A stretch of DNA of 64,000 bases from positions 13,023,001-13,087,000 of the forward strand of contig OY979717.1 of NCBI GenBank assembly GCA_963855995.1. The letters run 5' to 3'. The notes below the pieces were generated by a model that worked only from the letters and a program-made list of their open reading frames with translations, made no database searches and had not been told where the DNA came from. Source of the DNA: Muricea muricata (lineage: Eukaryota; Cnidaria; Anthozoa; Malacalcyonacea; Plexauridae). Positions within the stretch are counted from its first letter, which is position 1; every line of letters starts with the position of its first letter. Shown in pieces: positions 1-64,000 of the stretch. A program made the position numbers and the translations under genes.

Positions 1-37
1 CGTTCCAATTTTATTATATGTGCTGCCGGAGCAGCAC
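1..37 (-). ncRNA. U6: U6 snRNA, 5' part only (cut by window start)
   Basis: The 5' stem-loop and first 37 nt of U6; the rest lies outside the window. Its promoter is complete at 38 to about 300. Confidence 0.93.
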
Positions 38-478
38 GTTTATACATGTACCTCGTTCGTAAATATGTACGTAACAGCCTACTGCGCGTGCGTGTTACGG
101 TGGAGTGCGCGGGGGCGGTCCGGCCGAGTTCCCGTGCGGCGGCCCGGCTCGACTGAGAAGGCCGCACGCGACCGTTCATGTCTCTCTCTCTCCGCGCGCC
201 GAGATATATATCTTTATATATATTCTTATTGTTAGGATGAGGTTATGTGAGCGCACGCTGGTGGATTTTCTGTACATATCCCATAATGCAATGTAATATC
301 CATCGCTGAGATAAAGCGAATCATGTTCACGAACCTAAAAAAGGACAGCCTGAACGATTGAATATAGTGATGTCAATGATATAGGTTTGTCAATGAGAAA
401 AAGTTTTCGTCTTGGTCACAGCATATTCAATGTTAAAGCCGTCTAGATCTTAGATCTGAATTTTAGAACTCTCTCTAG

Positions 479-607
479 CCAATCATATGCTAGCATTGTT
501 CTAAAATTGATCTAAAATTTGACATTGCTGACTCATCGGAATGTGTTTAAAGTTTCAAGATGGCGTCCAGGCGTGGAGAGGTGCGCGTGCAGCTGTTGCG
601 AAATTAG
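479..607 (+). promoter_or_regulatory. CCAAT/CAAGATGGCG segment with 15-codon exon-1-like frame (unit 1)
   Basis: The plus strand carries CCAAT at 479-483 and CAAGATGGCGTCC at 557-569. A short frame from ATG 560 to TAG 607 begins MASRRGE; its GAG is followed by GTGCGC, a possible splice donor at the position where the exon 1 of copy B (57331-57354, MASSKRGK) ends in a donor. The segment is therefore probably a transposon gene 5' end captured in the unit, convergent with U6. CAAGATGGCG is also a YY1-type core promoter motif. Whether it is transcribed cannot be told. It repeats in all units. Confidence 0.5.
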
Positions 608-710
608 ACAAACACTGATTATGACGCAACAAACGTTGCTGCGCGAGCTAGTTTCGGCCTTCGCAAAGCTTGCGCAGCTCACGGGGTTTTCTCAAGAAAG
701 AAAAAGAAGG

Positions 711-760
711 AAAAATTTGGAACGCTTCACGAATTTGCGTGTCATCCTTGCGCAGGGGCC

Positions 761-792
<32 letters not shown>

Positions 793-816
793 TTATATGT
801 GCTGCCGGAGCAGCAC
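711..816 (-). ncRNA. U6: U6 spliceosomal snRNA, copy 1 (reference copy)
   Basis: U6 is the catalytic snRNA of the spliceosome; it pairs with U4, then with U2 and the 5' splice site. The minus strand from 816 to 711 gives a 106-nt RNA that, from memory, matches human U6 almost base for base beyond the 5' hairpin. Visible parts: a perfect 7-bp 5' stem (GTGCTGC/GCAGCAC) with a TCCG loop, the ACAGAGA box, the AGC triad in TTAGCATGG, the internal stem-loop region CCCCTGCGCAAGG, the GATGACACGCAAATTCGTG segment, and a run of five T at the end that serves as Pol III terminator and Lsm-binding tail. Differences from human U6 are limited to the 5' hairpin, an A for C in ATAATAAAA and an A for T before the T-run. 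Upstream promoter elements sit at the expected distances, so the gene looks functional. Confidence 0.96.
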
Positions 817-838
817 GTTTATACATGTACCTCGTTCG

Positions 839-846
839 TAAATATG
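839..846 (-). promoter_or_regulatory. TATA-like box of U6 copy 1
   Basis: Minus strand reads CATATTTA at -23 to -30 from the U6 start at 816, the spacing used by animal type-3 Pol III promoters to select TBP/TFIIIB. The same element sits 23-30 bp upstream of all 57 complete copies. Confidence 0.75.
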
Positions 847-865
847 TACGTAACAGCCTACTGCG

Positions 866-884
866 CGTGCGTGTTACGGTGGAG
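866..884 (-). promoter_or_regulatory. Proximal sequence element (PSE) of U6 copy 1
   Basis: Minus strand reads CTCCACCGTAACACGCACG at about -50 to -68. The core CACCGTAAC resembles the human U6 PSE core (ACCGTAAC) and lies at the matching distance, so SNAPc binding is expected. It recurs in every unit at the same offset. Exact edges are a guess. Confidence 0.7.
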
Positions 885-1056
885 TGCGCGGGGGCGGTCC
901 GGCCGAGTTCCCGTGCGGCGGCCCGGCTCGACTGAGAAGGCCGCACGCGACCGTTCATGTCTCTCTCTCTCCGCGCGCCGAGATATATATCTTTATATAT
1001 ATTCTTATTGTTAGGATGAGGTTATGTGAGCGCACGCTGGTGGATTTTCTGTACAT

Positions 1057-1074
1057 ATCCCATAATGCAATGTA
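1057..1074. promoter_or_regulatory. SPH/ZNF143-like distal element of U6 copy 1
   Basis: Plus strand reads TCCCATAATGCAATG, close to the SPH (Staf/ZNF143) motif found in the distal enhancers of animal snRNA genes. It lies at -241 to -258 from the U6 start, near the usual distal element position of about -220 to -250. No octamer ATGCAAAT is seen. Present in each unit. Confidence 0.6.
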
Positions 1075-1489
1075 ATATCCATCGCTGAGATAAAGCGAAT
1101 CATGTTCACGAACCTAAAAAAGGACAGCCTGAACGATTGAATATAGTGATGTCAATGATATAGGTTTGTCAATGAGAAAAAGTTTTCGTCTTGGTCACAG
1201 CATATTCAATGTTAAAGCCGTCTAGATCTTAGATCTGAATTTTAGAACTCTCTCTAGCCAATCATATGCTAGCATTGTTCTAAAATTGATCTAAAATTTG
1301 ACATTGCTGACTCATCGGAATGTGTTTAAAGTTTCAAGATGGCGTCCAGGCGTGGAGAGGTGCGCGTGCAGCTGTTGCGAAATTAGACAAACACTGATTA
1401 TGACGCAACAAACGTTGCTGCGCGAGCTAGTTTCGGCCTTCGCAAAGCTTGCGCAGCTCACGGGGTTTTCTCAAGAAAGAAAAAGAAGG

Positions 1490-1539
1490 AAAAATTTGGA
1501 ACGCTTCACGAATTTGCGTGTCATCCTTGCGCAGGGGCC

Positions 1540-1571
<32 letters not shown>

Positions 1572-1595
1572 TTATATGTGCTGCCGGAGCAGCAC
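1490..1595 (-). ncRNA. U6: U6 snRNA, copy 2
   Basis: Identical to copy 1, same promoter offsets. Confidence 0.95.
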
Positions 1596-2268
1596 GTTTA
1601 TACATGTACCTCGTTCGTAAATATGTACGTAACAGCCTACTGCGCGTGCGTGTTACGGTGGAGTGCGCGGGGGCGGTCCGGCCGAGTTCCCGTGCGGCGG
1701 CCCGGCTCGACTGAGAAGGCCGCACGCGACCGTTCATGTCTCTCTCTCTCCGCGCGCCGAGATATATATCTTTATATATATTCTTATTGTTAGGATGAGG
1801 TTATGTGAGCGCACGCTGGTGGATTTTCTGTACATATCCCATAATGCAATGTAATATCCATCGCTGAGATAAAGCGAATCATGTTCACGAACCTAAAAAA
1901 GGACAGCCTGAACGATTGAATATAGTGATGTCAATGATATAGGTTTGTCAATGAGAAAAAGTTTTCGTCTTGGTCACAGCATATTCAATGTTAAAGCCGT
2001 CTAGATCTTAGATCTGAATTTTAGAACTCTCTCTAGCCAATCATATGCTAGCATTGTTCTAAAATTGATCTAAAATTTGACATTGCTGACTCATCGGAAT
2101 GTGTTTAAAGTTTCAAGATGGCGTCCAGGCGTGGAGAGGTGCGCGTGCAGCTGTTGCGAAATTAGACAAACACTGATTATGACGCAACAAACGTTGCTGC
2201 GCGAGCTAGTTTCGGCCTTCGCAAAGCTTGCGCAGCTCACGGGGTTTTCTCAAGAAAGAAAAAGAAGG

Positions 2269-2318
2269 AAAAATTTGGAACGCTTCACGAATTTGCGTGT
2301 CATCCTTGCGCAGGGGCC

Positions 2319-2350
<32 letters not shown>

Positions 2351-2374
2351 TTATATGTGCTGCCGGAGCAGCAC
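2269..2374 (-). ncRNA. U6: U6 snRNA, copy 3
   Basis: Identical to copy 1. Confidence 0.95.
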
Positions 2375-3047
2375 GTTTATACATGTACCTCGTTCGTAAA
2401 TATGTACGTAACAGCCTACTGCGCGTGCGTGTTACGGTGGAGTGCGCGGGGGCGGTCCGGCCGAGTTCCCGTGCGGCGGCCCGGCTCGACTGAGAAGGCC
2501 GCACGCGACCGTTCATGTCTCTCTCTCTCCGCGCGCCGAGATATATATCTTTATATATATTCTTATTGTTAGGATGAGGTTATGTGAGCGCACGCTGGTG
2601 GATTTTCTGTACATATCCCATAATGCAATGTAATATCCATCGCTGAGATAAAGCGAATCATGTTCACGAACCTAAAAAAGGACAGCCTGAACGATTGAAT
2701 ATAGTGATGTCAATGATATAGGTTTGTCAATGAGAAAAAGTTTTCGTCTTGGTCACAGCATATTCAATGTTAAAGCCGTCTAGATCTTAGATCTGAATTT
2801 TAGAACTCTCTCTAGCCAATCATATGCTAGCATTGTTCTAAAATTGATCTAAAATTTGACATTGCTGACTCATCGGAATGTGTTTAAAGTTTCAAGATGG
2901 CGTCCAGGCGTGGAGAGGTGCGCGTGCAGCTGTTGCGAAATTAGACAAACACTGATTATGACGCAACAAACGTTGCTGCGCGAGCTAGTTTCGGCCTTCG
3001 CAAAGCTTGCGCAGCTCACGGGGTTTTCTCAAGAAAGAAAAAGAAGG

Positions 3048-3097
3048 AAAAATTTGGAACGCTTCACGAATTTGCGTGTCATCCTTGCGCAGGGGCC

Positions 3098-3129
<32 letters not shown>

Positions 3130-3153
3130 TTATATGTGCTGCCGGAGCAGCAC
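3048..3153 (-). ncRNA. U6: U6 snRNA, copy 4
   Basis: RNA identical to copy 1; its upstream region has the only substitution noticed inside the array, at 3237 (-84, just beyond the PSE). Confidence 0.95.
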
Positions 3154-3826
3154 GTTTATACATGTACCTCGTTCGTAAATATGTACGTAACAGCCTACTG
3201 CGCGTGCGTGTTACGGTGGAGTGCGCGGGGGCGGTCTGGCCGAGTTCCCGTGCGGCGGCCCGGCTCGACTGAGAAGGCCGCACGCGACCGTTCATGTCTC
3301 TCTCTCTCCGCGCGCCGAGATATATATCTTTATATATATTCTTATTGTTAGGATGAGGTTATGTGAGCGCACGCTGGTGGATTTTCTGTACATATCCCAT
3401 AATGCAATGTAATATCCATCGCTGAGATAAAGCGAATCATGTTCACGAACCTAAAAAAGGACAGCCTGAACGATTGAATATAGTGATGTCAATGATATAG
3501 GTTTGTCAATGAGAAAAAGTTTTCGTCTTGGTCACAGCATATTCAATGTTAAAGCCGTCTAGATCTTAGATCTGAATTTTAGAACTCTCTCTAGCCAATC
3601 ATATGCTAGCATTGTTCTAAAATTGATCTAAAATTTGACATTGCTGACTCATCGGAATGTGTTTAAAGTTTCAAGATGGCGTCCAGGCGTGGAGAGGTGC
3701 GCGTGCAGCTGTTGCGAAATTAGACAAACACTGATTATGACGCAACAAACGTTGCTGCGCGAGCTAGTTTCGGCCTTCGCAAAGCTTGCGCAGCTCACGG
3801 GGTTTTCTCAAGAAAGAAAAAGAAGG

Positions 3827-3876
3827 AAAAATTTGGAACGCTTCACGAATTTGCGTGTCATCCTTGCGCAGGGGCC

Positions 3877-3908
<32 letters not shown>

Positions 3909-3932
3909 TTATATGTGCTGCCGGAGCAGCAC
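3827..3932 (-). ncRNA. U6: U6 snRNA, copy 5
   Basis: Identical to copy 1. Confidence 0.95.
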
Positions 3933-4605
3933 GTTTATACATGTACCTCGTTCGTAAATATGTACGTAACAGCCTACTGCGCGTGCGTGTTACGGTGGAG
4001 TGCGCGGGGGCGGTCCGGCCGAGTTCCCGTGCGGCGGCCCGGCTCGACTGAGAAGGCCGCACGCGACCGTTCATGTCTCTCTCTCTCCGCGCGCCGAGAT
4101 ATATATCTTTATATATATTCTTATTGTTAGGATGAGGTTATGTGAGCGCACGCTGGTGGATTTTCTGTACATATCCCATAATGCAATGTAATATCCATCG
4201 CTGAGATAAAGCGAATCATGTTCACGAACCTAAAAAAGGACAGCCTGAACGATTGAATATAGTGATGTCAATGATATAGGTTTGTCAATGAGAAAAAGTT
4301 TTCGTCTTGGTCACAGCATATTCAATGTTAAAGCCGTCTAGATCTTAGATCTGAATTTTAGAACTCTCTCTAGCCAATCATATGCTAGCATTGTTCTAAA
4401 ATTGATCTAAAATTTGACATTGCTGACTCATCGGAATGTGTTTAAAGTTTCAAGATGGCGTCCAGGCGTGGAGAGGTGCGCGTGCAGCTGTTGCGAAATT
4501 AGACAAACACTGATTATGACGCAACAAACGTTGCTGCGCGAGCTAGTTTCGGCCTTCGCAAAGCTTGCGCAGCTCACGGGGTTTTCTCAAGAAAGAAAAA
4601 GAAGG

Positions 4606-4655
4606 AAAAATTTGGAACGCTTCACGAATTTGCGTGTCATCCTTGCGCAGGGGCC

Positions 4656-4687
<32 letters not shown>

Positions 4688-4711
4688 TTATATGTGCTGC
4701 CGGAGCAGCAC
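4606..4711 (-). ncRNA. U6: U6 snRNA, copy 6
   Basis: Identical to copy 1. Confidence 0.95.
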
Positions 4712-5384
4712 GTTTATACATGTACCTCGTTCGTAAATATGTACGTAACAGCCTACTGCGCGTGCGTGTTACGGTGGAGTGCGCGGGGGCGGTCCGGCCG
4801 AGTTCCCGTGCGGCGGCCCGGCTCGACTGAGAAGGCCGCACGCGACCGTTCATGTCTCTCTCTCTCCGCGCGCCGAGATATATATCTTTATATATATTCT
4901 TATTGTTAGGATGAGGTTATGTGAGCGCACGCTGGTGGATTTTCTGTACATATCCCATAATGCAATGTAATATCCATCGCTGAGATAAAGCGAATCATGT
5001 TCACGAACCTAAAAAAGGACAGCCTGAACGATTGAATATAGTGATGTCAATGATATAGGTTTGTCAATGAGAAAAAGTTTTCGTCTTGGTCACAGCATAT
5101 TCAATGTTAAAGCCGTCTAGATCTTAGATCTGAATTTTAGAACTCTCTCTAGCCAATCATATGCTAGCATTGTTCTAAAATTGATCTAAAATTTGACATT
5201 GCTGACTCATCGGAATGTGTTTAAAGTTTCAAGATGGCGTCCAGGCGTGGAGAGGTGCGCGTGCAGCTGTTGCGAAATTAGACAAACACTGATTATGACG
5301 CAACAAACGTTGCTGCGCGAGCTAGTTTCGGCCTTCGCAAAGCTTGCGCAGCTCACGGGGTTTTCTCAAGAAAGAAAAAGAAGG

Positions 5385-5434
5385 AAAAATTTGGAACGCT
5401 TCACGAATTTGCGTGTCATCCTTGCGCAGGGGCC

Positions 5435-5466
<32 letters not shown>

Positions 5467-5490
5467 TTATATGTGCTGCCGGAGCAGCAC
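5385..5490 (-). ncRNA. U6: U6 snRNA, copy 7
   Basis: Identical to copy 1. Confidence 0.95.
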
Positions 5491-6163
5491 GTTTATACAT
5501 GTACCTCGTTCGTAAATATGTACGTAACAGCCTACTGCGCGTGCGTGTTACGGTGGAGTGCGCGGGGGCGGTCCGGCCGAGTTCCCGTGCGGCGGCCCGG
5601 CTCGACTGAGAAGGCCGCACGCGACCGTTCATGTCTCTCTCTCTCCGCGCGCCGAGATATATATCTTTATATATATTCTTATTGTTAGGATGAGGTTATG
5701 TGAGCGCACGCTGGTGGATTTTCTGTACATATCCCATAATGCAATGTAATATCCATCGCTGAGATAAAGCGAATCATGTTCACGAACCTAAAAAAGGACA
5801 GCCTGAACGATTGAATATAGTGATGTCAATGATATAGGTTTGTCAATGAGAAAAAGTTTTCGTCTTGGTCACAGCATATTCAATGTTAAAGCCGTCTAGA
5901 TCTTAGATCTGAATTTTAGAACTCTCTCTAGCCAATCATATGCTAGCATTGTTCTAAAATTGATCTAAAATTTGACATTGCTGACTCATCGGAATGTGTT
6001 TAAAGTTTCAAGATGGCGTCCAGGCGTGGAGAGGTGCGCGTGCAGCTGTTGCGAAATTAGACAAACACTGATTATGACGCAACAAACGTTGCTGCGCGAG
6101 CTAGTTTCGGCCTTCGCAAAGCTTGCGCAGCTCACGGGGTTTTCTCAAGAAAGAAAAAGAAGG

Positions 6164-6213
6164 AAAAATTTGGAACGCTTCACGAATTTGCGTGTCATCC
6201 TTGCGCAGGGGCC

Positions 6214-6245
<32 letters not shown>

Positions 6246-6269
6246 TTATATGTGCTGCCGGAGCAGCAC
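6164..6269 (-). ncRNA. U6: U6 snRNA, copy 8
   Basis: Identical to copy 1. Confidence 0.95.
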
Positions 6270-6942
6270 GTTTATACATGTACCTCGTTCGTAAATATGT
6301 ACGTAACAGCCTACTGCGCGTGCGTGTTACGGTGGAGTGCGCGGGGGCGGTCCGGCCGAGTTCCCGTGCGGCGGCCCGGCTCGACTGAGAAGGCCGCACG
6401 CGACCGTTCATGTCTCTCTCTCTCCGCGCGCCGAGATATATATCTTTATATATATTCTTATTGTTAGGATGAGGTTATGTGAGCGCACGCTGGTGGATTT
6501 TCTGTACATATCCCATAATGCAATGTAATATCCATCGCTGAGATAAAGCGAATCATGTTCACGAACCTAAAAAAGGACAGCCTGAACGATTGAATATAGT
6601 GATGTCAATGATATAGGTTTGTCAATGAGAAAAAGTTTTCGTCTTGGTCACAGCATATTCAATGTTAAAGCCGTCTAGATCTTAGATCTGAATTTTAGAA
6701 CTCTCTCTAGCCAATCATATGCTAGCATTGTTCTAAAATTGATCTAAAATTTGACATTGCTGACTCATCGGAATGTGTTTAAAGTTTCAAGATGGCGTCC
6801 AGGCGTGGAGAGGTGCGCGTGCAGCTGTTGCGAAATTAGACAAACACTGATTATGACGCAACAAACGTTGCTGCGCGAGCTAGTTTCGGCCTTCGCAAAG
6901 CTTGCGCAGCTCACGGGGTTTTCTCAAGAAAGAAAAAGAAGG

Positions 6943-6992
6943 AAAAATTTGGAACGCTTCACGAATTTGCGTGTCATCCTTGCGCAGGGGCC

Positions 6993-7024
<32 letters not shown>

Positions 7025-7048
7025 TTATATGTGCTGCCGGAGCAGCAC
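6943..7048 (-). ncRNA. U6: U6 snRNA, copy 9
   Basis: Identical to copy 1. Confidence 0.95.
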
Positions 7049-7721
7049 GTTTATACATGTACCTCGTTCGTAAATATGTACGTAACAGCCTACTGCGCGT
7101 GCGTGTTACGGTGGAGTGCGCGGGGGCGGTCCGGCCGAGTTCCCGTGCGGCGGCCCGGCTCGACTGAGAAGGCCGCACGCGACCGTTCATGTCTCTCTCT
7201 CTCCGCGCGCCGAGATATATATCTTTATATATATTCTTATTGTTAGGATGAGGTTATGTGAGCGCACGCTGGTGGATTTTCTGTACATATCCCATAATGC
7301 AATGTAATATCCATCGCTGAGATAAAGCGAATCATGTTCACGAACCTAAAAAAGGACAGCCTGAACGATTGAATATAGTGATGTCAATGATATAGGTTTG
7401 TCAATGAGAAAAAGTTTTCGTCTTGGTCACAGCATATTCAATGTTAAAGCCGTCTAGATCTTAGATCTGAATTTTAGAACTCTCTCTAGCCAATCATATG
7501 CTAGCATTGTTCTAAAATTGATCTAAAATTTGACATTGCTGACTCATCGGAATGTGTTTAAAGTTTCAAGATGGCGTCCAGGCGTGGAGAGGTGCGCGTG
7601 CAGCTGTTGCGAAATTAGACAAACACTGATTATGACGCAACAAACGTTGCTGCGCGAGCTAGTTTCGGCCTTCGCAAAGCTTGCGCAGCTCACGGGGTTT
7701 TCTCAAGAAAGAAAAAGAAGG

Positions 7722-7771
7722 AAAAATTTGGAACGCTTCACGAATTTGCGTGTCATCCTTGCGCAGGGGCC

Positions 7772-7803
<32 letters not shown>

Positions 7804-7827
7804 TTATATGTGCTGCCGGAGCAGCAC
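7722..7827 (-). ncRNA. U6: U6 snRNA, copy 10
   Basis: Identical to copy 1. Confidence 0.95.
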
Positions 7828-8500
7828 GTTTATACATGTACCTCGTTCGTAAATATGTACGTAACAGCCTACTGCGCGTGCGTGTTACGGTGGAGTGCGC
7901 GGGGGCGGTCCGGCCGAGTTCCCGTGCGGCGGCCCGGCTCGACTGAGAAGGCCGCACGCGACCGTTCATGTCTCTCTCTCTCCGCGCGCCGAGATATATA
8001 TCTTTATATATATTCTTATTGTTAGGATGAGGTTATGTGAGCGCACGCTGGTGGATTTTCTGTACATATCCCATAATGCAATGTAATATCCATCGCTGAG
8101 ATAAAGCGAATCATGTTCACGAACCTAAAAAAGGACAGCCTGAACGATTGAATATAGTGATGTCAATGATATAGGTTTGTCAATGAGAAAAAGTTTTCGT
8201 CTTGGTCACAGCATATTCAATGTTAAAGCCGTCTAGATCTTAGATCTGAATTTTAGAACTCTCTCTAGCCAATCATATGCTAGCATTGTTCTAAAATTGA
8301 TCTAAAATTTGACATTGCTGACTCATCGGAATGTGTTTAAAGTTTCAAGATGGCGTCCAGGCGTGGAGAGGTGCGCGTGCAGCTGTTGCGAAATTAGACA
8401 AACACTGATTATGACGCAACAAACGTTGCTGCGCGAGCTAGTTTCGGCCTTCGCAAAGCTTGCGCAGCTCACGGGGTTTTCTCAAGAAAGAAAAAGAAGG

Positions 8501-8550
8501 AAAAATTTGGAACGCTTCACGAATTTGCGTGTCATCCTTGCGCAGGGGCC

Positions 8551-8582
<32 letters not shown>

Positions 8583-8606
8583 TTATATGTGCTGCCGGAG
8601 CAGCAC
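8501..8606 (-). ncRNA. U6: U6 snRNA, copy 11
   Basis: RNA identical to copy 1; one extra C near 8722 (about -116), between PSE and distal element. Confidence 0.95.
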
Positions 8607-9280
8607 GTTTATACATGTACCTCGTTCGTAAATATGTACGTAACAGCCTACTGCGCGTGCGTGTTACGGTGGAGTGCGCGGGGGCGGTCCGGCCGAGTTC
8701 CCGTGCGGCGGCCCGGCTCGACCTGAGAAGGCCGCACGCGACCGTTCATGTCTCTCTCTCTCCGCGCGCCGAGATATATATCTTTATATATATTCTTATT
8801 GTTAGGATGAGGTTATGTGAGCGCACGCTGGTGGATTTTCTGTACATATCCCATAATGCAATGTAATATCCATCGCTGAGATAAAGCGAATCATGTTCAC
8901 GAACCTAAAAAAGGACAGCCTGAACGATTGAATATAGTGATGTCAATGATATAGGTTTGTCAATGAGAAAAAGTTTTCGTCTTGGTCACAGCATATTCAA
9001 TGTTAAAGCCGTCTAGATCTTAGATCTGAATTTTAGAACTCTCTCTAGCCAATCATATGCTAGCATTGTTCTAAAATTGATCTAAAATTTGACATTGCTG
9101 ACTCATCGGAATGTGTTTAAAGTTTCAAGATGGCGTCCAGGCGTGGAGAGGTGCGCGTGCAGCTGTTGCGAAATTAGACAAACACTGATTATGACGCAAC
9201 AAACGTTGCTGCGCGAGCTAGTTTCGGCCTTCGCAAAGCTTGCGCAGCTCACGGGGTTTTCTCAAGAAAGAAAAAGAAGG

Positions 9281-9330
9281 AAAAATTTGGAACGCTTCAC
9301 GAATTTGCGTGTCATCCTTGCGCAGGGGCC

Positions 9331-9362
<32 letters not shown>

Positions 9363-9386
9363 TTATATGTGCTGCCGGAGCAGCAC
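9281..9386 (-). ncRNA. U6: U6 snRNA, copy 12
   Basis: Identical to copy 1. Confidence 0.95.
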
Positions 9387-10059
9387 GTTTATACATGTAC
9401 CTCGTTCGTAAATATGTACGTAACAGCCTACTGCGCGTGCGTGTTACGGTGGAGTGCGCGGGGGCGGTCCGGCCGAGTTCCCGTGCGGCGGCCCGGCTCG
9501 ACTGAGAAGGCCGCACGCGACCGTTCATGTCTCTCTCTCTCCGCGCGCCGAGATATATATCTTTATATATATTCTTATTGTTAGGATGAGGTTATGTGAG
9601 CGCACGCTGGTGGATTTTCTGTACATATCCCATAATGCAATGTAATATCCATCGCTGAGATAAAGCGAATCATGTTCACGAACCTAAAAAAGGACAGCCT
9701 GAACGATTGAATATAGTGATGTCAATGATATAGGTTTGTCAATGAGAAAAAGTTTTCGTCTTGGTCACAGCATATTCAATGTTAAAGCCGTCTAGATCTT
9801 AGATCTGAATTTTAGAACTCTCTCTAGCCAATCATATGCTAGCATTGTTCTAAAATTGATCTAAAATTTGACATTGCTGACTCATCGGAATGTGTTTAAA
9901 GTTTCAAGATGGCGTCCAGGCGTGGAGAGGTGCGCGTGCAGCTGTTGCGAAATTAGACAAACACTGATTATGACGCAACAAACGTTGCTGCGCGAGCTAG
10001 TTTCGGCCTTCGCAAAGCTTGCGCAGCTCACGGGGTTTTCTCAAGAAAGAAAAAGAAGG

Positions 10060-10109
10060 AAAAATTTGGAACGCTTCACGAATTTGCGTGTCATCCTTGC
10101 GCAGGGGCC

Positions 10110-10141
<32 letters not shown>

Positions 10142-10165
10142 TTATATGTGCTGCCGGAGCAGCAC
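10060..10165 (-). ncRNA. U6: U6 snRNA, copy 13
   Basis: Identical to copy 1. Confidence 0.95.
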
Positions 10166-10838
10166 GTTTATACATGTACCTCGTTCGTAAATATGTACGT
10201 AACAGCCTACTGCGCGTGCGTGTTACGGTGGAGTGCGCGGGGGCGGTCCGGCCGAGTTCCCGTGCGGCGGCCCGGCTCGACTGAGAAGGCCGCACGCGAC
10301 CGTTCATGTCTCTCTCTCTCCGCGCGCCGAGATATATATCTTTATATATATTCTTATTGTTAGGATGAGGTTATGTGAGCGCACGCTGGTGGATTTTCTG
10401 TACATATCCCATAATGCAATGTAATATCCATCGCTGAGATAAAGCGAATCATGTTCACGAACCTAAAAAAGGACAGCCTGAACGATTGAATATAGTGATG
10501 TCAATGATATAGGTTTGTCAATGAGAAAAAGTTTTCGTCTTGGTCACAGCATATTCAATGTTAAAGCCGTCTAGATCTTAGATCTGAATTTTAGAACTCT
10601 CTCTAGCCAATCATATGCTAGCATTGTTCTAAAATTGATCTAAAATTTGACATTGCTGACTCATCGGAATGTGTTTAAAGTTTCAAGATGGCGTCCAGGC
10701 GTGGAGAGGTGCGCGTGCAGCTGTTGCGAAATTAGACAAACACTGATTATGACGCAACAAACGTTGCTGCGCGAGCTAGTTTCGGCCTTCGCAAAGCTTG
10801 CGCAGCTCACGGGGTTTTCTCAAGAAAGAAAAAGAAGG

Positions 10839-10888
10839 AAAAATTTGGAACGCTTCACGAATTTGCGTGTCATCCTTGCGCAGGGGCC

Positions 10889-10920
<32 letters not shown>

Positions 10921-10944
10921 TTATATGTGCTGCCGGAGCAGCAC
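10839..10944 (-). ncRNA. U6: U6 snRNA, copy 14
   Basis: Identical to copy 1. Confidence 0.95.
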
Positions 10945-11617
10945 GTTTATACATGTACCTCGTTCGTAAATATGTACGTAACAGCCTACTGCGCGTGCGT
11001 GTTACGGTGGAGTGCGCGGGGGCGGTCCGGCCGAGTTCCCGTGCGGCGGCCCGGCTCGACTGAGAAGGCCGCACGCGACCGTTCATGTCTCTCTCTCTCC
11101 GCGCGCCGAGATATATATCTTTATATATATTCTTATTGTTAGGATGAGGTTATGTGAGCGCACGCTGGTGGATTTTCTGTACATATCCCATAATGCAATG
11201 TAATATCCATCGCTGAGATAAAGCGAATCATGTTCACGAACCTAAAAAAGGACAGCCTGAACGATTGAATATAGTGATGTCAATGATATAGGTTTGTCAA
11301 TGAGAAAAAGTTTTCGTCTTGGTCACAGCATATTCAATGTTAAAGCCGTCTAGATCTTAGATCTGAATTTTAGAACTCTCTCTAGCCAATCATATGCTAG
11401 CATTGTTCTAAAATTGATCTAAAATTTGACATTGCTGACTCATCGGAATGTGTTTAAAGTTTCAAGATGGCGTCCAGGCGTGGAGAGGTGCGCGTGCAGC
11501 TGTTGCGAAATTAGACAAACACTGATTATGACGCAACAAACGTTGCTGCGCGAGCTAGTTTCGGCCTTCGCAAAGCTTGCGCAGCTCACGGGGTTTTCTC
11601 AAGAAAGAAAAAGAAGG

Positions 11618-11667
11618 AAAAATTTGGAACGCTTCACGAATTTGCGTGTCATCCTTGCGCAGGGGCC

Positions 11668-11699
<32 letters not shown>

Positions 11700-11723
11700 T
11701 TATATGTGCTGCCGGAGCAGCAC
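11618..11723 (-). ncRNA. U6: U6 snRNA, copy 15
   Basis: Identical to copy 1. Confidence 0.95.
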
Positions 11724-12396
11724 GTTTATACATGTACCTCGTTCGTAAATATGTACGTAACAGCCTACTGCGCGTGCGTGTTACGGTGGAGTGCGCGGGG
11801 GCGGTCCGGCCGAGTTCCCGTGCGGCGGCCCGGCTCGACTGAGAAGGCCGCACGCGACCGTTCATGTCTCTCTCTCTCCGCGCGCCGAGATATATATCTT
11901 TATATATATTCTTATTGTTAGGATGAGGTTATGTGAGCGCACGCTGGTGGATTTTCTGTACATATCCCATAATGCAATGTAATATCCATCGCTGAGATAA
12001 AGCGAATCATGTTCACGAACCTAAAAAAGGACAGCCTGAACGATTGAATATAGTGATGTCAATGATATAGGTTTGTCAATGAGAAAAAGTTTTCGTCTTG
12101 GTCACAGCATATTCAATGTTAAAGCCGTCTAGATCTTAGATCTGAATTTTAGAACTCTCTCTAGCCAATCATATGCTAGCATTGTTCTAAAATTGATCTA
12201 AAATTTGACATTGCTGACTCATCGGAATGTGTTTAAAGTTTCAAGATGGCGTCCAGGCGTGGAGAGGTGCGCGTGCAGCTGTTGCGAAATTAGACAAACA
12301 CTGATTATGACGCAACAAACGTTGCTGCGCGAGCTAGTTTCGGCCTTCGCAAAGCTTGCGCAGCTCACGGGGTTTTCTCAAGAAAGAAAAAGAAGG

Positions 12397-12446
12397 AAAA
12401 ATTTGGAACGCTTCACGAATTTGCGTGTCATCCTTGCGCAGGGGCC

Positions 12447-12478
<32 letters not shown>

Positions 12479-12502
12479 TTATATGTGCTGCCGGAGCAGC
12501 AC
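12397..12502 (-). ncRNA. U6: U6 snRNA, copy 16
   Basis: Identical to copy 1. Confidence 0.95.
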
Positions 12503-13175
12503 GTTTATACATGTACCTCGTTCGTAAATATGTACGTAACAGCCTACTGCGCGTGCGTGTTACGGTGGAGTGCGCGGGGGCGGTCCGGCCGAGTTCCCGT
12601 GCGGCGGCCCGGCTCGACTGAGAAGGCCGCACGCGACCGTTCATGTCTCTCTCTCTCCGCGCGCCGAGATATATATCTTTATATATATTCTTATTGTTAG
12701 GATGAGGTTATGTGAGCGCACGCTGGTGGATTTTCTGTACATATCCCATAATGCAATGTAATATCCATCGCTGAGATAAAGCGAATCATGTTCACGAACC
12801 TAAAAAAGGACAGCCTGAACGATTGAATATAGTGATGTCAATGATATAGGTTTGTCAATGAGAAAAAGTTTTCGTCTTGGTCACAGCATATTCAATGTTA
12901 AAGCCGTCTAGATCTTAGATCTGAATTTTAGAACTCTCTCTAGCCAATCATATGCTAGCATTGTTCTAAAATTGATCTAAAATTTGACATTGCTGACTCA
13001 TCGGAATGTGTTTAAAGTTTCAAGATGGCGTCCAGGCGTGGAGAGGTGCGCGTGCAGCTGTTGCGAAATTAGACAAACACTGATTATGACGCAACAAACG
13101 TTGCTGCGCGAGCTAGTTTCGGCCTTCGCAAAGCTTGCGCAGCTCACGGGGTTTTCTCAAGAAAGAAAAAGAAGG

Positions 13176-13225
13176 AAAAATTTGGAACGCTTCACGAATT
13201 TGCGTGTCATCCTTGCGCAGGGGCC

Positions 13226-13257
<32 letters not shown>

Positions 13258-13281
13258 TTATATGTGCTGCCGGAGCAGCAC
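13176..13281 (-). ncRNA. U6: U6 snRNA, copy 17
   Basis: Identical to copy 1. Confidence 0.95.
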
Positions 13282-13954
13282 GTTTATACATGTACCTCGT
13301 TCGTAAATATGTACGTAACAGCCTACTGCGCGTGCGTGTTACGGTGGAGTGCGCGGGGGCGGTCCGGCCGAGTTCCCGTGCGGCGGCCCGGCTCGACTGA
13401 GAAGGCCGCACGCGACCGTTCATGTCTCTCTCTCTCCGCGCGCCGAGATATATATCTTTATATATATTCTTATTGTTAGGATGAGGTTATGTGAGCGCAC
13501 GCTGGTGGATTTTCTGTACATATCCCATAATGCAATGTAATATCCATCGCTGAGATAAAGCGAATCATGTTCACGAACCTAAAAAAGGACAGCCTGAACG
13601 ATTGAATATAGTGATGTCAATGATATAGGTTTGTCAATGAGAAAAAGTTTTCGTCTTGGTCACAGCATATTCAATGTTAAAGCCGTCTAGATCTTAGATC
13701 TGAATTTTAGAACTCTCTCTAGCCAATCATATGCTAGCATTGTTCTAAAATTGATCTAAAATTTGACATTGCTGACTCATCGGAATGTGTTTAAAGTTTC
13801 AAGATGGCGTCCAGGCGTGGAGAGGTGCGCGTGCAGCTGTTGCGAAATTAGACAAACACTGATTATGACGCAACAAACGTTGCTGCGCGAGCTAGTTTCG
13901 GCCTTCGCAAAGCTTGCGCAGCTCACGGGGTTTTCTCAAGAAAGAAAAAGAAGG

Positions 13955-14004
13955 AAAAATTTGGAACGCTTCACGAATTTGCGTGTCATCCTTGCGCAGG
14001 GGCC

Positions 14005-14036
<32 letters not shown>

Positions 14037-14060
14037 TTATATGTGCTGCCGGAGCAGCAC
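13955..14060 (-). ncRNA. U6: U6 snRNA, copy 18
   Basis: Identical to copy 1. Confidence 0.95.
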
Positions 14061-14733
14061 GTTTATACATGTACCTCGTTCGTAAATATGTACGTAACAG
14101 CCTACTGCGCGTGCGTGTTACGGTGGAGTGCGCGGGGGCGGTCCGGCCGAGTTCCCGTGCGGCGGCCCGGCTCGACTGAGAAGGCCGCACGCGACCGTTC
14201 ATGTCTCTCTCTCTCCGCGCGCCGAGATATATATCTTTATATATATTCTTATTGTTAGGATGAGGTTATGTGAGCGCACGCTGGTGGATTTTCTGTACAT
14301 ATCCCATAATGCAATGTAATATCCATCGCTGAGATAAAGCGAATCATGTTCACGAACCTAAAAAAGGACAGCCTGAACGATTGAATATAGTGATGTCAAT
14401 GATATAGGTTTGTCAATGAGAAAAAGTTTTCGTCTTGGTCACAGCATATTCAATGTTAAAGCCGTCTAGATCTTAGATCTGAATTTTAGAACTCTCTCTA
14501 GCCAATCATATGCTAGCATTGTTCTAAAATTGATCTAAAATTTGACATTGCTGACTCATCGGAATGTGTTTAAAGTTTCAAGATGGCGTCCAGGCGTGGA
14601 GAGGTGCGCGTGCAGCTGTTGCGAAATTAGACAAACACTGATTATGACGCAACAAACGTTGCTGCGCGAGCTAGTTTCGGCCTTCGCAAAGCTTGCGCAG
14701 CTCACGGGGTTTTCTCAAGAAAGAAAAAGAAGG

Positions 14734-14783
14734 AAAAATTTGGAACGCTTCACGAATTTGCGTGTCATCCTTGCGCAGGGGCC

Positions 14784-14815
<32 letters not shown>

Positions 14816-14839
14816 TTATATGTGCTGCCGGAGCAGCAC
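14734..14839 (-). ncRNA. U6: U6 snRNA, copy 19
   Basis: Identical to copy 1. Confidence 0.95.
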
Positions 14840-15512
14840 GTTTATACATGTACCTCGTTCGTAAATATGTACGTAACAGCCTACTGCGCGTGCGTGTTAC
14901 GGTGGAGTGCGCGGGGGCGGTCCGGCCGAGTTCCCGTGCGGCGGCCCGGCTCGACTGAGAAGGCCGCACGCGACCGTTCATGTCTCTCTCTCTCCGCGCG
15001 CCGAGATATATATCTTTATATATATTCTTATTGTTAGGATGAGGTTATGTGAGCGCACGCTGGTGGATTTTCTGTACATATCCCATAATGCAATGTAATA
15101 TCCATCGCTGAGATAAAGCGAATCATGTTCACGAACCTAAAAAAGGACAGCCTGAACGATTGAATATAGTGATGTCAATGATATAGGTTTGTCAATGAGA
15201 AAAAGTTTTCGTCTTGGTCACAGCATATTCAATGTTAAAGCCGTCTAGATCTTAGATCTGAATTTTAGAACTCTCTCTAGCCAATCATATGCTAGCATTG
15301 TTCTAAAATTGATCTAAAATTTGACATTGCTGACTCATCGGAATGTGTTTAAAGTTTCAAGATGGCGTCCAGGCGTGGAGAGGTGCGCGTGCAGCTGTTG
15401 CGAAATTAGACAAACACTGATTATGACGCAACAAACGTTGCTGCGCGAGCTAGTTTCGGCCTTCGCAAAGCTTGCGCAGCTCACGGGGTTTTCTCAAGAA
15501 AGAAAAAGAAGG

Positions 15513-15562
15513 AAAAATTTGGAACGCTTCACGAATTTGCGTGTCATCCTTGCGCAGGGGCC

Positions 15563-15594
<32 letters not shown>

Positions 15595-15618
15595 TTATAT
15601 GTGCTGCCGGAGCAGCAC
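15513..15618 (-). ncRNA. U6: U6 snRNA, copy 20
   Basis: Identical to copy 1. Confidence 0.95.
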
Positions 15619-16291
15619 GTTTATACATGTACCTCGTTCGTAAATATGTACGTAACAGCCTACTGCGCGTGCGTGTTACGGTGGAGTGCGCGGGGGCGGT
15701 CCGGCCGAGTTCCCGTGCGGCGGCCCGGCTCGACTGAGAAGGCCGCACGCGACCGTTCATGTCTCTCTCTCTCCGCGCGCCGAGATATATATCTTTATAT
15801 ATATTCTTATTGTTAGGATGAGGTTATGTGAGCGCACGCTGGTGGATTTTCTGTACATATCCCATAATGCAATGTAATATCCATCGCTGAGATAAAGCGA
15901 ATCATGTTCACGAACCTAAAAAAGGACAGCCTGAACGATTGAATATAGTGATGTCAATGATATAGGTTTGTCAATGAGAAAAAGTTTTCGTCTTGGTCAC
16001 AGCATATTCAATGTTAAAGCCGTCTAGATCTTAGATCTGAATTTTAGAACTCTCTCTAGCCAATCATATGCTAGCATTGTTCTAAAATTGATCTAAAATT
16101 TGACATTGCTGACTCATCGGAATGTGTTTAAAGTTTCAAGATGGCGTCCAGGCGTGGAGAGGTGCGCGTGCAGCTGTTGCGAAATTAGACAAACACTGAT
16201 TATGACGCAACAAACGTTGCTGCGCGAGCTAGTTTCGGCCTTCGCAAAGCTTGCGCAGCTCACGGGGTTTTCTCAAGAAAGAAAAAGAAGG

Positions 16292-16341
16292 AAAAATTTG
16301 GAACGCTTCACGAATTTGCGTGTCATCCTTGCGCAGGGGCC

Positions 16342-16373
<32 letters not shown>

Positions 16374-16397
16374 TTATATGTGCTGCCGGAGCAGCAC
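16292..16397 (-). ncRNA. U6: U6 snRNA, copy 21
   Basis: Identical to copy 1. Confidence 0.95.
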
Positions 16398-17070
16398 GTT
16401 TATACATGTACCTCGTTCGTAAATATGTACGTAACAGCCTACTGCGCGTGCGTGTTACGGTGGAGTGCGCGGGGGCGGTCCGGCCGAGTTCCCGTGCGGC
16501 GGCCCGGCTCGACTGAGAAGGCCGCACGCGACCGTTCATGTCTCTCTCTCTCCGCGCGCCGAGATATATATCTTTATATATATTCTTATTGTTAGGATGA
16601 GGTTATGTGAGCGCACGCTGGTGGATTTTCTGTACATATCCCATAATGCAATGTAATATCCATCGCTGAGATAAAGCGAATCATGTTCACGAACCTAAAA
16701 AAGGACAGCCTGAACGATTGAATATAGTGATGTCAATGATATAGGTTTGTCAATGAGAAAAAGTTTTCGTCTTGGTCACAGCATATTCAATGTTAAAGCC
16801 GTCTAGATCTTAGATCTGAATTTTAGAACTCTCTCTAGCCAATCATATGCTAGCATTGTTCTAAAATTGATCTAAAATTTGACATTGCTGACTCATCGGA
16901 ATGTGTTTAAAGTTTCAAGATGGCGTCCAGGCGTGGAGAGGTGCGCGTGCAGCTGTTGCGAAATTAGACAAACACTGATTATGACGCAACAAACGTTGCT
17001 GCGCGAGCTAGTTTCGGCCTTCGCAAAGCTTGCGCAGCTCACGGGGTTTTCTCAAGAAAGAAAAAGAAGG

Positions 17071-17120
17071 AAAAATTTGGAACGCTTCACGAATTTGCGT
17101 GTCATCCTTGCGCAGGGGCC

Positions 17121-17152
<32 letters not shown>

Positions 17153-17176
17153 TTATATGTGCTGCCGGAGCAGCAC
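17071..17176 (-). ncRNA. U6: U6 snRNA, copy 22
   Basis: Identical to copy 1. Confidence 0.95.
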
Positions 17177-17849
17177 GTTTATACATGTACCTCGTTCGTA
17201 AATATGTACGTAACAGCCTACTGCGCGTGCGTGTTACGGTGGAGTGCGCGGGGGCGGTCCGGCCGAGTTCCCGTGCGGCGGCCCGGCTCGACTGAGAAGG
17301 CCGCACGCGACCGTTCATGTCTCTCTCTCTCCGCGCGCCGAGATATATATCTTTATATATATTCTTATTGTTAGGATGAGGTTATGTGAGCGCACGCTGG
17401 TGGATTTTCTGTACATATCCCATAATGCAATGTAATATCCATCGCTGAGATAAAGCGAATCATGTTCACGAACCTAAAAAAGGACAGCCTGAACGATTGA
17501 ATATAGTGATGTCAATGATATAGGTTTGTCAATGAGAAAAAGTTTTCGTCTTGGTCACAGCATATTCAATGTTAAAGCCGTCTAGATCTTAGATCTGAAT
17601 TTTAGAACTCTCTCTAGCCAATCATATGCTAGCATTGTTCTAAAATTGATCTAAAATTTGACATTGCTGACTCATCGGAATGTGTTTAAAGTTTCAAGAT
17701 GGCGTCCAGGCGTGGAGAGGTGCGCGTGCAGCTGTTGCGAAATTAGACAAACACTGATTATGACGCAACAAACGTTGCTGCGCGAGCTAGTTTCGGCCTT
17801 CGCAAAGCTTGCGCAGCTCACGGGGTTTTCTCAAGAAAGAAAAAGAAGG

Positions 17850-17899
17850 AAAAATTTGGAACGCTTCACGAATTTGCGTGTCATCCTTGCGCAGGGGCC

Positions 17900-17931
<32 letters not shown>

Positions 17932-17955
17932 TTATATGTGCTGCCGGAGCAGCAC
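17850..17955 (-). ncRNA. U6: U6 snRNA, copy 23
   Basis: Identical to copy 1. Confidence 0.95.
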
Positions 17956-18628
17956 GTTTATACATGTACCTCGTTCGTAAATATGTACGTAACAGCCTAC
18001 TGCGCGTGCGTGTTACGGTGGAGTGCGCGGGGGCGGTCCGGCCGAGTTCCCGTGCGGCGGCCCGGCTCGACTGAGAAGGCCGCACGCGACCGTTCATGTC
18101 TCTCTCTCTCCGCGCGCCGAGATATATATCTTTATATATATTCTTATTGTTAGGATGAGGTTATGTGAGCGCACGCTGGTGGATTTTCTGTACATATCCC
18201 ATAATGCAATGTAATATCCATCGCTGAGATAAAGCGAATCATGTTCACGAACCTAAAAAAGGACAGCCTGAACGATTGAATATAGTGATGTCAATGATAT
18301 AGGTTTGTCAATGAGAAAAAGTTTTCGTCTTGGTCACAGCATATTCAATGTTAAAGCCGTCTAGATCTTAGATCTGAATTTTAGAACTCTCTCTAGCCAA
18401 TCATATGCTAGCATTGTTCTAAAATTGATCTAAAATTTGACATTGCTGACTCATCGGAATGTGTTTAAAGTTTCAAGATGGCGTCCAGGCGTGGAGAGGT
18501 GCGCGTGCAGCTGTTGCGAAATTAGACAAACACTGATTATGACGCAACAAACGTTGCTGCGCGAGCTAGTTTCGGCCTTCGCAAAGCTTGCGCAGCTCAC
18601 GGGGTTTTCTCAAGAAAGAAAAAGAAGG

Positions 18629-18678
18629 AAAAATTTGGAACGCTTCACGAATTTGCGTGTCATCCTTGCGCAGGGGCC

Positions 18679-18710
<32 letters not shown>

Positions 18711-18734
18711 TTATATGTGCTGCCGGAGCAGCAC
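18629..18734 (-). ncRNA. U6: U6 snRNA, copy 24
   Basis: Identical to copy 1. Confidence 0.95.
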
Positions 18735-19407
18735 GTTTATACATGTACCTCGTTCGTAAATATGTACGTAACAGCCTACTGCGCGTGCGTGTTACGGTGG
18801 AGTGCGCGGGGGCGGTCCGGCCGAGTTCCCGTGCGGCGGCCCGGCTCGACTGAGAAGGCCGCACGCGACCGTTCATGTCTCTCTCTCTCCGCGCGCCGAG
18901 ATATATATCTTTATATATATTCTTATTGTTAGGATGAGGTTATGTGAGCGCACGCTGGTGGATTTTCTGTACATATCCCATAATGCAATGTAATATCCAT
19001 CGCTGAGATAAAGCGAATCATGTTCACGAACCTAAAAAAGGACAGCCTGAACGATTGAATATAGTGATGTCAATGATATAGGTTTGTCAATGAGAAAAAG
19101 TTTTCGTCTTGGTCACAGCATATTCAATGTTAAAGCCGTCTAGATCTTAGATCTGAATTTTAGAACTCTCTCTAGCCAATCATATGCTAGCATTGTTCTA
19201 AAATTGATCTAAAATTTGACATTGCTGACTCATCGGAATGTGTTTAAAGTTTCAAGATGGCGTCCAGGCGTGGAGAGGTGCGCGTGCAGCTGTTGCGAAA
19301 TTAGACAAACACTGATTATGACGCAACAAACGTTGCTGCGCGAGCTAGTTTCGGCCTTCGCAAAGCTTGCGCAGCTCACGGGGTTTTCTCAAGAAAGAAA
19401 AAGAAGG

Positions 19408-19457
19408 AAAAATTTGGAACGCTTCACGAATTTGCGTGTCATCCTTGCGCAGGGGCC

Positions 19458-19489
<32 letters not shown>

Positions 19490-19513
19490 TTATATGTGCT
19501 GCCGGAGCAGCAC
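19408..19513 (-). ncRNA. U6: U6 snRNA, copy 25
   Basis: Identical to copy 1. Confidence 0.95.
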
Positions 19514-20186
19514 GTTTATACATGTACCTCGTTCGTAAATATGTACGTAACAGCCTACTGCGCGTGCGTGTTACGGTGGAGTGCGCGGGGGCGGTCCGGC
19601 CGAGTTCCCGTGCGGCGGCCCGGCTCGACTGAGAAGGCCGCACGCGACCGTTCATGTCTCTCTCTCTCCGCGCGCCGAGATATATATCTTTATATATATT
19701 CTTATTGTTAGGATGAGGTTATGTGAGCGCACGCTGGTGGATTTTCTGTACATATCCCATAATGCAATGTAATATCCATCGCTGAGATAAAGCGAATCAT
19801 GTTCACGAACCTAAAAAAGGACAGCCTGAACGATTGAATATAGTGATGTCAATGATATAGGTTTGTCAATGAGAAAAAGTTTTCGTCTTGGTCACAGCAT
19901 ATTCAATGTTAAAGCCGTCTAGATCTTAGATCTGAATTTTAGAACTCTCTCTAGCCAATCATATGCTAGCATTGTTCTAAAATTGATCTAAAATTTGACA
20001 TTGCTGACTCATCGGAATGTGTTTAAAGTTTCAAGATGGCGTCCAGGCGTGGAGAGGTGCGCGTGCAGCTGTTGCGAAATTAGACAAACACTGATTATGA
20101 CGCAACAAACGTTGCTGCGCGAGCTAGTTTCGGCCTTCGCAAAGCTTGCGCAGCTCACGGGGTTTTCTCAAGAAAGAAAAAGAAGG

Positions 20187-20236
20187 AAAAATTTGGAACG
20201 CTTCACGAATTTGCGTGTCATCCTTGCGCAGGGGCC

Positions 20237-20268
<32 letters not shown>

Positions 20269-20292
20269 TTATATGTGCTGCCGGAGCAGCAC
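20187..20292 (-). ncRNA. U6: U6 snRNA, copy 26
   Basis: Identical to copy 1. Confidence 0.95.
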
Positions 20293-20965
20293 GTTTATAC
20301 ATGTACCTCGTTCGTAAATATGTACGTAACAGCCTACTGCGCGTGCGTGTTACGGTGGAGTGCGCGGGGGCGGTCCGGCCGAGTTCCCGTGCGGCGGCCC
20401 GGCTCGACTGAGAAGGCCGCACGCGACCGTTCATGTCTCTCTCTCTCCGCGCGCCGAGATATATATCTTTATATATATTCTTATTGTTAGGATGAGGTTA
20501 TGTGAGCGCACGCTGGTGGATTTTCTGTACATATCCCATAATGCAATGTAATATCCATCGCTGAGATAAAGCGAATCATGTTCACGAACCTAAAAAAGGA
20601 CAGCCTGAACGATTGAATATAGTGATGTCAATGATATAGGTTTGTCAATGAGAAAAAGTTTTCGTCTTGGTCACAGCATATTCAATGTTAAAGCCGTCTA
20701 GATCTTAGATCTGAATTTTAGAACTCTCTCTAGCCAATCATATGCTAGCATTGTTCTAAAATTGATCTAAAATTTGACATTGCTGACTCATCGGAATGTG
20801 TTTAAAGTTTCAAGATGGCGTCCAGGCGTGGAGAGGTGCGCGTGCAGCTGTTGCGAAATTAGACAAACACTGATTATGACGCAACAAACGTTGCTGCGCG
20901 AGCTAGTTTCGGCCTTCGCAAAGCTTGCGCAGCTCACGGGGTTTTCTCAAGAAAGAAAAAGAAGG

Positions 20966-21015
20966 AAAAATTTGGAACGCTTCACGAATTTGCGTGTCAT
21001 CCTTGCGCAGGGGCC

Positions 21016-21047
<32 letters not shown>

Positions 21048-21071
21048 TTATATGTGCTGCCGGAGCAGCAC
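20966..21071 (-). ncRNA. U6: U6 snRNA, copy 27
   Basis: Identical to copy 1. Confidence 0.95.
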
Positions 21072-21744
21072 GTTTATACATGTACCTCGTTCGTAAATAT
21101 GTACGTAACAGCCTACTGCGCGTGCGTGTTACGGTGGAGTGCGCGGGGGCGGTCCGGCCGAGTTCCCGTGCGGCGGCCCGGCTCGACTGAGAAGGCCGCA
21201 CGCGACCGTTCATGTCTCTCTCTCTCCGCGCGCCGAGATATATATCTTTATATATATTCTTATTGTTAGGATGAGGTTATGTGAGCGCACGCTGGTGGAT
21301 TTTCTGTACATATCCCATAATGCAATGTAATATCCATCGCTGAGATAAAGCGAATCATGTTCACGAACCTAAAAAAGGACAGCCTGAACGATTGAATATA
21401 GTGATGTCAATGATATAGGTTTGTCAATGAGAAAAAGTTTTCGTCTTGGTCACAGCATATTCAATGTTAAAGCCGTCTAGATCTTAGATCTGAATTTTAG
21501 AACTCTCTCTAGCCAATCATATGCTAGCATTGTTCTAAAATTGATCTAAAATTTGACATTGCTGACTCATCGGAATGTGTTTAAAGTTTCAAGATGGCGT
21601 CCAGGCGTGGAGAGGTGCGCGTGCAGCTGTTGCGAAATTAGACAAACACTGATTATGACGCAACAAACGTTGCTGCGCGAGCTAGTTTCGGCCTTCGCAA
21701 AGCTTGCGCAGCTCACGGGGTTTTCTCAAGAAAGAAAAAGAAGG

Positions 21745-21794
21745 AAAAATTTGGAACGCTTCACGAATTTGCGTGTCATCCTTGCGCAGGGGCC

Positions 21795-21826
<32 letters not shown>

Positions 21827-21850
21827 TTATATGTGCTGCCGGAGCAGCAC
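21745..21850 (-). ncRNA. U6: U6 snRNA, copy 28
   Basis: RNA identical to copy 1; the upstream CT run near 22000 has one extra CT. Confidence 0.95.
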
Positions 21851-22525
21851 GTTTATACATGTACCTCGTTCGTAAATATGTACGTAACAGCCTACTGCGC
21901 GTGCGTGTTACGGTGGAGTGCGCGGGGGCGGTCCGGCCGAGTTCCCGTGCGGCGGCCCGGCTCGACTGAGAAGGCCGCACGCGACCGTTCATGTCTCTCT
22001 CTCTCTCCGCGCGCCGAGATATATATCTTTATATATATTCTTATTGTTAGGATGAGGTTATGTGAGCGCACGCTGGTGGATTTTCTGTACATATCCCATA
22101 ATGCAATGTAATATCCATCGCTGAGATAAAGCGAATCATGTTCACGAACCTAAAAAAGGACAGCCTGAACGATTGAATATAGTGATGTCAATGATATAGG
22201 TTTGTCAATGAGAAAAAGTTTTCGTCTTGGTCACAGCATATTCAATGTTAAAGCCGTCTAGATCTTAGATCTGAATTTTAGAACTCTCTCTAGCCAATCA
22301 TATGCTAGCATTGTTCTAAAATTGATCTAAAATTTGACATTGCTGACTCATCGGAATGTGTTTAAAGTTTCAAGATGGCGTCCAGGCGTGGAGAGGTGCG
22401 CGTGCAGCTGTTGCGAAATTAGACAAACACTGATTATGACGCAACAAACGTTGCTGCGCGAGCTAGTTTCGGCCTTCGCAAAGCTTGCGCAGCTCACGGG
22501 GTTTTCTCAAGAAAGAAAAAGAAGG

Positions 22526-22575
22526 AAAAATTTGGAACGCTTCACGAATTTGCGTGTCATCCTTGCGCAGGGGCC

Positions 22576-22607
<32 letters not shown>

Positions 22608-22631
22608 TTATATGTGCTGCCGGAGCAGCAC
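22526..22631 (-). ncRNA. U6: U6 snRNA, copy 29
   Basis: Identical to copy 1. Confidence 0.95.
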
Positions 22632-23304
22632 GTTTATACATGTACCTCGTTCGTAAATATGTACGTAACAGCCTACTGCGCGTGCGTGTTACGGTGGAGT
22701 GCGCGGGGGCGGTCCGGCCGAGTTCCCGTGCGGCGGCCCGGCTCGACTGAGAAGGCCGCACGCGACCGTTCATGTCTCTCTCTCTCCGCGCGCCGAGATA
22801 TATATCTTTATATATATTCTTATTGTTAGGATGAGGTTATGTGAGCGCACGCTGGTGGATTTTCTGTACATATCCCATAATGCAATGTAATATCCATCGC
22901 TGAGATAAAGCGAATCATGTTCACGAACCTAAAAAAGGACAGCCTGAACGATTGAATATAGTGATGTCAATGATATAGGTTTGTCAATGAGAAAAAGTTT
23001 TCGTCTTGGTCACAGCATATTCAATGTTAAAGCCGTCTAGATCTTAGATCTGAATTTTAGAACTCTCTCTAGCCAATCATATGCTAGCATTGTTCTAAAA
23101 TTGATCTAAAATTTGACATTGCTGACTCATCGGAATGTGTTTAAAGTTTCAAGATGGCGTCCAGGCGTGGAGAGGTGCGCGTGCAGCTGTTGCGAAATTA
23201 GACAAACACTGATTATGACGCAACAAACGTTGCTGCGCGAGCTAGTTTCGGCCTTCGCAAAGCTTGCGCAGCTCACGGGGTTTTCTCAAGAAAGAAAAAG
23301 AAGG

Positions 23305-23354
23305 AAAAATTTGGAACGCTTCACGAATTTGCGTGTCATCCTTGCGCAGGGGCC

Positions 23355-23386
<32 letters not shown>

Positions 23387-23410
23387 TTATATGTGCTGCC
23401 GGAGCAGCAC
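23305..23410 (-). ncRNA. U6: U6 snRNA, copy 30
   Basis: Identical to copy 1. Confidence 0.95.
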
Positions 23411-24083
23411 GTTTATACATGTACCTCGTTCGTAAATATGTACGTAACAGCCTACTGCGCGTGCGTGTTACGGTGGAGTGCGCGGGGGCGGTCCGGCCGA
23501 GTTCCCGTGCGGCGGCCCGGCTCGACTGAGAAGGCCGCACGCGACCGTTCATGTCTCTCTCTCTCCGCGCGCCGAGATATATATCTTTATATATATTCTT
23601 ATTGTTAGGATGAGGTTATGTGAGCGCACGCTGGTGGATTTTCTGTACATATCCCATAATGCAATGTAATATCCATCGCTGAGATAAAGCGAATCATGTT
23701 CACGAACCTAAAAAAGGACAGCCTGAACGATTGAATATAGTGATGTCAATGATATAGGTTTGTCAATGAGAAAAAGTTTTCGTCTTGGTCACAGCATATT
23801 CAATGTTAAAGCCGTCTAGATCTTAGATCTGAATTTTAGAACTCTCTCTAGCCAATCATATGCTAGCATTGTTCTAAAATTGATCTAAAATTTGACATTG
23901 CTGACTCATCGGAATGTGTTTAAAGTTTCAAGATGGCGTCCAGGCGTGGAGAGGTGCGCGTGCAGCTGTTGCGAAATTAGACAAACACTGATTATGACGC
24001 AACAAACGTTGCTGCGCGAGCTAGTTTCGGCCTTCGCAAAGCTTGCGCAGCTCACGGGGTTTTCTCAAGAAAGAAAAAGAAGG

Positions 24084-24133
24084 AAAAATTTGGAACGCTT
24101 CACGAATTTGCGTGTCATCCTTGCGCAGGGGCC

Positions 24134-24165
<32 letters not shown>

Positions 24166-24189
24166 TTATATGTGCTGCCGGAGCAGCAC
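24084..24189 (-). ncRNA. U6: U6 snRNA, copy 31
   Basis: Identical to copy 1. Confidence 0.95.
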
Positions 24190-24862
24190 GTTTATACATG
24201 TACCTCGTTCGTAAATATGTACGTAACAGCCTACTGCGCGTGCGTGTTACGGTGGAGTGCGCGGGGGCGGTCCGGCCGAGTTCCCGTGCGGCGGCCCGGC
24301 TCGACTGAGAAGGCCGCACGCGACCGTTCATGTCTCTCTCTCTCCGCGCGCCGAGATATATATCTTTATATATATTCTTATTGTTAGGATGAGGTTATGT
24401 GAGCGCACGCTGGTGGATTTTCTGTACATATCCCATAATGCAATGTAATATCCATCGCTGAGATAAAGCGAATCATGTTCACGAACCTAAAAAAGGACAG
24501 CCTGAACGATTGAATATAGTGATGTCAATGATATAGGTTTGTCAATGAGAAAAAGTTTTCGTCTTGGTCACAGCATATTCAATGTTAAAGCCGTCTAGAT
24601 CTTAGATCTGAATTTTAGAACTCTCTCTAGCCAATCATATGCTAGCATTGTTCTAAAATTGATCTAAAATTTGACATTGCTGACTCATCGGAATGTGTTT
24701 AAAGTTTCAAGATGGCGTCCAGGCGTGGAGAGGTGCGCGTGCAGCTGTTGCGAAATTAGACAAACACTGATTATGACGCAACAAACGTTGCTGCGCGAGC
24801 TAGTTTCGGCCTTCGCAAAGCTTGCGCAGCTCACGGGGTTTTCTCAAGAAAGAAAAAGAAGG

Positions 24863-24912
24863 AAAAATTTGGAACGCTTCACGAATTTGCGTGTCATCCT
24901 TGCGCAGGGGCC

Positions 24913-24944
<32 letters not shown>

Positions 24945-24968
24945 TTATATGTGCTGCCGGAGCAGCAC
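24863..24968 (-). ncRNA. U6: U6 snRNA, copy 32
   Basis: Identical to copy 1. Confidence 0.95.
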
Positions 24969-25641
24969 GTTTATACATGTACCTCGTTCGTAAATATGTA
25001 CGTAACAGCCTACTGCGCGTGCGTGTTACGGTGGAGTGCGCGGGGGCGGTCCGGCCGAGTTCCCGTGCGGCGGCCCGGCTCGACTGAGAAGGCCGCACGC
25101 GACCGTTCATGTCTCTCTCTCTCCGCGCGCCGAGATATATATCTTTATATATATTCTTATTGTTAGGATGAGGTTATGTGAGCGCACGCTGGTGGATTTT
25201 CTGTACATATCCCATAATGCAATGTAATATCCATCGCTGAGATAAAGCGAATCATGTTCACGAACCTAAAAAAGGACAGCCTGAACGATTGAATATAGTG
25301 ATGTCAATGATATAGGTTTGTCAATGAGAAAAAGTTTTCGTCTTGGTCACAGCATATTCAATGTTAAAGCCGTCTAGATCTTAGATCTGAATTTTAGAAC
25401 TCTCTCTAGCCAATCATATGCTAGCATTGTTCTAAAATTGATCTAAAATTTGACATTGCTGACTCATCGGAATGTGTTTAAAGTTTCAAGATGGCGTCCA
25501 GGCGTGGAGAGGTGCGCGTGCAGCTGTTGCGAAATTAGACAAACACTGATTATGACGCAACAAACGTTGCTGCGCGAGCTAGTTTCGGCCTTCGCAAAGC
25601 TTGCGCAGCTCACGGGGTTTTCTCAAGAAAGAAAAAGAAGG

Positions 25642-25691
25642 AAAAATTTGGAACGCTTCACGAATTTGCGTGTCATCCTTGCGCAGGGGCC

Positions 25692-25723
<32 letters not shown>

Positions 25724-25747
25724 TTATATGTGCTGCCGGAGCAGCAC
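25642..25747 (-). ncRNA. U6: U6 snRNA, copy 33
   Basis: Identical to copy 1. Confidence 0.95.
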
Positions 25748-26420
25748 GTTTATACATGTACCTCGTTCGTAAATATGTACGTAACAGCCTACTGCGCGTG
25801 CGTGTTACGGTGGAGTGCGCGGGGGCGGTCCGGCCGAGTTCCCGTGCGGCGGCCCGGCTCGACTGAGAAGGCCGCACGCGACCGTTCATGTCTCTCTCTC
25901 TCCGCGCGCCGAGATATATATCTTTATATATATTCTTATTGTTAGGATGAGGTTATGTGAGCGCACGCTGGTGGATTTTCTGTACATATCCCATAATGCA
26001 ATGTAATATCCATCGCTGAGATAAAGCGAATCATGTTCACGAACCTAAAAAAGGACAGCCTGAACGATTGAATATAGTGATGTCAATGATATAGGTTTGT
26101 CAATGAGAAAAAGTTTTCGTCTTGGTCACAGCATATTCAATGTTAAAGCCGTCTAGATCTTAGATCTGAATTTTAGAACTCTCTCTAGCCAATCATATGC
26201 TAGCATTGTTCTAAAATTGATCTAAAATTTGACATTGCTGACTCATCGGAATGTGTTTAAAGTTTCAAGATGGCGTCCAGGCGTGGAGAGGTGCGCGTGC
26301 AGCTGTTGCGAAATTAGACAAACACTGATTATGACGCAACAAACGTTGCTGCGCGAGCTAGTTTCGGCCTTCGCAAAGCTTGCGCAGCTCACGGGGTTTT
26401 CTCAAGAAAGAAAAAGAAGG

Positions 26421-26470
26421 AAAAATTTGGAACGCTTCACGAATTTGCGTGTCATCCTTGCGCAGGGGCC

Positions 26471-26502
<32 letters not shown>

Positions 26503-26526
26503 TTATATGTGCTGCCGGAGCAGCAC
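26421..26526 (-). ncRNA. U6: U6 snRNA, copy 34
   Basis: Identical to copy 1. Confidence 0.95.
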
Positions 26527-27199
26527 GTTTATACATGTACCTCGTTCGTAAATATGTACGTAACAGCCTACTGCGCGTGCGTGTTACGGTGGAGTGCGCG
26601 GGGGCGGTCCGGCCGAGTTCCCGTGCGGCGGCCCGGCTCGACTGAGAAGGCCGCACGCGACCGTTCATGTCTCTCTCTCTCCGCGCGCCGAGATATATAT
26701 CTTTATATATATTCTTATTGTTAGGATGAGGTTATGTGAGCGCACGCTGGTGGATTTTCTGTACATATCCCATAATGCAATGTAATATCCATCGCTGAGA
26801 TAAAGCGAATCATGTTCACGAACCTAAAAAAGGACAGCCTGAACGATTGAATATAGTGATGTCAATGATATAGGTTTGTCAATGAGAAAAAGTTTTCGTC
26901 TTGGTCACAGCATATTCAATGTTAAAGCCGTCTAGATCTTAGATCTGAATTTTAGAACTCTCTCTAGCCAATCATATGCTAGCATTGTTCTAAAATTGAT
27001 CTAAAATTTGACATTGCTGACTCATCGGAATGTGTTTAAAGTTTCAAGATGGCGTCCAGGCGTGGAGAGGTGCGCGTGCAGCTGTTGCGAAATTAGACAA
27101 ACACTGATTATGACGCAACAAACGTTGCTGCGCGAGCTAGTTTCGGCCTTCGCAAAGCTTGCGCAGCTCACGGGGTTTTCTCAAGAAAGAAAAAGAAGG

Positions 27200-27249
27200 A
27201 AAAATTTGGAACGCTTCACGAATTTGCGTGTCATCCTTGCGCAGGGGCC

Positions 27250-27281
<32 letters not shown>

Positions 27282-27305
27282 TTATATGTGCTGCCGGAGC
27301 AGCAC
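27200..27305 (-). ncRNA. U6: U6 snRNA, copy 35
   Basis: Identical to copy 1. Confidence 0.95.
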
Positions 27306-27978
27306 GTTTATACATGTACCTCGTTCGTAAATATGTACGTAACAGCCTACTGCGCGTGCGTGTTACGGTGGAGTGCGCGGGGGCGGTCCGGCCGAGTTCC
27401 CGTGCGGCGGCCCGGCTCGACTGAGAAGGCCGCACGCGACCGTTCATGTCTCTCTCTCTCCGCGCGCCGAGATATATATCTTTATATATATTCTTATTGT
27501 TAGGATGAGGTTATGTGAGCGCACGCTGGTGGATTTTCTGTACATATCCCATAATGCAATGTAATATCCATCGCTGAGATAAAGCGAATCATGTTCACGA
27601 ACCTAAAAAAGGACAGCCTGAACGATTGAATATAGTGATGTCAATGATATAGGTTTGTCAATGAGAAAAAGTTTTCGTCTTGGTCACAGCATATTCAATG
27701 TTAAAGCCGTCTAGATCTTAGATCTGAATTTTAGAACTCTCTCTAGCCAATCATATGCTAGCATTGTTCTAAAATTGATCTAAAATTTGACATTGCTGAC
27801 TCATCGGAATGTGTTTAAAGTTTCAAGATGGCGTCCAGGCGTGGAGAGGTGCGCGTGCAGCTGTTGCGAAATTAGACAAACACTGATTATGACGCAACAA
27901 ACGTTGCTGCGCGAGCTAGTTTCGGCCTTCGCAAAGCTTGCGCAGCTCACGGGGTTTTCTCAAGAAAGAAAAAGAAGG

Positions 27979-28028
27979 AAAAATTTGGAACGCTTCACGA
28001 ATTTGCGTGTCATCCTTGCGCAGGGGCC

Positions 28029-28060
<32 letters not shown>

Positions 28061-28084
28061 TTATATGTGCTGCCGGAGCAGCAC
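27979..28084 (-). ncRNA. U6: U6 snRNA, copy 36
   Basis: Identical to copy 1. Confidence 0.95.
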
Positions 28085-28757
28085 GTTTATACATGTACCT
28101 CGTTCGTAAATATGTACGTAACAGCCTACTGCGCGTGCGTGTTACGGTGGAGTGCGCGGGGGCGGTCCGGCCGAGTTCCCGTGCGGCGGCCCGGCTCGAC
28201 TGAGAAGGCCGCACGCGACCGTTCATGTCTCTCTCTCTCCGCGCGCCGAGATATATATCTTTATATATATTCTTATTGTTAGGATGAGGTTATGTGAGCG
28301 CACGCTGGTGGATTTTCTGTACATATCCCATAATGCAATGTAATATCCATCGCTGAGATAAAGCGAATCATGTTCACGAACCTAAAAAAGGACAGCCTGA
28401 ACGATTGAATATAGTGATGTCAATGATATAGGTTTGTCAATGAGAAAAAGTTTTCGTCTTGGTCACAGCATATTCAATGTTAAAGCCGTCTAGATCTTAG
28501 ATCTGAATTTTAGAACTCTCTCTAGCCAATCATATGCTAGCATTGTTCTAAAATTGATCTAAAATTTGACATTGCTGACTCATCGGAATGTGTTTAAAGT
28601 TTCAAGATGGCGTCCAGGCGTGGAGAGGTGCGCGTGCAGCTGTTGCGAAATTAGACAAACACTGATTATGACGCAACAAACGTTGCTGCGCGAGCTAGTT
28701 TCGGCCTTCGCAAAGCTTGCGCAGCTCACGGGGTTTTCTCAAGAAAGAAAAAGAAGG

Positions 28758-28807
28758 AAAAATTTGGAACGCTTCACGAATTTGCGTGTCATCCTTGCGC
28801 AGGGGCC

Positions 28808-28839
<32 letters not shown>

Positions 28840-28863
28840 TTATATGTGCTGCCGGAGCAGCAC
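28758..28863 (-). ncRNA. U6: U6 snRNA, copy 37
   Basis: Identical to copy 1. Confidence 0.95.
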
Positions 28864-29536
28864 GTTTATACATGTACCTCGTTCGTAAATATGTACGTAA
28901 CAGCCTACTGCGCGTGCGTGTTACGGTGGAGTGCGCGGGGGCGGTCCGGCCGAGTTCCCGTGCGGCGGCCCGGCTCGACTGAGAAGGCCGCACGCGACCG
29001 TTCATGTCTCTCTCTCTCCGCGCGCCGAGATATATATCTTTATATATATTCTTATTGTTAGGATGAGGTTATGTGAGCGCACGCTGGTGGATTTTCTGTA
29101 CATATCCCATAATGCAATGTAATATCCATCGCTGAGATAAAGCGAATCATGTTCACGAACCTAAAAAAGGACAGCCTGAACGATTGAATATAGTGATGTC
29201 AATGATATAGGTTTGTCAATGAGAAAAAGTTTTCGTCTTGGTCACAGCATATTCAATGTTAAAGCCGTCTAGATCTTAGATCTGAATTTTAGAACTCTCT
29301 CTAGCCAATCATATGCTAGCATTGTTCTAAAATTGATCTAAAATTTGACATTGCTGACTCATCGGAATGTGTTTAAAGTTTCAAGATGGCGTCCAGGCGT
29401 GGAGAGGTGCGCGTGCAGCTGTTGCGAAATTAGACAAACACTGATTATGACGCAACAAACGTTGCTGCGCGAGCTAGTTTCGGCCTTCGCAAAGCTTGCG
29501 CAGCTCACGGGGTTTTCTCAAGAAAGAAAAAGAAGG

Positions 29537-29586
29537 AAAAATTTGGAACGCTTCACGAATTTGCGTGTCATCCTTGCGCAGGGGCC

Positions 29587-29618
<32 letters not shown>

Positions 29619-29642
29619 TTATATGTGCTGCCGGAGCAGCAC
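29537..29642 (-). ncRNA. U6: U6 snRNA, copy 38
   Basis: Identical to copy 1. Confidence 0.95.
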
Positions 29643-30315
29643 GTTTATACATGTACCTCGTTCGTAAATATGTACGTAACAGCCTACTGCGCGTGCGTGT
29701 TACGGTGGAGTGCGCGGGGGCGGTCCGGCCGAGTTCCCGTGCGGCGGCCCGGCTCGACTGAGAAGGCCGCACGCGACCGTTCATGTCTCTCTCTCTCCGC
29801 GCGCCGAGATATATATCTTTATATATATTCTTATTGTTAGGATGAGGTTATGTGAGCGCACGCTGGTGGATTTTCTGTACATATCCCATAATGCAATGTA
29901 ATATCCATCGCTGAGATAAAGCGAATCATGTTCACGAACCTAAAAAAGGACAGCCTGAACGATTGAATATAGTGATGTCAATGATATAGGTTTGTCAATG
30001 AGAAAAAGTTTTCGTCTTGGTCACAGCATATTCAATGTTAAAGCCGTCTAGATCTTAGATCTGAATTTTAGAACTCTCTCTAGCCAATCATATGCTAGCA
30101 TTGTTCTAAAATTGATCTAAAATTTGACATTGCTGACTCATCGGAATGTGTTTAAAGTTTCAAGATGGCGTCCAGGCGTGGAGAGGTGCGCGTGCAGCTG
30201 TTGCGAAATTAGACAAACACTGATTATGACGCAACAAACGTTGCTGCGCGAGCTAGTTTCGGCCTTCGCAAAGCTTGCGCAGCTCACGGGGTTTTCTCAA
30301 GAAAGAAAAAGAAGG

Positions 30316-30365
30316 AAAAATTTGGAACGCTTCACGAATTTGCGTGTCATCCTTGCGCAGGGGCC

Positions 30366-30397
<32 letters not shown>

Positions 30398-30421
30398 TTA
30401 TATGTGCTGCCGGAGCAGCAC
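30316..30421 (-). ncRNA. U6: U6 snRNA, copy 39
   Basis: Identical to copy 1. Confidence 0.95.
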
Positions 30422-31094
30422 GTTTATACATGTACCTCGTTCGTAAATATGTACGTAACAGCCTACTGCGCGTGCGTGTTACGGTGGAGTGCGCGGGGGC
30501 GGTCCGGCCGAGTTCCCGTGCGGCGGCCCGGCTCGACTGAGAAGGCCGCACGCGACCGTTCATGTCTCTCTCTCTCCGCGCGCCGAGATATATATCTTTA
30601 TATATATTCTTATTGTTAGGATGAGGTTATGTGAGCGCACGCTGGTGGATTTTCTGTACATATCCCATAATGCAATGTAATATCCATCGCTGAGATAAAG
30701 CGAATCATGTTCACGAACCTAAAAAAGGACAGCCTGAACGATTGAATATAGTGATGTCAATGATATAGGTTTGTCAATGAGAAAAAGTTTTCGTCTTGGT
30801 CACAGCATATTCAATGTTAAAGCCGTCTAGATCTTAGATCTGAATTTTAGAACTCTCTCTAGCCAATCATATGCTAGCATTGTTCTAAAATTGATCTAAA
30901 ATTTGACATTGCTGACTCATCGGAATGTGTTTAAAGTTTCAAGATGGCGTCCAGGCGTGGAGAGGTGCGCGTGCAGCTGTTGCGAAATTAGACAAACACT
31001 GATTATGACGCAACAAACGTTGCTGCGCGAGCTAGTTTCGGCCTTCGCAAAGCTTGCGCAGCTCACGGGGTTTTCTCAAGAAAGAAAAAGAAGG

Positions 31095-31144
31095 AAAAAT
31101 TTGGAACGCTTCACGAATTTGCGTGTCATCCTTGCGCAGGGGCC

Positions 31145-31176
<32 letters not shown>

Positions 31177-31200
31177 TTATATGTGCTGCCGGAGCAGCAC
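31095..31200 (-). ncRNA. U6: U6 snRNA, copy 40
   Basis: Identical to copy 1. Confidence 0.95.
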
Positions 31201-31873
31201 GTTTATACATGTACCTCGTTCGTAAATATGTACGTAACAGCCTACTGCGCGTGCGTGTTACGGTGGAGTGCGCGGGGGCGGTCCGGCCGAGTTCCCGTGC
31301 GGCGGCCCGGCTCGACTGAGAAGGCCGCACGCGACCGTTCATGTCTCTCTCTCTCCGCGCGCCGAGATATATATCTTTATATATATTCTTATTGTTAGGA
31401 TGAGGTTATGTGAGCGCACGCTGGTGGATTTTCTGTACATATCCCATAATGCAATGTAATATCCATCGCTGAGATAAAGCGAATCATGTTCACGAACCTA
31501 AAAAAGGACAGCCTGAACGATTGAATATAGTGATGTCAATGATATAGGTTTGTCAATGAGAAAAAGTTTTCGTCTTGGTCACAGCATATTCAATGTTAAA
31601 GCCGTCTAGATCTTAGATCTGAATTTTAGAACTCTCTCTAGCCAATCATATGCTAGCATTGTTCTAAAATTGATCTAAAATTTGACATTGCTGACTCATC
31701 GGAATGTGTTTAAAGTTTCAAGATGGCGTCCAGGCGTGGAGAGGTGCGCGTGCAGCTGTTGCGAAATTAGACAAACACTGATTATGACGCAACAAACGTT
31801 GCTGCGCGAGCTAGTTTCGGCCTTCGCAAAGCTTGCGCAGCTCACGGGGTTTTCTCAAGAAAGAAAAAGAAGG

Positions 31874-31923
31874 AAAAATTTGGAACGCTTCACGAATTTG
31901 CGTGTCATCCTTGCGCAGGGGCC

Positions 31924-31955
<32 letters not shown>

Positions 31956-31979
31956 TTATATGTGCTGCCGGAGCAGCAC
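31874..31979 (-). ncRNA. U6: U6 snRNA, copy 41
   Basis: Identical to copy 1. Confidence 0.95.
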
Positions 31980-32652
31980 GTTTATACATGTACCTCGTTC
32001 GTAAATATGTACGTAACAGCCTACTGCGCGTGCGTGTTACGGTGGAGTGCGCGGGGGCGGTCCGGCCGAGTTCCCGTGCGGCGGCCCGGCTCGACTGAGA
32101 AGGCCGCACGCGACCGTTCATGTCTCTCTCTCTCCGCGCGCCGAGATATATATCTTTATATATATTCTTATTGTTAGGATGAGGTTATGTGAGCGCACGC
32201 TGGTGGATTTTCTGTACATATCCCATAATGCAATGTAATATCCATCGCTGAGATAAAGCGAATCATGTTCACGAACCTAAAAAAGGACAGCCTGAACGAT
32301 TGAATATAGTGATGTCAATGATATAGGTTTGTCAATGAGAAAAAGTTTTCGTCTTGGTCACAGCATATTCAATGTTAAAGCCGTCTAGATCTTAGATCTG
32401 AATTTTAGAACTCTCTCTAGCCAATCATATGCTAGCATTGTTCTAAAATTGATCTAAAATTTGACATTGCTGACTCATCGGAATGTGTTTAAAGTTTCAA
32501 GATGGCGTCCAGGCGTGGAGAGGTGCGCGTGCAGCTGTTGCGAAATTAGACAAACACTGATTATGACGCAACAAACGTTGCTGCGCGAGCTAGTTTCGGC
32601 CTTCGCAAAGCTTGCGCAGCTCACGGGGTTTTCTCAAGAAAGAAAAAGAAGG

Positions 32653-32702
32653 AAAAATTTGGAACGCTTCACGAATTTGCGTGTCATCCTTGCGCAGGGG
32701 CC

Positions 32703-32734
<32 letters not shown>

Positions 32735-32758
32735 TTATATGTGCTGCCGGAGCAGCAC
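32653..32758 (-). ncRNA. U6: U6 snRNA, copy 42
   Basis: Identical to copy 1. Confidence 0.95.
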
Positions 32759-33431
32759 GTTTATACATGTACCTCGTTCGTAAATATGTACGTAACAGCC
32801 TACTGCGCGTGCGTGTTACGGTGGAGTGCGCGGGGGCGGTCCGGCCGAGTTCCCGTGCGGCGGCCCGGCTCGACTGAGAAGGCCGCACGCGACCGTTCAT
32901 GTCTCTCTCTCTCCGCGCGCCGAGATATATATCTTTATATATATTCTTATTGTTAGGATGAGGTTATGTGAGCGCACGCTGGTGGATTTTCTGTACATAT
33001 CCCATAATGCAATGTAATATCCATCGCTGAGATAAAGCGAATCATGTTCACGAACCTAAAAAAGGACAGCCTGAACGATTGAATATAGTGATGTCAATGA
33101 TATAGGTTTGTCAATGAGAAAAAGTTTTCGTCTTGGTCACAGCATATTCAATGTTAAAGCCGTCTAGATCTTAGATCTGAATTTTAGAACTCTCTCTAGC
33201 CAATCATATGCTAGCATTGTTCTAAAATTGATCTAAAATTTGACATTGCTGACTCATCGGAATGTGTTTAAAGTTTCAAGATGGCGTCCAGGCGTGGAGA
33301 GGTGCGCGTGCAGCTGTTGCGAAATTAGACAAACACTGATTATGACGCAACAAACGTTGCTGCGCGAGCTAGTTTCGGCCTTCGCAAAGCTTGCGCAGCT
33401 CACGGGGTTTTCTCAAGAAAGAAAAAGAAGG

Positions 33432-33481
33432 AAAAATTTGGAACGCTTCACGAATTTGCGTGTCATCCTTGCGCAGGGGCC

Positions 33482-33513
<32 letters not shown>

Positions 33514-33537
33514 TTATATGTGCTGCCGGAGCAGCAC
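33432..33537 (-). ncRNA. U6: U6 snRNA, copy 43
   Basis: Identical to copy 1. Confidence 0.95.
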
Positions 33538-34210
33538 GTTTATACATGTACCTCGTTCGTAAATATGTACGTAACAGCCTACTGCGCGTGCGTGTTACGG
33601 TGGAGTGCGCGGGGGCGGTCCGGCCGAGTTCCCGTGCGGCGGCCCGGCTCGACTGAGAAGGCCGCACGCGACCGTTCATGTCTCTCTCTCTCCGCGCGCC
33701 GAGATATATATCTTTATATATATTCTTATTGTTAGGATGAGGTTATGTGAGCGCACGCTGGTGGATTTTCTGTACATATCCCATAATGCAATGTAATATC
33801 CATCGCTGAGATAAAGCGAATCATGTTCACGAACCTAAAAAAGGACAGCCTGAACGATTGAATATAGTGATGTCAATGATATAGGTTTGTCAATGAGAAA
33901 AAGTTTTCGTCTTGGTCACAGCATATTCAATGTTAAAGCCGTCTAGATCTTAGATCTGAATTTTAGAACTCTCTCTAGCCAATCATATGCTAGCATTGTT
34001 CTAAAATTGATCTAAAATTTGACATTGCTGACTCATCGGAATGTGTTTAAAGTTTCAAGATGGCGTCCAGGCGTGGAGAGGTGCGCGTGCAGCTGTTGCG
34101 AAATTAGACAAACACTGATTATGACGCAACAAACGTTGCTGCGCGAGCTAGTTTCGGCCTTCGCAAAGCTTGCGCAGCTCACGGGGTTTTCTCAAGAAAG
34201 AAAAAGAAGG

Positions 34211-34260
34211 AAAAATTTGGAACGCTTCACGAATTTGCGTGTCATCCTTGCGCAGGGGCC

Positions 34261-34292
<32 letters not shown>

Positions 34293-34316
34293 TTATATGT
34301 GCTGCCGGAGCAGCAC
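34211..34316 (-). ncRNA. U6: U6 snRNA, copy 44
   Basis: RNA identical to copy 1; the upstream CT run near 34463 has one extra CT, the same change as at copy 28. Confidence 0.95.
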
Positions 34317-34991
34317 GTTTATACATGTACCTCGTTCGTAAATATGTACGTAACAGCCTACTGCGCGTGCGTGTTACGGTGGAGTGCGCGGGGGCGGTCC
34401 GGCCGAGTTCCCGTGCGGCGGCCCGGCTCGACTGAGAAGGCCGCACGCGACCGTTCATGTCTCTCTCTCTCTCCGCGCGCCGAGATATATATCTTTATAT
34501 ATATTCTTATTGTTAGGATGAGGTTATGTGAGCGCACGCTGGTGGATTTTCTGTACATATCCCATAATGCAATGTAATATCCATCGCTGAGATAAAGCGA
34601 ATCATGTTCACGAACCTAAAAAAGGACAGCCTGAACGATTGAATATAGTGATGTCAATGATATAGGTTTGTCAATGAGAAAAAGTTTTCGTCTTGGTCAC
34701 AGCATATTCAATGTTAAAGCCGTCTAGATCTTAGATCTGAATTTTAGAACTCTCTCTAGCCAATCATATGCTAGCATTGTTCTAAAATTGATCTAAAATT
34801 TGACATTGCTGACTCATCGGAATGTGTTTAAAGTTTCAAGATGGCGTCCAGGCGTGGAGAGGTGCGCGTGCAGCTGTTGCGAAATTAGACAAACACTGAT
34901 TATGACGCAACAAACGTTGCTGCGCGAGCTAGTTTCGGCCTTCGCAAAGCTTGCGCAGCTCACGGGGTTTTCTCAAGAAAGAAAAAGAAGG

Positions 34992-35041
34992 AAAAATTTG
35001 GAACGCTTCACGAATTTGCGTGTCATCCTTGCGCAGGGGCC

Positions 35042-35073
<32 letters not shown>

Positions 35074-35097
35074 TTATATGTGCTGCCGGAGCAGCAC
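34992..35097 (-). ncRNA. U6: U6 snRNA, copy 45
   Basis: Identical to copy 1. Confidence 0.95.
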
Positions 35098-35770
35098 GTT
35101 TATACATGTACCTCGTTCGTAAATATGTACGTAACAGCCTACTGCGCGTGCGTGTTACGGTGGAGTGCGCGGGGGCGGTCCGGCCGAGTTCCCGTGCGGC
35201 GGCCCGGCTCGACTGAGAAGGCCGCACGCGACCGTTCATGTCTCTCTCTCTCCGCGCGCCGAGATATATATCTTTATATATATTCTTATTGTTAGGATGA
35301 GGTTATGTGAGCGCACGCTGGTGGATTTTCTGTACATATCCCATAATGCAATGTAATATCCATCGCTGAGATAAAGCGAATCATGTTCACGAACCTAAAA
35401 AAGGACAGCCTGAACGATTGAATATAGTGATGTCAATGATATAGGTTTGTCAATGAGAAAAAGTTTTCGTCTTGGTCACAGCATATTCAATGTTAAAGCC
35501 GTCTAGATCTTAGATCTGAATTTTAGAACTCTCTCTAGCCAATCATATGCTAGCATTGTTCTAAAATTGATCTAAAATTTGACATTGCTGACTCATCGGA
35601 ATGTGTTTAAAGTTTCAAGATGGCGTCCAGGCGTGGAGAGGTGCGCGTGCAGCTGTTGCGAAATTAGACAAACACTGATTATGACGCAACAAACGTTGCT
35701 GCGCGAGCTAGTTTCGGCCTTCGCAAAGCTTGCGCAGCTCACGGGGTTTTCTCAAGAAAGAAAAAGAAGG

Positions 35771-35820
35771 AAAAATTTGGAACGCTTCACGAATTTGCGT
35801 GTCATCCTTGCGCAGGGGCC

Positions 35821-35852
<32 letters not shown>

Positions 35853-35876
35853 TTATATGTGCTGCCGGAGCAGCAC
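35771..35876 (-). ncRNA. U6: U6 snRNA, copy 46
   Basis: Identical to copy 1. Confidence 0.95.
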
Positions 35877-36549
35877 GTTTATACATGTACCTCGTTCGTA
35901 AATATGTACGTAACAGCCTACTGCGCGTGCGTGTTACGGTGGAGTGCGCGGGGGCGGTCCGGCCGAGTTCCCGTGCGGCGGCCCGGCTCGACTGAGAAGG
36001 CCGCACGCGACCGTTCATGTCTCTCTCTCTCCGCGCGCCGAGATATATATCTTTATATATATTCTTATTGTTAGGATGAGGTTATGTGAGCGCACGCTGG
36101 TGGATTTTCTGTACATATCCCATAATGCAATGTAATATCCATCGCTGAGATAAAGCGAATCATGTTCACGAACCTAAAAAAGGACAGCCTGAACGATTGA
36201 ATATAGTGATGTCAATGATATAGGTTTGTCAATGAGAAAAAGTTTTCGTCTTGGTCACAGCATATTCAATGTTAAAGCCGTCTAGATCTTAGATCTGAAT
36301 TTTAGAACTCTCTCTAGCCAATCATATGCTAGCATTGTTCTAAAATTGATCTAAAATTTGACATTGCTGACTCATCGGAATGTGTTTAAAGTTTCAAGAT
36401 GGCGTCCAGGCGTGGAGAGGTGCGCGTGCAGCTGTTGCGAAATTAGACAAACACTGATTATGACGCAACAAACGTTGCTGCGCGAGCTAGTTTCGGCCTT
36501 CGCAAAGCTTGCGCAGCTCACGGGGTTTTCTCAAGAAAGAAAAAGAAGG

Positions 36550-36599
36550 AAAAATTTGGAACGCTTCACGAATTTGCGTGTCATCCTTGCGCAGGGGCC

Positions 36600-36631
<32 letters not shown>

Positions 36632-36655
36632 TTATATGTGCTGCCGGAGCAGCAC
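36550..36655 (-). ncRNA. U6: U6 snRNA, copy 47
   Basis: Identical to copy 1. Confidence 0.95.
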
Positions 36656-37328
36656 GTTTATACATGTACCTCGTTCGTAAATATGTACGTAACAGCCTAC
36701 TGCGCGTGCGTGTTACGGTGGAGTGCGCGGGGGCGGTCCGGCCGAGTTCCCGTGCGGCGGCCCGGCTCGACTGAGAAGGCCGCACGCGACCGTTCATGTC
36801 TCTCTCTCTCCGCGCGCCGAGATATATATCTTTATATATATTCTTATTGTTAGGATGAGGTTATGTGAGCGCACGCTGGTGGATTTTCTGTACATATCCC
36901 ATAATGCAATGTAATATCCATCGCTGAGATAAAGCGAATCATGTTCACGAACCTAAAAAAGGACAGCCTGAACGATTGAATATAGTGATGTCAATGATAT
37001 AGGTTTGTCAATGAGAAAAAGTTTTCGTCTTGGTCACAGCATATTCAATGTTAAAGCCGTCTAGATCTTAGATCTGAATTTTAGAACTCTCTCTAGCCAA
37101 TCATATGCTAGCATTGTTCTAAAATTGATCTAAAATTTGACATTGCTGACTCATCGGAATGTGTTTAAAGTTTCAAGATGGCGTCCAGGCGTGGAGAGGT
37201 GCGCGTGCAGCTGTTGCGAAATTAGACAAACACTGATTATGACGCAACAAACGTTGCTGCGCGAGCTAGTTTCGGCCTTCGCAAAGCTTGCGCAGCTCAC
37301 GGGGTTTTCTCAAGAAAGAAAAAGAAGG

Positions 37329-37378
37329 AAAAATTTGGAACGCTTCACGAATTTGCGTGTCATCCTTGCGCAGGGGCC

Positions 37379-37410
<32 letters not shown>

Positions 37411-37434
37411 TTATATGTGCTGCCGGAGCAGCAC
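37329..37434 (-). ncRNA. U6: U6 snRNA, copy 48
   Basis: Identical to copy 1. Confidence 0.95.
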
Positions 37435-38107
37435 GTTTATACATGTACCTCGTTCGTAAATATGTACGTAACAGCCTACTGCGCGTGCGTGTTACGGTGG
37501 AGTGCGCGGGGGCGGTCCGGCCGAGTTCCCGTGCGGCGGCCCGGCTCGACTGAGAAGGCCGCACGCGACCGTTCATGTCTCTCTCTCTCCGCGCGCCGAG
37601 ATATATATCTTTATATATATTCTTATTGTTAGGATGAGGTTATGTGAGCGCACGCTGGTGGATTTTCTGTACATATCCCATAATGCAATGTAATATCCAT
37701 CGCTGAGATAAAGCGAATCATGTTCACGAACCTAAAAAAGGACAGCCTGAACGATTGAATATAGTGATGTCAATGATATAGGTTTGTCAATGAGAAAAAG
37801 TTTTCGTCTTGGTCACAGCATATTCAATGTTAAAGCCGTCTAGATCTTAGATCTGAATTTTAGAACTCTCTCTAGCCAATCATATGCTAGCATTGTTCTA
37901 AAATTGATCTAAAATTTGACATTGCTGACTCATCGGAATGTGTTTAAAGTTTCAAGATGGCGTCCAGGCGTGGAGAGGTGCGCGTGCAGCTGTTGCGAAA
38001 TTAGACAAACACTGATTATGACGCAACAAACGTTGCTGCGCGAGCTAGTTTCGGCCTTCGCAAAGCTTGCGCAGCTCACGGGGTTTTCTCAAGAAAGAAA
38101 AAGAAGG

Positions 38108-38157
38108 AAAAATTTGGAACGCTTCACGAATTTGCGTGTCATCCTTGCGCAGGGGCC

Positions 38158-38189
<32 letters not shown>

Positions 38190-38213
38190 TTATATGTGCT
38201 GCCGGAGCAGCAC
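38108..38213 (-). ncRNA. U6: U6 snRNA, copy 49
   Basis: Identical to copy 1. Confidence 0.95.
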
Positions 38214-38886
38214 GTTTATACATGTACCTCGTTCGTAAATATGTACGTAACAGCCTACTGCGCGTGCGTGTTACGGTGGAGTGCGCGGGGGCGGTCCGGC
38301 CGAGTTCCCGTGCGGCGGCCCGGCTCGACTGAGAAGGCCGCACGCGACCGTTCATGTCTCTCTCTCTCCGCGCGCCGAGATATATATCTTTATATATATT
38401 CTTATTGTTAGGATGAGGTTATGTGAGCGCACGCTGGTGGATTTTCTGTACATATCCCATAATGCAATGTAATATCCATCGCTGAGATAAAGCGAATCAT
38501 GTTCACGAACCTAAAAAAGGACAGCCTGAACGATTGAATATAGTGATGTCAATGATATAGGTTTGTCAATGAGAAAAAGTTTTCGTCTTGGTCACAGCAT
38601 ATTCAATGTTAAAGCCGTCTAGATCTTAGATCTGAATTTTAGAACTCTCTCTAGCCAATCATATGCTAGCATTGTTCTAAAATTGATCTAAAATTTGACA
38701 TTGCTGACTCATCGGAATGTGTTTAAAGTTTCAAGATGGCGTCCAGGCGTGGAGAGGTGCGCGTGCAGCTGTTGCGAAATTAGACAAACACTGATTATGA
38801 CGCAACAAACGTTGCTGCGCGAGCTAGTTTCGGCCTTCGCAAAGCTTGCGCAGCTCACGGGGTTTTCTCAAGAAAGAAAAAGAAGG

Positions 38887-38936
38887 AAAAATTTGGAACG
38901 CTTCACGAATTTGCGTGTCATCCTTGCGCAGGGGCC

Positions 38937-38968
<32 letters not shown>

Positions 38969-38992
38969 TTATATGTGCTGCCGGAGCAGCAC
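38887..38992 (-). ncRNA. U6: U6 snRNA, copy 50
   Basis: Identical to copy 1. Confidence 0.95.
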
Positions 38993-39665
38993 GTTTATAC
39001 ATGTACCTCGTTCGTAAATATGTACGTAACAGCCTACTGCGCGTGCGTGTTACGGTGGAGTGCGCGGGGGCGGTCCGGCCGAGTTCCCGTGCGGCGGCCC
39101 GGCTCGACTGAGAAGGCCGCACGCGACCGTTCATGTCTCTCTCTCTCCGCGCGCCGAGATATATATCTTTATATATATTCTTATTGTTAGGATGAGGTTA
39201 TGTGAGCGCACGCTGGTGGATTTTCTGTACATATCCCATAATGCAATGTAATATCCATCGCTGAGATAAAGCGAATCATGTTCACGAACCTAAAAAAGGA
39301 CAGCCTGAACGATTGAATATAGTGATGTCAATGATATAGGTTTGTCAATGAGAAAAAGTTTTCGTCTTGGTCACAGCATATTCAATGTTAAAGCCGTCTA
39401 GATCTTAGATCTGAATTTTAGAACTCTCTCTAGCCAATCATATGCTAGCATTGTTCTAAAATTGATCTAAAATTTGACATTGCTGACTCATCGGAATGTG
39501 TTTAAAGTTTCAAGATGGCGTCCAGGCGTGGAGAGGTGCGCGTGCAGCTGTTGCGAAATTAGACAAACACTGATTATGACGCAACAAACGTTGCTGCGCG
39601 AGCTAGTTTCGGCCTTCGCAAAGCTTGCGCAGCTCACGGGGTTTTCTCAAGAAAGAAAAAGAAGG

Positions 39666-39715
39666 AAAAATTTGGAACGCTTCACGAATTTGCGTGTCAT
39701 CCTTGCGCAGGGGCC

Positions 39716-39747
<32 letters not shown>

Positions 39748-39771
39748 TTATATGTGCTGCCGGAGCAGCAC
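39666..39771 (-). ncRNA. U6: U6 snRNA, copy 51
   Basis: Identical to copy 1. Confidence 0.95.
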
Positions 39772-40444
39772 GTTTATACATGTACCTCGTTCGTAAATAT
39801 GTACGTAACAGCCTACTGCGCGTGCGTGTTACGGTGGAGTGCGCGGGGGCGGTCCGGCCGAGTTCCCGTGCGGCGGCCCGGCTCGACTGAGAAGGCCGCA
39901 CGCGACCGTTCATGTCTCTCTCTCTCCGCGCGCCGAGATATATATCTTTATATATATTCTTATTGTTAGGATGAGGTTATGTGAGCGCACGCTGGTGGAT
40001 TTTCTGTACATATCCCATAATGCAATGTAATATCCATCGCTGAGATAAAGCGAATCATGTTCACGAACCTAAAAAAGGACAGCCTGAACGATTGAATATA
40101 GTGATGTCAATGATATAGGTTTGTCAATGAGAAAAAGTTTTCGTCTTGGTCACAGCATATTCAATGTTAAAGCCGTCTAGATCTTAGATCTGAATTTTAG
40201 AACTCTCTCTAGCCAATCATATGCTAGCATTGTTCTAAAATTGATCTAAAATTTGACATTGCTGACTCATCGGAATGTGTTTAAAGTTTCAAGATGGCGT
40301 CCAGGCGTGGAGAGGTGCGCGTGCAGCTGTTGCGAAATTAGACAAACACTGATTATGACGCAACAAACGTTGCTGCGCGAGCTAGTTTCGGCCTTCGCAA
40401 AGCTTGCGCAGCTCACGGGGTTTTCTCAAGAAAGAAAAAGAAGG

Positions 40445-40494
40445 AAAAATTTGGAACGCTTCACGAATTTGCGTGTCATCCTTGCGCAGGGGCC

Positions 40495-40526
<32 letters not shown>

Positions 40527-40550
40527 TTATATGTGCTGCCGGAGCAGCAC
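40445..40550 (-). ncRNA. U6: U6 snRNA, copy 52
   Basis: Identical to copy 1. Confidence 0.95.
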
Positions 40551-41223
40551 GTTTATACATGTACCTCGTTCGTAAATATGTACGTAACAGCCTACTGCGC
40601 GTGCGTGTTACGGTGGAGTGCGCGGGGGCGGTCCGGCCGAGTTCCCGTGCGGCGGCCCGGCTCGACTGAGAAGGCCGCACGCGACCGTTCATGTCTCTCT
40701 CTCTCCGCGCGCCGAGATATATATCTTTATATATATTCTTATTGTTAGGATGAGGTTATGTGAGCGCACGCTGGTGGATTTTCTGTACATATCCCATAAT
40801 GCAATGTAATATCCATCGCTGAGATAAAGCGAATCATGTTCACGAACCTAAAAAAGGACAGCCTGAACGATTGAATATAGTGATGTCAATGATATAGGTT
40901 TGTCAATGAGAAAAAGTTTTCGTCTTGGTCACAGCATATTCAATGTTAAAGCCGTCTAGATCTTAGATCTGAATTTTAGAACTCTCTCTAGCCAATCATA
41001 TGCTAGCATTGTTCTAAAATTGATCTAAAATTTGACATTGCTGACTCATCGGAATGTGTTTAAAGTTTCAAGATGGCGTCCAGGCGTGGAGAGGTGCGCG
41101 TGCAGCTGTTGCGAAATTAGACAAACACTGATTATGACGCAACAAACGTTGCTGCGCGAGCTAGTTTCGGCCTTCGCAAAGCTTGCGCAGCTCACGGGGT
41201 TTTCTCAAGAAAGAAAAAGAAGG

Positions 41224-41273
41224 AAAAATTTGGAACGCTTCACGAATTTGCGTGTCATCCTTGCGCAGGGGCC

Positions 41274-41305
<32 letters not shown>

Positions 41306-41329
41306 TTATATGTGCTGCCGGAGCAGCAC
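41224..41329 (-). ncRNA. U6: U6 snRNA, copy 53
   Basis: Identical to copy 1. Confidence 0.95.
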
Positions 41330-42002
41330 GTTTATACATGTACCTCGTTCGTAAATATGTACGTAACAGCCTACTGCGCGTGCGTGTTACGGTGGAGTGC
41401 GCGGGGGCGGTCCGGCCGAGTTCCCGTGCGGCGGCCCGGCTCGACTGAGAAGGCCGCACGCGACCGTTCATGTCTCTCTCTCTCCGCGCGCCGAGATATA
41501 TATCTTTATATATATTCTTATTGTTAGGATGAGGTTATGTGAGCGCACGCTGGTGGATTTTCTGTACATATCCCATAATGCAATGTAATATCCATCGCTG
41601 AGATAAAGCGAATCATGTTCACGAACCTAAAAAAGGACAGCCTGAACGATTGAATATAGTGATGTCAATGATATAGGTTTGTCAATGAGAAAAAGTTTTC
41701 GTCTTGGTCACAGCATATTCAATGTTAAAGCCGTCTAGATCTTAGATCTGAATTTTAGAACTCTCTCTAGCCAATCATATGCTAGCATTGTTCTAAAATT
41801 GATCTAAAATTTGACATTGCTGACTCATCGGAATGTGTTTAAAGTTTCAAGATGGCGTCCAGGCGTGGAGAGGTGCGCGTGCAGCTGTTGCGAAATTAGA
41901 CAAACACTGATTATGACGCAACAAACGTTGCTGCGCGAGCTAGTTTCGGCCTTCGCAAAGCTTGCGCAGCTCACGGGGTTTTCTCAAGAAAGAAAAAGAA
42001 GG

Positions 42003-42052
42003 AAAAATTTGGAACGCTTCACGAATTTGCGTGTCATCCTTGCGCAGGGGCC

Positions 42053-42084
<32 letters not shown>

Positions 42085-42108
42085 TTATATGTGCTGCCGG
42101 AGCAGCAC
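42003..42108 (-). ncRNA. U6: U6 snRNA, copy 54
   Basis: Identical to copy 1. Confidence 0.95.
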
Positions 42109-42781
42109 GTTTATACATGTACCTCGTTCGTAAATATGTACGTAACAGCCTACTGCGCGTGCGTGTTACGGTGGAGTGCGCGGGGGCGGTCCGGCCGAGT
42201 TCCCGTGCGGCGGCCCGGCTCGACTGAGAAGGCCGCACGCGACCGTTCATGTCTCTCTCTCTCCGCGCGCCGAGATATATATCTTTATATATATTCTTAT
42301 TGTTAGGATGAGGTTATGTGAGCGCACGCTGGTGGATTTTCTGTACATATCCCATAATGCAATGTAATATCCATCGCTGAGATAAAGCGAATCATGTTCA
42401 CGAACCTAAAAAAGGACAGCCTGAACGATTGAATATAGTGATGTCAATGATATAGGTTTGTCAATGAGAAAAAGTTTTCGTCTTGGTCACAGCATATTCA
42501 ATGTTAAAGCCGTCTAGATCTTAGATCTGAATTTTAGAACTCTCTCTAGCCAATCATATGCTAGCATTGTTCTAAAATTGATCTAAAATTTGACATTGCT
42601 GACTCATCGGAATGTGTTTAAAGTTTCAAGATGGCGTCCAGGCGTGGAGAGGTGCGCGTGCAGCTGTTGCGAAATTAGACAAACACTGATTATGACGCAA
42701 CAAACGTTGCTGCGCGAGCTAGTTTCGGCCTTCGCAAAGCTTGCGCAGCTCACGGGGTTTTCTCAAGAAAGAAAAAGAAGG

Positions 42782-42831
42782 AAAAATTTGGAACGCTTCA
42801 CGAATTTGCGTGTCATCCTTGCGCAGGGGCC

Positions 42832-42863
<32 letters not shown>

Positions 42864-42887
42864 TTATATGTGCTGCCGGAGCAGCAC
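42782..42887 (-). ncRNA. U6: U6 snRNA, copy 55
   Basis: Identical to copy 1. Confidence 0.95.
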
Positions 42888-43560
42888 GTTTATACATGTA
42901 CCTCGTTCGTAAATATGTACGTAACAGCCTACTGCGCGTGCGTGTTACGGTGGAGTGCGCGGGGGCGGTCCGGCCGAGTTCCCGTGCGGCGGCCCGGCTC
43001 GACTGAGAAGGCCGCACGCGACCGTTCATGTCTCTCTCTCTCCGCGCGCCGAGATATATATCTTTATATATATTCTTATTGTTAGGATGAGGTTATGTGA
43101 GCGCACGCTGGTGGATTTTCTGTACATATCCCATAATGCAATGTAATATCCATCGCTGAGATAAAGCGAATCATGTTCACGAACCTAAAAAAGGACAGCC
43201 TGAACGATTGAATATAGTGATGTCAATGATATAGGTTTGTCAATGAGAAAAAGTTTTCGTCTTGGTCACAGCATATTCAATGTTAAAGCCGTCTAGATCT
43301 TAGATCTGAATTTTAGAACTCTCTCTAGCCAATCATATGCTAGCATTGTTCTAAAATTGATCTAAAATTTGACATTGCTGACTCATCGGAATGTGTTTAA
43401 AGTTTCAAGATGGCGTCCAGGCGTGGAGAGGTGCGCGTGCAGCTGTTGCGAAATTAGACAAACACTGATTATGACGCAACAAACGTTGCTGCGCGAGCTA
43501 GTTTCGGCCTTCGCAAAGCTTGCGCAGCTCACGGGGTTTTCTCAAGAAAGAAAAAGAAGG

Positions 43561-43610
43561 AAAAATTTGGAACGCTTCACGAATTTGCGTGTCATCCTTG
43601 CGCAGGGGCC

Positions 43611-43642
<32 letters not shown>

Positions 43643-43666
43643 TTATATGTGCTGCCGGAGCAGCAC
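43561..43666 (-). ncRNA. U6: U6 snRNA, copy 56
   Basis: Identical to copy 1. Confidence 0.95.
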
Positions 43667-44339
43667 GTTTATACATGTACCTCGTTCGTAAATATGTACG
43701 TAACAGCCTACTGCGCGTGCGTGTTACGGTGGAGTGCGCGGGGGCGGTCCGGCCGAGTTCCCGTGCGGCGGCCCGGCTCGACTGAGAAGGCCGCACGCGA
43801 CCGTTCATGTCTCTCTCTCTCCGCGCGCCGAGATATATATCTTTATATATATTCTTATTGTTAGGATGAGGTTATGTGAGCGCACGCTGGTGGATTTTCT
43901 GTACATATCCCATAATGCAATGTAATATCCATCGCTGAGATAAAGCGAATCATGTTCACGAACCTAAAAAAGGACAGCCTGAACGATTGAATATAGTGAT
44001 GTCAATGATATAGGTTTGTCAATGAGAAAAAGTTTTCGTCTTGGTCACAGCATATTCAATGTTAAAGCCGTCTAGATCTTAGATCTGAATTTTAGAACTC
44101 TCTCTAGCCAATCATATGCTAGCATTGTTCTAAAATTGATCTAAAATTTGACATTGCTGACTCATCGGAATGTGTTTAAAGTTTCAAGATGGCGTCCAGG
44201 CGTGGAGAGGTGCGCGTGCAGCTGTTGCGAAATTAGACAAACACTGATTATGACGCAACAAACGTTGCTGCGCGAGCTAGTTTCGGCCTTCGCAAAGCTT
44301 GCGCAGCTCACGGGGTTTTCTCAAGAAAGAAAAAGAAGG

Positions 44340-44389
44340 AAAAATTTGGAACGCTTCACGAATTTGCGTGTCATCCTTGCGCAGGGGCC

Positions 44390-44421
<32 letters not shown>

Positions 44422-44445
44422 TTATATGTGCTGCCGGAGCAGCAC
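44340..44445 (-). ncRNA. U6: U6 snRNA, copy 57 (last complete)
   Basis: RNA identical to copy 1. It is the last intact gene before the array edge; the rest of its unit, further upstream, carries four substitutions at 44908, 44959, 44978 and 44998. Confidence 0.95.
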
Positions 44446-45118
44446 GTTTATACATGTACCTCGTTCGTAAATATGTACGTAACAGCCTACTGCGCGTGCG
44501 TGTTACGGTGGAGTGCGCGGGGGCGGTCCGGCCGAGTTCCCGTGCGGCGGCCCGGCTCGACTGAGAAGGCCGCACGCGACCGTTCATGTCTCTCTCTCTC
44601 CGCGCGCCGAGATATATATCTTTATATATATTCTTATTGTTAGGATGAGGTTATGTGAGCGCACGCTGGTGGATTTTCTGTACATATCCCATAATGCAAT
44701 GTAATATCCATCGCTGAGATAAAGCGAATCATGTTCACGAACCTAAAAAAGGACAGCCTGAACGATTGAATATAGTGATGTCAATGATATAGGTTTGTCA
44801 ATGAGAAAAAGTTTTCGTCTTGGTCACAGCATATTCAATGTTAAAGCCGTCTAGATCTTAGATCTGAATTTTAGAACTCTCTCTAGCCAATCATATGCTA
44901 GCATTGTCCTAAAATTGATCTAAAATTTGACATTGCTGACTCATCGGAATGTGTTTAAGGTTTCAAGATGGCGTCCAAGCGTGGAGAGGTGCGCGTGTAG
45001 CTGTTGCGAAATTAGACAAACACTGATTATGACGCAACAAACGTTGCTGCGCGAGCTAGTTTCGGCCTTCGCAAAGCTTGCGCAGCTCACGGGGTTTTCT
45101 CAAGAAAGAAAAAGAAGG

Positions 45119-45160
45119 AAAAATTTGGAACGCTTCACGAATTTGCGTGTCATCCTTGCG
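45119..45160 (-). pseudogene. U6 3' fragment at the array edge
   Basis: Only U6 nt 65-106 are present (T-run at 45119-45123). The match stops after ...CATCCTTGCG at 45160 and unrelated sequence follows. Without 5' half and promoter it cannot be expressed. Confidence 0.92.
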
Positions 45161-45246
45161 ACGCTGAAGTTCTCTGTTAACTTTTGGAAGATCTTCCAAA
45201 TGTTGACCAATCAGAGTTCGGCATTCTTCCAAAAGCTTCTAAAAGT
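45161..45246. other. Junction spacer between U6 array and minisatellite
   Basis: Unique sequence with a small palindrome (TTGGAAGATCTTCCAA at about 45184) and a CCAAT at about 45207. It already resembles the CTTCCAAAA motif of the following minisatellite. Confidence 0.5.
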
Positions 45247-45446
45247 CTTCCAAAACCTTCCAAAAGTCTTCCAAAACCTTCCAAAAGTCTTCCAAAACCT
45301 TCCAAAAGTCTTCCAAAACCTTCCAAAAGTCTTCCAAAACCTTCCAAAAGTCTTCCAAAACCTTCCAAAAGTCTTCCAAAACCTTCCAAAAGTCTTCCAA
45401 AACCTTCCAAAAGTCTTCCAAAACCTTCCAAAAGTCTTCCAAAAAT
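45235..45446. repeat. 21-bp minisatellite (~9-10 copies)
   Basis: The unit CTTCCAAAACCTTCCAAAAGT repeats almost perfectly; it is itself two CTTCCAAAA half-units of 10 and 11 bp. Because 21 is a multiple of three, long frames stay open on both strands (for example KVFQNLP repeats), which is a product of periodicity and not evidence of a gene. Confidence 0.92.
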
Positions 45447-45501
45447 TCTGCACGCTGATTGGTAAGAAGGGTTTTCCTTGCGTGACTTTCTCGTGGCAAG
45501 C

Positions 45502-45528
45502 ATGGCGTCGTCGAACGAAGGGAGGAAA
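45502..45528 (+). CDS. Copy A exon 1
   Basis: ATG at 45502 encodes MASSNEGRK and is followed by GTTAGT at 45529. It aligns with MASSKRGK at 57331 in copy B and with MASRRGE in the U6 array unit, which supports this start. Confidence 0.6.
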
Positions 45529-45763
45529 GTTAGTATATTTTCGCTCAATCTGCATGCTTTTTCGTAGGATTTTTTCTCAGCATAGCGGAAATGCAATCGT
45601 AGAATGTTTGTTTTGGTTTGTGTGAAGTTATGTGGCCGTAACGTGCGTATATGTTTAAATATTTTGACGAGCAGTTGACCGTGTCAAATTTGAATATTCG
45701 GCACGACGAATAGACAAACGATTTGAGTGTTTGCCGATGTTTTATTGATACTTCTTGCTTTAG

Positions 45764-46095
45764 AATCTTCATCCGAAATTCTGGAAAGTTTCAAAGGGCG
45801 ATTTACGACTTAATTATACGGAGGAGGCGCGACGTGTTAAACGTGCAAAGTCAACAAAGGAAAATACGGTATGTCAAGATGCAACGACGGTTCGAAAAGA
45901 TGCAGAGGCAGCAGTACGGCGTCTTGGGGGAAGTCTTTCCGACGAACTAAACATCCTTGGGCAGTACAAACTTCAATTTGGAGTATTTAAAGGGCAATCG
46001 TTTAAATGGCTGGCCGAAAATTGTATGGGCTATGCTGCCTGGCTTGTGGACAGCATGCGAATCGAGACTGTTACCACAGCGCCGTTGTCTATTAA
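45764..46095 (+). CDS. Copy A exon 2, part before insertion
   Basis: Preceded by CTTGCTTTAG; the frame begins NLHPKFW and runs open to the TTAA at 46092. It contains a lysine/arginine-rich stretch, then LGQYKLQFGVFKGQSFKWLA and NCMGYAAWLVDSM, which resemble VQFGKYQRKNFLWLLEND in copy B exon 3. The function of this domain is not known to me. The frame continues exactly at 50031 once the insertion is removed. GTATGT inside it, near 45870, could be used as an alternative donor. Confidence 0.65.
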
Positions 46096-46299
46096 GAGGA
46101 GATTTTTTAGAAAGTCGCGTATTTTTTGCGAAAACCGCTCAAAACTTAGCGACCAAGCCTTCGCGAAAAAATGTTCTGCCGCCATTTTCTGTTTTGAAAG
46201 TTTTCCAAAAATATTTGCGAAGAAAAACAGAATTTTACTGGATTTTTGGTCATGTCATGAGGCAAAACATTGCTAAATATAAAGAAGGATAACGTGGTA

Positions 46300-47689
46300 A
46301 GTGTAATATCGTATTTAATGGACGTTATTTGAATTATTATTATGTTAATATGCACACGTATCTGACTCAGGAGTGAGCATATTTTAGCTGTAAAATTATC
46401 TGCTATTTTAAATTAATAATAAAACTGATTGAAAGCCACTGCTTTCGTCCTCTGGATGATGATCAGCTTGTTTACAACTCGTTAATAACATAAGTACATG
46501 GAAAACGTTAAAGGATTTTGCATTTTTAAGGAAAATTTGAGCATTTGTAATTTTAAATCCCTTTACTTCAATTTACTAATTTTACATGCATTCAGTTTTT
46601 TACTCATTGACAGGCATTCAGTATACAACTTCATGCCATAGGCTATATAATCTGAAACGCCCTTTTTAGAAATGAAAATAAAATTTTCAGTCATATGTTT
46701 ACTGTAAAGTTTTGAATTACACCAGCATCGTGGATGCAACAATCTGGTAGGAAGGATGCTGAACCAGGACTGGTCATAAAGCAGGGCCTGACAGTCAACT
46801 GAGGCAGCATGCGTTATTAGTAAAGACACCAGACAGGCTGAAGGAGCCAAGCATGTTGACATCAAAACAAAATTGCCTATATGGTCATAAGGGCCAAATA
46901 TTTTATTTTTTTCTTTGATAATTGCCTGGGGATTAACTCAGACCCCCCCCCCCCCCAGTAACCTGAAGTTAATCAATTCCTCTACTAGTTAACCATGAAA
47001 GTATTTTTTTATAGATCTCTGTGATATTACTATTACAATCTTGAAGATATGATTACAGTATCTGAAAACATCAACCTCATTCTGTCAGTGCTGGGTGACA
47101 AAAACCTGCACGTTGTGGAATATTCTGTCTACTGTATAAAGTTATAAACATTTTCATTATATTCACACAAGAATAGATTGTAGCATAAATAATAATCTGT
47201 GATTTAATAAATATTCATTTTCATCTTTCATTTTTTGTTTTCTTTAATAGCCTGCAAGAAAAGATCTTCTTAGAAATTCTGATATTTTTGCACATTTATT
47301 ATGATACACTGTATATGCATGATTTAAATTATGCCTGGCCGGGCAGAATCCCAATAATTAGGTCCCACCCACCCATGTGTTTATTTTCATGTGTTTAAAA
47401 TGTGTTTTTATCATTTAAAATACAATGACCAAATTAATTTGAAAGGAACATGAGTCATGATAGTTGGTGTGGACATTACCTGTTAGTGGTAGCACTCAGA
47501 CATAATTTGGTTGGTTTTAAAAATCATAAAAAATGGCCTAATCAATGAATAATGGTTTGAGTTGAAAATACCTTTTCTAGTTCTTGCTTAGTTCCAATTC
47601 TCTTCCAAGACTGCTGGACTTTATGGCACTTGTAAAATGTCACTGTGAAAGTAATAATACAAATTGAATACAATGTAACACAAATGGTA
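46300..47689. other. AT-rich interior of the TTAA element, no supported gene
   Basis: Contains a run of about 16 C at 46946-46961 and a 100-codon minus-strand open frame at 46563-46865 that I do not recognise. No transposase motif seen. Confidence 0.5.
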
Positions 47690-49371
47690 AATATTACATC
47701 ATAACAGTAACATGGCTTGCACTCAATGTCAATTTTCTTTTCGGCGTCCACTTCCGAATGACTTCAAATTTGAACTGGATGTGGTTTGTAAAGTCGTTTT
47801 GATTTTAAAATGCATTTTAGCATTGAGAAAGACATCCAGGCACAAAAAAATAGATAATTTATAAAGGAGGGTTATTTGCAAATATTACATCATAACAGGA
47901 ACATGGCTTGCATTCAATGTCAATTTTCTTTTCGGCGTCCACTTCCAAATGACCTCAAATTTGAACTGGATGTGGTTTTTAAAGTCATTTTGATTTTGAA
48001 ATGCATTTTAGGATTGAGAAAGACATCCAGGCACAAAAAAATAGATAATTTATAAAGGAGGGTTATTTGCAAATATTACATCATAACAGTAACATGGCTT
48101 GCATTCAATGTCAATTTTCTTTTCGGCGTCCACTTCCAAATGACCTCAAATTTGAACTGGATGTGGTTTTTAAAGTCATTTTGATTTTGAAATGCATTTT
48201 AGGATTGAGAAAGACATCCAGGCACAAAAAAATAGATTATAAAGGAGGGTTATTTGCAAATATTACATCATAACAGTAACATGGCTTGCATTCAATGTCA
48301 ATTTTCTTTTCGGCGTCCACTTCCAAATGACTTCAAATTTGAATTGGATGTAGTTTGTAAGATCATTTTAATTTTGAAAGAAATTTTAGCATTGAGAAAG
48401 ACATCCAGGCACAAAAAAATTGACATAAAGGAAGGTCATTTGCAAATATTACATCATAACAGTAACATGGCTTGCATTTAATGTCAATTTTCTTTTCGGC
48501 ATCCACTTCCAAATGACCTCAAATTTGAACTGGATGTGGTTTTTAAAGTCATTTTGATTTTGAAATGCATTTTAGGATTGAGAAAGACATCCAGGCACAA
48601 AAAAATAGATAATTTATAAAGGAGGGTTATTTGCAAATATTACATCATAACAGTAACATGGCTTGCATTCAATGTCAATTTTCTTTTCGGCGTCCACTTC
48701 CAAATGACCTCAAATTTGAACTGGATGTGGTTTTTAAAGTCATTTTGATTTTGAAATGCATTTTAGGATTGAGAAAGACATCCAGGCACAAAAAAATAGA
48801 TAATTTATAAAGGAGGGTTATTTGCAAATATTACATCATAACAGTAACATGGCTTGCATTCAATGTCAATTTTCTTTTCGGCGTCCACTTCCAAATGACT
48901 TCAAATTTGAATTGGATGTAGTTTGTAAGATCATTTTAATTTTGAAAGAAATTTTAGCATTGAGAAAGACATCCAGGCACAAAAAAATTGACATAAAGGA
49001 AGGTCATTTGCAAATATTACATCATAACAGTAACATGGCTTGCATTTAATGTCAATTTTCTTTTCGGCGTCCACTTCCGAATGACTTCAAATTTGAACTG
49101 GATGTAGTTTGTAAAGTCATTTTGATTTTGAAATGCATTTTAGGATTGAGAAAAACATTCAGGCACACAAAAATTGAAATGATGGAAGGTTATTTGCAAA
49201 TATTGCATTATATTATGAGTTGAACAATGCTTGGATTCAAAGTAAATTTTCTTTTCGGCGTCCACTTCCGAATGACTTTAGATTTAAGCTGGATGTAGTT
49301 TGTGAAGTCATTTTAATTTTTAAAGACATTTTAAGATTGAGAAATAAGAGCAAACACATAAAAAAGGGAAT
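47690..49371. repeat. ~186-191-bp satellite, nine units, inside the TTAA element
   Basis: Units begin with AATATTACATCATAACAGTA at about 47690, 47881, 48072, 48258, 48445, 48636, 48827, 49013 and 49199. Lengths alternate between 185-187 and 191 bp. The units starting at 48258 and 48827 are identical over roughly 230 bp and lie 568 bp apart, so there is a three-unit higher-order repeat. Units at the right end are more diverged. Short open frames inside the units overlap stops in other units and are not convincing as protein. Confidence 0.9.
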
Positions 49372-50026
49372 AATGAGGATTGAGGGCATATACCTCAATC
49401 TCAATTAACAAGTGTCAAGTAGACCAACTGCCAAGTGTGCAGGACAATAGATATTTATTTCCAATACACATTTGCATAATAGGACTTTTTCCTCATAATA
49501 TTACAAATATAAGCTTAAATGATTGTTGAAAAAACTAGTGTAGTAGGGCAATAAGATAAAACAATAGCTTGCCTCTGGCTCTCAATGTATAGATTGTCAG
49601 TAGTTGACACAGCGGTAGAAATAAAGTTTTAAATTAAAGAACAACATACAAGTAAAAATTAACTGTATATCTTACCTCGATCATCTCCAAAGCCCCGAGG
49701 TAAGTCCATTGTAGGTATTAAAATCTTCGCGCGTGTTGTGAACTGAATGACAGAACTTAAATCGCGTCGTCGAATATCGAGTCAATTTCACGCAATTTTT
49801 TATTTCCCTTTCTCTGTCGATAATAAATCAGTATCCTAATATAACACATTTATTAATTAATTCAATTTTTTTCCATATAAATTATTATATACGTCTTTAT
49901 TTTTAAACATTCATAGTAGAGCAAAACGAACACCGCTCTTTGACAGCCGCCATGTTGGAAAAATTCATTGATAACGACGTCATGGGTTTTGAGCGCGTAT
50001 TACGCGACATAGAAAAAAATCTCCTC
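49372..50026. other. Right part of TTAA element, non-coding
   Basis: AT-rich sequence with no supported gene. GCCGCCATGTTGG at about 49946 is an ATGGCGGC-type motif on the minus strand. The terminal inverted repeat occupies roughly the last 45 bp. Confidence 0.5.
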
Positions 50027-50137
50027 TTAACAAGAACGAGCTTAAAAAGTACATCAACAGCTTCGCAGAAGGCCGCAAGGTTGTTGAGATGAAAAAGACC
50101 GAACGGCTGAAAAAAACAGGCCAGACTGCAGCTCAAA
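50027..50137 (+). CDS. Copy A exon 2, part after insertion
   Basis: The frame resumes after TTAA with NKNELKKYINSFAEGRK and ends at CAAA|GTAAGA in phase 1. Lysine-rich; probably helical. Confidence 0.6.
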
Positions 50138-50240
50138 GTAAGACGTATGAAATTAATACGTAATTGTAAACATGTCCAAATTGTTTGTACTCTACTGCTT
50201 GAATGTATTGTATTTCATGTTTGTATATTATTATATTTAG

Positions 50241-50346
50241 GAACACCAAGTCACAGTTTACCATCCGGAAGCCCTACAGTGCTTGCATCACAGCTGAAAA
50301 GGAGGTTTTCACATGCAACAGTCCAACCAAAATTACCTCAAGATTT
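50241..50346 (+). CDS. Copy A exon 3 (proposed)
   Basis: Starts after TATATTTAG in the phase left by exon 2 and encodes a serine/proline/basic linker (TPSHSLPSGSPTVLASQLKR). A GTATTA donor at 50347 precedes a TAA; the phase it gives does not fit exon 4, so this border or the frame may be damaged. Confidence 0.4.
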
Positions 50347-50430
50347 GTATTAACTAATGGGCTTGCTGCACATATAGAATTATATTATGGGCCACAAAAT
50401 CAAAACAATTTCATTTCATTTGTAACACAG

Positions 50431-50541
50431 CCAAAGTGGCTCGATCGCCTGTTGTTGATGTTGTGCCAGACGACATGCCGCACGATGAACTGCTTGCAAC
50501 GGTCGCCCAGGCTGAAGCTGCTGCACAAGATAAGTCAAAAG
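50431..50541 (+). CDS. Copy A exon 4
   Basis: Between AACACAG and AAAAG|GTTCGA. Encodes an alanine- and acid-rich segment (VVDVVPDDMPHDELLATVAQ). Ends in phase 1, which fits exon 5. Confidence 0.5.
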
Positions 50542-50638
50542 GTTCGACAGAGTTTTCATTTAGCATGTATCCTAGTCTAGTAGGCTTCAGTATTGACAAA
50601 AGTAATAGAAGGTAAGAAGGTAGCATGTATTTTTTCAG

Positions 50639-51103
50639 GTACGACAACAACCTTTAACTTGATCGAGGGTTGGAAACAGACCTTGCCAGCCGTCAACCAC
50701 CAGTGGGTGTCGTCGGCCTTGTTTAAGGTATCGAGCAGTACTGGTAAGCCTTCGTTCGACAGTTCAAAGGTCACCCAAATGTGGTTTTATCCCCCTCCAC
50801 CATCTCTCCTGCCCAGCCAACCACCATCTGTGAGCAGGCATTTTGCCCAACGCTTGTTTCTGTGGATGCCGAAAAGAATGTGGCAGGTCAAGCTGCACCG
50901 TCCGCACCCCGAATGCGAACAACACCCGTTGACCAGTGCCGGCGTGTACCCCAGGGTGAGACAAGTTCTGGACATAGATTCTTTCTACATCCTTGCTGCA
51001 GAATACTTAGAGTGCCTCAAATGTGGCAGGAAACTGATTAGCTGGAGTCCGGCAATCATCAAACAACTTGATGTTGGACACCAAATGCAGTTTCCTGTCC
51101 TGA
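50639..51103 (+). CDS. Copy A exon 5, N-terminal part of the DUF6729-like domain
   Basis: Follows TTTTTTCAG. The frame carries EGWKQTLPAV, MWFYPPPPS, RLFLWMPKRMWQVKL, CEQHPLTSAGVYPRVR, DIDSFYILAAEYLECLKCG and ISWSP..IKQLDVGH. Paired cysteines (HPEC, CLKC) suggest metal binding. It aligns with copy B exons at 58786-59445. The frame is cut by the MITE at 51104, which brings in a stop at 51124. Confidence 0.75.
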
Positions 51104-51286
51104 CAGGGCCGTTTCTAGAGCGTTAATTGGGGGGTGTATATTCATATATTCGTGTTATGACCAACTAATTTCTTTTGAAATCGGTTGTCATTAGGGTTAA
51201 TTTCGAAAGAAATTAGTCGGGCATAACACGAATATATGAATATACACCCCCCCAATTAATGCTCAAGCCACGGCCCTGTGTCCTGA
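51096..51286. mobile_element. 175-bp hAT-type MITE with 8-bp target duplication
   Basis: The element spans 51104-51278. It begins CAGGGCCGT and ends ACGGCCCTG, with a second, longer inverted repeat (ATTGGGGGGTGTATATTCAT and its complement) inside. TGTCCTGA occurs directly on both sides, at 51096-51103 and 51279-51286. An 8-bp duplication and CAGGG ends are characteristic of hAT elements. Insertion adds 183 bp to the exon and a stop codon; the reading frame on both sides joins perfectly without it. Confidence 0.92.
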
Positions 51287-51633
51287 TGACACACAAGTAT
51301 GCCTGTGACATCAGGGTCGTGCGCCTGCTGCGACAGAGAGGGTTGGGAAACAGCTCCACCCAACTTTTCCGCAAGTTAGAAGAACAACACGAGGAGTCGT
51401 GGCTGATCAAATGTGCCCAGTACCTGTCGGATTGCCAATGCTTTATCAAGGCCAGCGCTCGGGGGATGATTACCTTTCCAAACCCAGAGGACCCACTTCG
51501 GAGAACCCCCGTCCCAAAACCCAATTGGCTGTTGACGAGCTATTGCCAGGATGTGCTGTCTCGAATCGAAGAGGTAAAGGCTGAAATTACATCGATTTTT
51601 GGAAGGGTCCTCAAAATTGATTCGACAAAGAAG
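51279..51633 (+). CDS. Copy A exon 5, C-terminal part
   Basis: Continues in frame after the MITE: THKYACDIRVVRLLRQRGLG, NSSTQLFRKLEEQHEESWL, PKPNWLLTSYCQDVL, EEVKAEITSIFGRVLKIDST, ending KK|GTGAGT. It matches copy B 59562-59906. In copy B the next exon is the DDE-like core, which copy A lacks. Confidence 0.72.
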
Positions 51634-51682
51634 GTGAGTTTTCTTCCCTCCATAAAGCGCTTATCAACATCTATATACATAG

Positions 51683-51792
51683 AATACTTATACAGCCAGA
51701 CAGGGCAGGTCTTGCAGTCGCCTCTTCAACAGGAAGAGCCAGAGGATGACGCGGAAAACCTAGAATTAGACAAGGATGACGAAGGTTTCTAC
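51683..51792 (+). CDS. Copy A exon 6 (post-core region)
   Basis: Encodes YLYSQTGQVLQSPLQQEE followed by acidic residues, ending TTCTAC|GTAAGT. It aligns with EYLYSQTGKIW at 61126 in copy B. It should follow the DDE core; the incoming phase from exon 5 does not fit, consistent with a deletion. The upstream border (CATAG) is tentative. Confidence 0.5.
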
Positions 51793-51875
51793 GTAAGTAT
51801 TTTCTCTCTATGTAAATCTTATTTGTCTATTTCGTTATTCATCTACGTTCTCGGCAATATCTATTTCATGCTAGG

Positions 51876-51961
51876 AAACAGAGGAGCACGAAGATGAGAC
51901 AATAACGCCTCTGAGCGAGATCGAAATTCCATCAACAGAGGAAGAGGTAGAGGAGGAAGAG
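51876..51961 (+). CDS. Copy A exon 7, acidic
   Basis: Between ATGCTAG and GAAGAG|GTATAT. Encodes ETEEHEDETITPLSEIEIPS and a run of glutamates. Confidence 0.55.
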
Positions 51962-52040
51962 GTATATAATATAAACGAACTTTCCTCGCTAGTTAACTTG
52001 TAATTTAGTATAATTTTCGCTCCATTAATTCTTATCTTAG

Positions 52041-52297
52041 GAGGATTCCATTGGACCAGACGGTGTTGGTGGGTATGGAAGTGTCACTGCTTTGGCAGAG
52101 TTCCTTCTTTCGCTTGAGTCAAGTTCATCCTTGAAAAATGGACAAGCCAAGCGATTGATTGAACTCTGGTCGAAATTAACATCATACGACAAAAAGCCAG
52201 TGACATTTTCCCCCCGCCATCAGCCCAAAGTGGACAAGGGGCGATTTAAATCAAGAGGTTTGAGGTCGTCTTTGCCTGGCGTGGACAGCACGAAAAG
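52041..52297 (+). CDS. Copy A exon 8
   Basis: Follows ATCTTAG. Encodes GPDGVGGYGSVTALAEFLLS, LESSSSLKNGQAKRLIELWS and TFSPRHQPKVDKGRFKS, ending AAAAG|GTGATG in phase 2. Aligns with copy B 61581-61852 (MGWQQIEDLAEALFNL, PPRYKPDSSHTGRF). Confidence 0.65.
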
Positions 52298-52374
52298 GTG
52301 ATGAGCACTTCAAATCAGTGTCGCATAAATTCAACCATTGCTTTGCTAATTACTTTTTGCACTACATTTTAAAG

Positions 52375-52623
52375 GTGTTTCCTGGGTCAGAATAGCGGGC
52401 CAGCCCAAACACCGGACTGCAACCGGTACATGGAGGCACTTTTTATTAAACTCTGCCACAAATACCCAAAACCAATCAAACGTGATGGGTCGACGGTTTT
52501 GCGGTGGACGCTGATTGGCCAGGCCTACAAAAAAATCAGAGACCTGGTCATTTCCAATCCCATGGTTATGCAGAGAACGAAAACACAGTTGGTAGAAGTA
52601 AACCAAAACACGTTGATTCGATG
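52375..52623 (+). CDS. Copy A exon 9
   Basis: Follows TTTTAAAG in matching phase. Encodes CFLGQNSGPAQTPDCNRYME, LFIKLCHKYPKPIKRDGS and RWTLIGQAYKKIRDLVISNP, ending CGATG|GTATGC in phase 2. No counterpart remains in copy B. Confidence 0.65.
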
Positions 52624-52711
52624 GTATGCAATCAGTATAACGTAACATACCAAATACAGTGCCTAACAAAGATCATGAACTCACAGACACGCTGTTCGTT
52701 TCTTTTTACAG

Positions 52712-53270
52712 GCACAACAAGCGTTCCAAGGACCAAGAGAAGGCCGTACTAGAACAAGGCCTACCACCAATGCACGACTCTCCCTCTGAAGATCCGCTAC
52801 CACCACCTGTTCCGTTAACCCCATCCCTGCTTCCTGCCCCAGTCAACCTTACCCCGCACCAATTCACCCTCCCCGATAACACAGCTGGACAATCTGCAGC
52901 AGTAAGAGTGCAGCAATCGACCATCATACCACCGCAAACGATCCAACCCATGCCACATCCTGCACCTTTTGTTTACATTCTGCCCAACCAACAACCGTCA
53001 TCCACCCCAACACCCTCCCCTCCCACACCGAGAGTTCCTTACAGCACGCAGTTGTATCGCAAGAAGAAGCTGAGCGAAGAAAAATCGTCGGTCGTGCCAA
53101 CAAAGCGGTACAAAGAAAGAACTGGGCCGTCCACGTGCTCCAAATGTGGAAAAGCAAGAACCGGGGAGCACAAACAGTATTATGGAAATTGGTACTGCCC
53201 AGAAATGGAGCAAACGTACGAAACGTGGCGGCAAAGTTTCGCCGATAAGTATAAAAAAAAGAAAAATTAA
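52712..53270 (+). CDS. Copy A last exon, proline-rich with zinc ribbon
   Basis: Follows TTTTTACAG in matching phase. Starts HNKRSKDQEKAVLEQ, then about 100 residues rich in proline and glutamine, a basic stretch (YRKKKLSEEK), and near the C-terminus CSKCGKARTGEHKQYY with a second WYC, a likely zinc ribbon. Stop TAA at 53268-53270 after a lysine run. A putative polyadenylation signal AATAAA lies at 53361. Confidence 0.68.
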
Positions 53271-53510
53271 TAAAAATACTAATAACGGTGTCGTTTCATC
53301 AGACACCATTAAACCACAATTGTTCTTCTATGTTCTTCATACTCTTGCTGCATAAAGCGCAATAAATTGCAATAATCGACGCATGCAAATGTTAAAAGAT
53401 AATGCTACGAGTCACGAACATGCGGCCTTTAATCTGCCATTAAATTAAAGAACGAAAAATTGTGATGGTGACATGGGCATATAATCGATCCATTCCACTC
53501 CATAAGCGAG
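53271..53510. other. 3' flank of copy A
   Basis: AT-rich, with AATAAA at 53361. No gene seen. Confidence 0.4.
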
Positions 53511-53514
53511 CACT

Positions 53515-53879
53515 TTAGGGGAATTCCCTATGTCGCAGGGTAAGGCTCGCCTGCGCGTGCAGCTTGCGCAGCGAACAGAGAACTACGCGTGGAATTTTTT
53601 GCATGCTTGGATACAGTTGCATGCTTGTGCCCCGGTAGACACGACTGTTTGCAACTGTATGTCTACGCAAGCTCCCTTTTTCAGGGGGCACTTTACGATT
53701 TTCTCCCGCTTTTTTGCCCAAATCGAGCCCGTCAGCGAAGCGTGCCCTCGCTTGAACTCGAACTTTCCGATGGCAAACAGCTTCAAGCGCCTTTCCCACT
53801 CGTGCGCTTGCAATCCAGTCTTTGGCATTCTGGAAAAGAACCCATAAATTAAGTCATATACATAGAGTGCGATAATCAT
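53515..53879 (-). other. GC-richer block with two overlapping minus-strand open frames, possible exon
   Basis: A locally GC-rich island in AT-rich DNA. On the minus strand TTCTTTTCCAG at about 53842-53832 could be an acceptor; two frames stay open behind it, one containing MPKTGLQAHEWERRLKLFAI, the other NAKDWIASARVGKALEAV. Neither is recognised. It may be part of a decayed mobile element on the minus strand. Confidence 0.25.
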
Positions 53880-54546
53880 ACAAATTTAAATACGAATTTG
53901 CATTTACATTCAAAAGTACGCCAATGTTAGAGCCAATTTAAGATCAATGTTAGAACCAATGTTATGCAATCAGCTATCAGAGTTGTCTAAATGTTGGAAC
54001 TCTCCAGCCAATCGCGTGCGTTTATTACTCCGCCTGCCGTAGGCGAAGCGGAGTTTTAAATTCGCCCGGTTTCTGTTTTTTTTCGGTGTCAGAAGTCGGT
54101 GCCGCCGCTCATGGGTGATACCGCTGGGCACAAGCCGCGTGAGCCGATCTAAACACGGCGTTTAAACTCAATTTCCAGCGGAATATGTCAACAAAACACG
54201 CATTTTAACATGTATGCTAGAACATCTAAACCGCAACAAGGTTTTACGTGCAAAAGTTCTCATTTAAAATGTTTTAAAACGACAAATTCCACCGCGAAAC
54301 TTTACCGAGAAGCGATATATCGCGGTGAAGTTTTGAGAGCGTGTTTCCATCATTTTCTGTTGTGTTTCCACTTTATAAGAAGTTTACAAATTTCTACACA
54401 TGAATCAAACACAAATTCTACTGAAATATCTATATATAAAACACAATTTTTAACATGTAATAGTGAACAAAATGGGAAAGGAAGGTTCTTTATCAAAACA
54501 TTGCTCCAGAAATATTTTTAAACGGCAAATTTTGATAGCATCATTA
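53880..54546. other. Non-coding stretch with weak similarity to the U6-unit flank
   Basis: At 53925-54020 AATGTTAGAGCC and GGAACTCTCCAGCCAATC resemble the plus-strand flank of the U6 unit (AATGTTAAAGCC, AGAACTCTCTCTAGCCAATC), in the same order but with different spacing. A hairpin ACTCCGCC...GAAGCGGAGT follows at about 54026-54053. The rest shows no gene. Confidence 0.3.
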
Positions 54547-55235
54547 GTCAGGGAGGCAGAGGTACAAAAATACATGTCTACTTACCATATCGAGGGACAA
54601 TTTCATTTTGCTCTTAAATTGTCCGTTACATGCCTAATATAACAATTCTGAATGTTGTTTGGCCCAATTTTTCTTGTGGGCTCCAGCCAACACGTTTTTC
54701 TTAAATTTTCTATAAAACTATATTATTGTCAAAAAAGGCGAGATTTCGGACTTATTTCTAGGAAAAACCACTTACGTTATCAAAAAGATAATAAAAAACT
54801 ACATATAACACATTATTATGGTTACTTTTATTTTCCACATTTTTGTTGAGTTATGAGCGTTCGAAAACTTATTTTCAGACTAGTGCCCAGGAAATTAGCG
54901 TCATTTTAGGACATTTTCCCGTTTTGAAGCAGCAATAACTCGAAAACAGCTTGAAAAACCAGGGTGTCCGTAATGATGTCTTATATGTTGTTTTTTATAA
55001 GCTTTGTGATGATACAAGTCATTTTTCAAATGAATGAACTTGAAAGTTTGCTATTTTTGACCACATAATAGTTTTATAATAAAACTGAAGAAAAACGTGT
55101 TGATCGAAGCCCACAAGATAAATTGGGCCAAACAACATTCAGAATTGTTATATTAGGCATGTAACGGACAATTTAAGAGCAAAATGGATTTGTCCCTCGA
55201 GAAGGTAGGTAAAATGACCTCTGCCTCCCTGACTA
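54545..55235. mobile_element. 687-bp foldback element with ~150-bp inverted arms at a TA
   Basis: The arms 54547-54712 and about 55085-55233 are inverted copies: GTCAGGGAGGCAGAGGT opposite ACCTCTGCCTCCCTGAC, with TGTCCGTTACATGCC and ATTCTGAATGTTGTTTGG matching further in. TA stands directly on both sides (54545-54546 and 55234-55235), as in Tc1/mariner-type insertion; the two-base match alone is weak. The middle has no transposase frame, so the element is non-autonomous. Confidence 0.85.
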
Positions 55236-55835
55236 CATTTCATGATCAAGGAGTGAGTCTAGGAAATGTGTTCCTAATTCTAATTACGAAGTATTCGTTG
55301 TGATTTCTTTCCTTGGTTTTCTATACCTATGTTGAGATGCTGATATTTCGTGCAAAATGATTTATTTGCTTGTGGGATCTCATACATTTATAAAAGGAAG
55401 CGACATTTAACATTCCAATTCCAGAAATACATATGTTAGTCTAAAGTTCCCAACAAATTATATCGAGGAGACTTCAGGCAGTGTGCTACAGAATTGATTT
55501 AAATGATGCTATCAGGCTAATGTATTTATGTATTGTATACACTTTTAGTAAAATTTTCTTTACTTGCAACTACCCAAAAATACAACAGCCATATGTTGGT
55601 TGCATTATGACAAAAGAATCTTGTTTCATATATGTTCTATGAAAGTCTTTAATTTAAATTAAATTCTAAAAAACGCAATCTTATTAGGACTCTGGGCAGA
55701 GTGCCTGGCAAGTCACTCAGACATTGATTTTTGGTTATTTTAGTGATTACATAAGATGTGCTAGCAATGTCTTAAAATGCCTTGGAAGGTACCCTAATAA
55801 TAACTGATTTAAAAAGAAGTTCGTTGGGCAGAACA
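55236..55835. other. AT-rich spacer
   Basis: No gene, RNA or clear repeat seen. Confidence 0.4.
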
Positions 55836-55893
55836 GAAATAAGTGAATATACTCCACCCCCAATGAACGCTAGTTACAGCCTTGTGCCCATTT
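55836..55893. mobile_element. Decayed end of the hAT-type MITE family
   Basis: GTGAATATACTCCACCCCCAATGAACGCTAGTTACAGCCTTGTG can be followed, with changes, along the right end of the MITE at 51230-51278 (GAATATACACC...CCAATTAATGCT...GCCCTG). Only one end is visible. Confidence 0.5.
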
Positions 55894-55970
55894 TCGTTTT
55901 GGCAGGCGGAGTGAACGCCTTAGCAGGCGTCTTGTTGTTCTTAATTCATCTAGATTCCTAGCGTGCTAGC

Positions 55971-56250
55971 CGTGCTTTCTCTGGGTCATGGCTAAAAAGG
56001 GGATGGACGAGAGGTAGGTTTTCAAGATGGCGGCTGTTTTTCAAGATTTTTAAAACGTGAATAACTCAACAACCAAACATTTATATCACTCCTAAAGCTT
56101 ACCCTAACCCTTACCTTAAACCTAAGCACAATTTAGGAATGCTATAAATGTCTGGTTGTTGATTCGTTCTCGCTTTAAGAATCTTGAAAAACAGCCGCCA
56201 TCTTGAAAACCTACCTCTCGTCTATCCCCTTTAGCCATGACCGTGCTTTC
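55971..56250. mobile_element. ~262-bp palindromic MITE with 9-bp direct repeat
   Basis: Arms of about 65 bp are inverted: GGTCATGGCTAAAAAGGGGA on the left, TCCCCTTTAGCCATGACC on the right, each containing GTTTTCAAGATGGCGGCTGT or its complement. CGTGCTTTC occurs directly at 55971-55979 and 56242-56250. Left end has about four extra bases (TCTG) relative to the right, so exact borders are uncertain. The superfamily is not determined. Confidence 0.82.
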
Positions 56251-56266
56251 ACAGTCTAAATTGGCC

Positions 56267-57325
56267 AATGGACCGATTGCATTATGGGCAAAATTTTAAA
56301 AAAAATTGAACTAGGAAAATTTATTACCACAGCACTGAAGAGCATCCTAAAATTAGTAAAATTGCAATGTTTGGTTGCAAAACGTTGTAAAATGTGGAAA
56401 ATGTAAGCCTGTGAAGATTGCAAATTTTGTATATTTTTGTATTACGCACGGAAAATTGATACCAACATCGAGAAAACGGTATCAATTTTCAGTGTGTAAT
56501 ACAAAAGTATACAAAATTCGTAAACTTTGCAGGGCTATATTTTCCTCATTTTACAACATTTCGCGACCAAACTTTGCAATTTTACTAATTTTAGGACGCT
56601 CTTCAATGCTGTGGTAATGAATTTTCCTAGTTCAATTTTTTTTAAAATTCTGTCCATAATGCAATCAGTGTTGCCATATGAAATCTCAAAATATTCATGT
56701 ATGCTTACGCCAAAAGTTCACAAAAAGTTCATGTCCCTAAATTTTAAGATCGGAACTCATCGGAATTTATCGGAGATCGTCCGAAAGTGTCGGAACTTAT
56801 CAACACGTCCGAAAATCCTTCACAGACTATGTTTAAATGCGAAATAAATTGCTGAAAGAATTCTTTTTTACAATTGTATTTATAAAACAGGAGTGTTTAA
56901 TATTAGACTATATTTTTATGCGAGCAAACCATTATCATCGCTACTATTGCTTTCCGACCAATCCGACATTTTGATTCTTTAAAAACACAGCGAACGGCAC
57001 AAAAAAGGCAGAAATTTAATTTCACATAAATTATACAAATTGTGTTCTATACTTCTATTATGGCACCTATTGTTTCTTACAGCCACTGCAAGTCTGCAAG
57101 ACATATTTCTAAACATATTATGGGTTTTTTAGTTGAATCATTGAACATTTTCATCTTGAAAAAATGAAAATATCAAAGTTCATGGAATTGTTCATGATAT
57201 TTTAAAAAGTTCACAAAAAGTTCACAAATTTTCAATGTTCAAATAAAGTTCATGTAGAGGGTAAAAAGTTCACAAATCTGTGAACTTTGTGCACGATCTG
57301 GCAACACTGAATGCAATCGGTCCAT
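56267..57325. mobile_element. Palindromic element split by a hAT-type insertion
   Basis: Without the hAT element the sequence is a long inverted repeat: AATGGACCGATTGCATTATG near 56267 opposite CATAATGCAATCGGTCCATT (56657-56665 joined to 57318-57325). Further in, AAAATTGAACTAGGAAAATT, ACCACAGC and TTTGTATTACGC/GTGTAATACAAA also pair. Its right end lies 5 bp before the ATG of copy B, so it may supply that gene's 5' flank. Confidence 0.72.
56658..57317. mobile_element. 644-bp hAT-type non-autonomous element with 8-bp target duplication
   Basis: Spans 56666-57309. It starts CAGTGTTGCCA and ends TGGCAACACTG. AATGCAAT stands directly at 56658-56665 and 57310-57317. The interior has many copies of AAAGTTCACAAA and AAAGTTCATG near both ends, as expected of hAT subterminal transposase-binding repeats. 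No transposase frame. Confidence 0.92.
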
Positions 57326-57330
57326 TCAAG

Positions 57331-57354
57331 ATGGCGTCGTCGAAGCGTGGCAAG
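57331..57354 (+). CDS. Copy B exon 1
   Basis: ATG in CAAGATGGCGTCG encodes MASSKRGK and ends at GCAAG|GTATTT. It is similar to exon 1 of copy A and to the segment in each U6 unit. Confidence 0.6.
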
Positions 57355-57510
57355 GTATTTAAATTTTCCCCGTCTTTATTTCCATATTTCTGATTTACAT
57401 GTGTAAATTTCTTAGTTTGTTTATTTTTCACTGTGTAAGTGAGTTGTCCACGTCAAATTCAAAGCGGCAATGGGTATTACAAGGACGATTTCGGTTTATA
57501 TTCGTTGCAG

Positions 57511-57639
57511 GAATTTCGCGAGCCTTTGCGACCGAAGTTTAACGAATTGCTCTGGGCTTGTACAGATCGTGCGAAGAGCGTTGCTATGAATGTGAAGAAG
57601 GACAAGGCATACTTTGGCGCTCAACTGACTGGTAAACAA
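57511..57639 (+). CDS. Copy B exon 2
   Basis: Between CGTTGCAG and AAACAA|GTGAGT, phase 0 on both sides. Encodes EFREPLRPKFNELLWACTDR and VKKDKAYFGAQLTGKQ. Not recognised. Confidence 0.55.
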
Positions 57640-57792
57640 GTGAGTTTTAGTAAATTTTTCCTACCTTTTACTCTGCTGTTGTAGTGGTACTGCTATGTGA
57701 ACTTCATTCGAATATTTGAAATAGTATTCTGTGAGTATTTTTCTAAAAACACGATGGGAATTTTATTATAAACACTATGTTTTAATAAATAG

Positions 57793-58011
57793 GCAGAGGT
57801 AAAGCAAAGGGTTCACCGGGCGAATGGGAACGTTGAGAACAAGGAATGGCTGCAATCTATGACAAATGTACAATTTGGAAAGTACCAGAGGAAAAACTTT
57901 CTGTGGTTGCTGGAAAACGATGTTGGGTATGCCACGATGTTGATGGCAGACCAGGGGAAGATGCGGGAAACATGCAGCCGTGTTGGTGACCCTGAAGGGG
58001 AAAACAAGAAG
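57793..58011 (+). CDS. Copy B exon 3
   Basis: Follows AATAAATAG in phase 0. Contains NVQFGKYQRKNFLWLLEND and VGYATMLMADQGKMRE, related to copy A exon 2. The donor could be AAG|GTCCTT at 58012, which keeps phase with exon 4, or CAG|GTATAT at 58023, which would not. Confidence 0.55.
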
Positions 58012-58150
58012 GTCCTTTTCAGGTATATGTTTGTCCTAGTGTTTGTACATGGTTTCTTCAAACAATTCCTCAAAGAAATATTTTTCTTGTGTTTTAAGCT
58101 ATACTCAACATTCCCCTGAAATGCAGACAGCTATTAAAAATTGACAACAG

Positions 58151-58519
58151 AGCAATGTTGCCCAAAACATCCCGACTAGCTCTGTCCCTTCGACTTGCGG
58201 GGGAAGTGACGCTTACCATCTTGTCGGGTTTGGTCCCTACAAGCTCATGTCTCGTTTCGACTCGTACAACTCTACTCAGGATGAGCACAAGAGGTATGTA
58301 AAATCAATCCTCAACACTAATGTGACTTATCCTGGAGGGCAGTTGGACAAGTTGAAGCGCTACATTGAGAAGGAAGAGAAGCGAAGGCAAGAAGAGCAAC
58401 TCGAAGATCAGTTGCTCATTAAGGCTGCCGAGGAAGCAGAGCGGCAAGAGGAAACTGACCCTACACCATGCCAGCCAGAAACAACTGTTCAGTCACAAGA
58501 GTCAAGGGCAATGGACAAG
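58151..58519 (+). CDS. Copy B exon 4
   Basis: Starts after GACAACAG and encodes SNVAQNIPTSSVPST, then GFGPYKLMSRFDSYNSTQDE, TYPGGQLDKLKRYIEKEEKR and a long glutamate/arginine helix, ending GACAAG|GTAAGG. It is closely similar to copy C at 62880-63209. Confidence 0.65.
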
Positions 58520-58607
58520 GTAAGGTGGATTATTTTATAAAGTTAACCAAACCCAATACATAGTTTCCTGATATGTCTAGGCACAGTCTTCTCAGCTTGG
58601 TGAAGAA

Positions 58608-58684
58608 GCATTGATGGTGTAACGGCGAACATTACTGCTTATACTCTTTAAGTTGCAGTTCTGGGTTCAATTCCCAATCAGTGC
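58608..58684 (+). other. tRNA-like sequence, probable SINE head or tRNA pseudogene
   Basis: GCATTGA at 58608 pairs over seven positions (one G-T) with TCAGTGC at 58684. Inside, GTGT/ACAT makes a D stem with a GG-containing loop, ACTGC/GCAGT could form an anticodon stem but encloses 16 nt instead of 7, and GGTTCAATTCC at about 58664 is a good Pol III B box. A T-run follows at about 58700. The oversized anticodon loop and an A-C mismatch in the T stem argue against an active tRNA. It sits in the intron after copy B exon 4. Confidence 0.45.
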
Positions 58685-58785
58685 TATTTCTACCTCCAAG
58701 CTTTTTTTTTCTAGCTACAAGTTTAATAGAGATTTTTCACAGTGATGTTTTGATAGCCATCAATAGTTTTTAAATATATTTTTAG

Positions 58786-58879
58786 GAGATTTATCTGCCC
58801 AAAACATGGCAAGACAAACTGCCTATCCTTCAACAAGAATGGATGAACAAATGTTTGTACTCGTGCAATCCGAAGACTG
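58786..58879 (+). CDS. Copy B exon 5
   Basis: Between ATTTTTAG and AAGACTG|GTATGT. Encodes EIYLPKTWQDKLPILQQEWM and CLYSCNPKT, the start of the DUF6729-like region. Confidence 0.6.
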
Positions 58880-58969
58880 GTATGTAATACGTATGTAATT
58901 TGGTATGTGAAAAAGACTGAGAAATATTATTTTTACCACAGACTGCTTAACTTATGTTGTTGTTCACAG

Positions 58970-59163
58970 GCAAAGGTGAACTTGTATCAACCCTTCAGAT
59001 GTGGTGGTATCCACCTCAGCCGAAGCAAGCAGATTCCGCCCCTCCTTCCTCTCCAGAGCCCTATTTTCTCTGGCCGTTTTTTCTTTGGGCGCCACTGAAA
59101 ATCTGGCATGTCAAACTGCTGTGCAATGAAGAGTGCCAGTCAAGGCAAAAAGAAAAAGGAAAG
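58970..59163 (+). CDS. Copy B exon 6
   Basis: Follows TTGTTCACAG in matching phase. Contains LVSTLQMWWYPPQPKQ, YFLWPFFLWAPLKIWHVKLL and CNEEC, ending GGAAAG|GTTCGC. Corresponds to MWFYPP...KRMWQVKL of copy A. Confidence 0.65.
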
Positions 59164-59247
59164 GTTCGCGTACTGTACTGTAGTCATCAGATAATATTTA
59201 CTGTAACAAGTTGTTGTTTCATTAAACGTCATGTAACTTTTCAATAG

Positions 59248-59445
59248 ATCGTGAACCTTACACAGGCTGGCCTATATAAAACCATTAGGAAAGTTTTGGC
59301 CTTGGATGGGTGGTATTATATTGGTACAGGATACCTGGAATGCAAATTTTGTAAAAAGAAGTACGGTATGCAGCCTTGTCAGACATGGTGTTAAAACAGT
59401 TGAGCTTGGGGCATCGAAGCTACTTCCAGCTGTGTTGACTTACAG
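59248..59445 (+). pseudogene. Copy B exon 7, frameshifted
   Basis: Starts after TCAATAG with IVNLTQAGLYKTIRKVLALD and YLECKFCKKKY. After 59365 the frame is lost, returns in another frame as MVLKQLSLGHRSYF, and is lost again at 59434 where one C seems to be missing before the expected PAVLTY. Copy A encodes the same stretch in one open frame. Confidence 0.6.
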
Positions 59446-59561
59446 GTGATAAAAGCTGCACAGTTTATAGTTTTATTGCAAGAATATTGCAGCTGTAGCA
59501 TGCAATATATATATAATTATAACTGGATCAGTCTTCAATGCTGCATTCAATTCTTTTATAG

Positions 59562-59906
59562 GTATTCATGTGACATCAAGGTAATGAGGTTGATGAGAGA
59601 ACGGAAGCTTGGGAACTCCTCAACCAAGCTGCAAAAACAAGTGGCTGAGCAGCACACAGAATGCCACATGAACAGGGCCATGCAGTTTCTGCAGTTTCTG
59701 CATGAAAACCCTTTGAAATACAAGCATCGAAGGGTCTGTTTCAGCTTCCATGTCCTGCTCAAAACATCCTGCCACTTCCCACCATCCCCAAACCAGACTG
59801 GTTCCTGGCAGTGTACCTGAGGGATGTTATCACCCACATTGAGGAAACAAAGGCCAGAATAACATCAACATTTGGTGAAATCCTCAAAATGGATTCTACC
59901 AAAAAG
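59562..59906 (+). pseudogene. Copy B exon 8, frameshifted
   Basis: Follows TTTTATAG. YSCDIKVMRLMRERKLGNSS and AEQHTECHMNRAMQFL are in one frame; from about 59735 the homologous frame changes to LFQLPCPAQN, IPKPDWFLAVYLRDVITHIE and EILKMDSTKK, ending at AAG|GTATAA. Confidence 0.62.
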
Positions 59907-60039
59907 GTATAATTATAAAAATTCACATGCTGCATATTTCAAGTCACATATTTTAAAATTATTTCTCTTACAGGGCACACTCATCCAATTTAAAATCTTC
60001 GTATATCACAGTGATAATTGTATGTTTGTTTTTCAAAAG

Positions 60040-61014
60040 GATGTCAAAAAGTTGGCTGGAGCTGCCAGTGGTACAGCTTCGTGGTGCACCAATGTTGGCA
60101 ACGAGCGTGATGTCAGTCCTCACAGACAACGAGGGGGATGGTCTGGATGACATGGCAGAAGGCTTGATGCAGCGCTACATTAGCGCCAACATACCACCAC
60201 CAAAGGTCCTGTACGTTGACCGGGACTGCTGTTCAACAAGATCCAAGCAACAGTTTTACAGATTCCCAGAGATATTGGTGAGACTGGACATCTGGCACTT
60301 TATGAGAAGATTGGCCGTGGCATGCTGCTCAGAGTCCCATGCTCTTTATTGCACGTTTATGTTACATCTATCTGGCACCATCTTCGAGTGGGATCCCTAG
60401 GTCACCGACAGACTCTACAGTGCCAAGCAGACCCACCTGTCAGCATCGGGGCTTCTTAGAATAGAAAACAGGGACATTGCCAAACATATCAGCAAAAGGG
60501 AACTGGCTACCCATTGTAAAAGGTGCACCCGAGAGTCTGAGGAGTGCTTTTGTCTCATTCAACAACTTCTCGAGACCTTCTTTTCAGATCTTGGGAAAAA
60601 CACAATGGGTATCCCACTCCTTGATGCTGATCGTACTTGGCAAATTTGAGAGCAACAGCAACGACATCTACCTTGCATCCAAGATCCAGAGGGGATTGCC
60701 CTGTACACACGCACAGGTTATATGACAAAAGGCAACTACAAATTACCCGTCTACAGATGCGCAAGGGGTTCTACATCGCTCGAGTCATTCCACTTGCACA
60801 TTGCAAGATTATTCCAGGGTCAACAGCGAGTGATGTGACGTTCCAGGCGTACCTGTTGGAGGGTATGGTGAGGTGGAACCAGGACAGGGAACTGCAAGCA
60901 ATAGATGGTCAACCACCAGCTGAACGCACATACAACAGTGCACTCAAGAATGAAGTCAACCGATTGACCAAGCTTGTGTATGGTGGACCATTGCTGCCAA
61001 ACTAGTATACACAG
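60040..61014 (+). pseudogene. Copy B core exon: DDE-like nuclease domain, decayed
   Basis: Follows TTTTCAAAAG. Begins DVKKLAGAASGTASWCTNVG. After a frameshift near 60108: MSVLTDNEGDGLDDMAEGLM, PPPKVLYVDRDCC, VRLDIWHFMRR, SESHALYCTFM, then TAG at 60398, LYSAKQTHLSASGLLRIE, TGA at 60647, YKLPVYRCARGSTSLESFHL, another frameshift and SDVTFQAYLLEGMVRWNQDR. The order of conserved acids suggests a DDE triad: D at 60218-60220, D at 60287-60289 and E at 60782-60784 (in TSLESFH). This assignment is from motif pattern and context only. Two stops and several frameshifts make it inactive. Confidence 0.6.
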
Positions 61015-61104
61015 GTAGGACATGTGGTTCCCCTGACCCCCACCCCTAATCCCAAACCTACATTCTTTTACATGCAATAAAAATGTCATTCAATTTTTCA
61101 ACAG

Positions 61105-61281
61105 GCGAAAAGATTGGCATGGAGTACCTGTACTCACAAACAGGGAAAATATGGTTAACAACTCCCTTCGACCTGGATACGCCAGATAACATCCTTGTTG
61201 AGAATGAAAGCATGGACAGTCTGGATGAAGGGTTTGAAGATGATGAGTTTGAAAGTGACTTAACCATCCCAATGGCCTCAA
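61105..61281 (+). CDS. Copy B exon after core, acidic
   Basis: Follows TTCAACAG. Encodes EKIGMEYLYSQTGKIWLTTP and an acidic tail (SMDSLDEGFEDDEFES), ending CTCAA|GTAGGT. Related to copy A 51683-51792. Confidence 0.6.
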
Positions 61282-61356
61282 GTAGGTTTTGTTACACATA
61301 CAAAATCTGAAGTTACATGCTTTAGTTACCTATTCGACCTCTCTTCATTTTTCCAG

Positions 61357-61475
61357 AACCCCTTCCAGACACCGGTAATCAGGATGTGCAAGTTGCACTT
61401 GATGAAAGTCATGAAACCATTATACCAGAACCAGAAGAAACAGCAGCTGCCGATGACCTCACCACTGATGAAACG
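61357..61475 (+). CDS. Copy B acidic exon
   Basis: Between TTTTTCCAG and GAAACG|GTAAGT; encodes PLPDTGNQDVQVALDESHET and PEPEETAAADDLTTDET. Confidence 0.55.
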
Positions 61476-61580
61476 GTAAGTTACATTTCTAAACAAAAAG
61501 AGGAACATATATGTCAAGACCGAAAAAAACTATTAACACACTACGAATAGTGAGAATAAGCAAACGTTTACTCTTTTTAG

Positions 61581-61852
61581 ATCGAGACCGTTTGTCCGTC
61601 AGGTGTGATGGGTTGGCAGCAAATTGAGGACTTGGCTGAAGCCTTGTTTAATCTGCGAAGTGTTTCTATGCTTAGTTCACAAGCTGAAAATAACATCATC
61701 AGCTTGTGGAATAAGCTCCCAGAAGCACATAGGGGCAAGGTGGATTATCCCCCAAGATATAAGCCAGACTCTTCTCATACTGGACGATTCATGCAGAAAA
61801 AGACTGCAAGTAGAACCCAGACAGTCACTCTTGGAATCGTCAGTTTGAGAAG
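61581..61852 (+). CDS. Copy B last recognisable exon
   Basis: Follows CTTTTTAG. Encodes SGVMGWQQIEDLAEALFNLR, NNIISLWNKLPEAHRGKVDY and PPRYKPDSSHTGRF, ending AGAAG|GTAAAG. Matches copy A exon 8. The two exons that follow in copy A are absent. Confidence 0.6.
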
Positions 61853-61881
61853 GTAAAGCATGGCGAAGACAATAGATAAAC

Positions 61882-62200
61882 TGGTCACAGCATATTCAAT
61901 GTTAGAGCCATCTTAGATCTGAAGTTTAGAACTCTCTAGCCAATCATATGCTAACATTCTTCTAAAATTGATCTAAAATTTAATATTGCTGATCGACTCA
62001 TCGGAACGTGTTTAAAGTTCAAGATGGCGTCCAAGCGTGGAGAGGTGCGCGTGTAGCTGTTGCGAAATTAGACAAACACTGATTATGACGCAACAAACGT
62101 TGCTGCGCGAGCTAGTTTCGGCCTTCCCAAAGCTTGTGCAGCTCACGGGGTTTTCTCAAGAAGGAAAAATTTGGAACGCTGCACGAATTTGCGTGTCATC
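61882..62200 (+). repeat. Decayed partial copy of the 779-bp U6 unit
   Basis: From TGGTCACAGCATATTCAATG at 61882 the sequence follows the array unit for about 320 bp with scattered substitutions and small deletions (for example loss of part of CTCTCT, GATCG insertion near 61990). It carries CAAGATGGCGTCCAAGCG and GTGTAGCTG, variants shared with the last array unit and not with the others. It ends inside U6. Confidence 0.88.
62165..62200 (-). pseudogene. U6 3' fragment
   Basis: T-run at 62169-62165 and U6 nt 71-106 with one change (GCTGCACG for GCTTCACG on the plus strand). Truncated and without promoter. Confidence 0.85.
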
Positions 62201-62588
62201 TGCTGCAATATTGGGATTTGGGGATTTTGGAACGCTCGGTCGTCGTTTTGGGGCTTGGATCGAGTGTTTTGGAACATTGGAAATGCAAGATGGCGGATTC
62301 ACTAAGGAGTGAAATTTTCGTTCTTTCGCACATTTTTCAGCATATATGGAAAATTTATCAGGTATTTGCACAAGAAAATGCACAAGAATGGTCTACTATA
62401 TGTTCTTGAAAAAATGGTGTGTAATTTTAAAATATTATTTGATAATTTTTTAATTTTTACACGGCCTGTATATACAACTATATATGTACAAGTGTACAAC
62501 TATTTACAAATTGTTTTTCTTGGTTTTTCGTTCTTCGGCCTTTGTTTGAGCCACTGGGCTTTTGTTATGTGTCCCCCCCTCCTTGTTT
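62201..62588. other. Spacer between U6-unit fragment and copy C
   Basis: Contains GCAAGATGGCGGATTC at 62284, again the CAAGATGGCG motif, followed by AT-rich DNA. No gene supported. Confidence 0.4.
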
Positions 62589-62594
62589 GAGCAG

Positions 62595-62734
62595 TAAGTT
62601 TGCCCGTAATATCCCGTGATGGGAATGCCCAGTGTCCTTGTTCTGGGGCTGGCCACACTTTACAAGTGTATACCAGCCTCACTGTTTTTGGAGAATGGAA
62701 GGCCTTGTGCCCTCGCTGCTTCACCTTCCTTTTG
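62595..62734 (+). CDS. Candidate exon with CPC...CPRC zinc motif
   Basis: After TTTGAGCAG the frame reads SLPVISRDGNAQCPCSGAGH, then TLQVYTSLTVFGEWKALCPR and CF, with paired cysteines CPC and CPRC. It ends near TTTT|GTAGGG. It precedes copy C by about 150 bp and could be a lineage-specific exon of that copy; it is not seen in copy A or B. Confidence 0.35.
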
Positions 62735-62879
62735 TAGGGATTTCATTGGCCTTCCTCTTTCTCCAGGCTGTTGTTCTTTGCACTATAAAATAAAATCACC
62801 AAACTTGTTATTGTGTTTTTGTAGCAAATGAAGAAGATTGTGTGTGCAAGTACATCGGTTTGTTTCTTATAAATTGGTG

Positions 62880-63209
62880 ATGACAACAAGTTCCGGGTCC
62901 TCAGCCACCACACTTGTCGATGGAGCTGTGCAACAGAGCAATGTTGCTCAAAAGAAGGCGACCAGCTCTGCCGCTTCGTCTGCGCCTTCAACTTCGGGGG
63001 AAAGCGATGCGTACAATCTTGTCTGGTTTGGTCCGCATAAACTCATGTCGCGTTTCGACTTGTACCACTCTACCCGGGATGAGCACAAGAGGTATGTAAG
63101 ATCTATCCTTGAGTGTAATGTTACTCATCCTGGAGGGCAGTTGGACATGTTGAAACGTTACATTGAGAGGACAATGAAACGAGAGCAGAAAGAAGATGAG
63201 TCATTGTGA
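62880..63209 (+). CDS. Copy C: LMSRFD...YNST domain fragment
   Basis: ATG 62880 opens a 109-codon frame: MTTSSGSSATTLVDGAVQQS, then LVWFGPHKLMSRFDLYHSTR, VTHPGGQLDMLKRYIERTMK, stop TGA 63207. Compared with copy B exon 4 it is well conserved in frame. An ATG at 62838 in the same frame is also possible. There is no downstream cysteine domain or core in the window. Confidence 0.6.
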   Translation: MTTSSGSSATTLVDGAVQQSNVAQKKATSSAASSAPSTSGESDAYNLVWFGPHKLMSRFDLYHSTRDEHKRYVRSILECNVTHPGGQLDMLKRYIERTMKREQKEDESL

Positions 63210-63477
63210 CAATAGGTCAAGCCAAGATGTCATGCCAATTGCAGCAGAGATTGGGCAGTGGTATGCTGTGTATTGGAGACTGAATAACTATTGGTTTATT
63301 GGGAGAGCATTGCAAATTGAGTTGGATGGGCAGGTCACCATGGAATTTGTTCATCAAACAGCTGAAGATATAAATTGTTTTAAGCCAACCAATGACATAG
63401 ACACAGTTCTTGCAGGTGACATTTTAATTAAAATAGAATCACCAACACCACTTCTTCTTCCAGATGTTCTAGAGTAA
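63196..63477 (+). CDS. Small overlapping ORF, Tudor/SH3-like candidate
   Basis: ATG at 63196 overlaps the end of copy C in another frame. After about 15 residues it reads IGQWYAVYWRLNNYWFIGRA, VTMEFVHQTAEDINCFKPTN and AGDILIKIESPTPLLLPDVL. The W.AVYW..YW.IGRA...G.V.MEFVH pattern resembles small chromatin-type beta-barrel domains attached to cnidarian transposon proteins; this is a pattern impression. A real start may be MPIAAEIG at 63232. Confidence 0.55.
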   Translation: MSHCDNRSSQDVMPIAAEIGQWYAVYWRLNNYWFIGRALQIELDGQVTMEFVHQTAEDINCFKPTNDIDTVLAGDILIKIESPTPLLLPDVLE

Positions 63478-64000
63478 AGTTGACTGATTCCGAGTACCAA
63501 CAAGTTCAAGTTGGGAACATTTGATTGATAACATTTTGTGGTTTGTGAAAGTGTCATGTATCTTGGAGTTTAAATTTGAGCAGAGTCAACAAATATTAGA
63601 TTTAAACTTGATTAACTCGCCTTTATTTCACCAAAAAATTTAAAGTTTATTTAATGTTTTCTAGGTATGTTTGTTATTGGTCATGTGAGTCATATTTTTC
63701 TCACATGATGCTAGCTATATATGGACTACGTCTGATTAAACATGCATAGATCTGTCCACTATAATGTTGACCTAACAAAAATTTTTCATATTAATTCAAG
63801 TTAATATTATTTGTCACTGGTCACGTGAGTCACATTTTTTTGTCACGTGAGTCACACTGTATTTGTGTGATTATTTGTTAAACAAAAGATGATTGTCTAA
63901 GGAAATAAATTGAGAGTTGTGTTGTCATGTCCCAATATACTTTTTATGATATTTAGAAAAATAAAAAAATATTAAGTTGCCAGGAAAATATATAAGAATA
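63478..64000. other. AT-rich flank with repeated E-box motifs
   Basis: GGTCACGTGAGTCACATTTT at about 63819, TGTCACGTGAGTCACA at 63841 and a relative GGTCATGTGAGTCATATTTT at 63679. AATAAA occurs at 63903. No gene seen. Confidence 0.45.

Follow-up and report, generated by a model that had tools for sequence, protein, structure and literature searches.

Tandem U6 genes and the transposons that probably target them

Tandem U6 genes occur in Xenopus, and mammals carry tandem U1 and U2 arrays (RNU2). Among invertebrates, the available portions of Kojima & Jurka (2013, PMC3706591) mention U6 arrays for Daphnia, oyster and Capitella among others. The same portions describe tandem U6 genes in fishes, and the available text on grasshoppers places U6 among tandem multigene families (PMC7754599). 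U6 genes are also the target of Dada-U6 DNA transposons. As far as these are described in the available parts of PMC3706591 and PMC8869645, they insert at U6 nt 65-70 with the TSD GCGCAA/GCGAAA, carry sub-terminal repeats TCTTCTCTG/CAGAGAAGA whose spacing to the TSD is constant at either end, and encode a transposase with an N-terminal CCCC finger, a DDE domain with DxxH, and a C-terminal CCHC finger. The accessible text of Kojima (2022, PMC8869645) gives "at least four" host phyla, Chordata, Arthropoda, Mollusca and Annelida, all of which are bilaterian.

We analyzed a window of 64,000 nucleotides from contig OY979717.1 (C2) of Muricea muricata. Like the U6 genes of Daphnia, oyster, Capitella, fish, grasshopper and Xenopus, insofar as the available texts describe them, those of Muricea form tandem or multi-copy units, here ~79 repeats, each 779 or 775 bp long and nearly all identical, in one assembly. 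The original prediction that such an array is unusual and maybe undescribed holds in part: U6 arrays were already known in other invertebrates (available portions of PMC3706591), but searches of the open-access literature turned up no account of a U6 array in an octocoral. The Muricea array is a further case of the known animal U6 arrays and by itself unremarkable; the less expected part is the likely presence of Dada-U6 in Cnidaria. As in Dada-U6 systems, a U6 array lies adjacent or serves as the target, U6 genes are broken near nt 65-71, and DUF6729-type genes bearing CCCC, DxxH and CCHC-like motifs are coded on the strand opposite to U6. Unlike the published Dada-U6 hosts, Muricea is a cnidarian, and its copies have a decayed, one-sided look and group together next to the array. 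We conclude with considerable confidence that the locus is the main U6 cluster known from the assembly, built of ~779-bp head-to-tail repeats, and probably a Dada-U6 target at its right edge.

A homogeneous array of U6 genes

A search with RF00026 (gathering cut-off 44 bits) identified 57 complete U6 genes in the window, all at or above the cut-off and all on the minus strand. Each is a full-length match with the conserved core present (116 bits, model positions 1-105 of 105, E 1.2e-29). The genes are identical across 106 nt in 57 of 57 cases, and 53 of the 57 whole units are identical across 779 bp. Spacing is 779 bp in 54 of 57 intervals, 780 bp in one and 781 bp in two. The four non-identical units differ by a one- or two-base change each and comprise one unit of 780 bp, two of 781 bp and one with a substitution; two variant units have the same 2-base insertion in common. 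These results bear out the original prediction of at least 57 complete genes in one orientation at 779-bp spacing, of a homogeneous tandem array, and of an organization resembling rDNA, as the units are nearly identical and head to tail.

Table 1. Features of the window, in nucleotides from its first base
Feature	Coordinates	Strand	Basis or remark
U6 snRNA tandem array, window part (779-bp subtype A)	1..45159	-	RF00026, period, identity; 57 complete genes
U6 gene cut by left window edge, 5' end only	1-37	-	sequence
Leftmost complete U6 gene	711..816	-	RF00026, 116 bits
Rightmost complete U6 gene	44340..44445	-	RF00026, 116 bits
TATA-like element, -29 to -23 of rightmost gene	44468..44474	-	sequence; repeated in array units
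Presumed ZNF143/SPH-like motif, -256 to -240, candidate distal element	44685..44701	-	sequence; in both array subtypes
Terminal (58th) unit, with a break in U6 at nt 65 of 106 (stump ~45119-45159)	44446..45159	-	sequence comparison
Dada-related remnant I	45160..54545	+	DUF6729; right limit is the end of the stretch common to downstream copies
Self-complementary insertion (83%), ~178 bp, splitting the DUF6729 region	51103..51279	.	sequence comparison
Dada-related remnant II: DUF6729 pieces and segment VDRDCC...LDIWH (D and DxxH motif)	58966..60397	+	
U6-unit stump: U6 from nt 71 and 3' flank, 90% identical to unit	61882..62200	-	precedes next Dada-related remnant

Broken U6 genes and Dada-related remnants at the right edge

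The array was predicted to end at 45160, and this is correct because the stump of the truncated gene reaches 45159 or 45160. The edge is a break within a U6 gene and adjoins transposon remnants, with DUF6729 matches of 2e-51 and 2e-26 in the right flank. Remnant I has TTCTCTG near its end and 21-bp repeats at 45225-45444. Its DUF6729 pieces lie at 50671-51102 and 51280-51558, separated by an insertion missing from both downstream copies, and a C-terminal CCHC-like finger lies within 52641-53270; no DDE segment was detected in this remnant. The CCCC, D...DxxH and CCHC-like motifs were all found, but in different remnants. The D...DxxH pattern occurs in 38 of the 120 homologues listed, and the third catalytic residue of the DDE was not located in the DUF6729 remnants.

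Six U6 stumps lie at the right edge, one starting at nt 65 and five at nt 71, the latter seven nt off the published Dada-U6 site. Rfam gave 0 matches at gathering for 13 right-flank loci, and therefore the stumps there score below the cut-off. Two stumps, at 72262 and 94373 in window coordinates, have a partial sub-terminal motif of the other element end, AGTTCTCTG (7/9), at a distance of 14 nt. No sub-terminal motif is visible in the remnant that follows the 62200 stump, the window copy is missing 7 terminal bases, and no Dada-type copy flanked by U6 on both sides was seen.

The closest fit to a Dada-U6 insertion is on C1. There, a broken U6 gene (L002, nt 1-69) ends in GCGCAA and is followed by 14 nt and then TCTTCTCTG, an exact match to the published Dada-U6 junction; other junctions fit less well. 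The sub-terminal motif is thus exact at one end, 14 nt from TTGCGC. The nearest DUF6729 match is ~3 kb away, and the 1.5 kb next to the junction contained no recognisable Dada coding sequence. In another copy, L003, the U6 match extends to nt 74, five nt beyond GCGCAA.

An alternative is that the stumps result from decay of the array and segmental duplication, with Dada genes adjacent by chance. The five starts off the published site would fit this alternative, as would the structure of the flank, which is a repeated module of ~22 kb, so that the five nt-71 stumps are not independent events. However, U6 stumps precede two different DUF6729 elements, and L002 combines GCGCAA with a sub-terminal motif spaced as in the published junction. 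In addition, PF20499 has 110 matches, and all 72 of at least 29 bits are confined to four clusters, one of which surrounds the array. We therefore consider chance adjacency unlikely, and judging from sequence Dada-U6 DNA transposons probably target the array. We propose that the last U6 gene, at the right edge, was disrupted by a Dada-type element, and that duplicated, decaying copies with U6 stumps then came to extend beyond it. Each stump would reflect insertion, as opposed to later rearrangement.

Extent of the array and its two subtypes

In the assembly, the whole array spans ~C2:13005838-13068160 (62.3 kb, ~79 genes), extending ~17 kb left of the window. The prediction of a 45-kb uninterrupted array is accurate inside the window but fails beyond it, where a 200-N gap lies 1.5 kb to the left. 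The gap divides the 779-bp subtype A from subtype B, whose 775-bp units lie to its left, and of the 19 B spacers that are whole and unmasked, 18 are identical. Left of the window, the U6 core reads as N in each unit (21 tracts of 76 N, plus a tract of 62 where the window begins), and therefore the genes there are presumed from their unmasked ends and spacers. The two subtypes differ in the unmasked part by 9 substitutions, one 6-bp indel and one 2-bp indel, and a B allele is present in a subtype-A unit at C2:13022236-13022938. The terminal unit has four changes, two subtype-B alleles and two private, making it the most diverged of the window block. Units of the same block resemble each other far more closely than units of different subtypes do, and the edge unit is the most diverged, a pattern consistent with concerted evolution, in which unequal exchange and gene conversion would keep the copies identical. 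Exchange is thus the putative cause of unit homogeneity.

An assembly that joined a few units over and over, and so inflated the array, would also yield 53 identical units of 57 and a 200-N gap inside the array. We consider such an artefact very improbable, as four units are marked by rare variants, the two subtypes occupy separate blocks, and both array edges continue into other sequence. The gap could equally mean collapse, and the true array may be longer.

Promoter features and U6 copies outside the array

Each U6 gene ends in TTTTT and has a TATA-like ATATTTA at -29, both features of Pol III type 3 genes, in agreement with the claim that every copy has its own promoter insofar as each carries a promoter-like region. 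The repeat consists of one complete 106-nt U6 gene with this terminator and TATA-like element, plus spacer, and RNA polymerase III most likely transcribes every gene on its own. The motif at -256, which we take to be ZNF143/SPH-like, is present in both array subtypes; neither of the diverged copies, L001 and L002, showed it. From -100 to -1, the array is identical to L002 at 80 of 100 positions, including a matching TATA-like stretch, and to L001 at only 55 of 104 aligned positions. Comparing this region of the array with L001 and L002 established no PSE.

A genome-wide search listed 4 U6 locations, of which one fell short of the cut-off, a number this small because the array cores were masked and 48 of 46,484 candidates were scored. 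That the repeat is mostly a pseudogene satellite, spread as satellite DNA that incidentally carries U6, would suit the promoter region that the degenerate, broken L002 has in common with the array and the separate U6-like gene of 102 bits on C7, but is scarcely credible given that 57 of 57 array genes are intact with a T-run and TATA-like element, that the conserved core of the C7 copy contains an additional base and its 5' flank is diverged, and that no U6 gene better than the C7 copy was found outside the array among the 48 of 46,484 candidates scored in the masked genome.

A possible ancient partnership

We tentatively suggest, as a reading we think somewhat doubtful, that the partnership of Dada-U6 with U6 arrays is older than the cnidarian-bilaterian split, and that exchange within the array clears its interior and leaves Dada at the edge. 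Exchange would keep the interior free of insertions, where all 57 readable genes are intact, and Dada copies would remain at the margin of the array and also on C1, next to a U6 gene that is broken. Where Dada copies cluster, they would therefore point to U6 arrays that have died or moved. Octocorals may instead have acquired Dada-U6 by horizontal transfer, which, if true, would be as notable as an ancient partnership. If Dada-U6 is confirmed, a target-specific DNA transposon may have tracked U6 since before Bilateria, as R2 tracks rDNA, and the purging of insertions by an array becomes testable. The locus provides a chromosome-placed animal U6 array, in a non-bilaterian, and shows its edges and both subtypes together with a transposon that is probably array-specific. 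Its unit is also a native U6 promoter candidate for coral genetics.

Host and other clustered RNA genes

The host was predicted to be an invertebrate, and it is an octocoral: COX1 lies on a 19.3-kb mitochondrial contig together with a MutS gene (PF00488, 120 bits), which we take to be an octocoral marker. A 72% Montipora hit had suggested a stony coral, a reading we rejected because the COX1 sequence, the mitochondrial MutS and an 88% Dendronephthya hit all indicate an octocoral. The 5S genes of the Muricea muricata genome are clustered on C2. On C13, DUF6729 matches begin ~3 kb from a 5S gene, and we therefore considered Dada-5S there; the 5S gene is intact, with no 5S fragment in the 1.2 kb inspected. 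U1 and U2 genes are clustered together on C16, apart from the U6 array, and also on C1. The U6 array resembles the tandem U1/U2 arrays of mammals (RNU2) in the apparent concerted evolution of a tandem snRNA gene, whereas U6 is a Pol III gene and the Muricea U1 and U2 genes form a cluster of their own. Because U1, U2 and 5S are also clustered in the same genome, we ruled out that the U6 array is an isolated oddity.

A homogeneous tandem array of U6 genes

The original prediction was of a homogeneous tandem array of at least 57 complete U6 genes, in one orientation and with a 779-bp period, and Rfam matches, spacing and unit identity all bore this out. The Rfam U6 model gave 57 matches at or above the gathering threshold in the window, each full length, scoring 116 bits and on the minus strand, and the left edge of the window cuts a 58th gene. 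The 106-nt U6 sequence was letter-for-letter identical in 57 of 57 genes. Gene-to-gene spacing was 779 bp in 54 of 57 cases (780 bp in one, 781 bp in two), and 53 of the 57 whole units were identical, with the remaining four each carrying a one- or two-base change. Such regularity cannot be chance.

In the 453-Mb, 74-contig assembly the window corresponds to C2:13023001-13087000, and we read the extent of the array over 150 kb to its left and rightward to C2:13217000 (Table). Left of the window the U6 gene cores are N in the genome copy analysed (21 tracts of 76, plus a 62-N tract where the window begins), and units there were counted as genes by their unmasked ends and spacers. The total is 57 + 1 + 21 = 79 genes, 22 of which, with masked cores, were counted by inference. 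A 200-N gap inside the array parts 20 genes of a 775-bp subtype, B, on its left from the 779-bp subtype, A, on its right. In the unmasked part, A and B differ by nine substitutions, a 6-bp indel and a 2-bp indel. Of the B spacers present in full, 18 of 19 share one sequence. An A unit lying right of the gap, just before the window begins, has a B allele, and the terminal unit at the right edge has two alleles common to B and to five older stumps (truncated U6 units), plus two private changes. Because B alleles occur in both of these units, exchange of sequence between A and B is likely, and since the stumps have the same two alleles, the B state looks ancestral at those terminal-unit sites.

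The array gene ends in TTTTT and has a TATA-like ATATTTA at -29, which fits a candidate U6-type Pol III promoter. In the -100 to -1 region, the array shares 80 of 100 positions with L002, a broken U6 copy on C1, and 55 of 104 with L001, a gene on C7; this comparison did not establish a proximal sequence element. An unscored motif at -256 in both subtypes resembles a ZNF143/SPH site, and neither L001 nor L002 showed it. L001 is a lone U6-like gene (102 bits) whose conserved core has one extra base and whose 5' flank has diverged strongly; it is either a variant U6 gene or a pseudogene.

Coordinates of features; C numbers are contigs of the Muricea muricata assembly, C2 being that of the window
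Feature	Location	Details
U6 array	near C2:13005838 to near C2:13068160	
Gap in array	C2:13021260-13021459	
A unit with B allele	C2:13022236-13022938	
Remnant I	window 45160-54545	abuts right edge of array
Stretch of remnant I	window 46096-50023	~3.9 kb
191-bp tandem repeat	window 47689-49344	8.7 copies
Self-complementary insertion	window 51103-51279	~178 bp
~22-kb module	window 45393, 72334, 94446	
Module copies	C2:13095334 and 13117446 onward (window 72334, 94446)	at least two Dada-type genes; long stretches are ~98% identical
L003	C2:13141669	U6 piece
PF20499 cluster	C2:12.76-13.17 Mb	33 of 75 clustered matches; around U6 array
PF20499 cluster	C1:47.88-48.63 Mb	20 of 75; contains a broken U6 gene
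PF20499 cluster	C1:54.50-54.96 Mb	18 of 75
PF20499 cluster	C13:4.866-4.877 Mb	4 of 75; begins ~3 kb from intact 5S gene
L001	C7:10455852-10455959	
U1 genes	C16:6114063-6497011	
5S genes	C2:41.57-42.78 Mb	41 of 47
COX1-like stretch	C1:38414782-38416095	

A probable Dada-U6 edge

The terminal (58th) unit is cut short within its U6 gene, at nt 65 of 106. Beyond the break lie the sequence TTCTCTG, a set of 21-bp repeats and genes that contain DUF6729 (PF20499, a domain of Dada-type transposon genes; E 2e-51 and 2e-26). A ~22-kb module is repeated to the right of the array, and we read its copies as a recent segmental duplication adjoining the array. Five further stumps there all start at U6 nt 71; because the module was duplicated, these are not five independent events. 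The decayed Dada-related element at the edge, remnant I, also contains a 191-bp tandem repeat, and the ~3.9-kb stretch holding it is absent from the downstream module copies. A self-complementary insertion in the DUF6729 region, which the two downstream copies lack, is probably a recent mobile element.

As described by Kojima & Jurka 2013 (PMC3706591), Dada-U6 inserts at U6 nt 65-70 with the TSD GCGCAA or GCGAAA and carries TCTTCTCTG/CAGAGAAGA near its ends. The transposase it encodes combines CCCC and CCHC fingers with a DxxH motif, and in zebrafish is oriented opposite to U6. The U6 5' loop of Muricea muricata is one base shorter, so we infer that its numbering runs one lower than published. 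L002 comprises U6 nt 1-69 ending GCGCAA, then 14 nt, then TCTTCTCTG, a junction that matches the published one exactly. The 1.5 kb beside it showed no recognisable Dada coding sequence; the nearest DUF6729 matches lie ~3 kb away and are oriented opposite to its U6. In L003, U6 nt 37-74 follow a Dada C-terminal finger gene. The U6 match extends 5 nt beyond GCGCAA, leaving the break point ambiguous, and the sub-terminal motif TCTTCGATG is an imperfect version of that published. The 5' stumps (nt 65 or 71) fit the published site less well than L002 does, and no Dada-type copy with both U6 halves was seen among the junctions examined. We consider it likely, though not proved, that these elements belong to Dada-U6.

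PF20499 had 110 matches in the genome. Four clusters (Table) contain every one of the 72 that score at least 29 bits, together with 3 of the 38 that score less. The other 35, all below 29 bits, are dispersed through the genome and seem to represent another family. Broken U6 genes were present in both clusters read for U6 (two of the four; 1.2 kb of C13 was also read).

Other small-RNA gene clusters and published arrays

Because the best candidates alone were scored, the following counts are lower bounds. There are at least 42 U1 genes (best 42 of 5,883 candidates). Every one of these lies on C16, where 29 of 41 successive intervals are 1,634 or 1,638 bp. U2 has at least 46 genes (best 46 of 34,400), with 17 on C16, 28 on C1 and one on C22. 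For six of the 17 U2 genes on C16 there is a U1 at a distance of exactly 919 bp, and therefore U1 and U2 there probably share one repeat unit. For 5S we found at least 47 genes (best 47 of 14,746), mostly in one region of C2 (Table). The genome contains several small-RNA gene clusters, of which the U6 array is one.

The array had been predicted to be unusual. It is real and very homogeneous, but its kind is already known: PMC3706591 mentions U6 arrays for salmon, medaka, stickleback, Daphnia, oyster and Capitella; PMC7754599 includes U6 among grasshopper tandem multigene families. Dada-U6 hosts span "at least four animal phyla" according to PMC8869645, and Table 1 of PMC3706591 includes a Nematostella Dada family whose name specifies no target. 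In the accessible text of the open-access literature (including PMC3706591, PMC8869645, PMC7754599, PMC2770079 and PMC4640811), we found no mention of an octocoral U6 array or of Dada-U6 in Cnidaria; three papers in that literature use the name Dada-U6. The specialist interest lies in the probable Dada-U6 edge of a U6 array in a cnidarian.

Host assignment

Contig C74 (19,292 bases) has COX1 plus a MutS_V match of 120 bits, and a mitochondrial MutS gene is a mark of octocorals. For a MATE gene left of the array, the best named match among the 120 listed was in the octocoral Dendronephthya gigantea (88% over 66%). The best named match of a second left-flank gene was in Montipora foliosa (72%), which agrees with the host at the level of Anthozoa only. 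A COX1-like stretch on nuclear contig C1, with a 443-aa open frame and one TAA, probably represents mitochondrial DNA copied into the nuclear genome.
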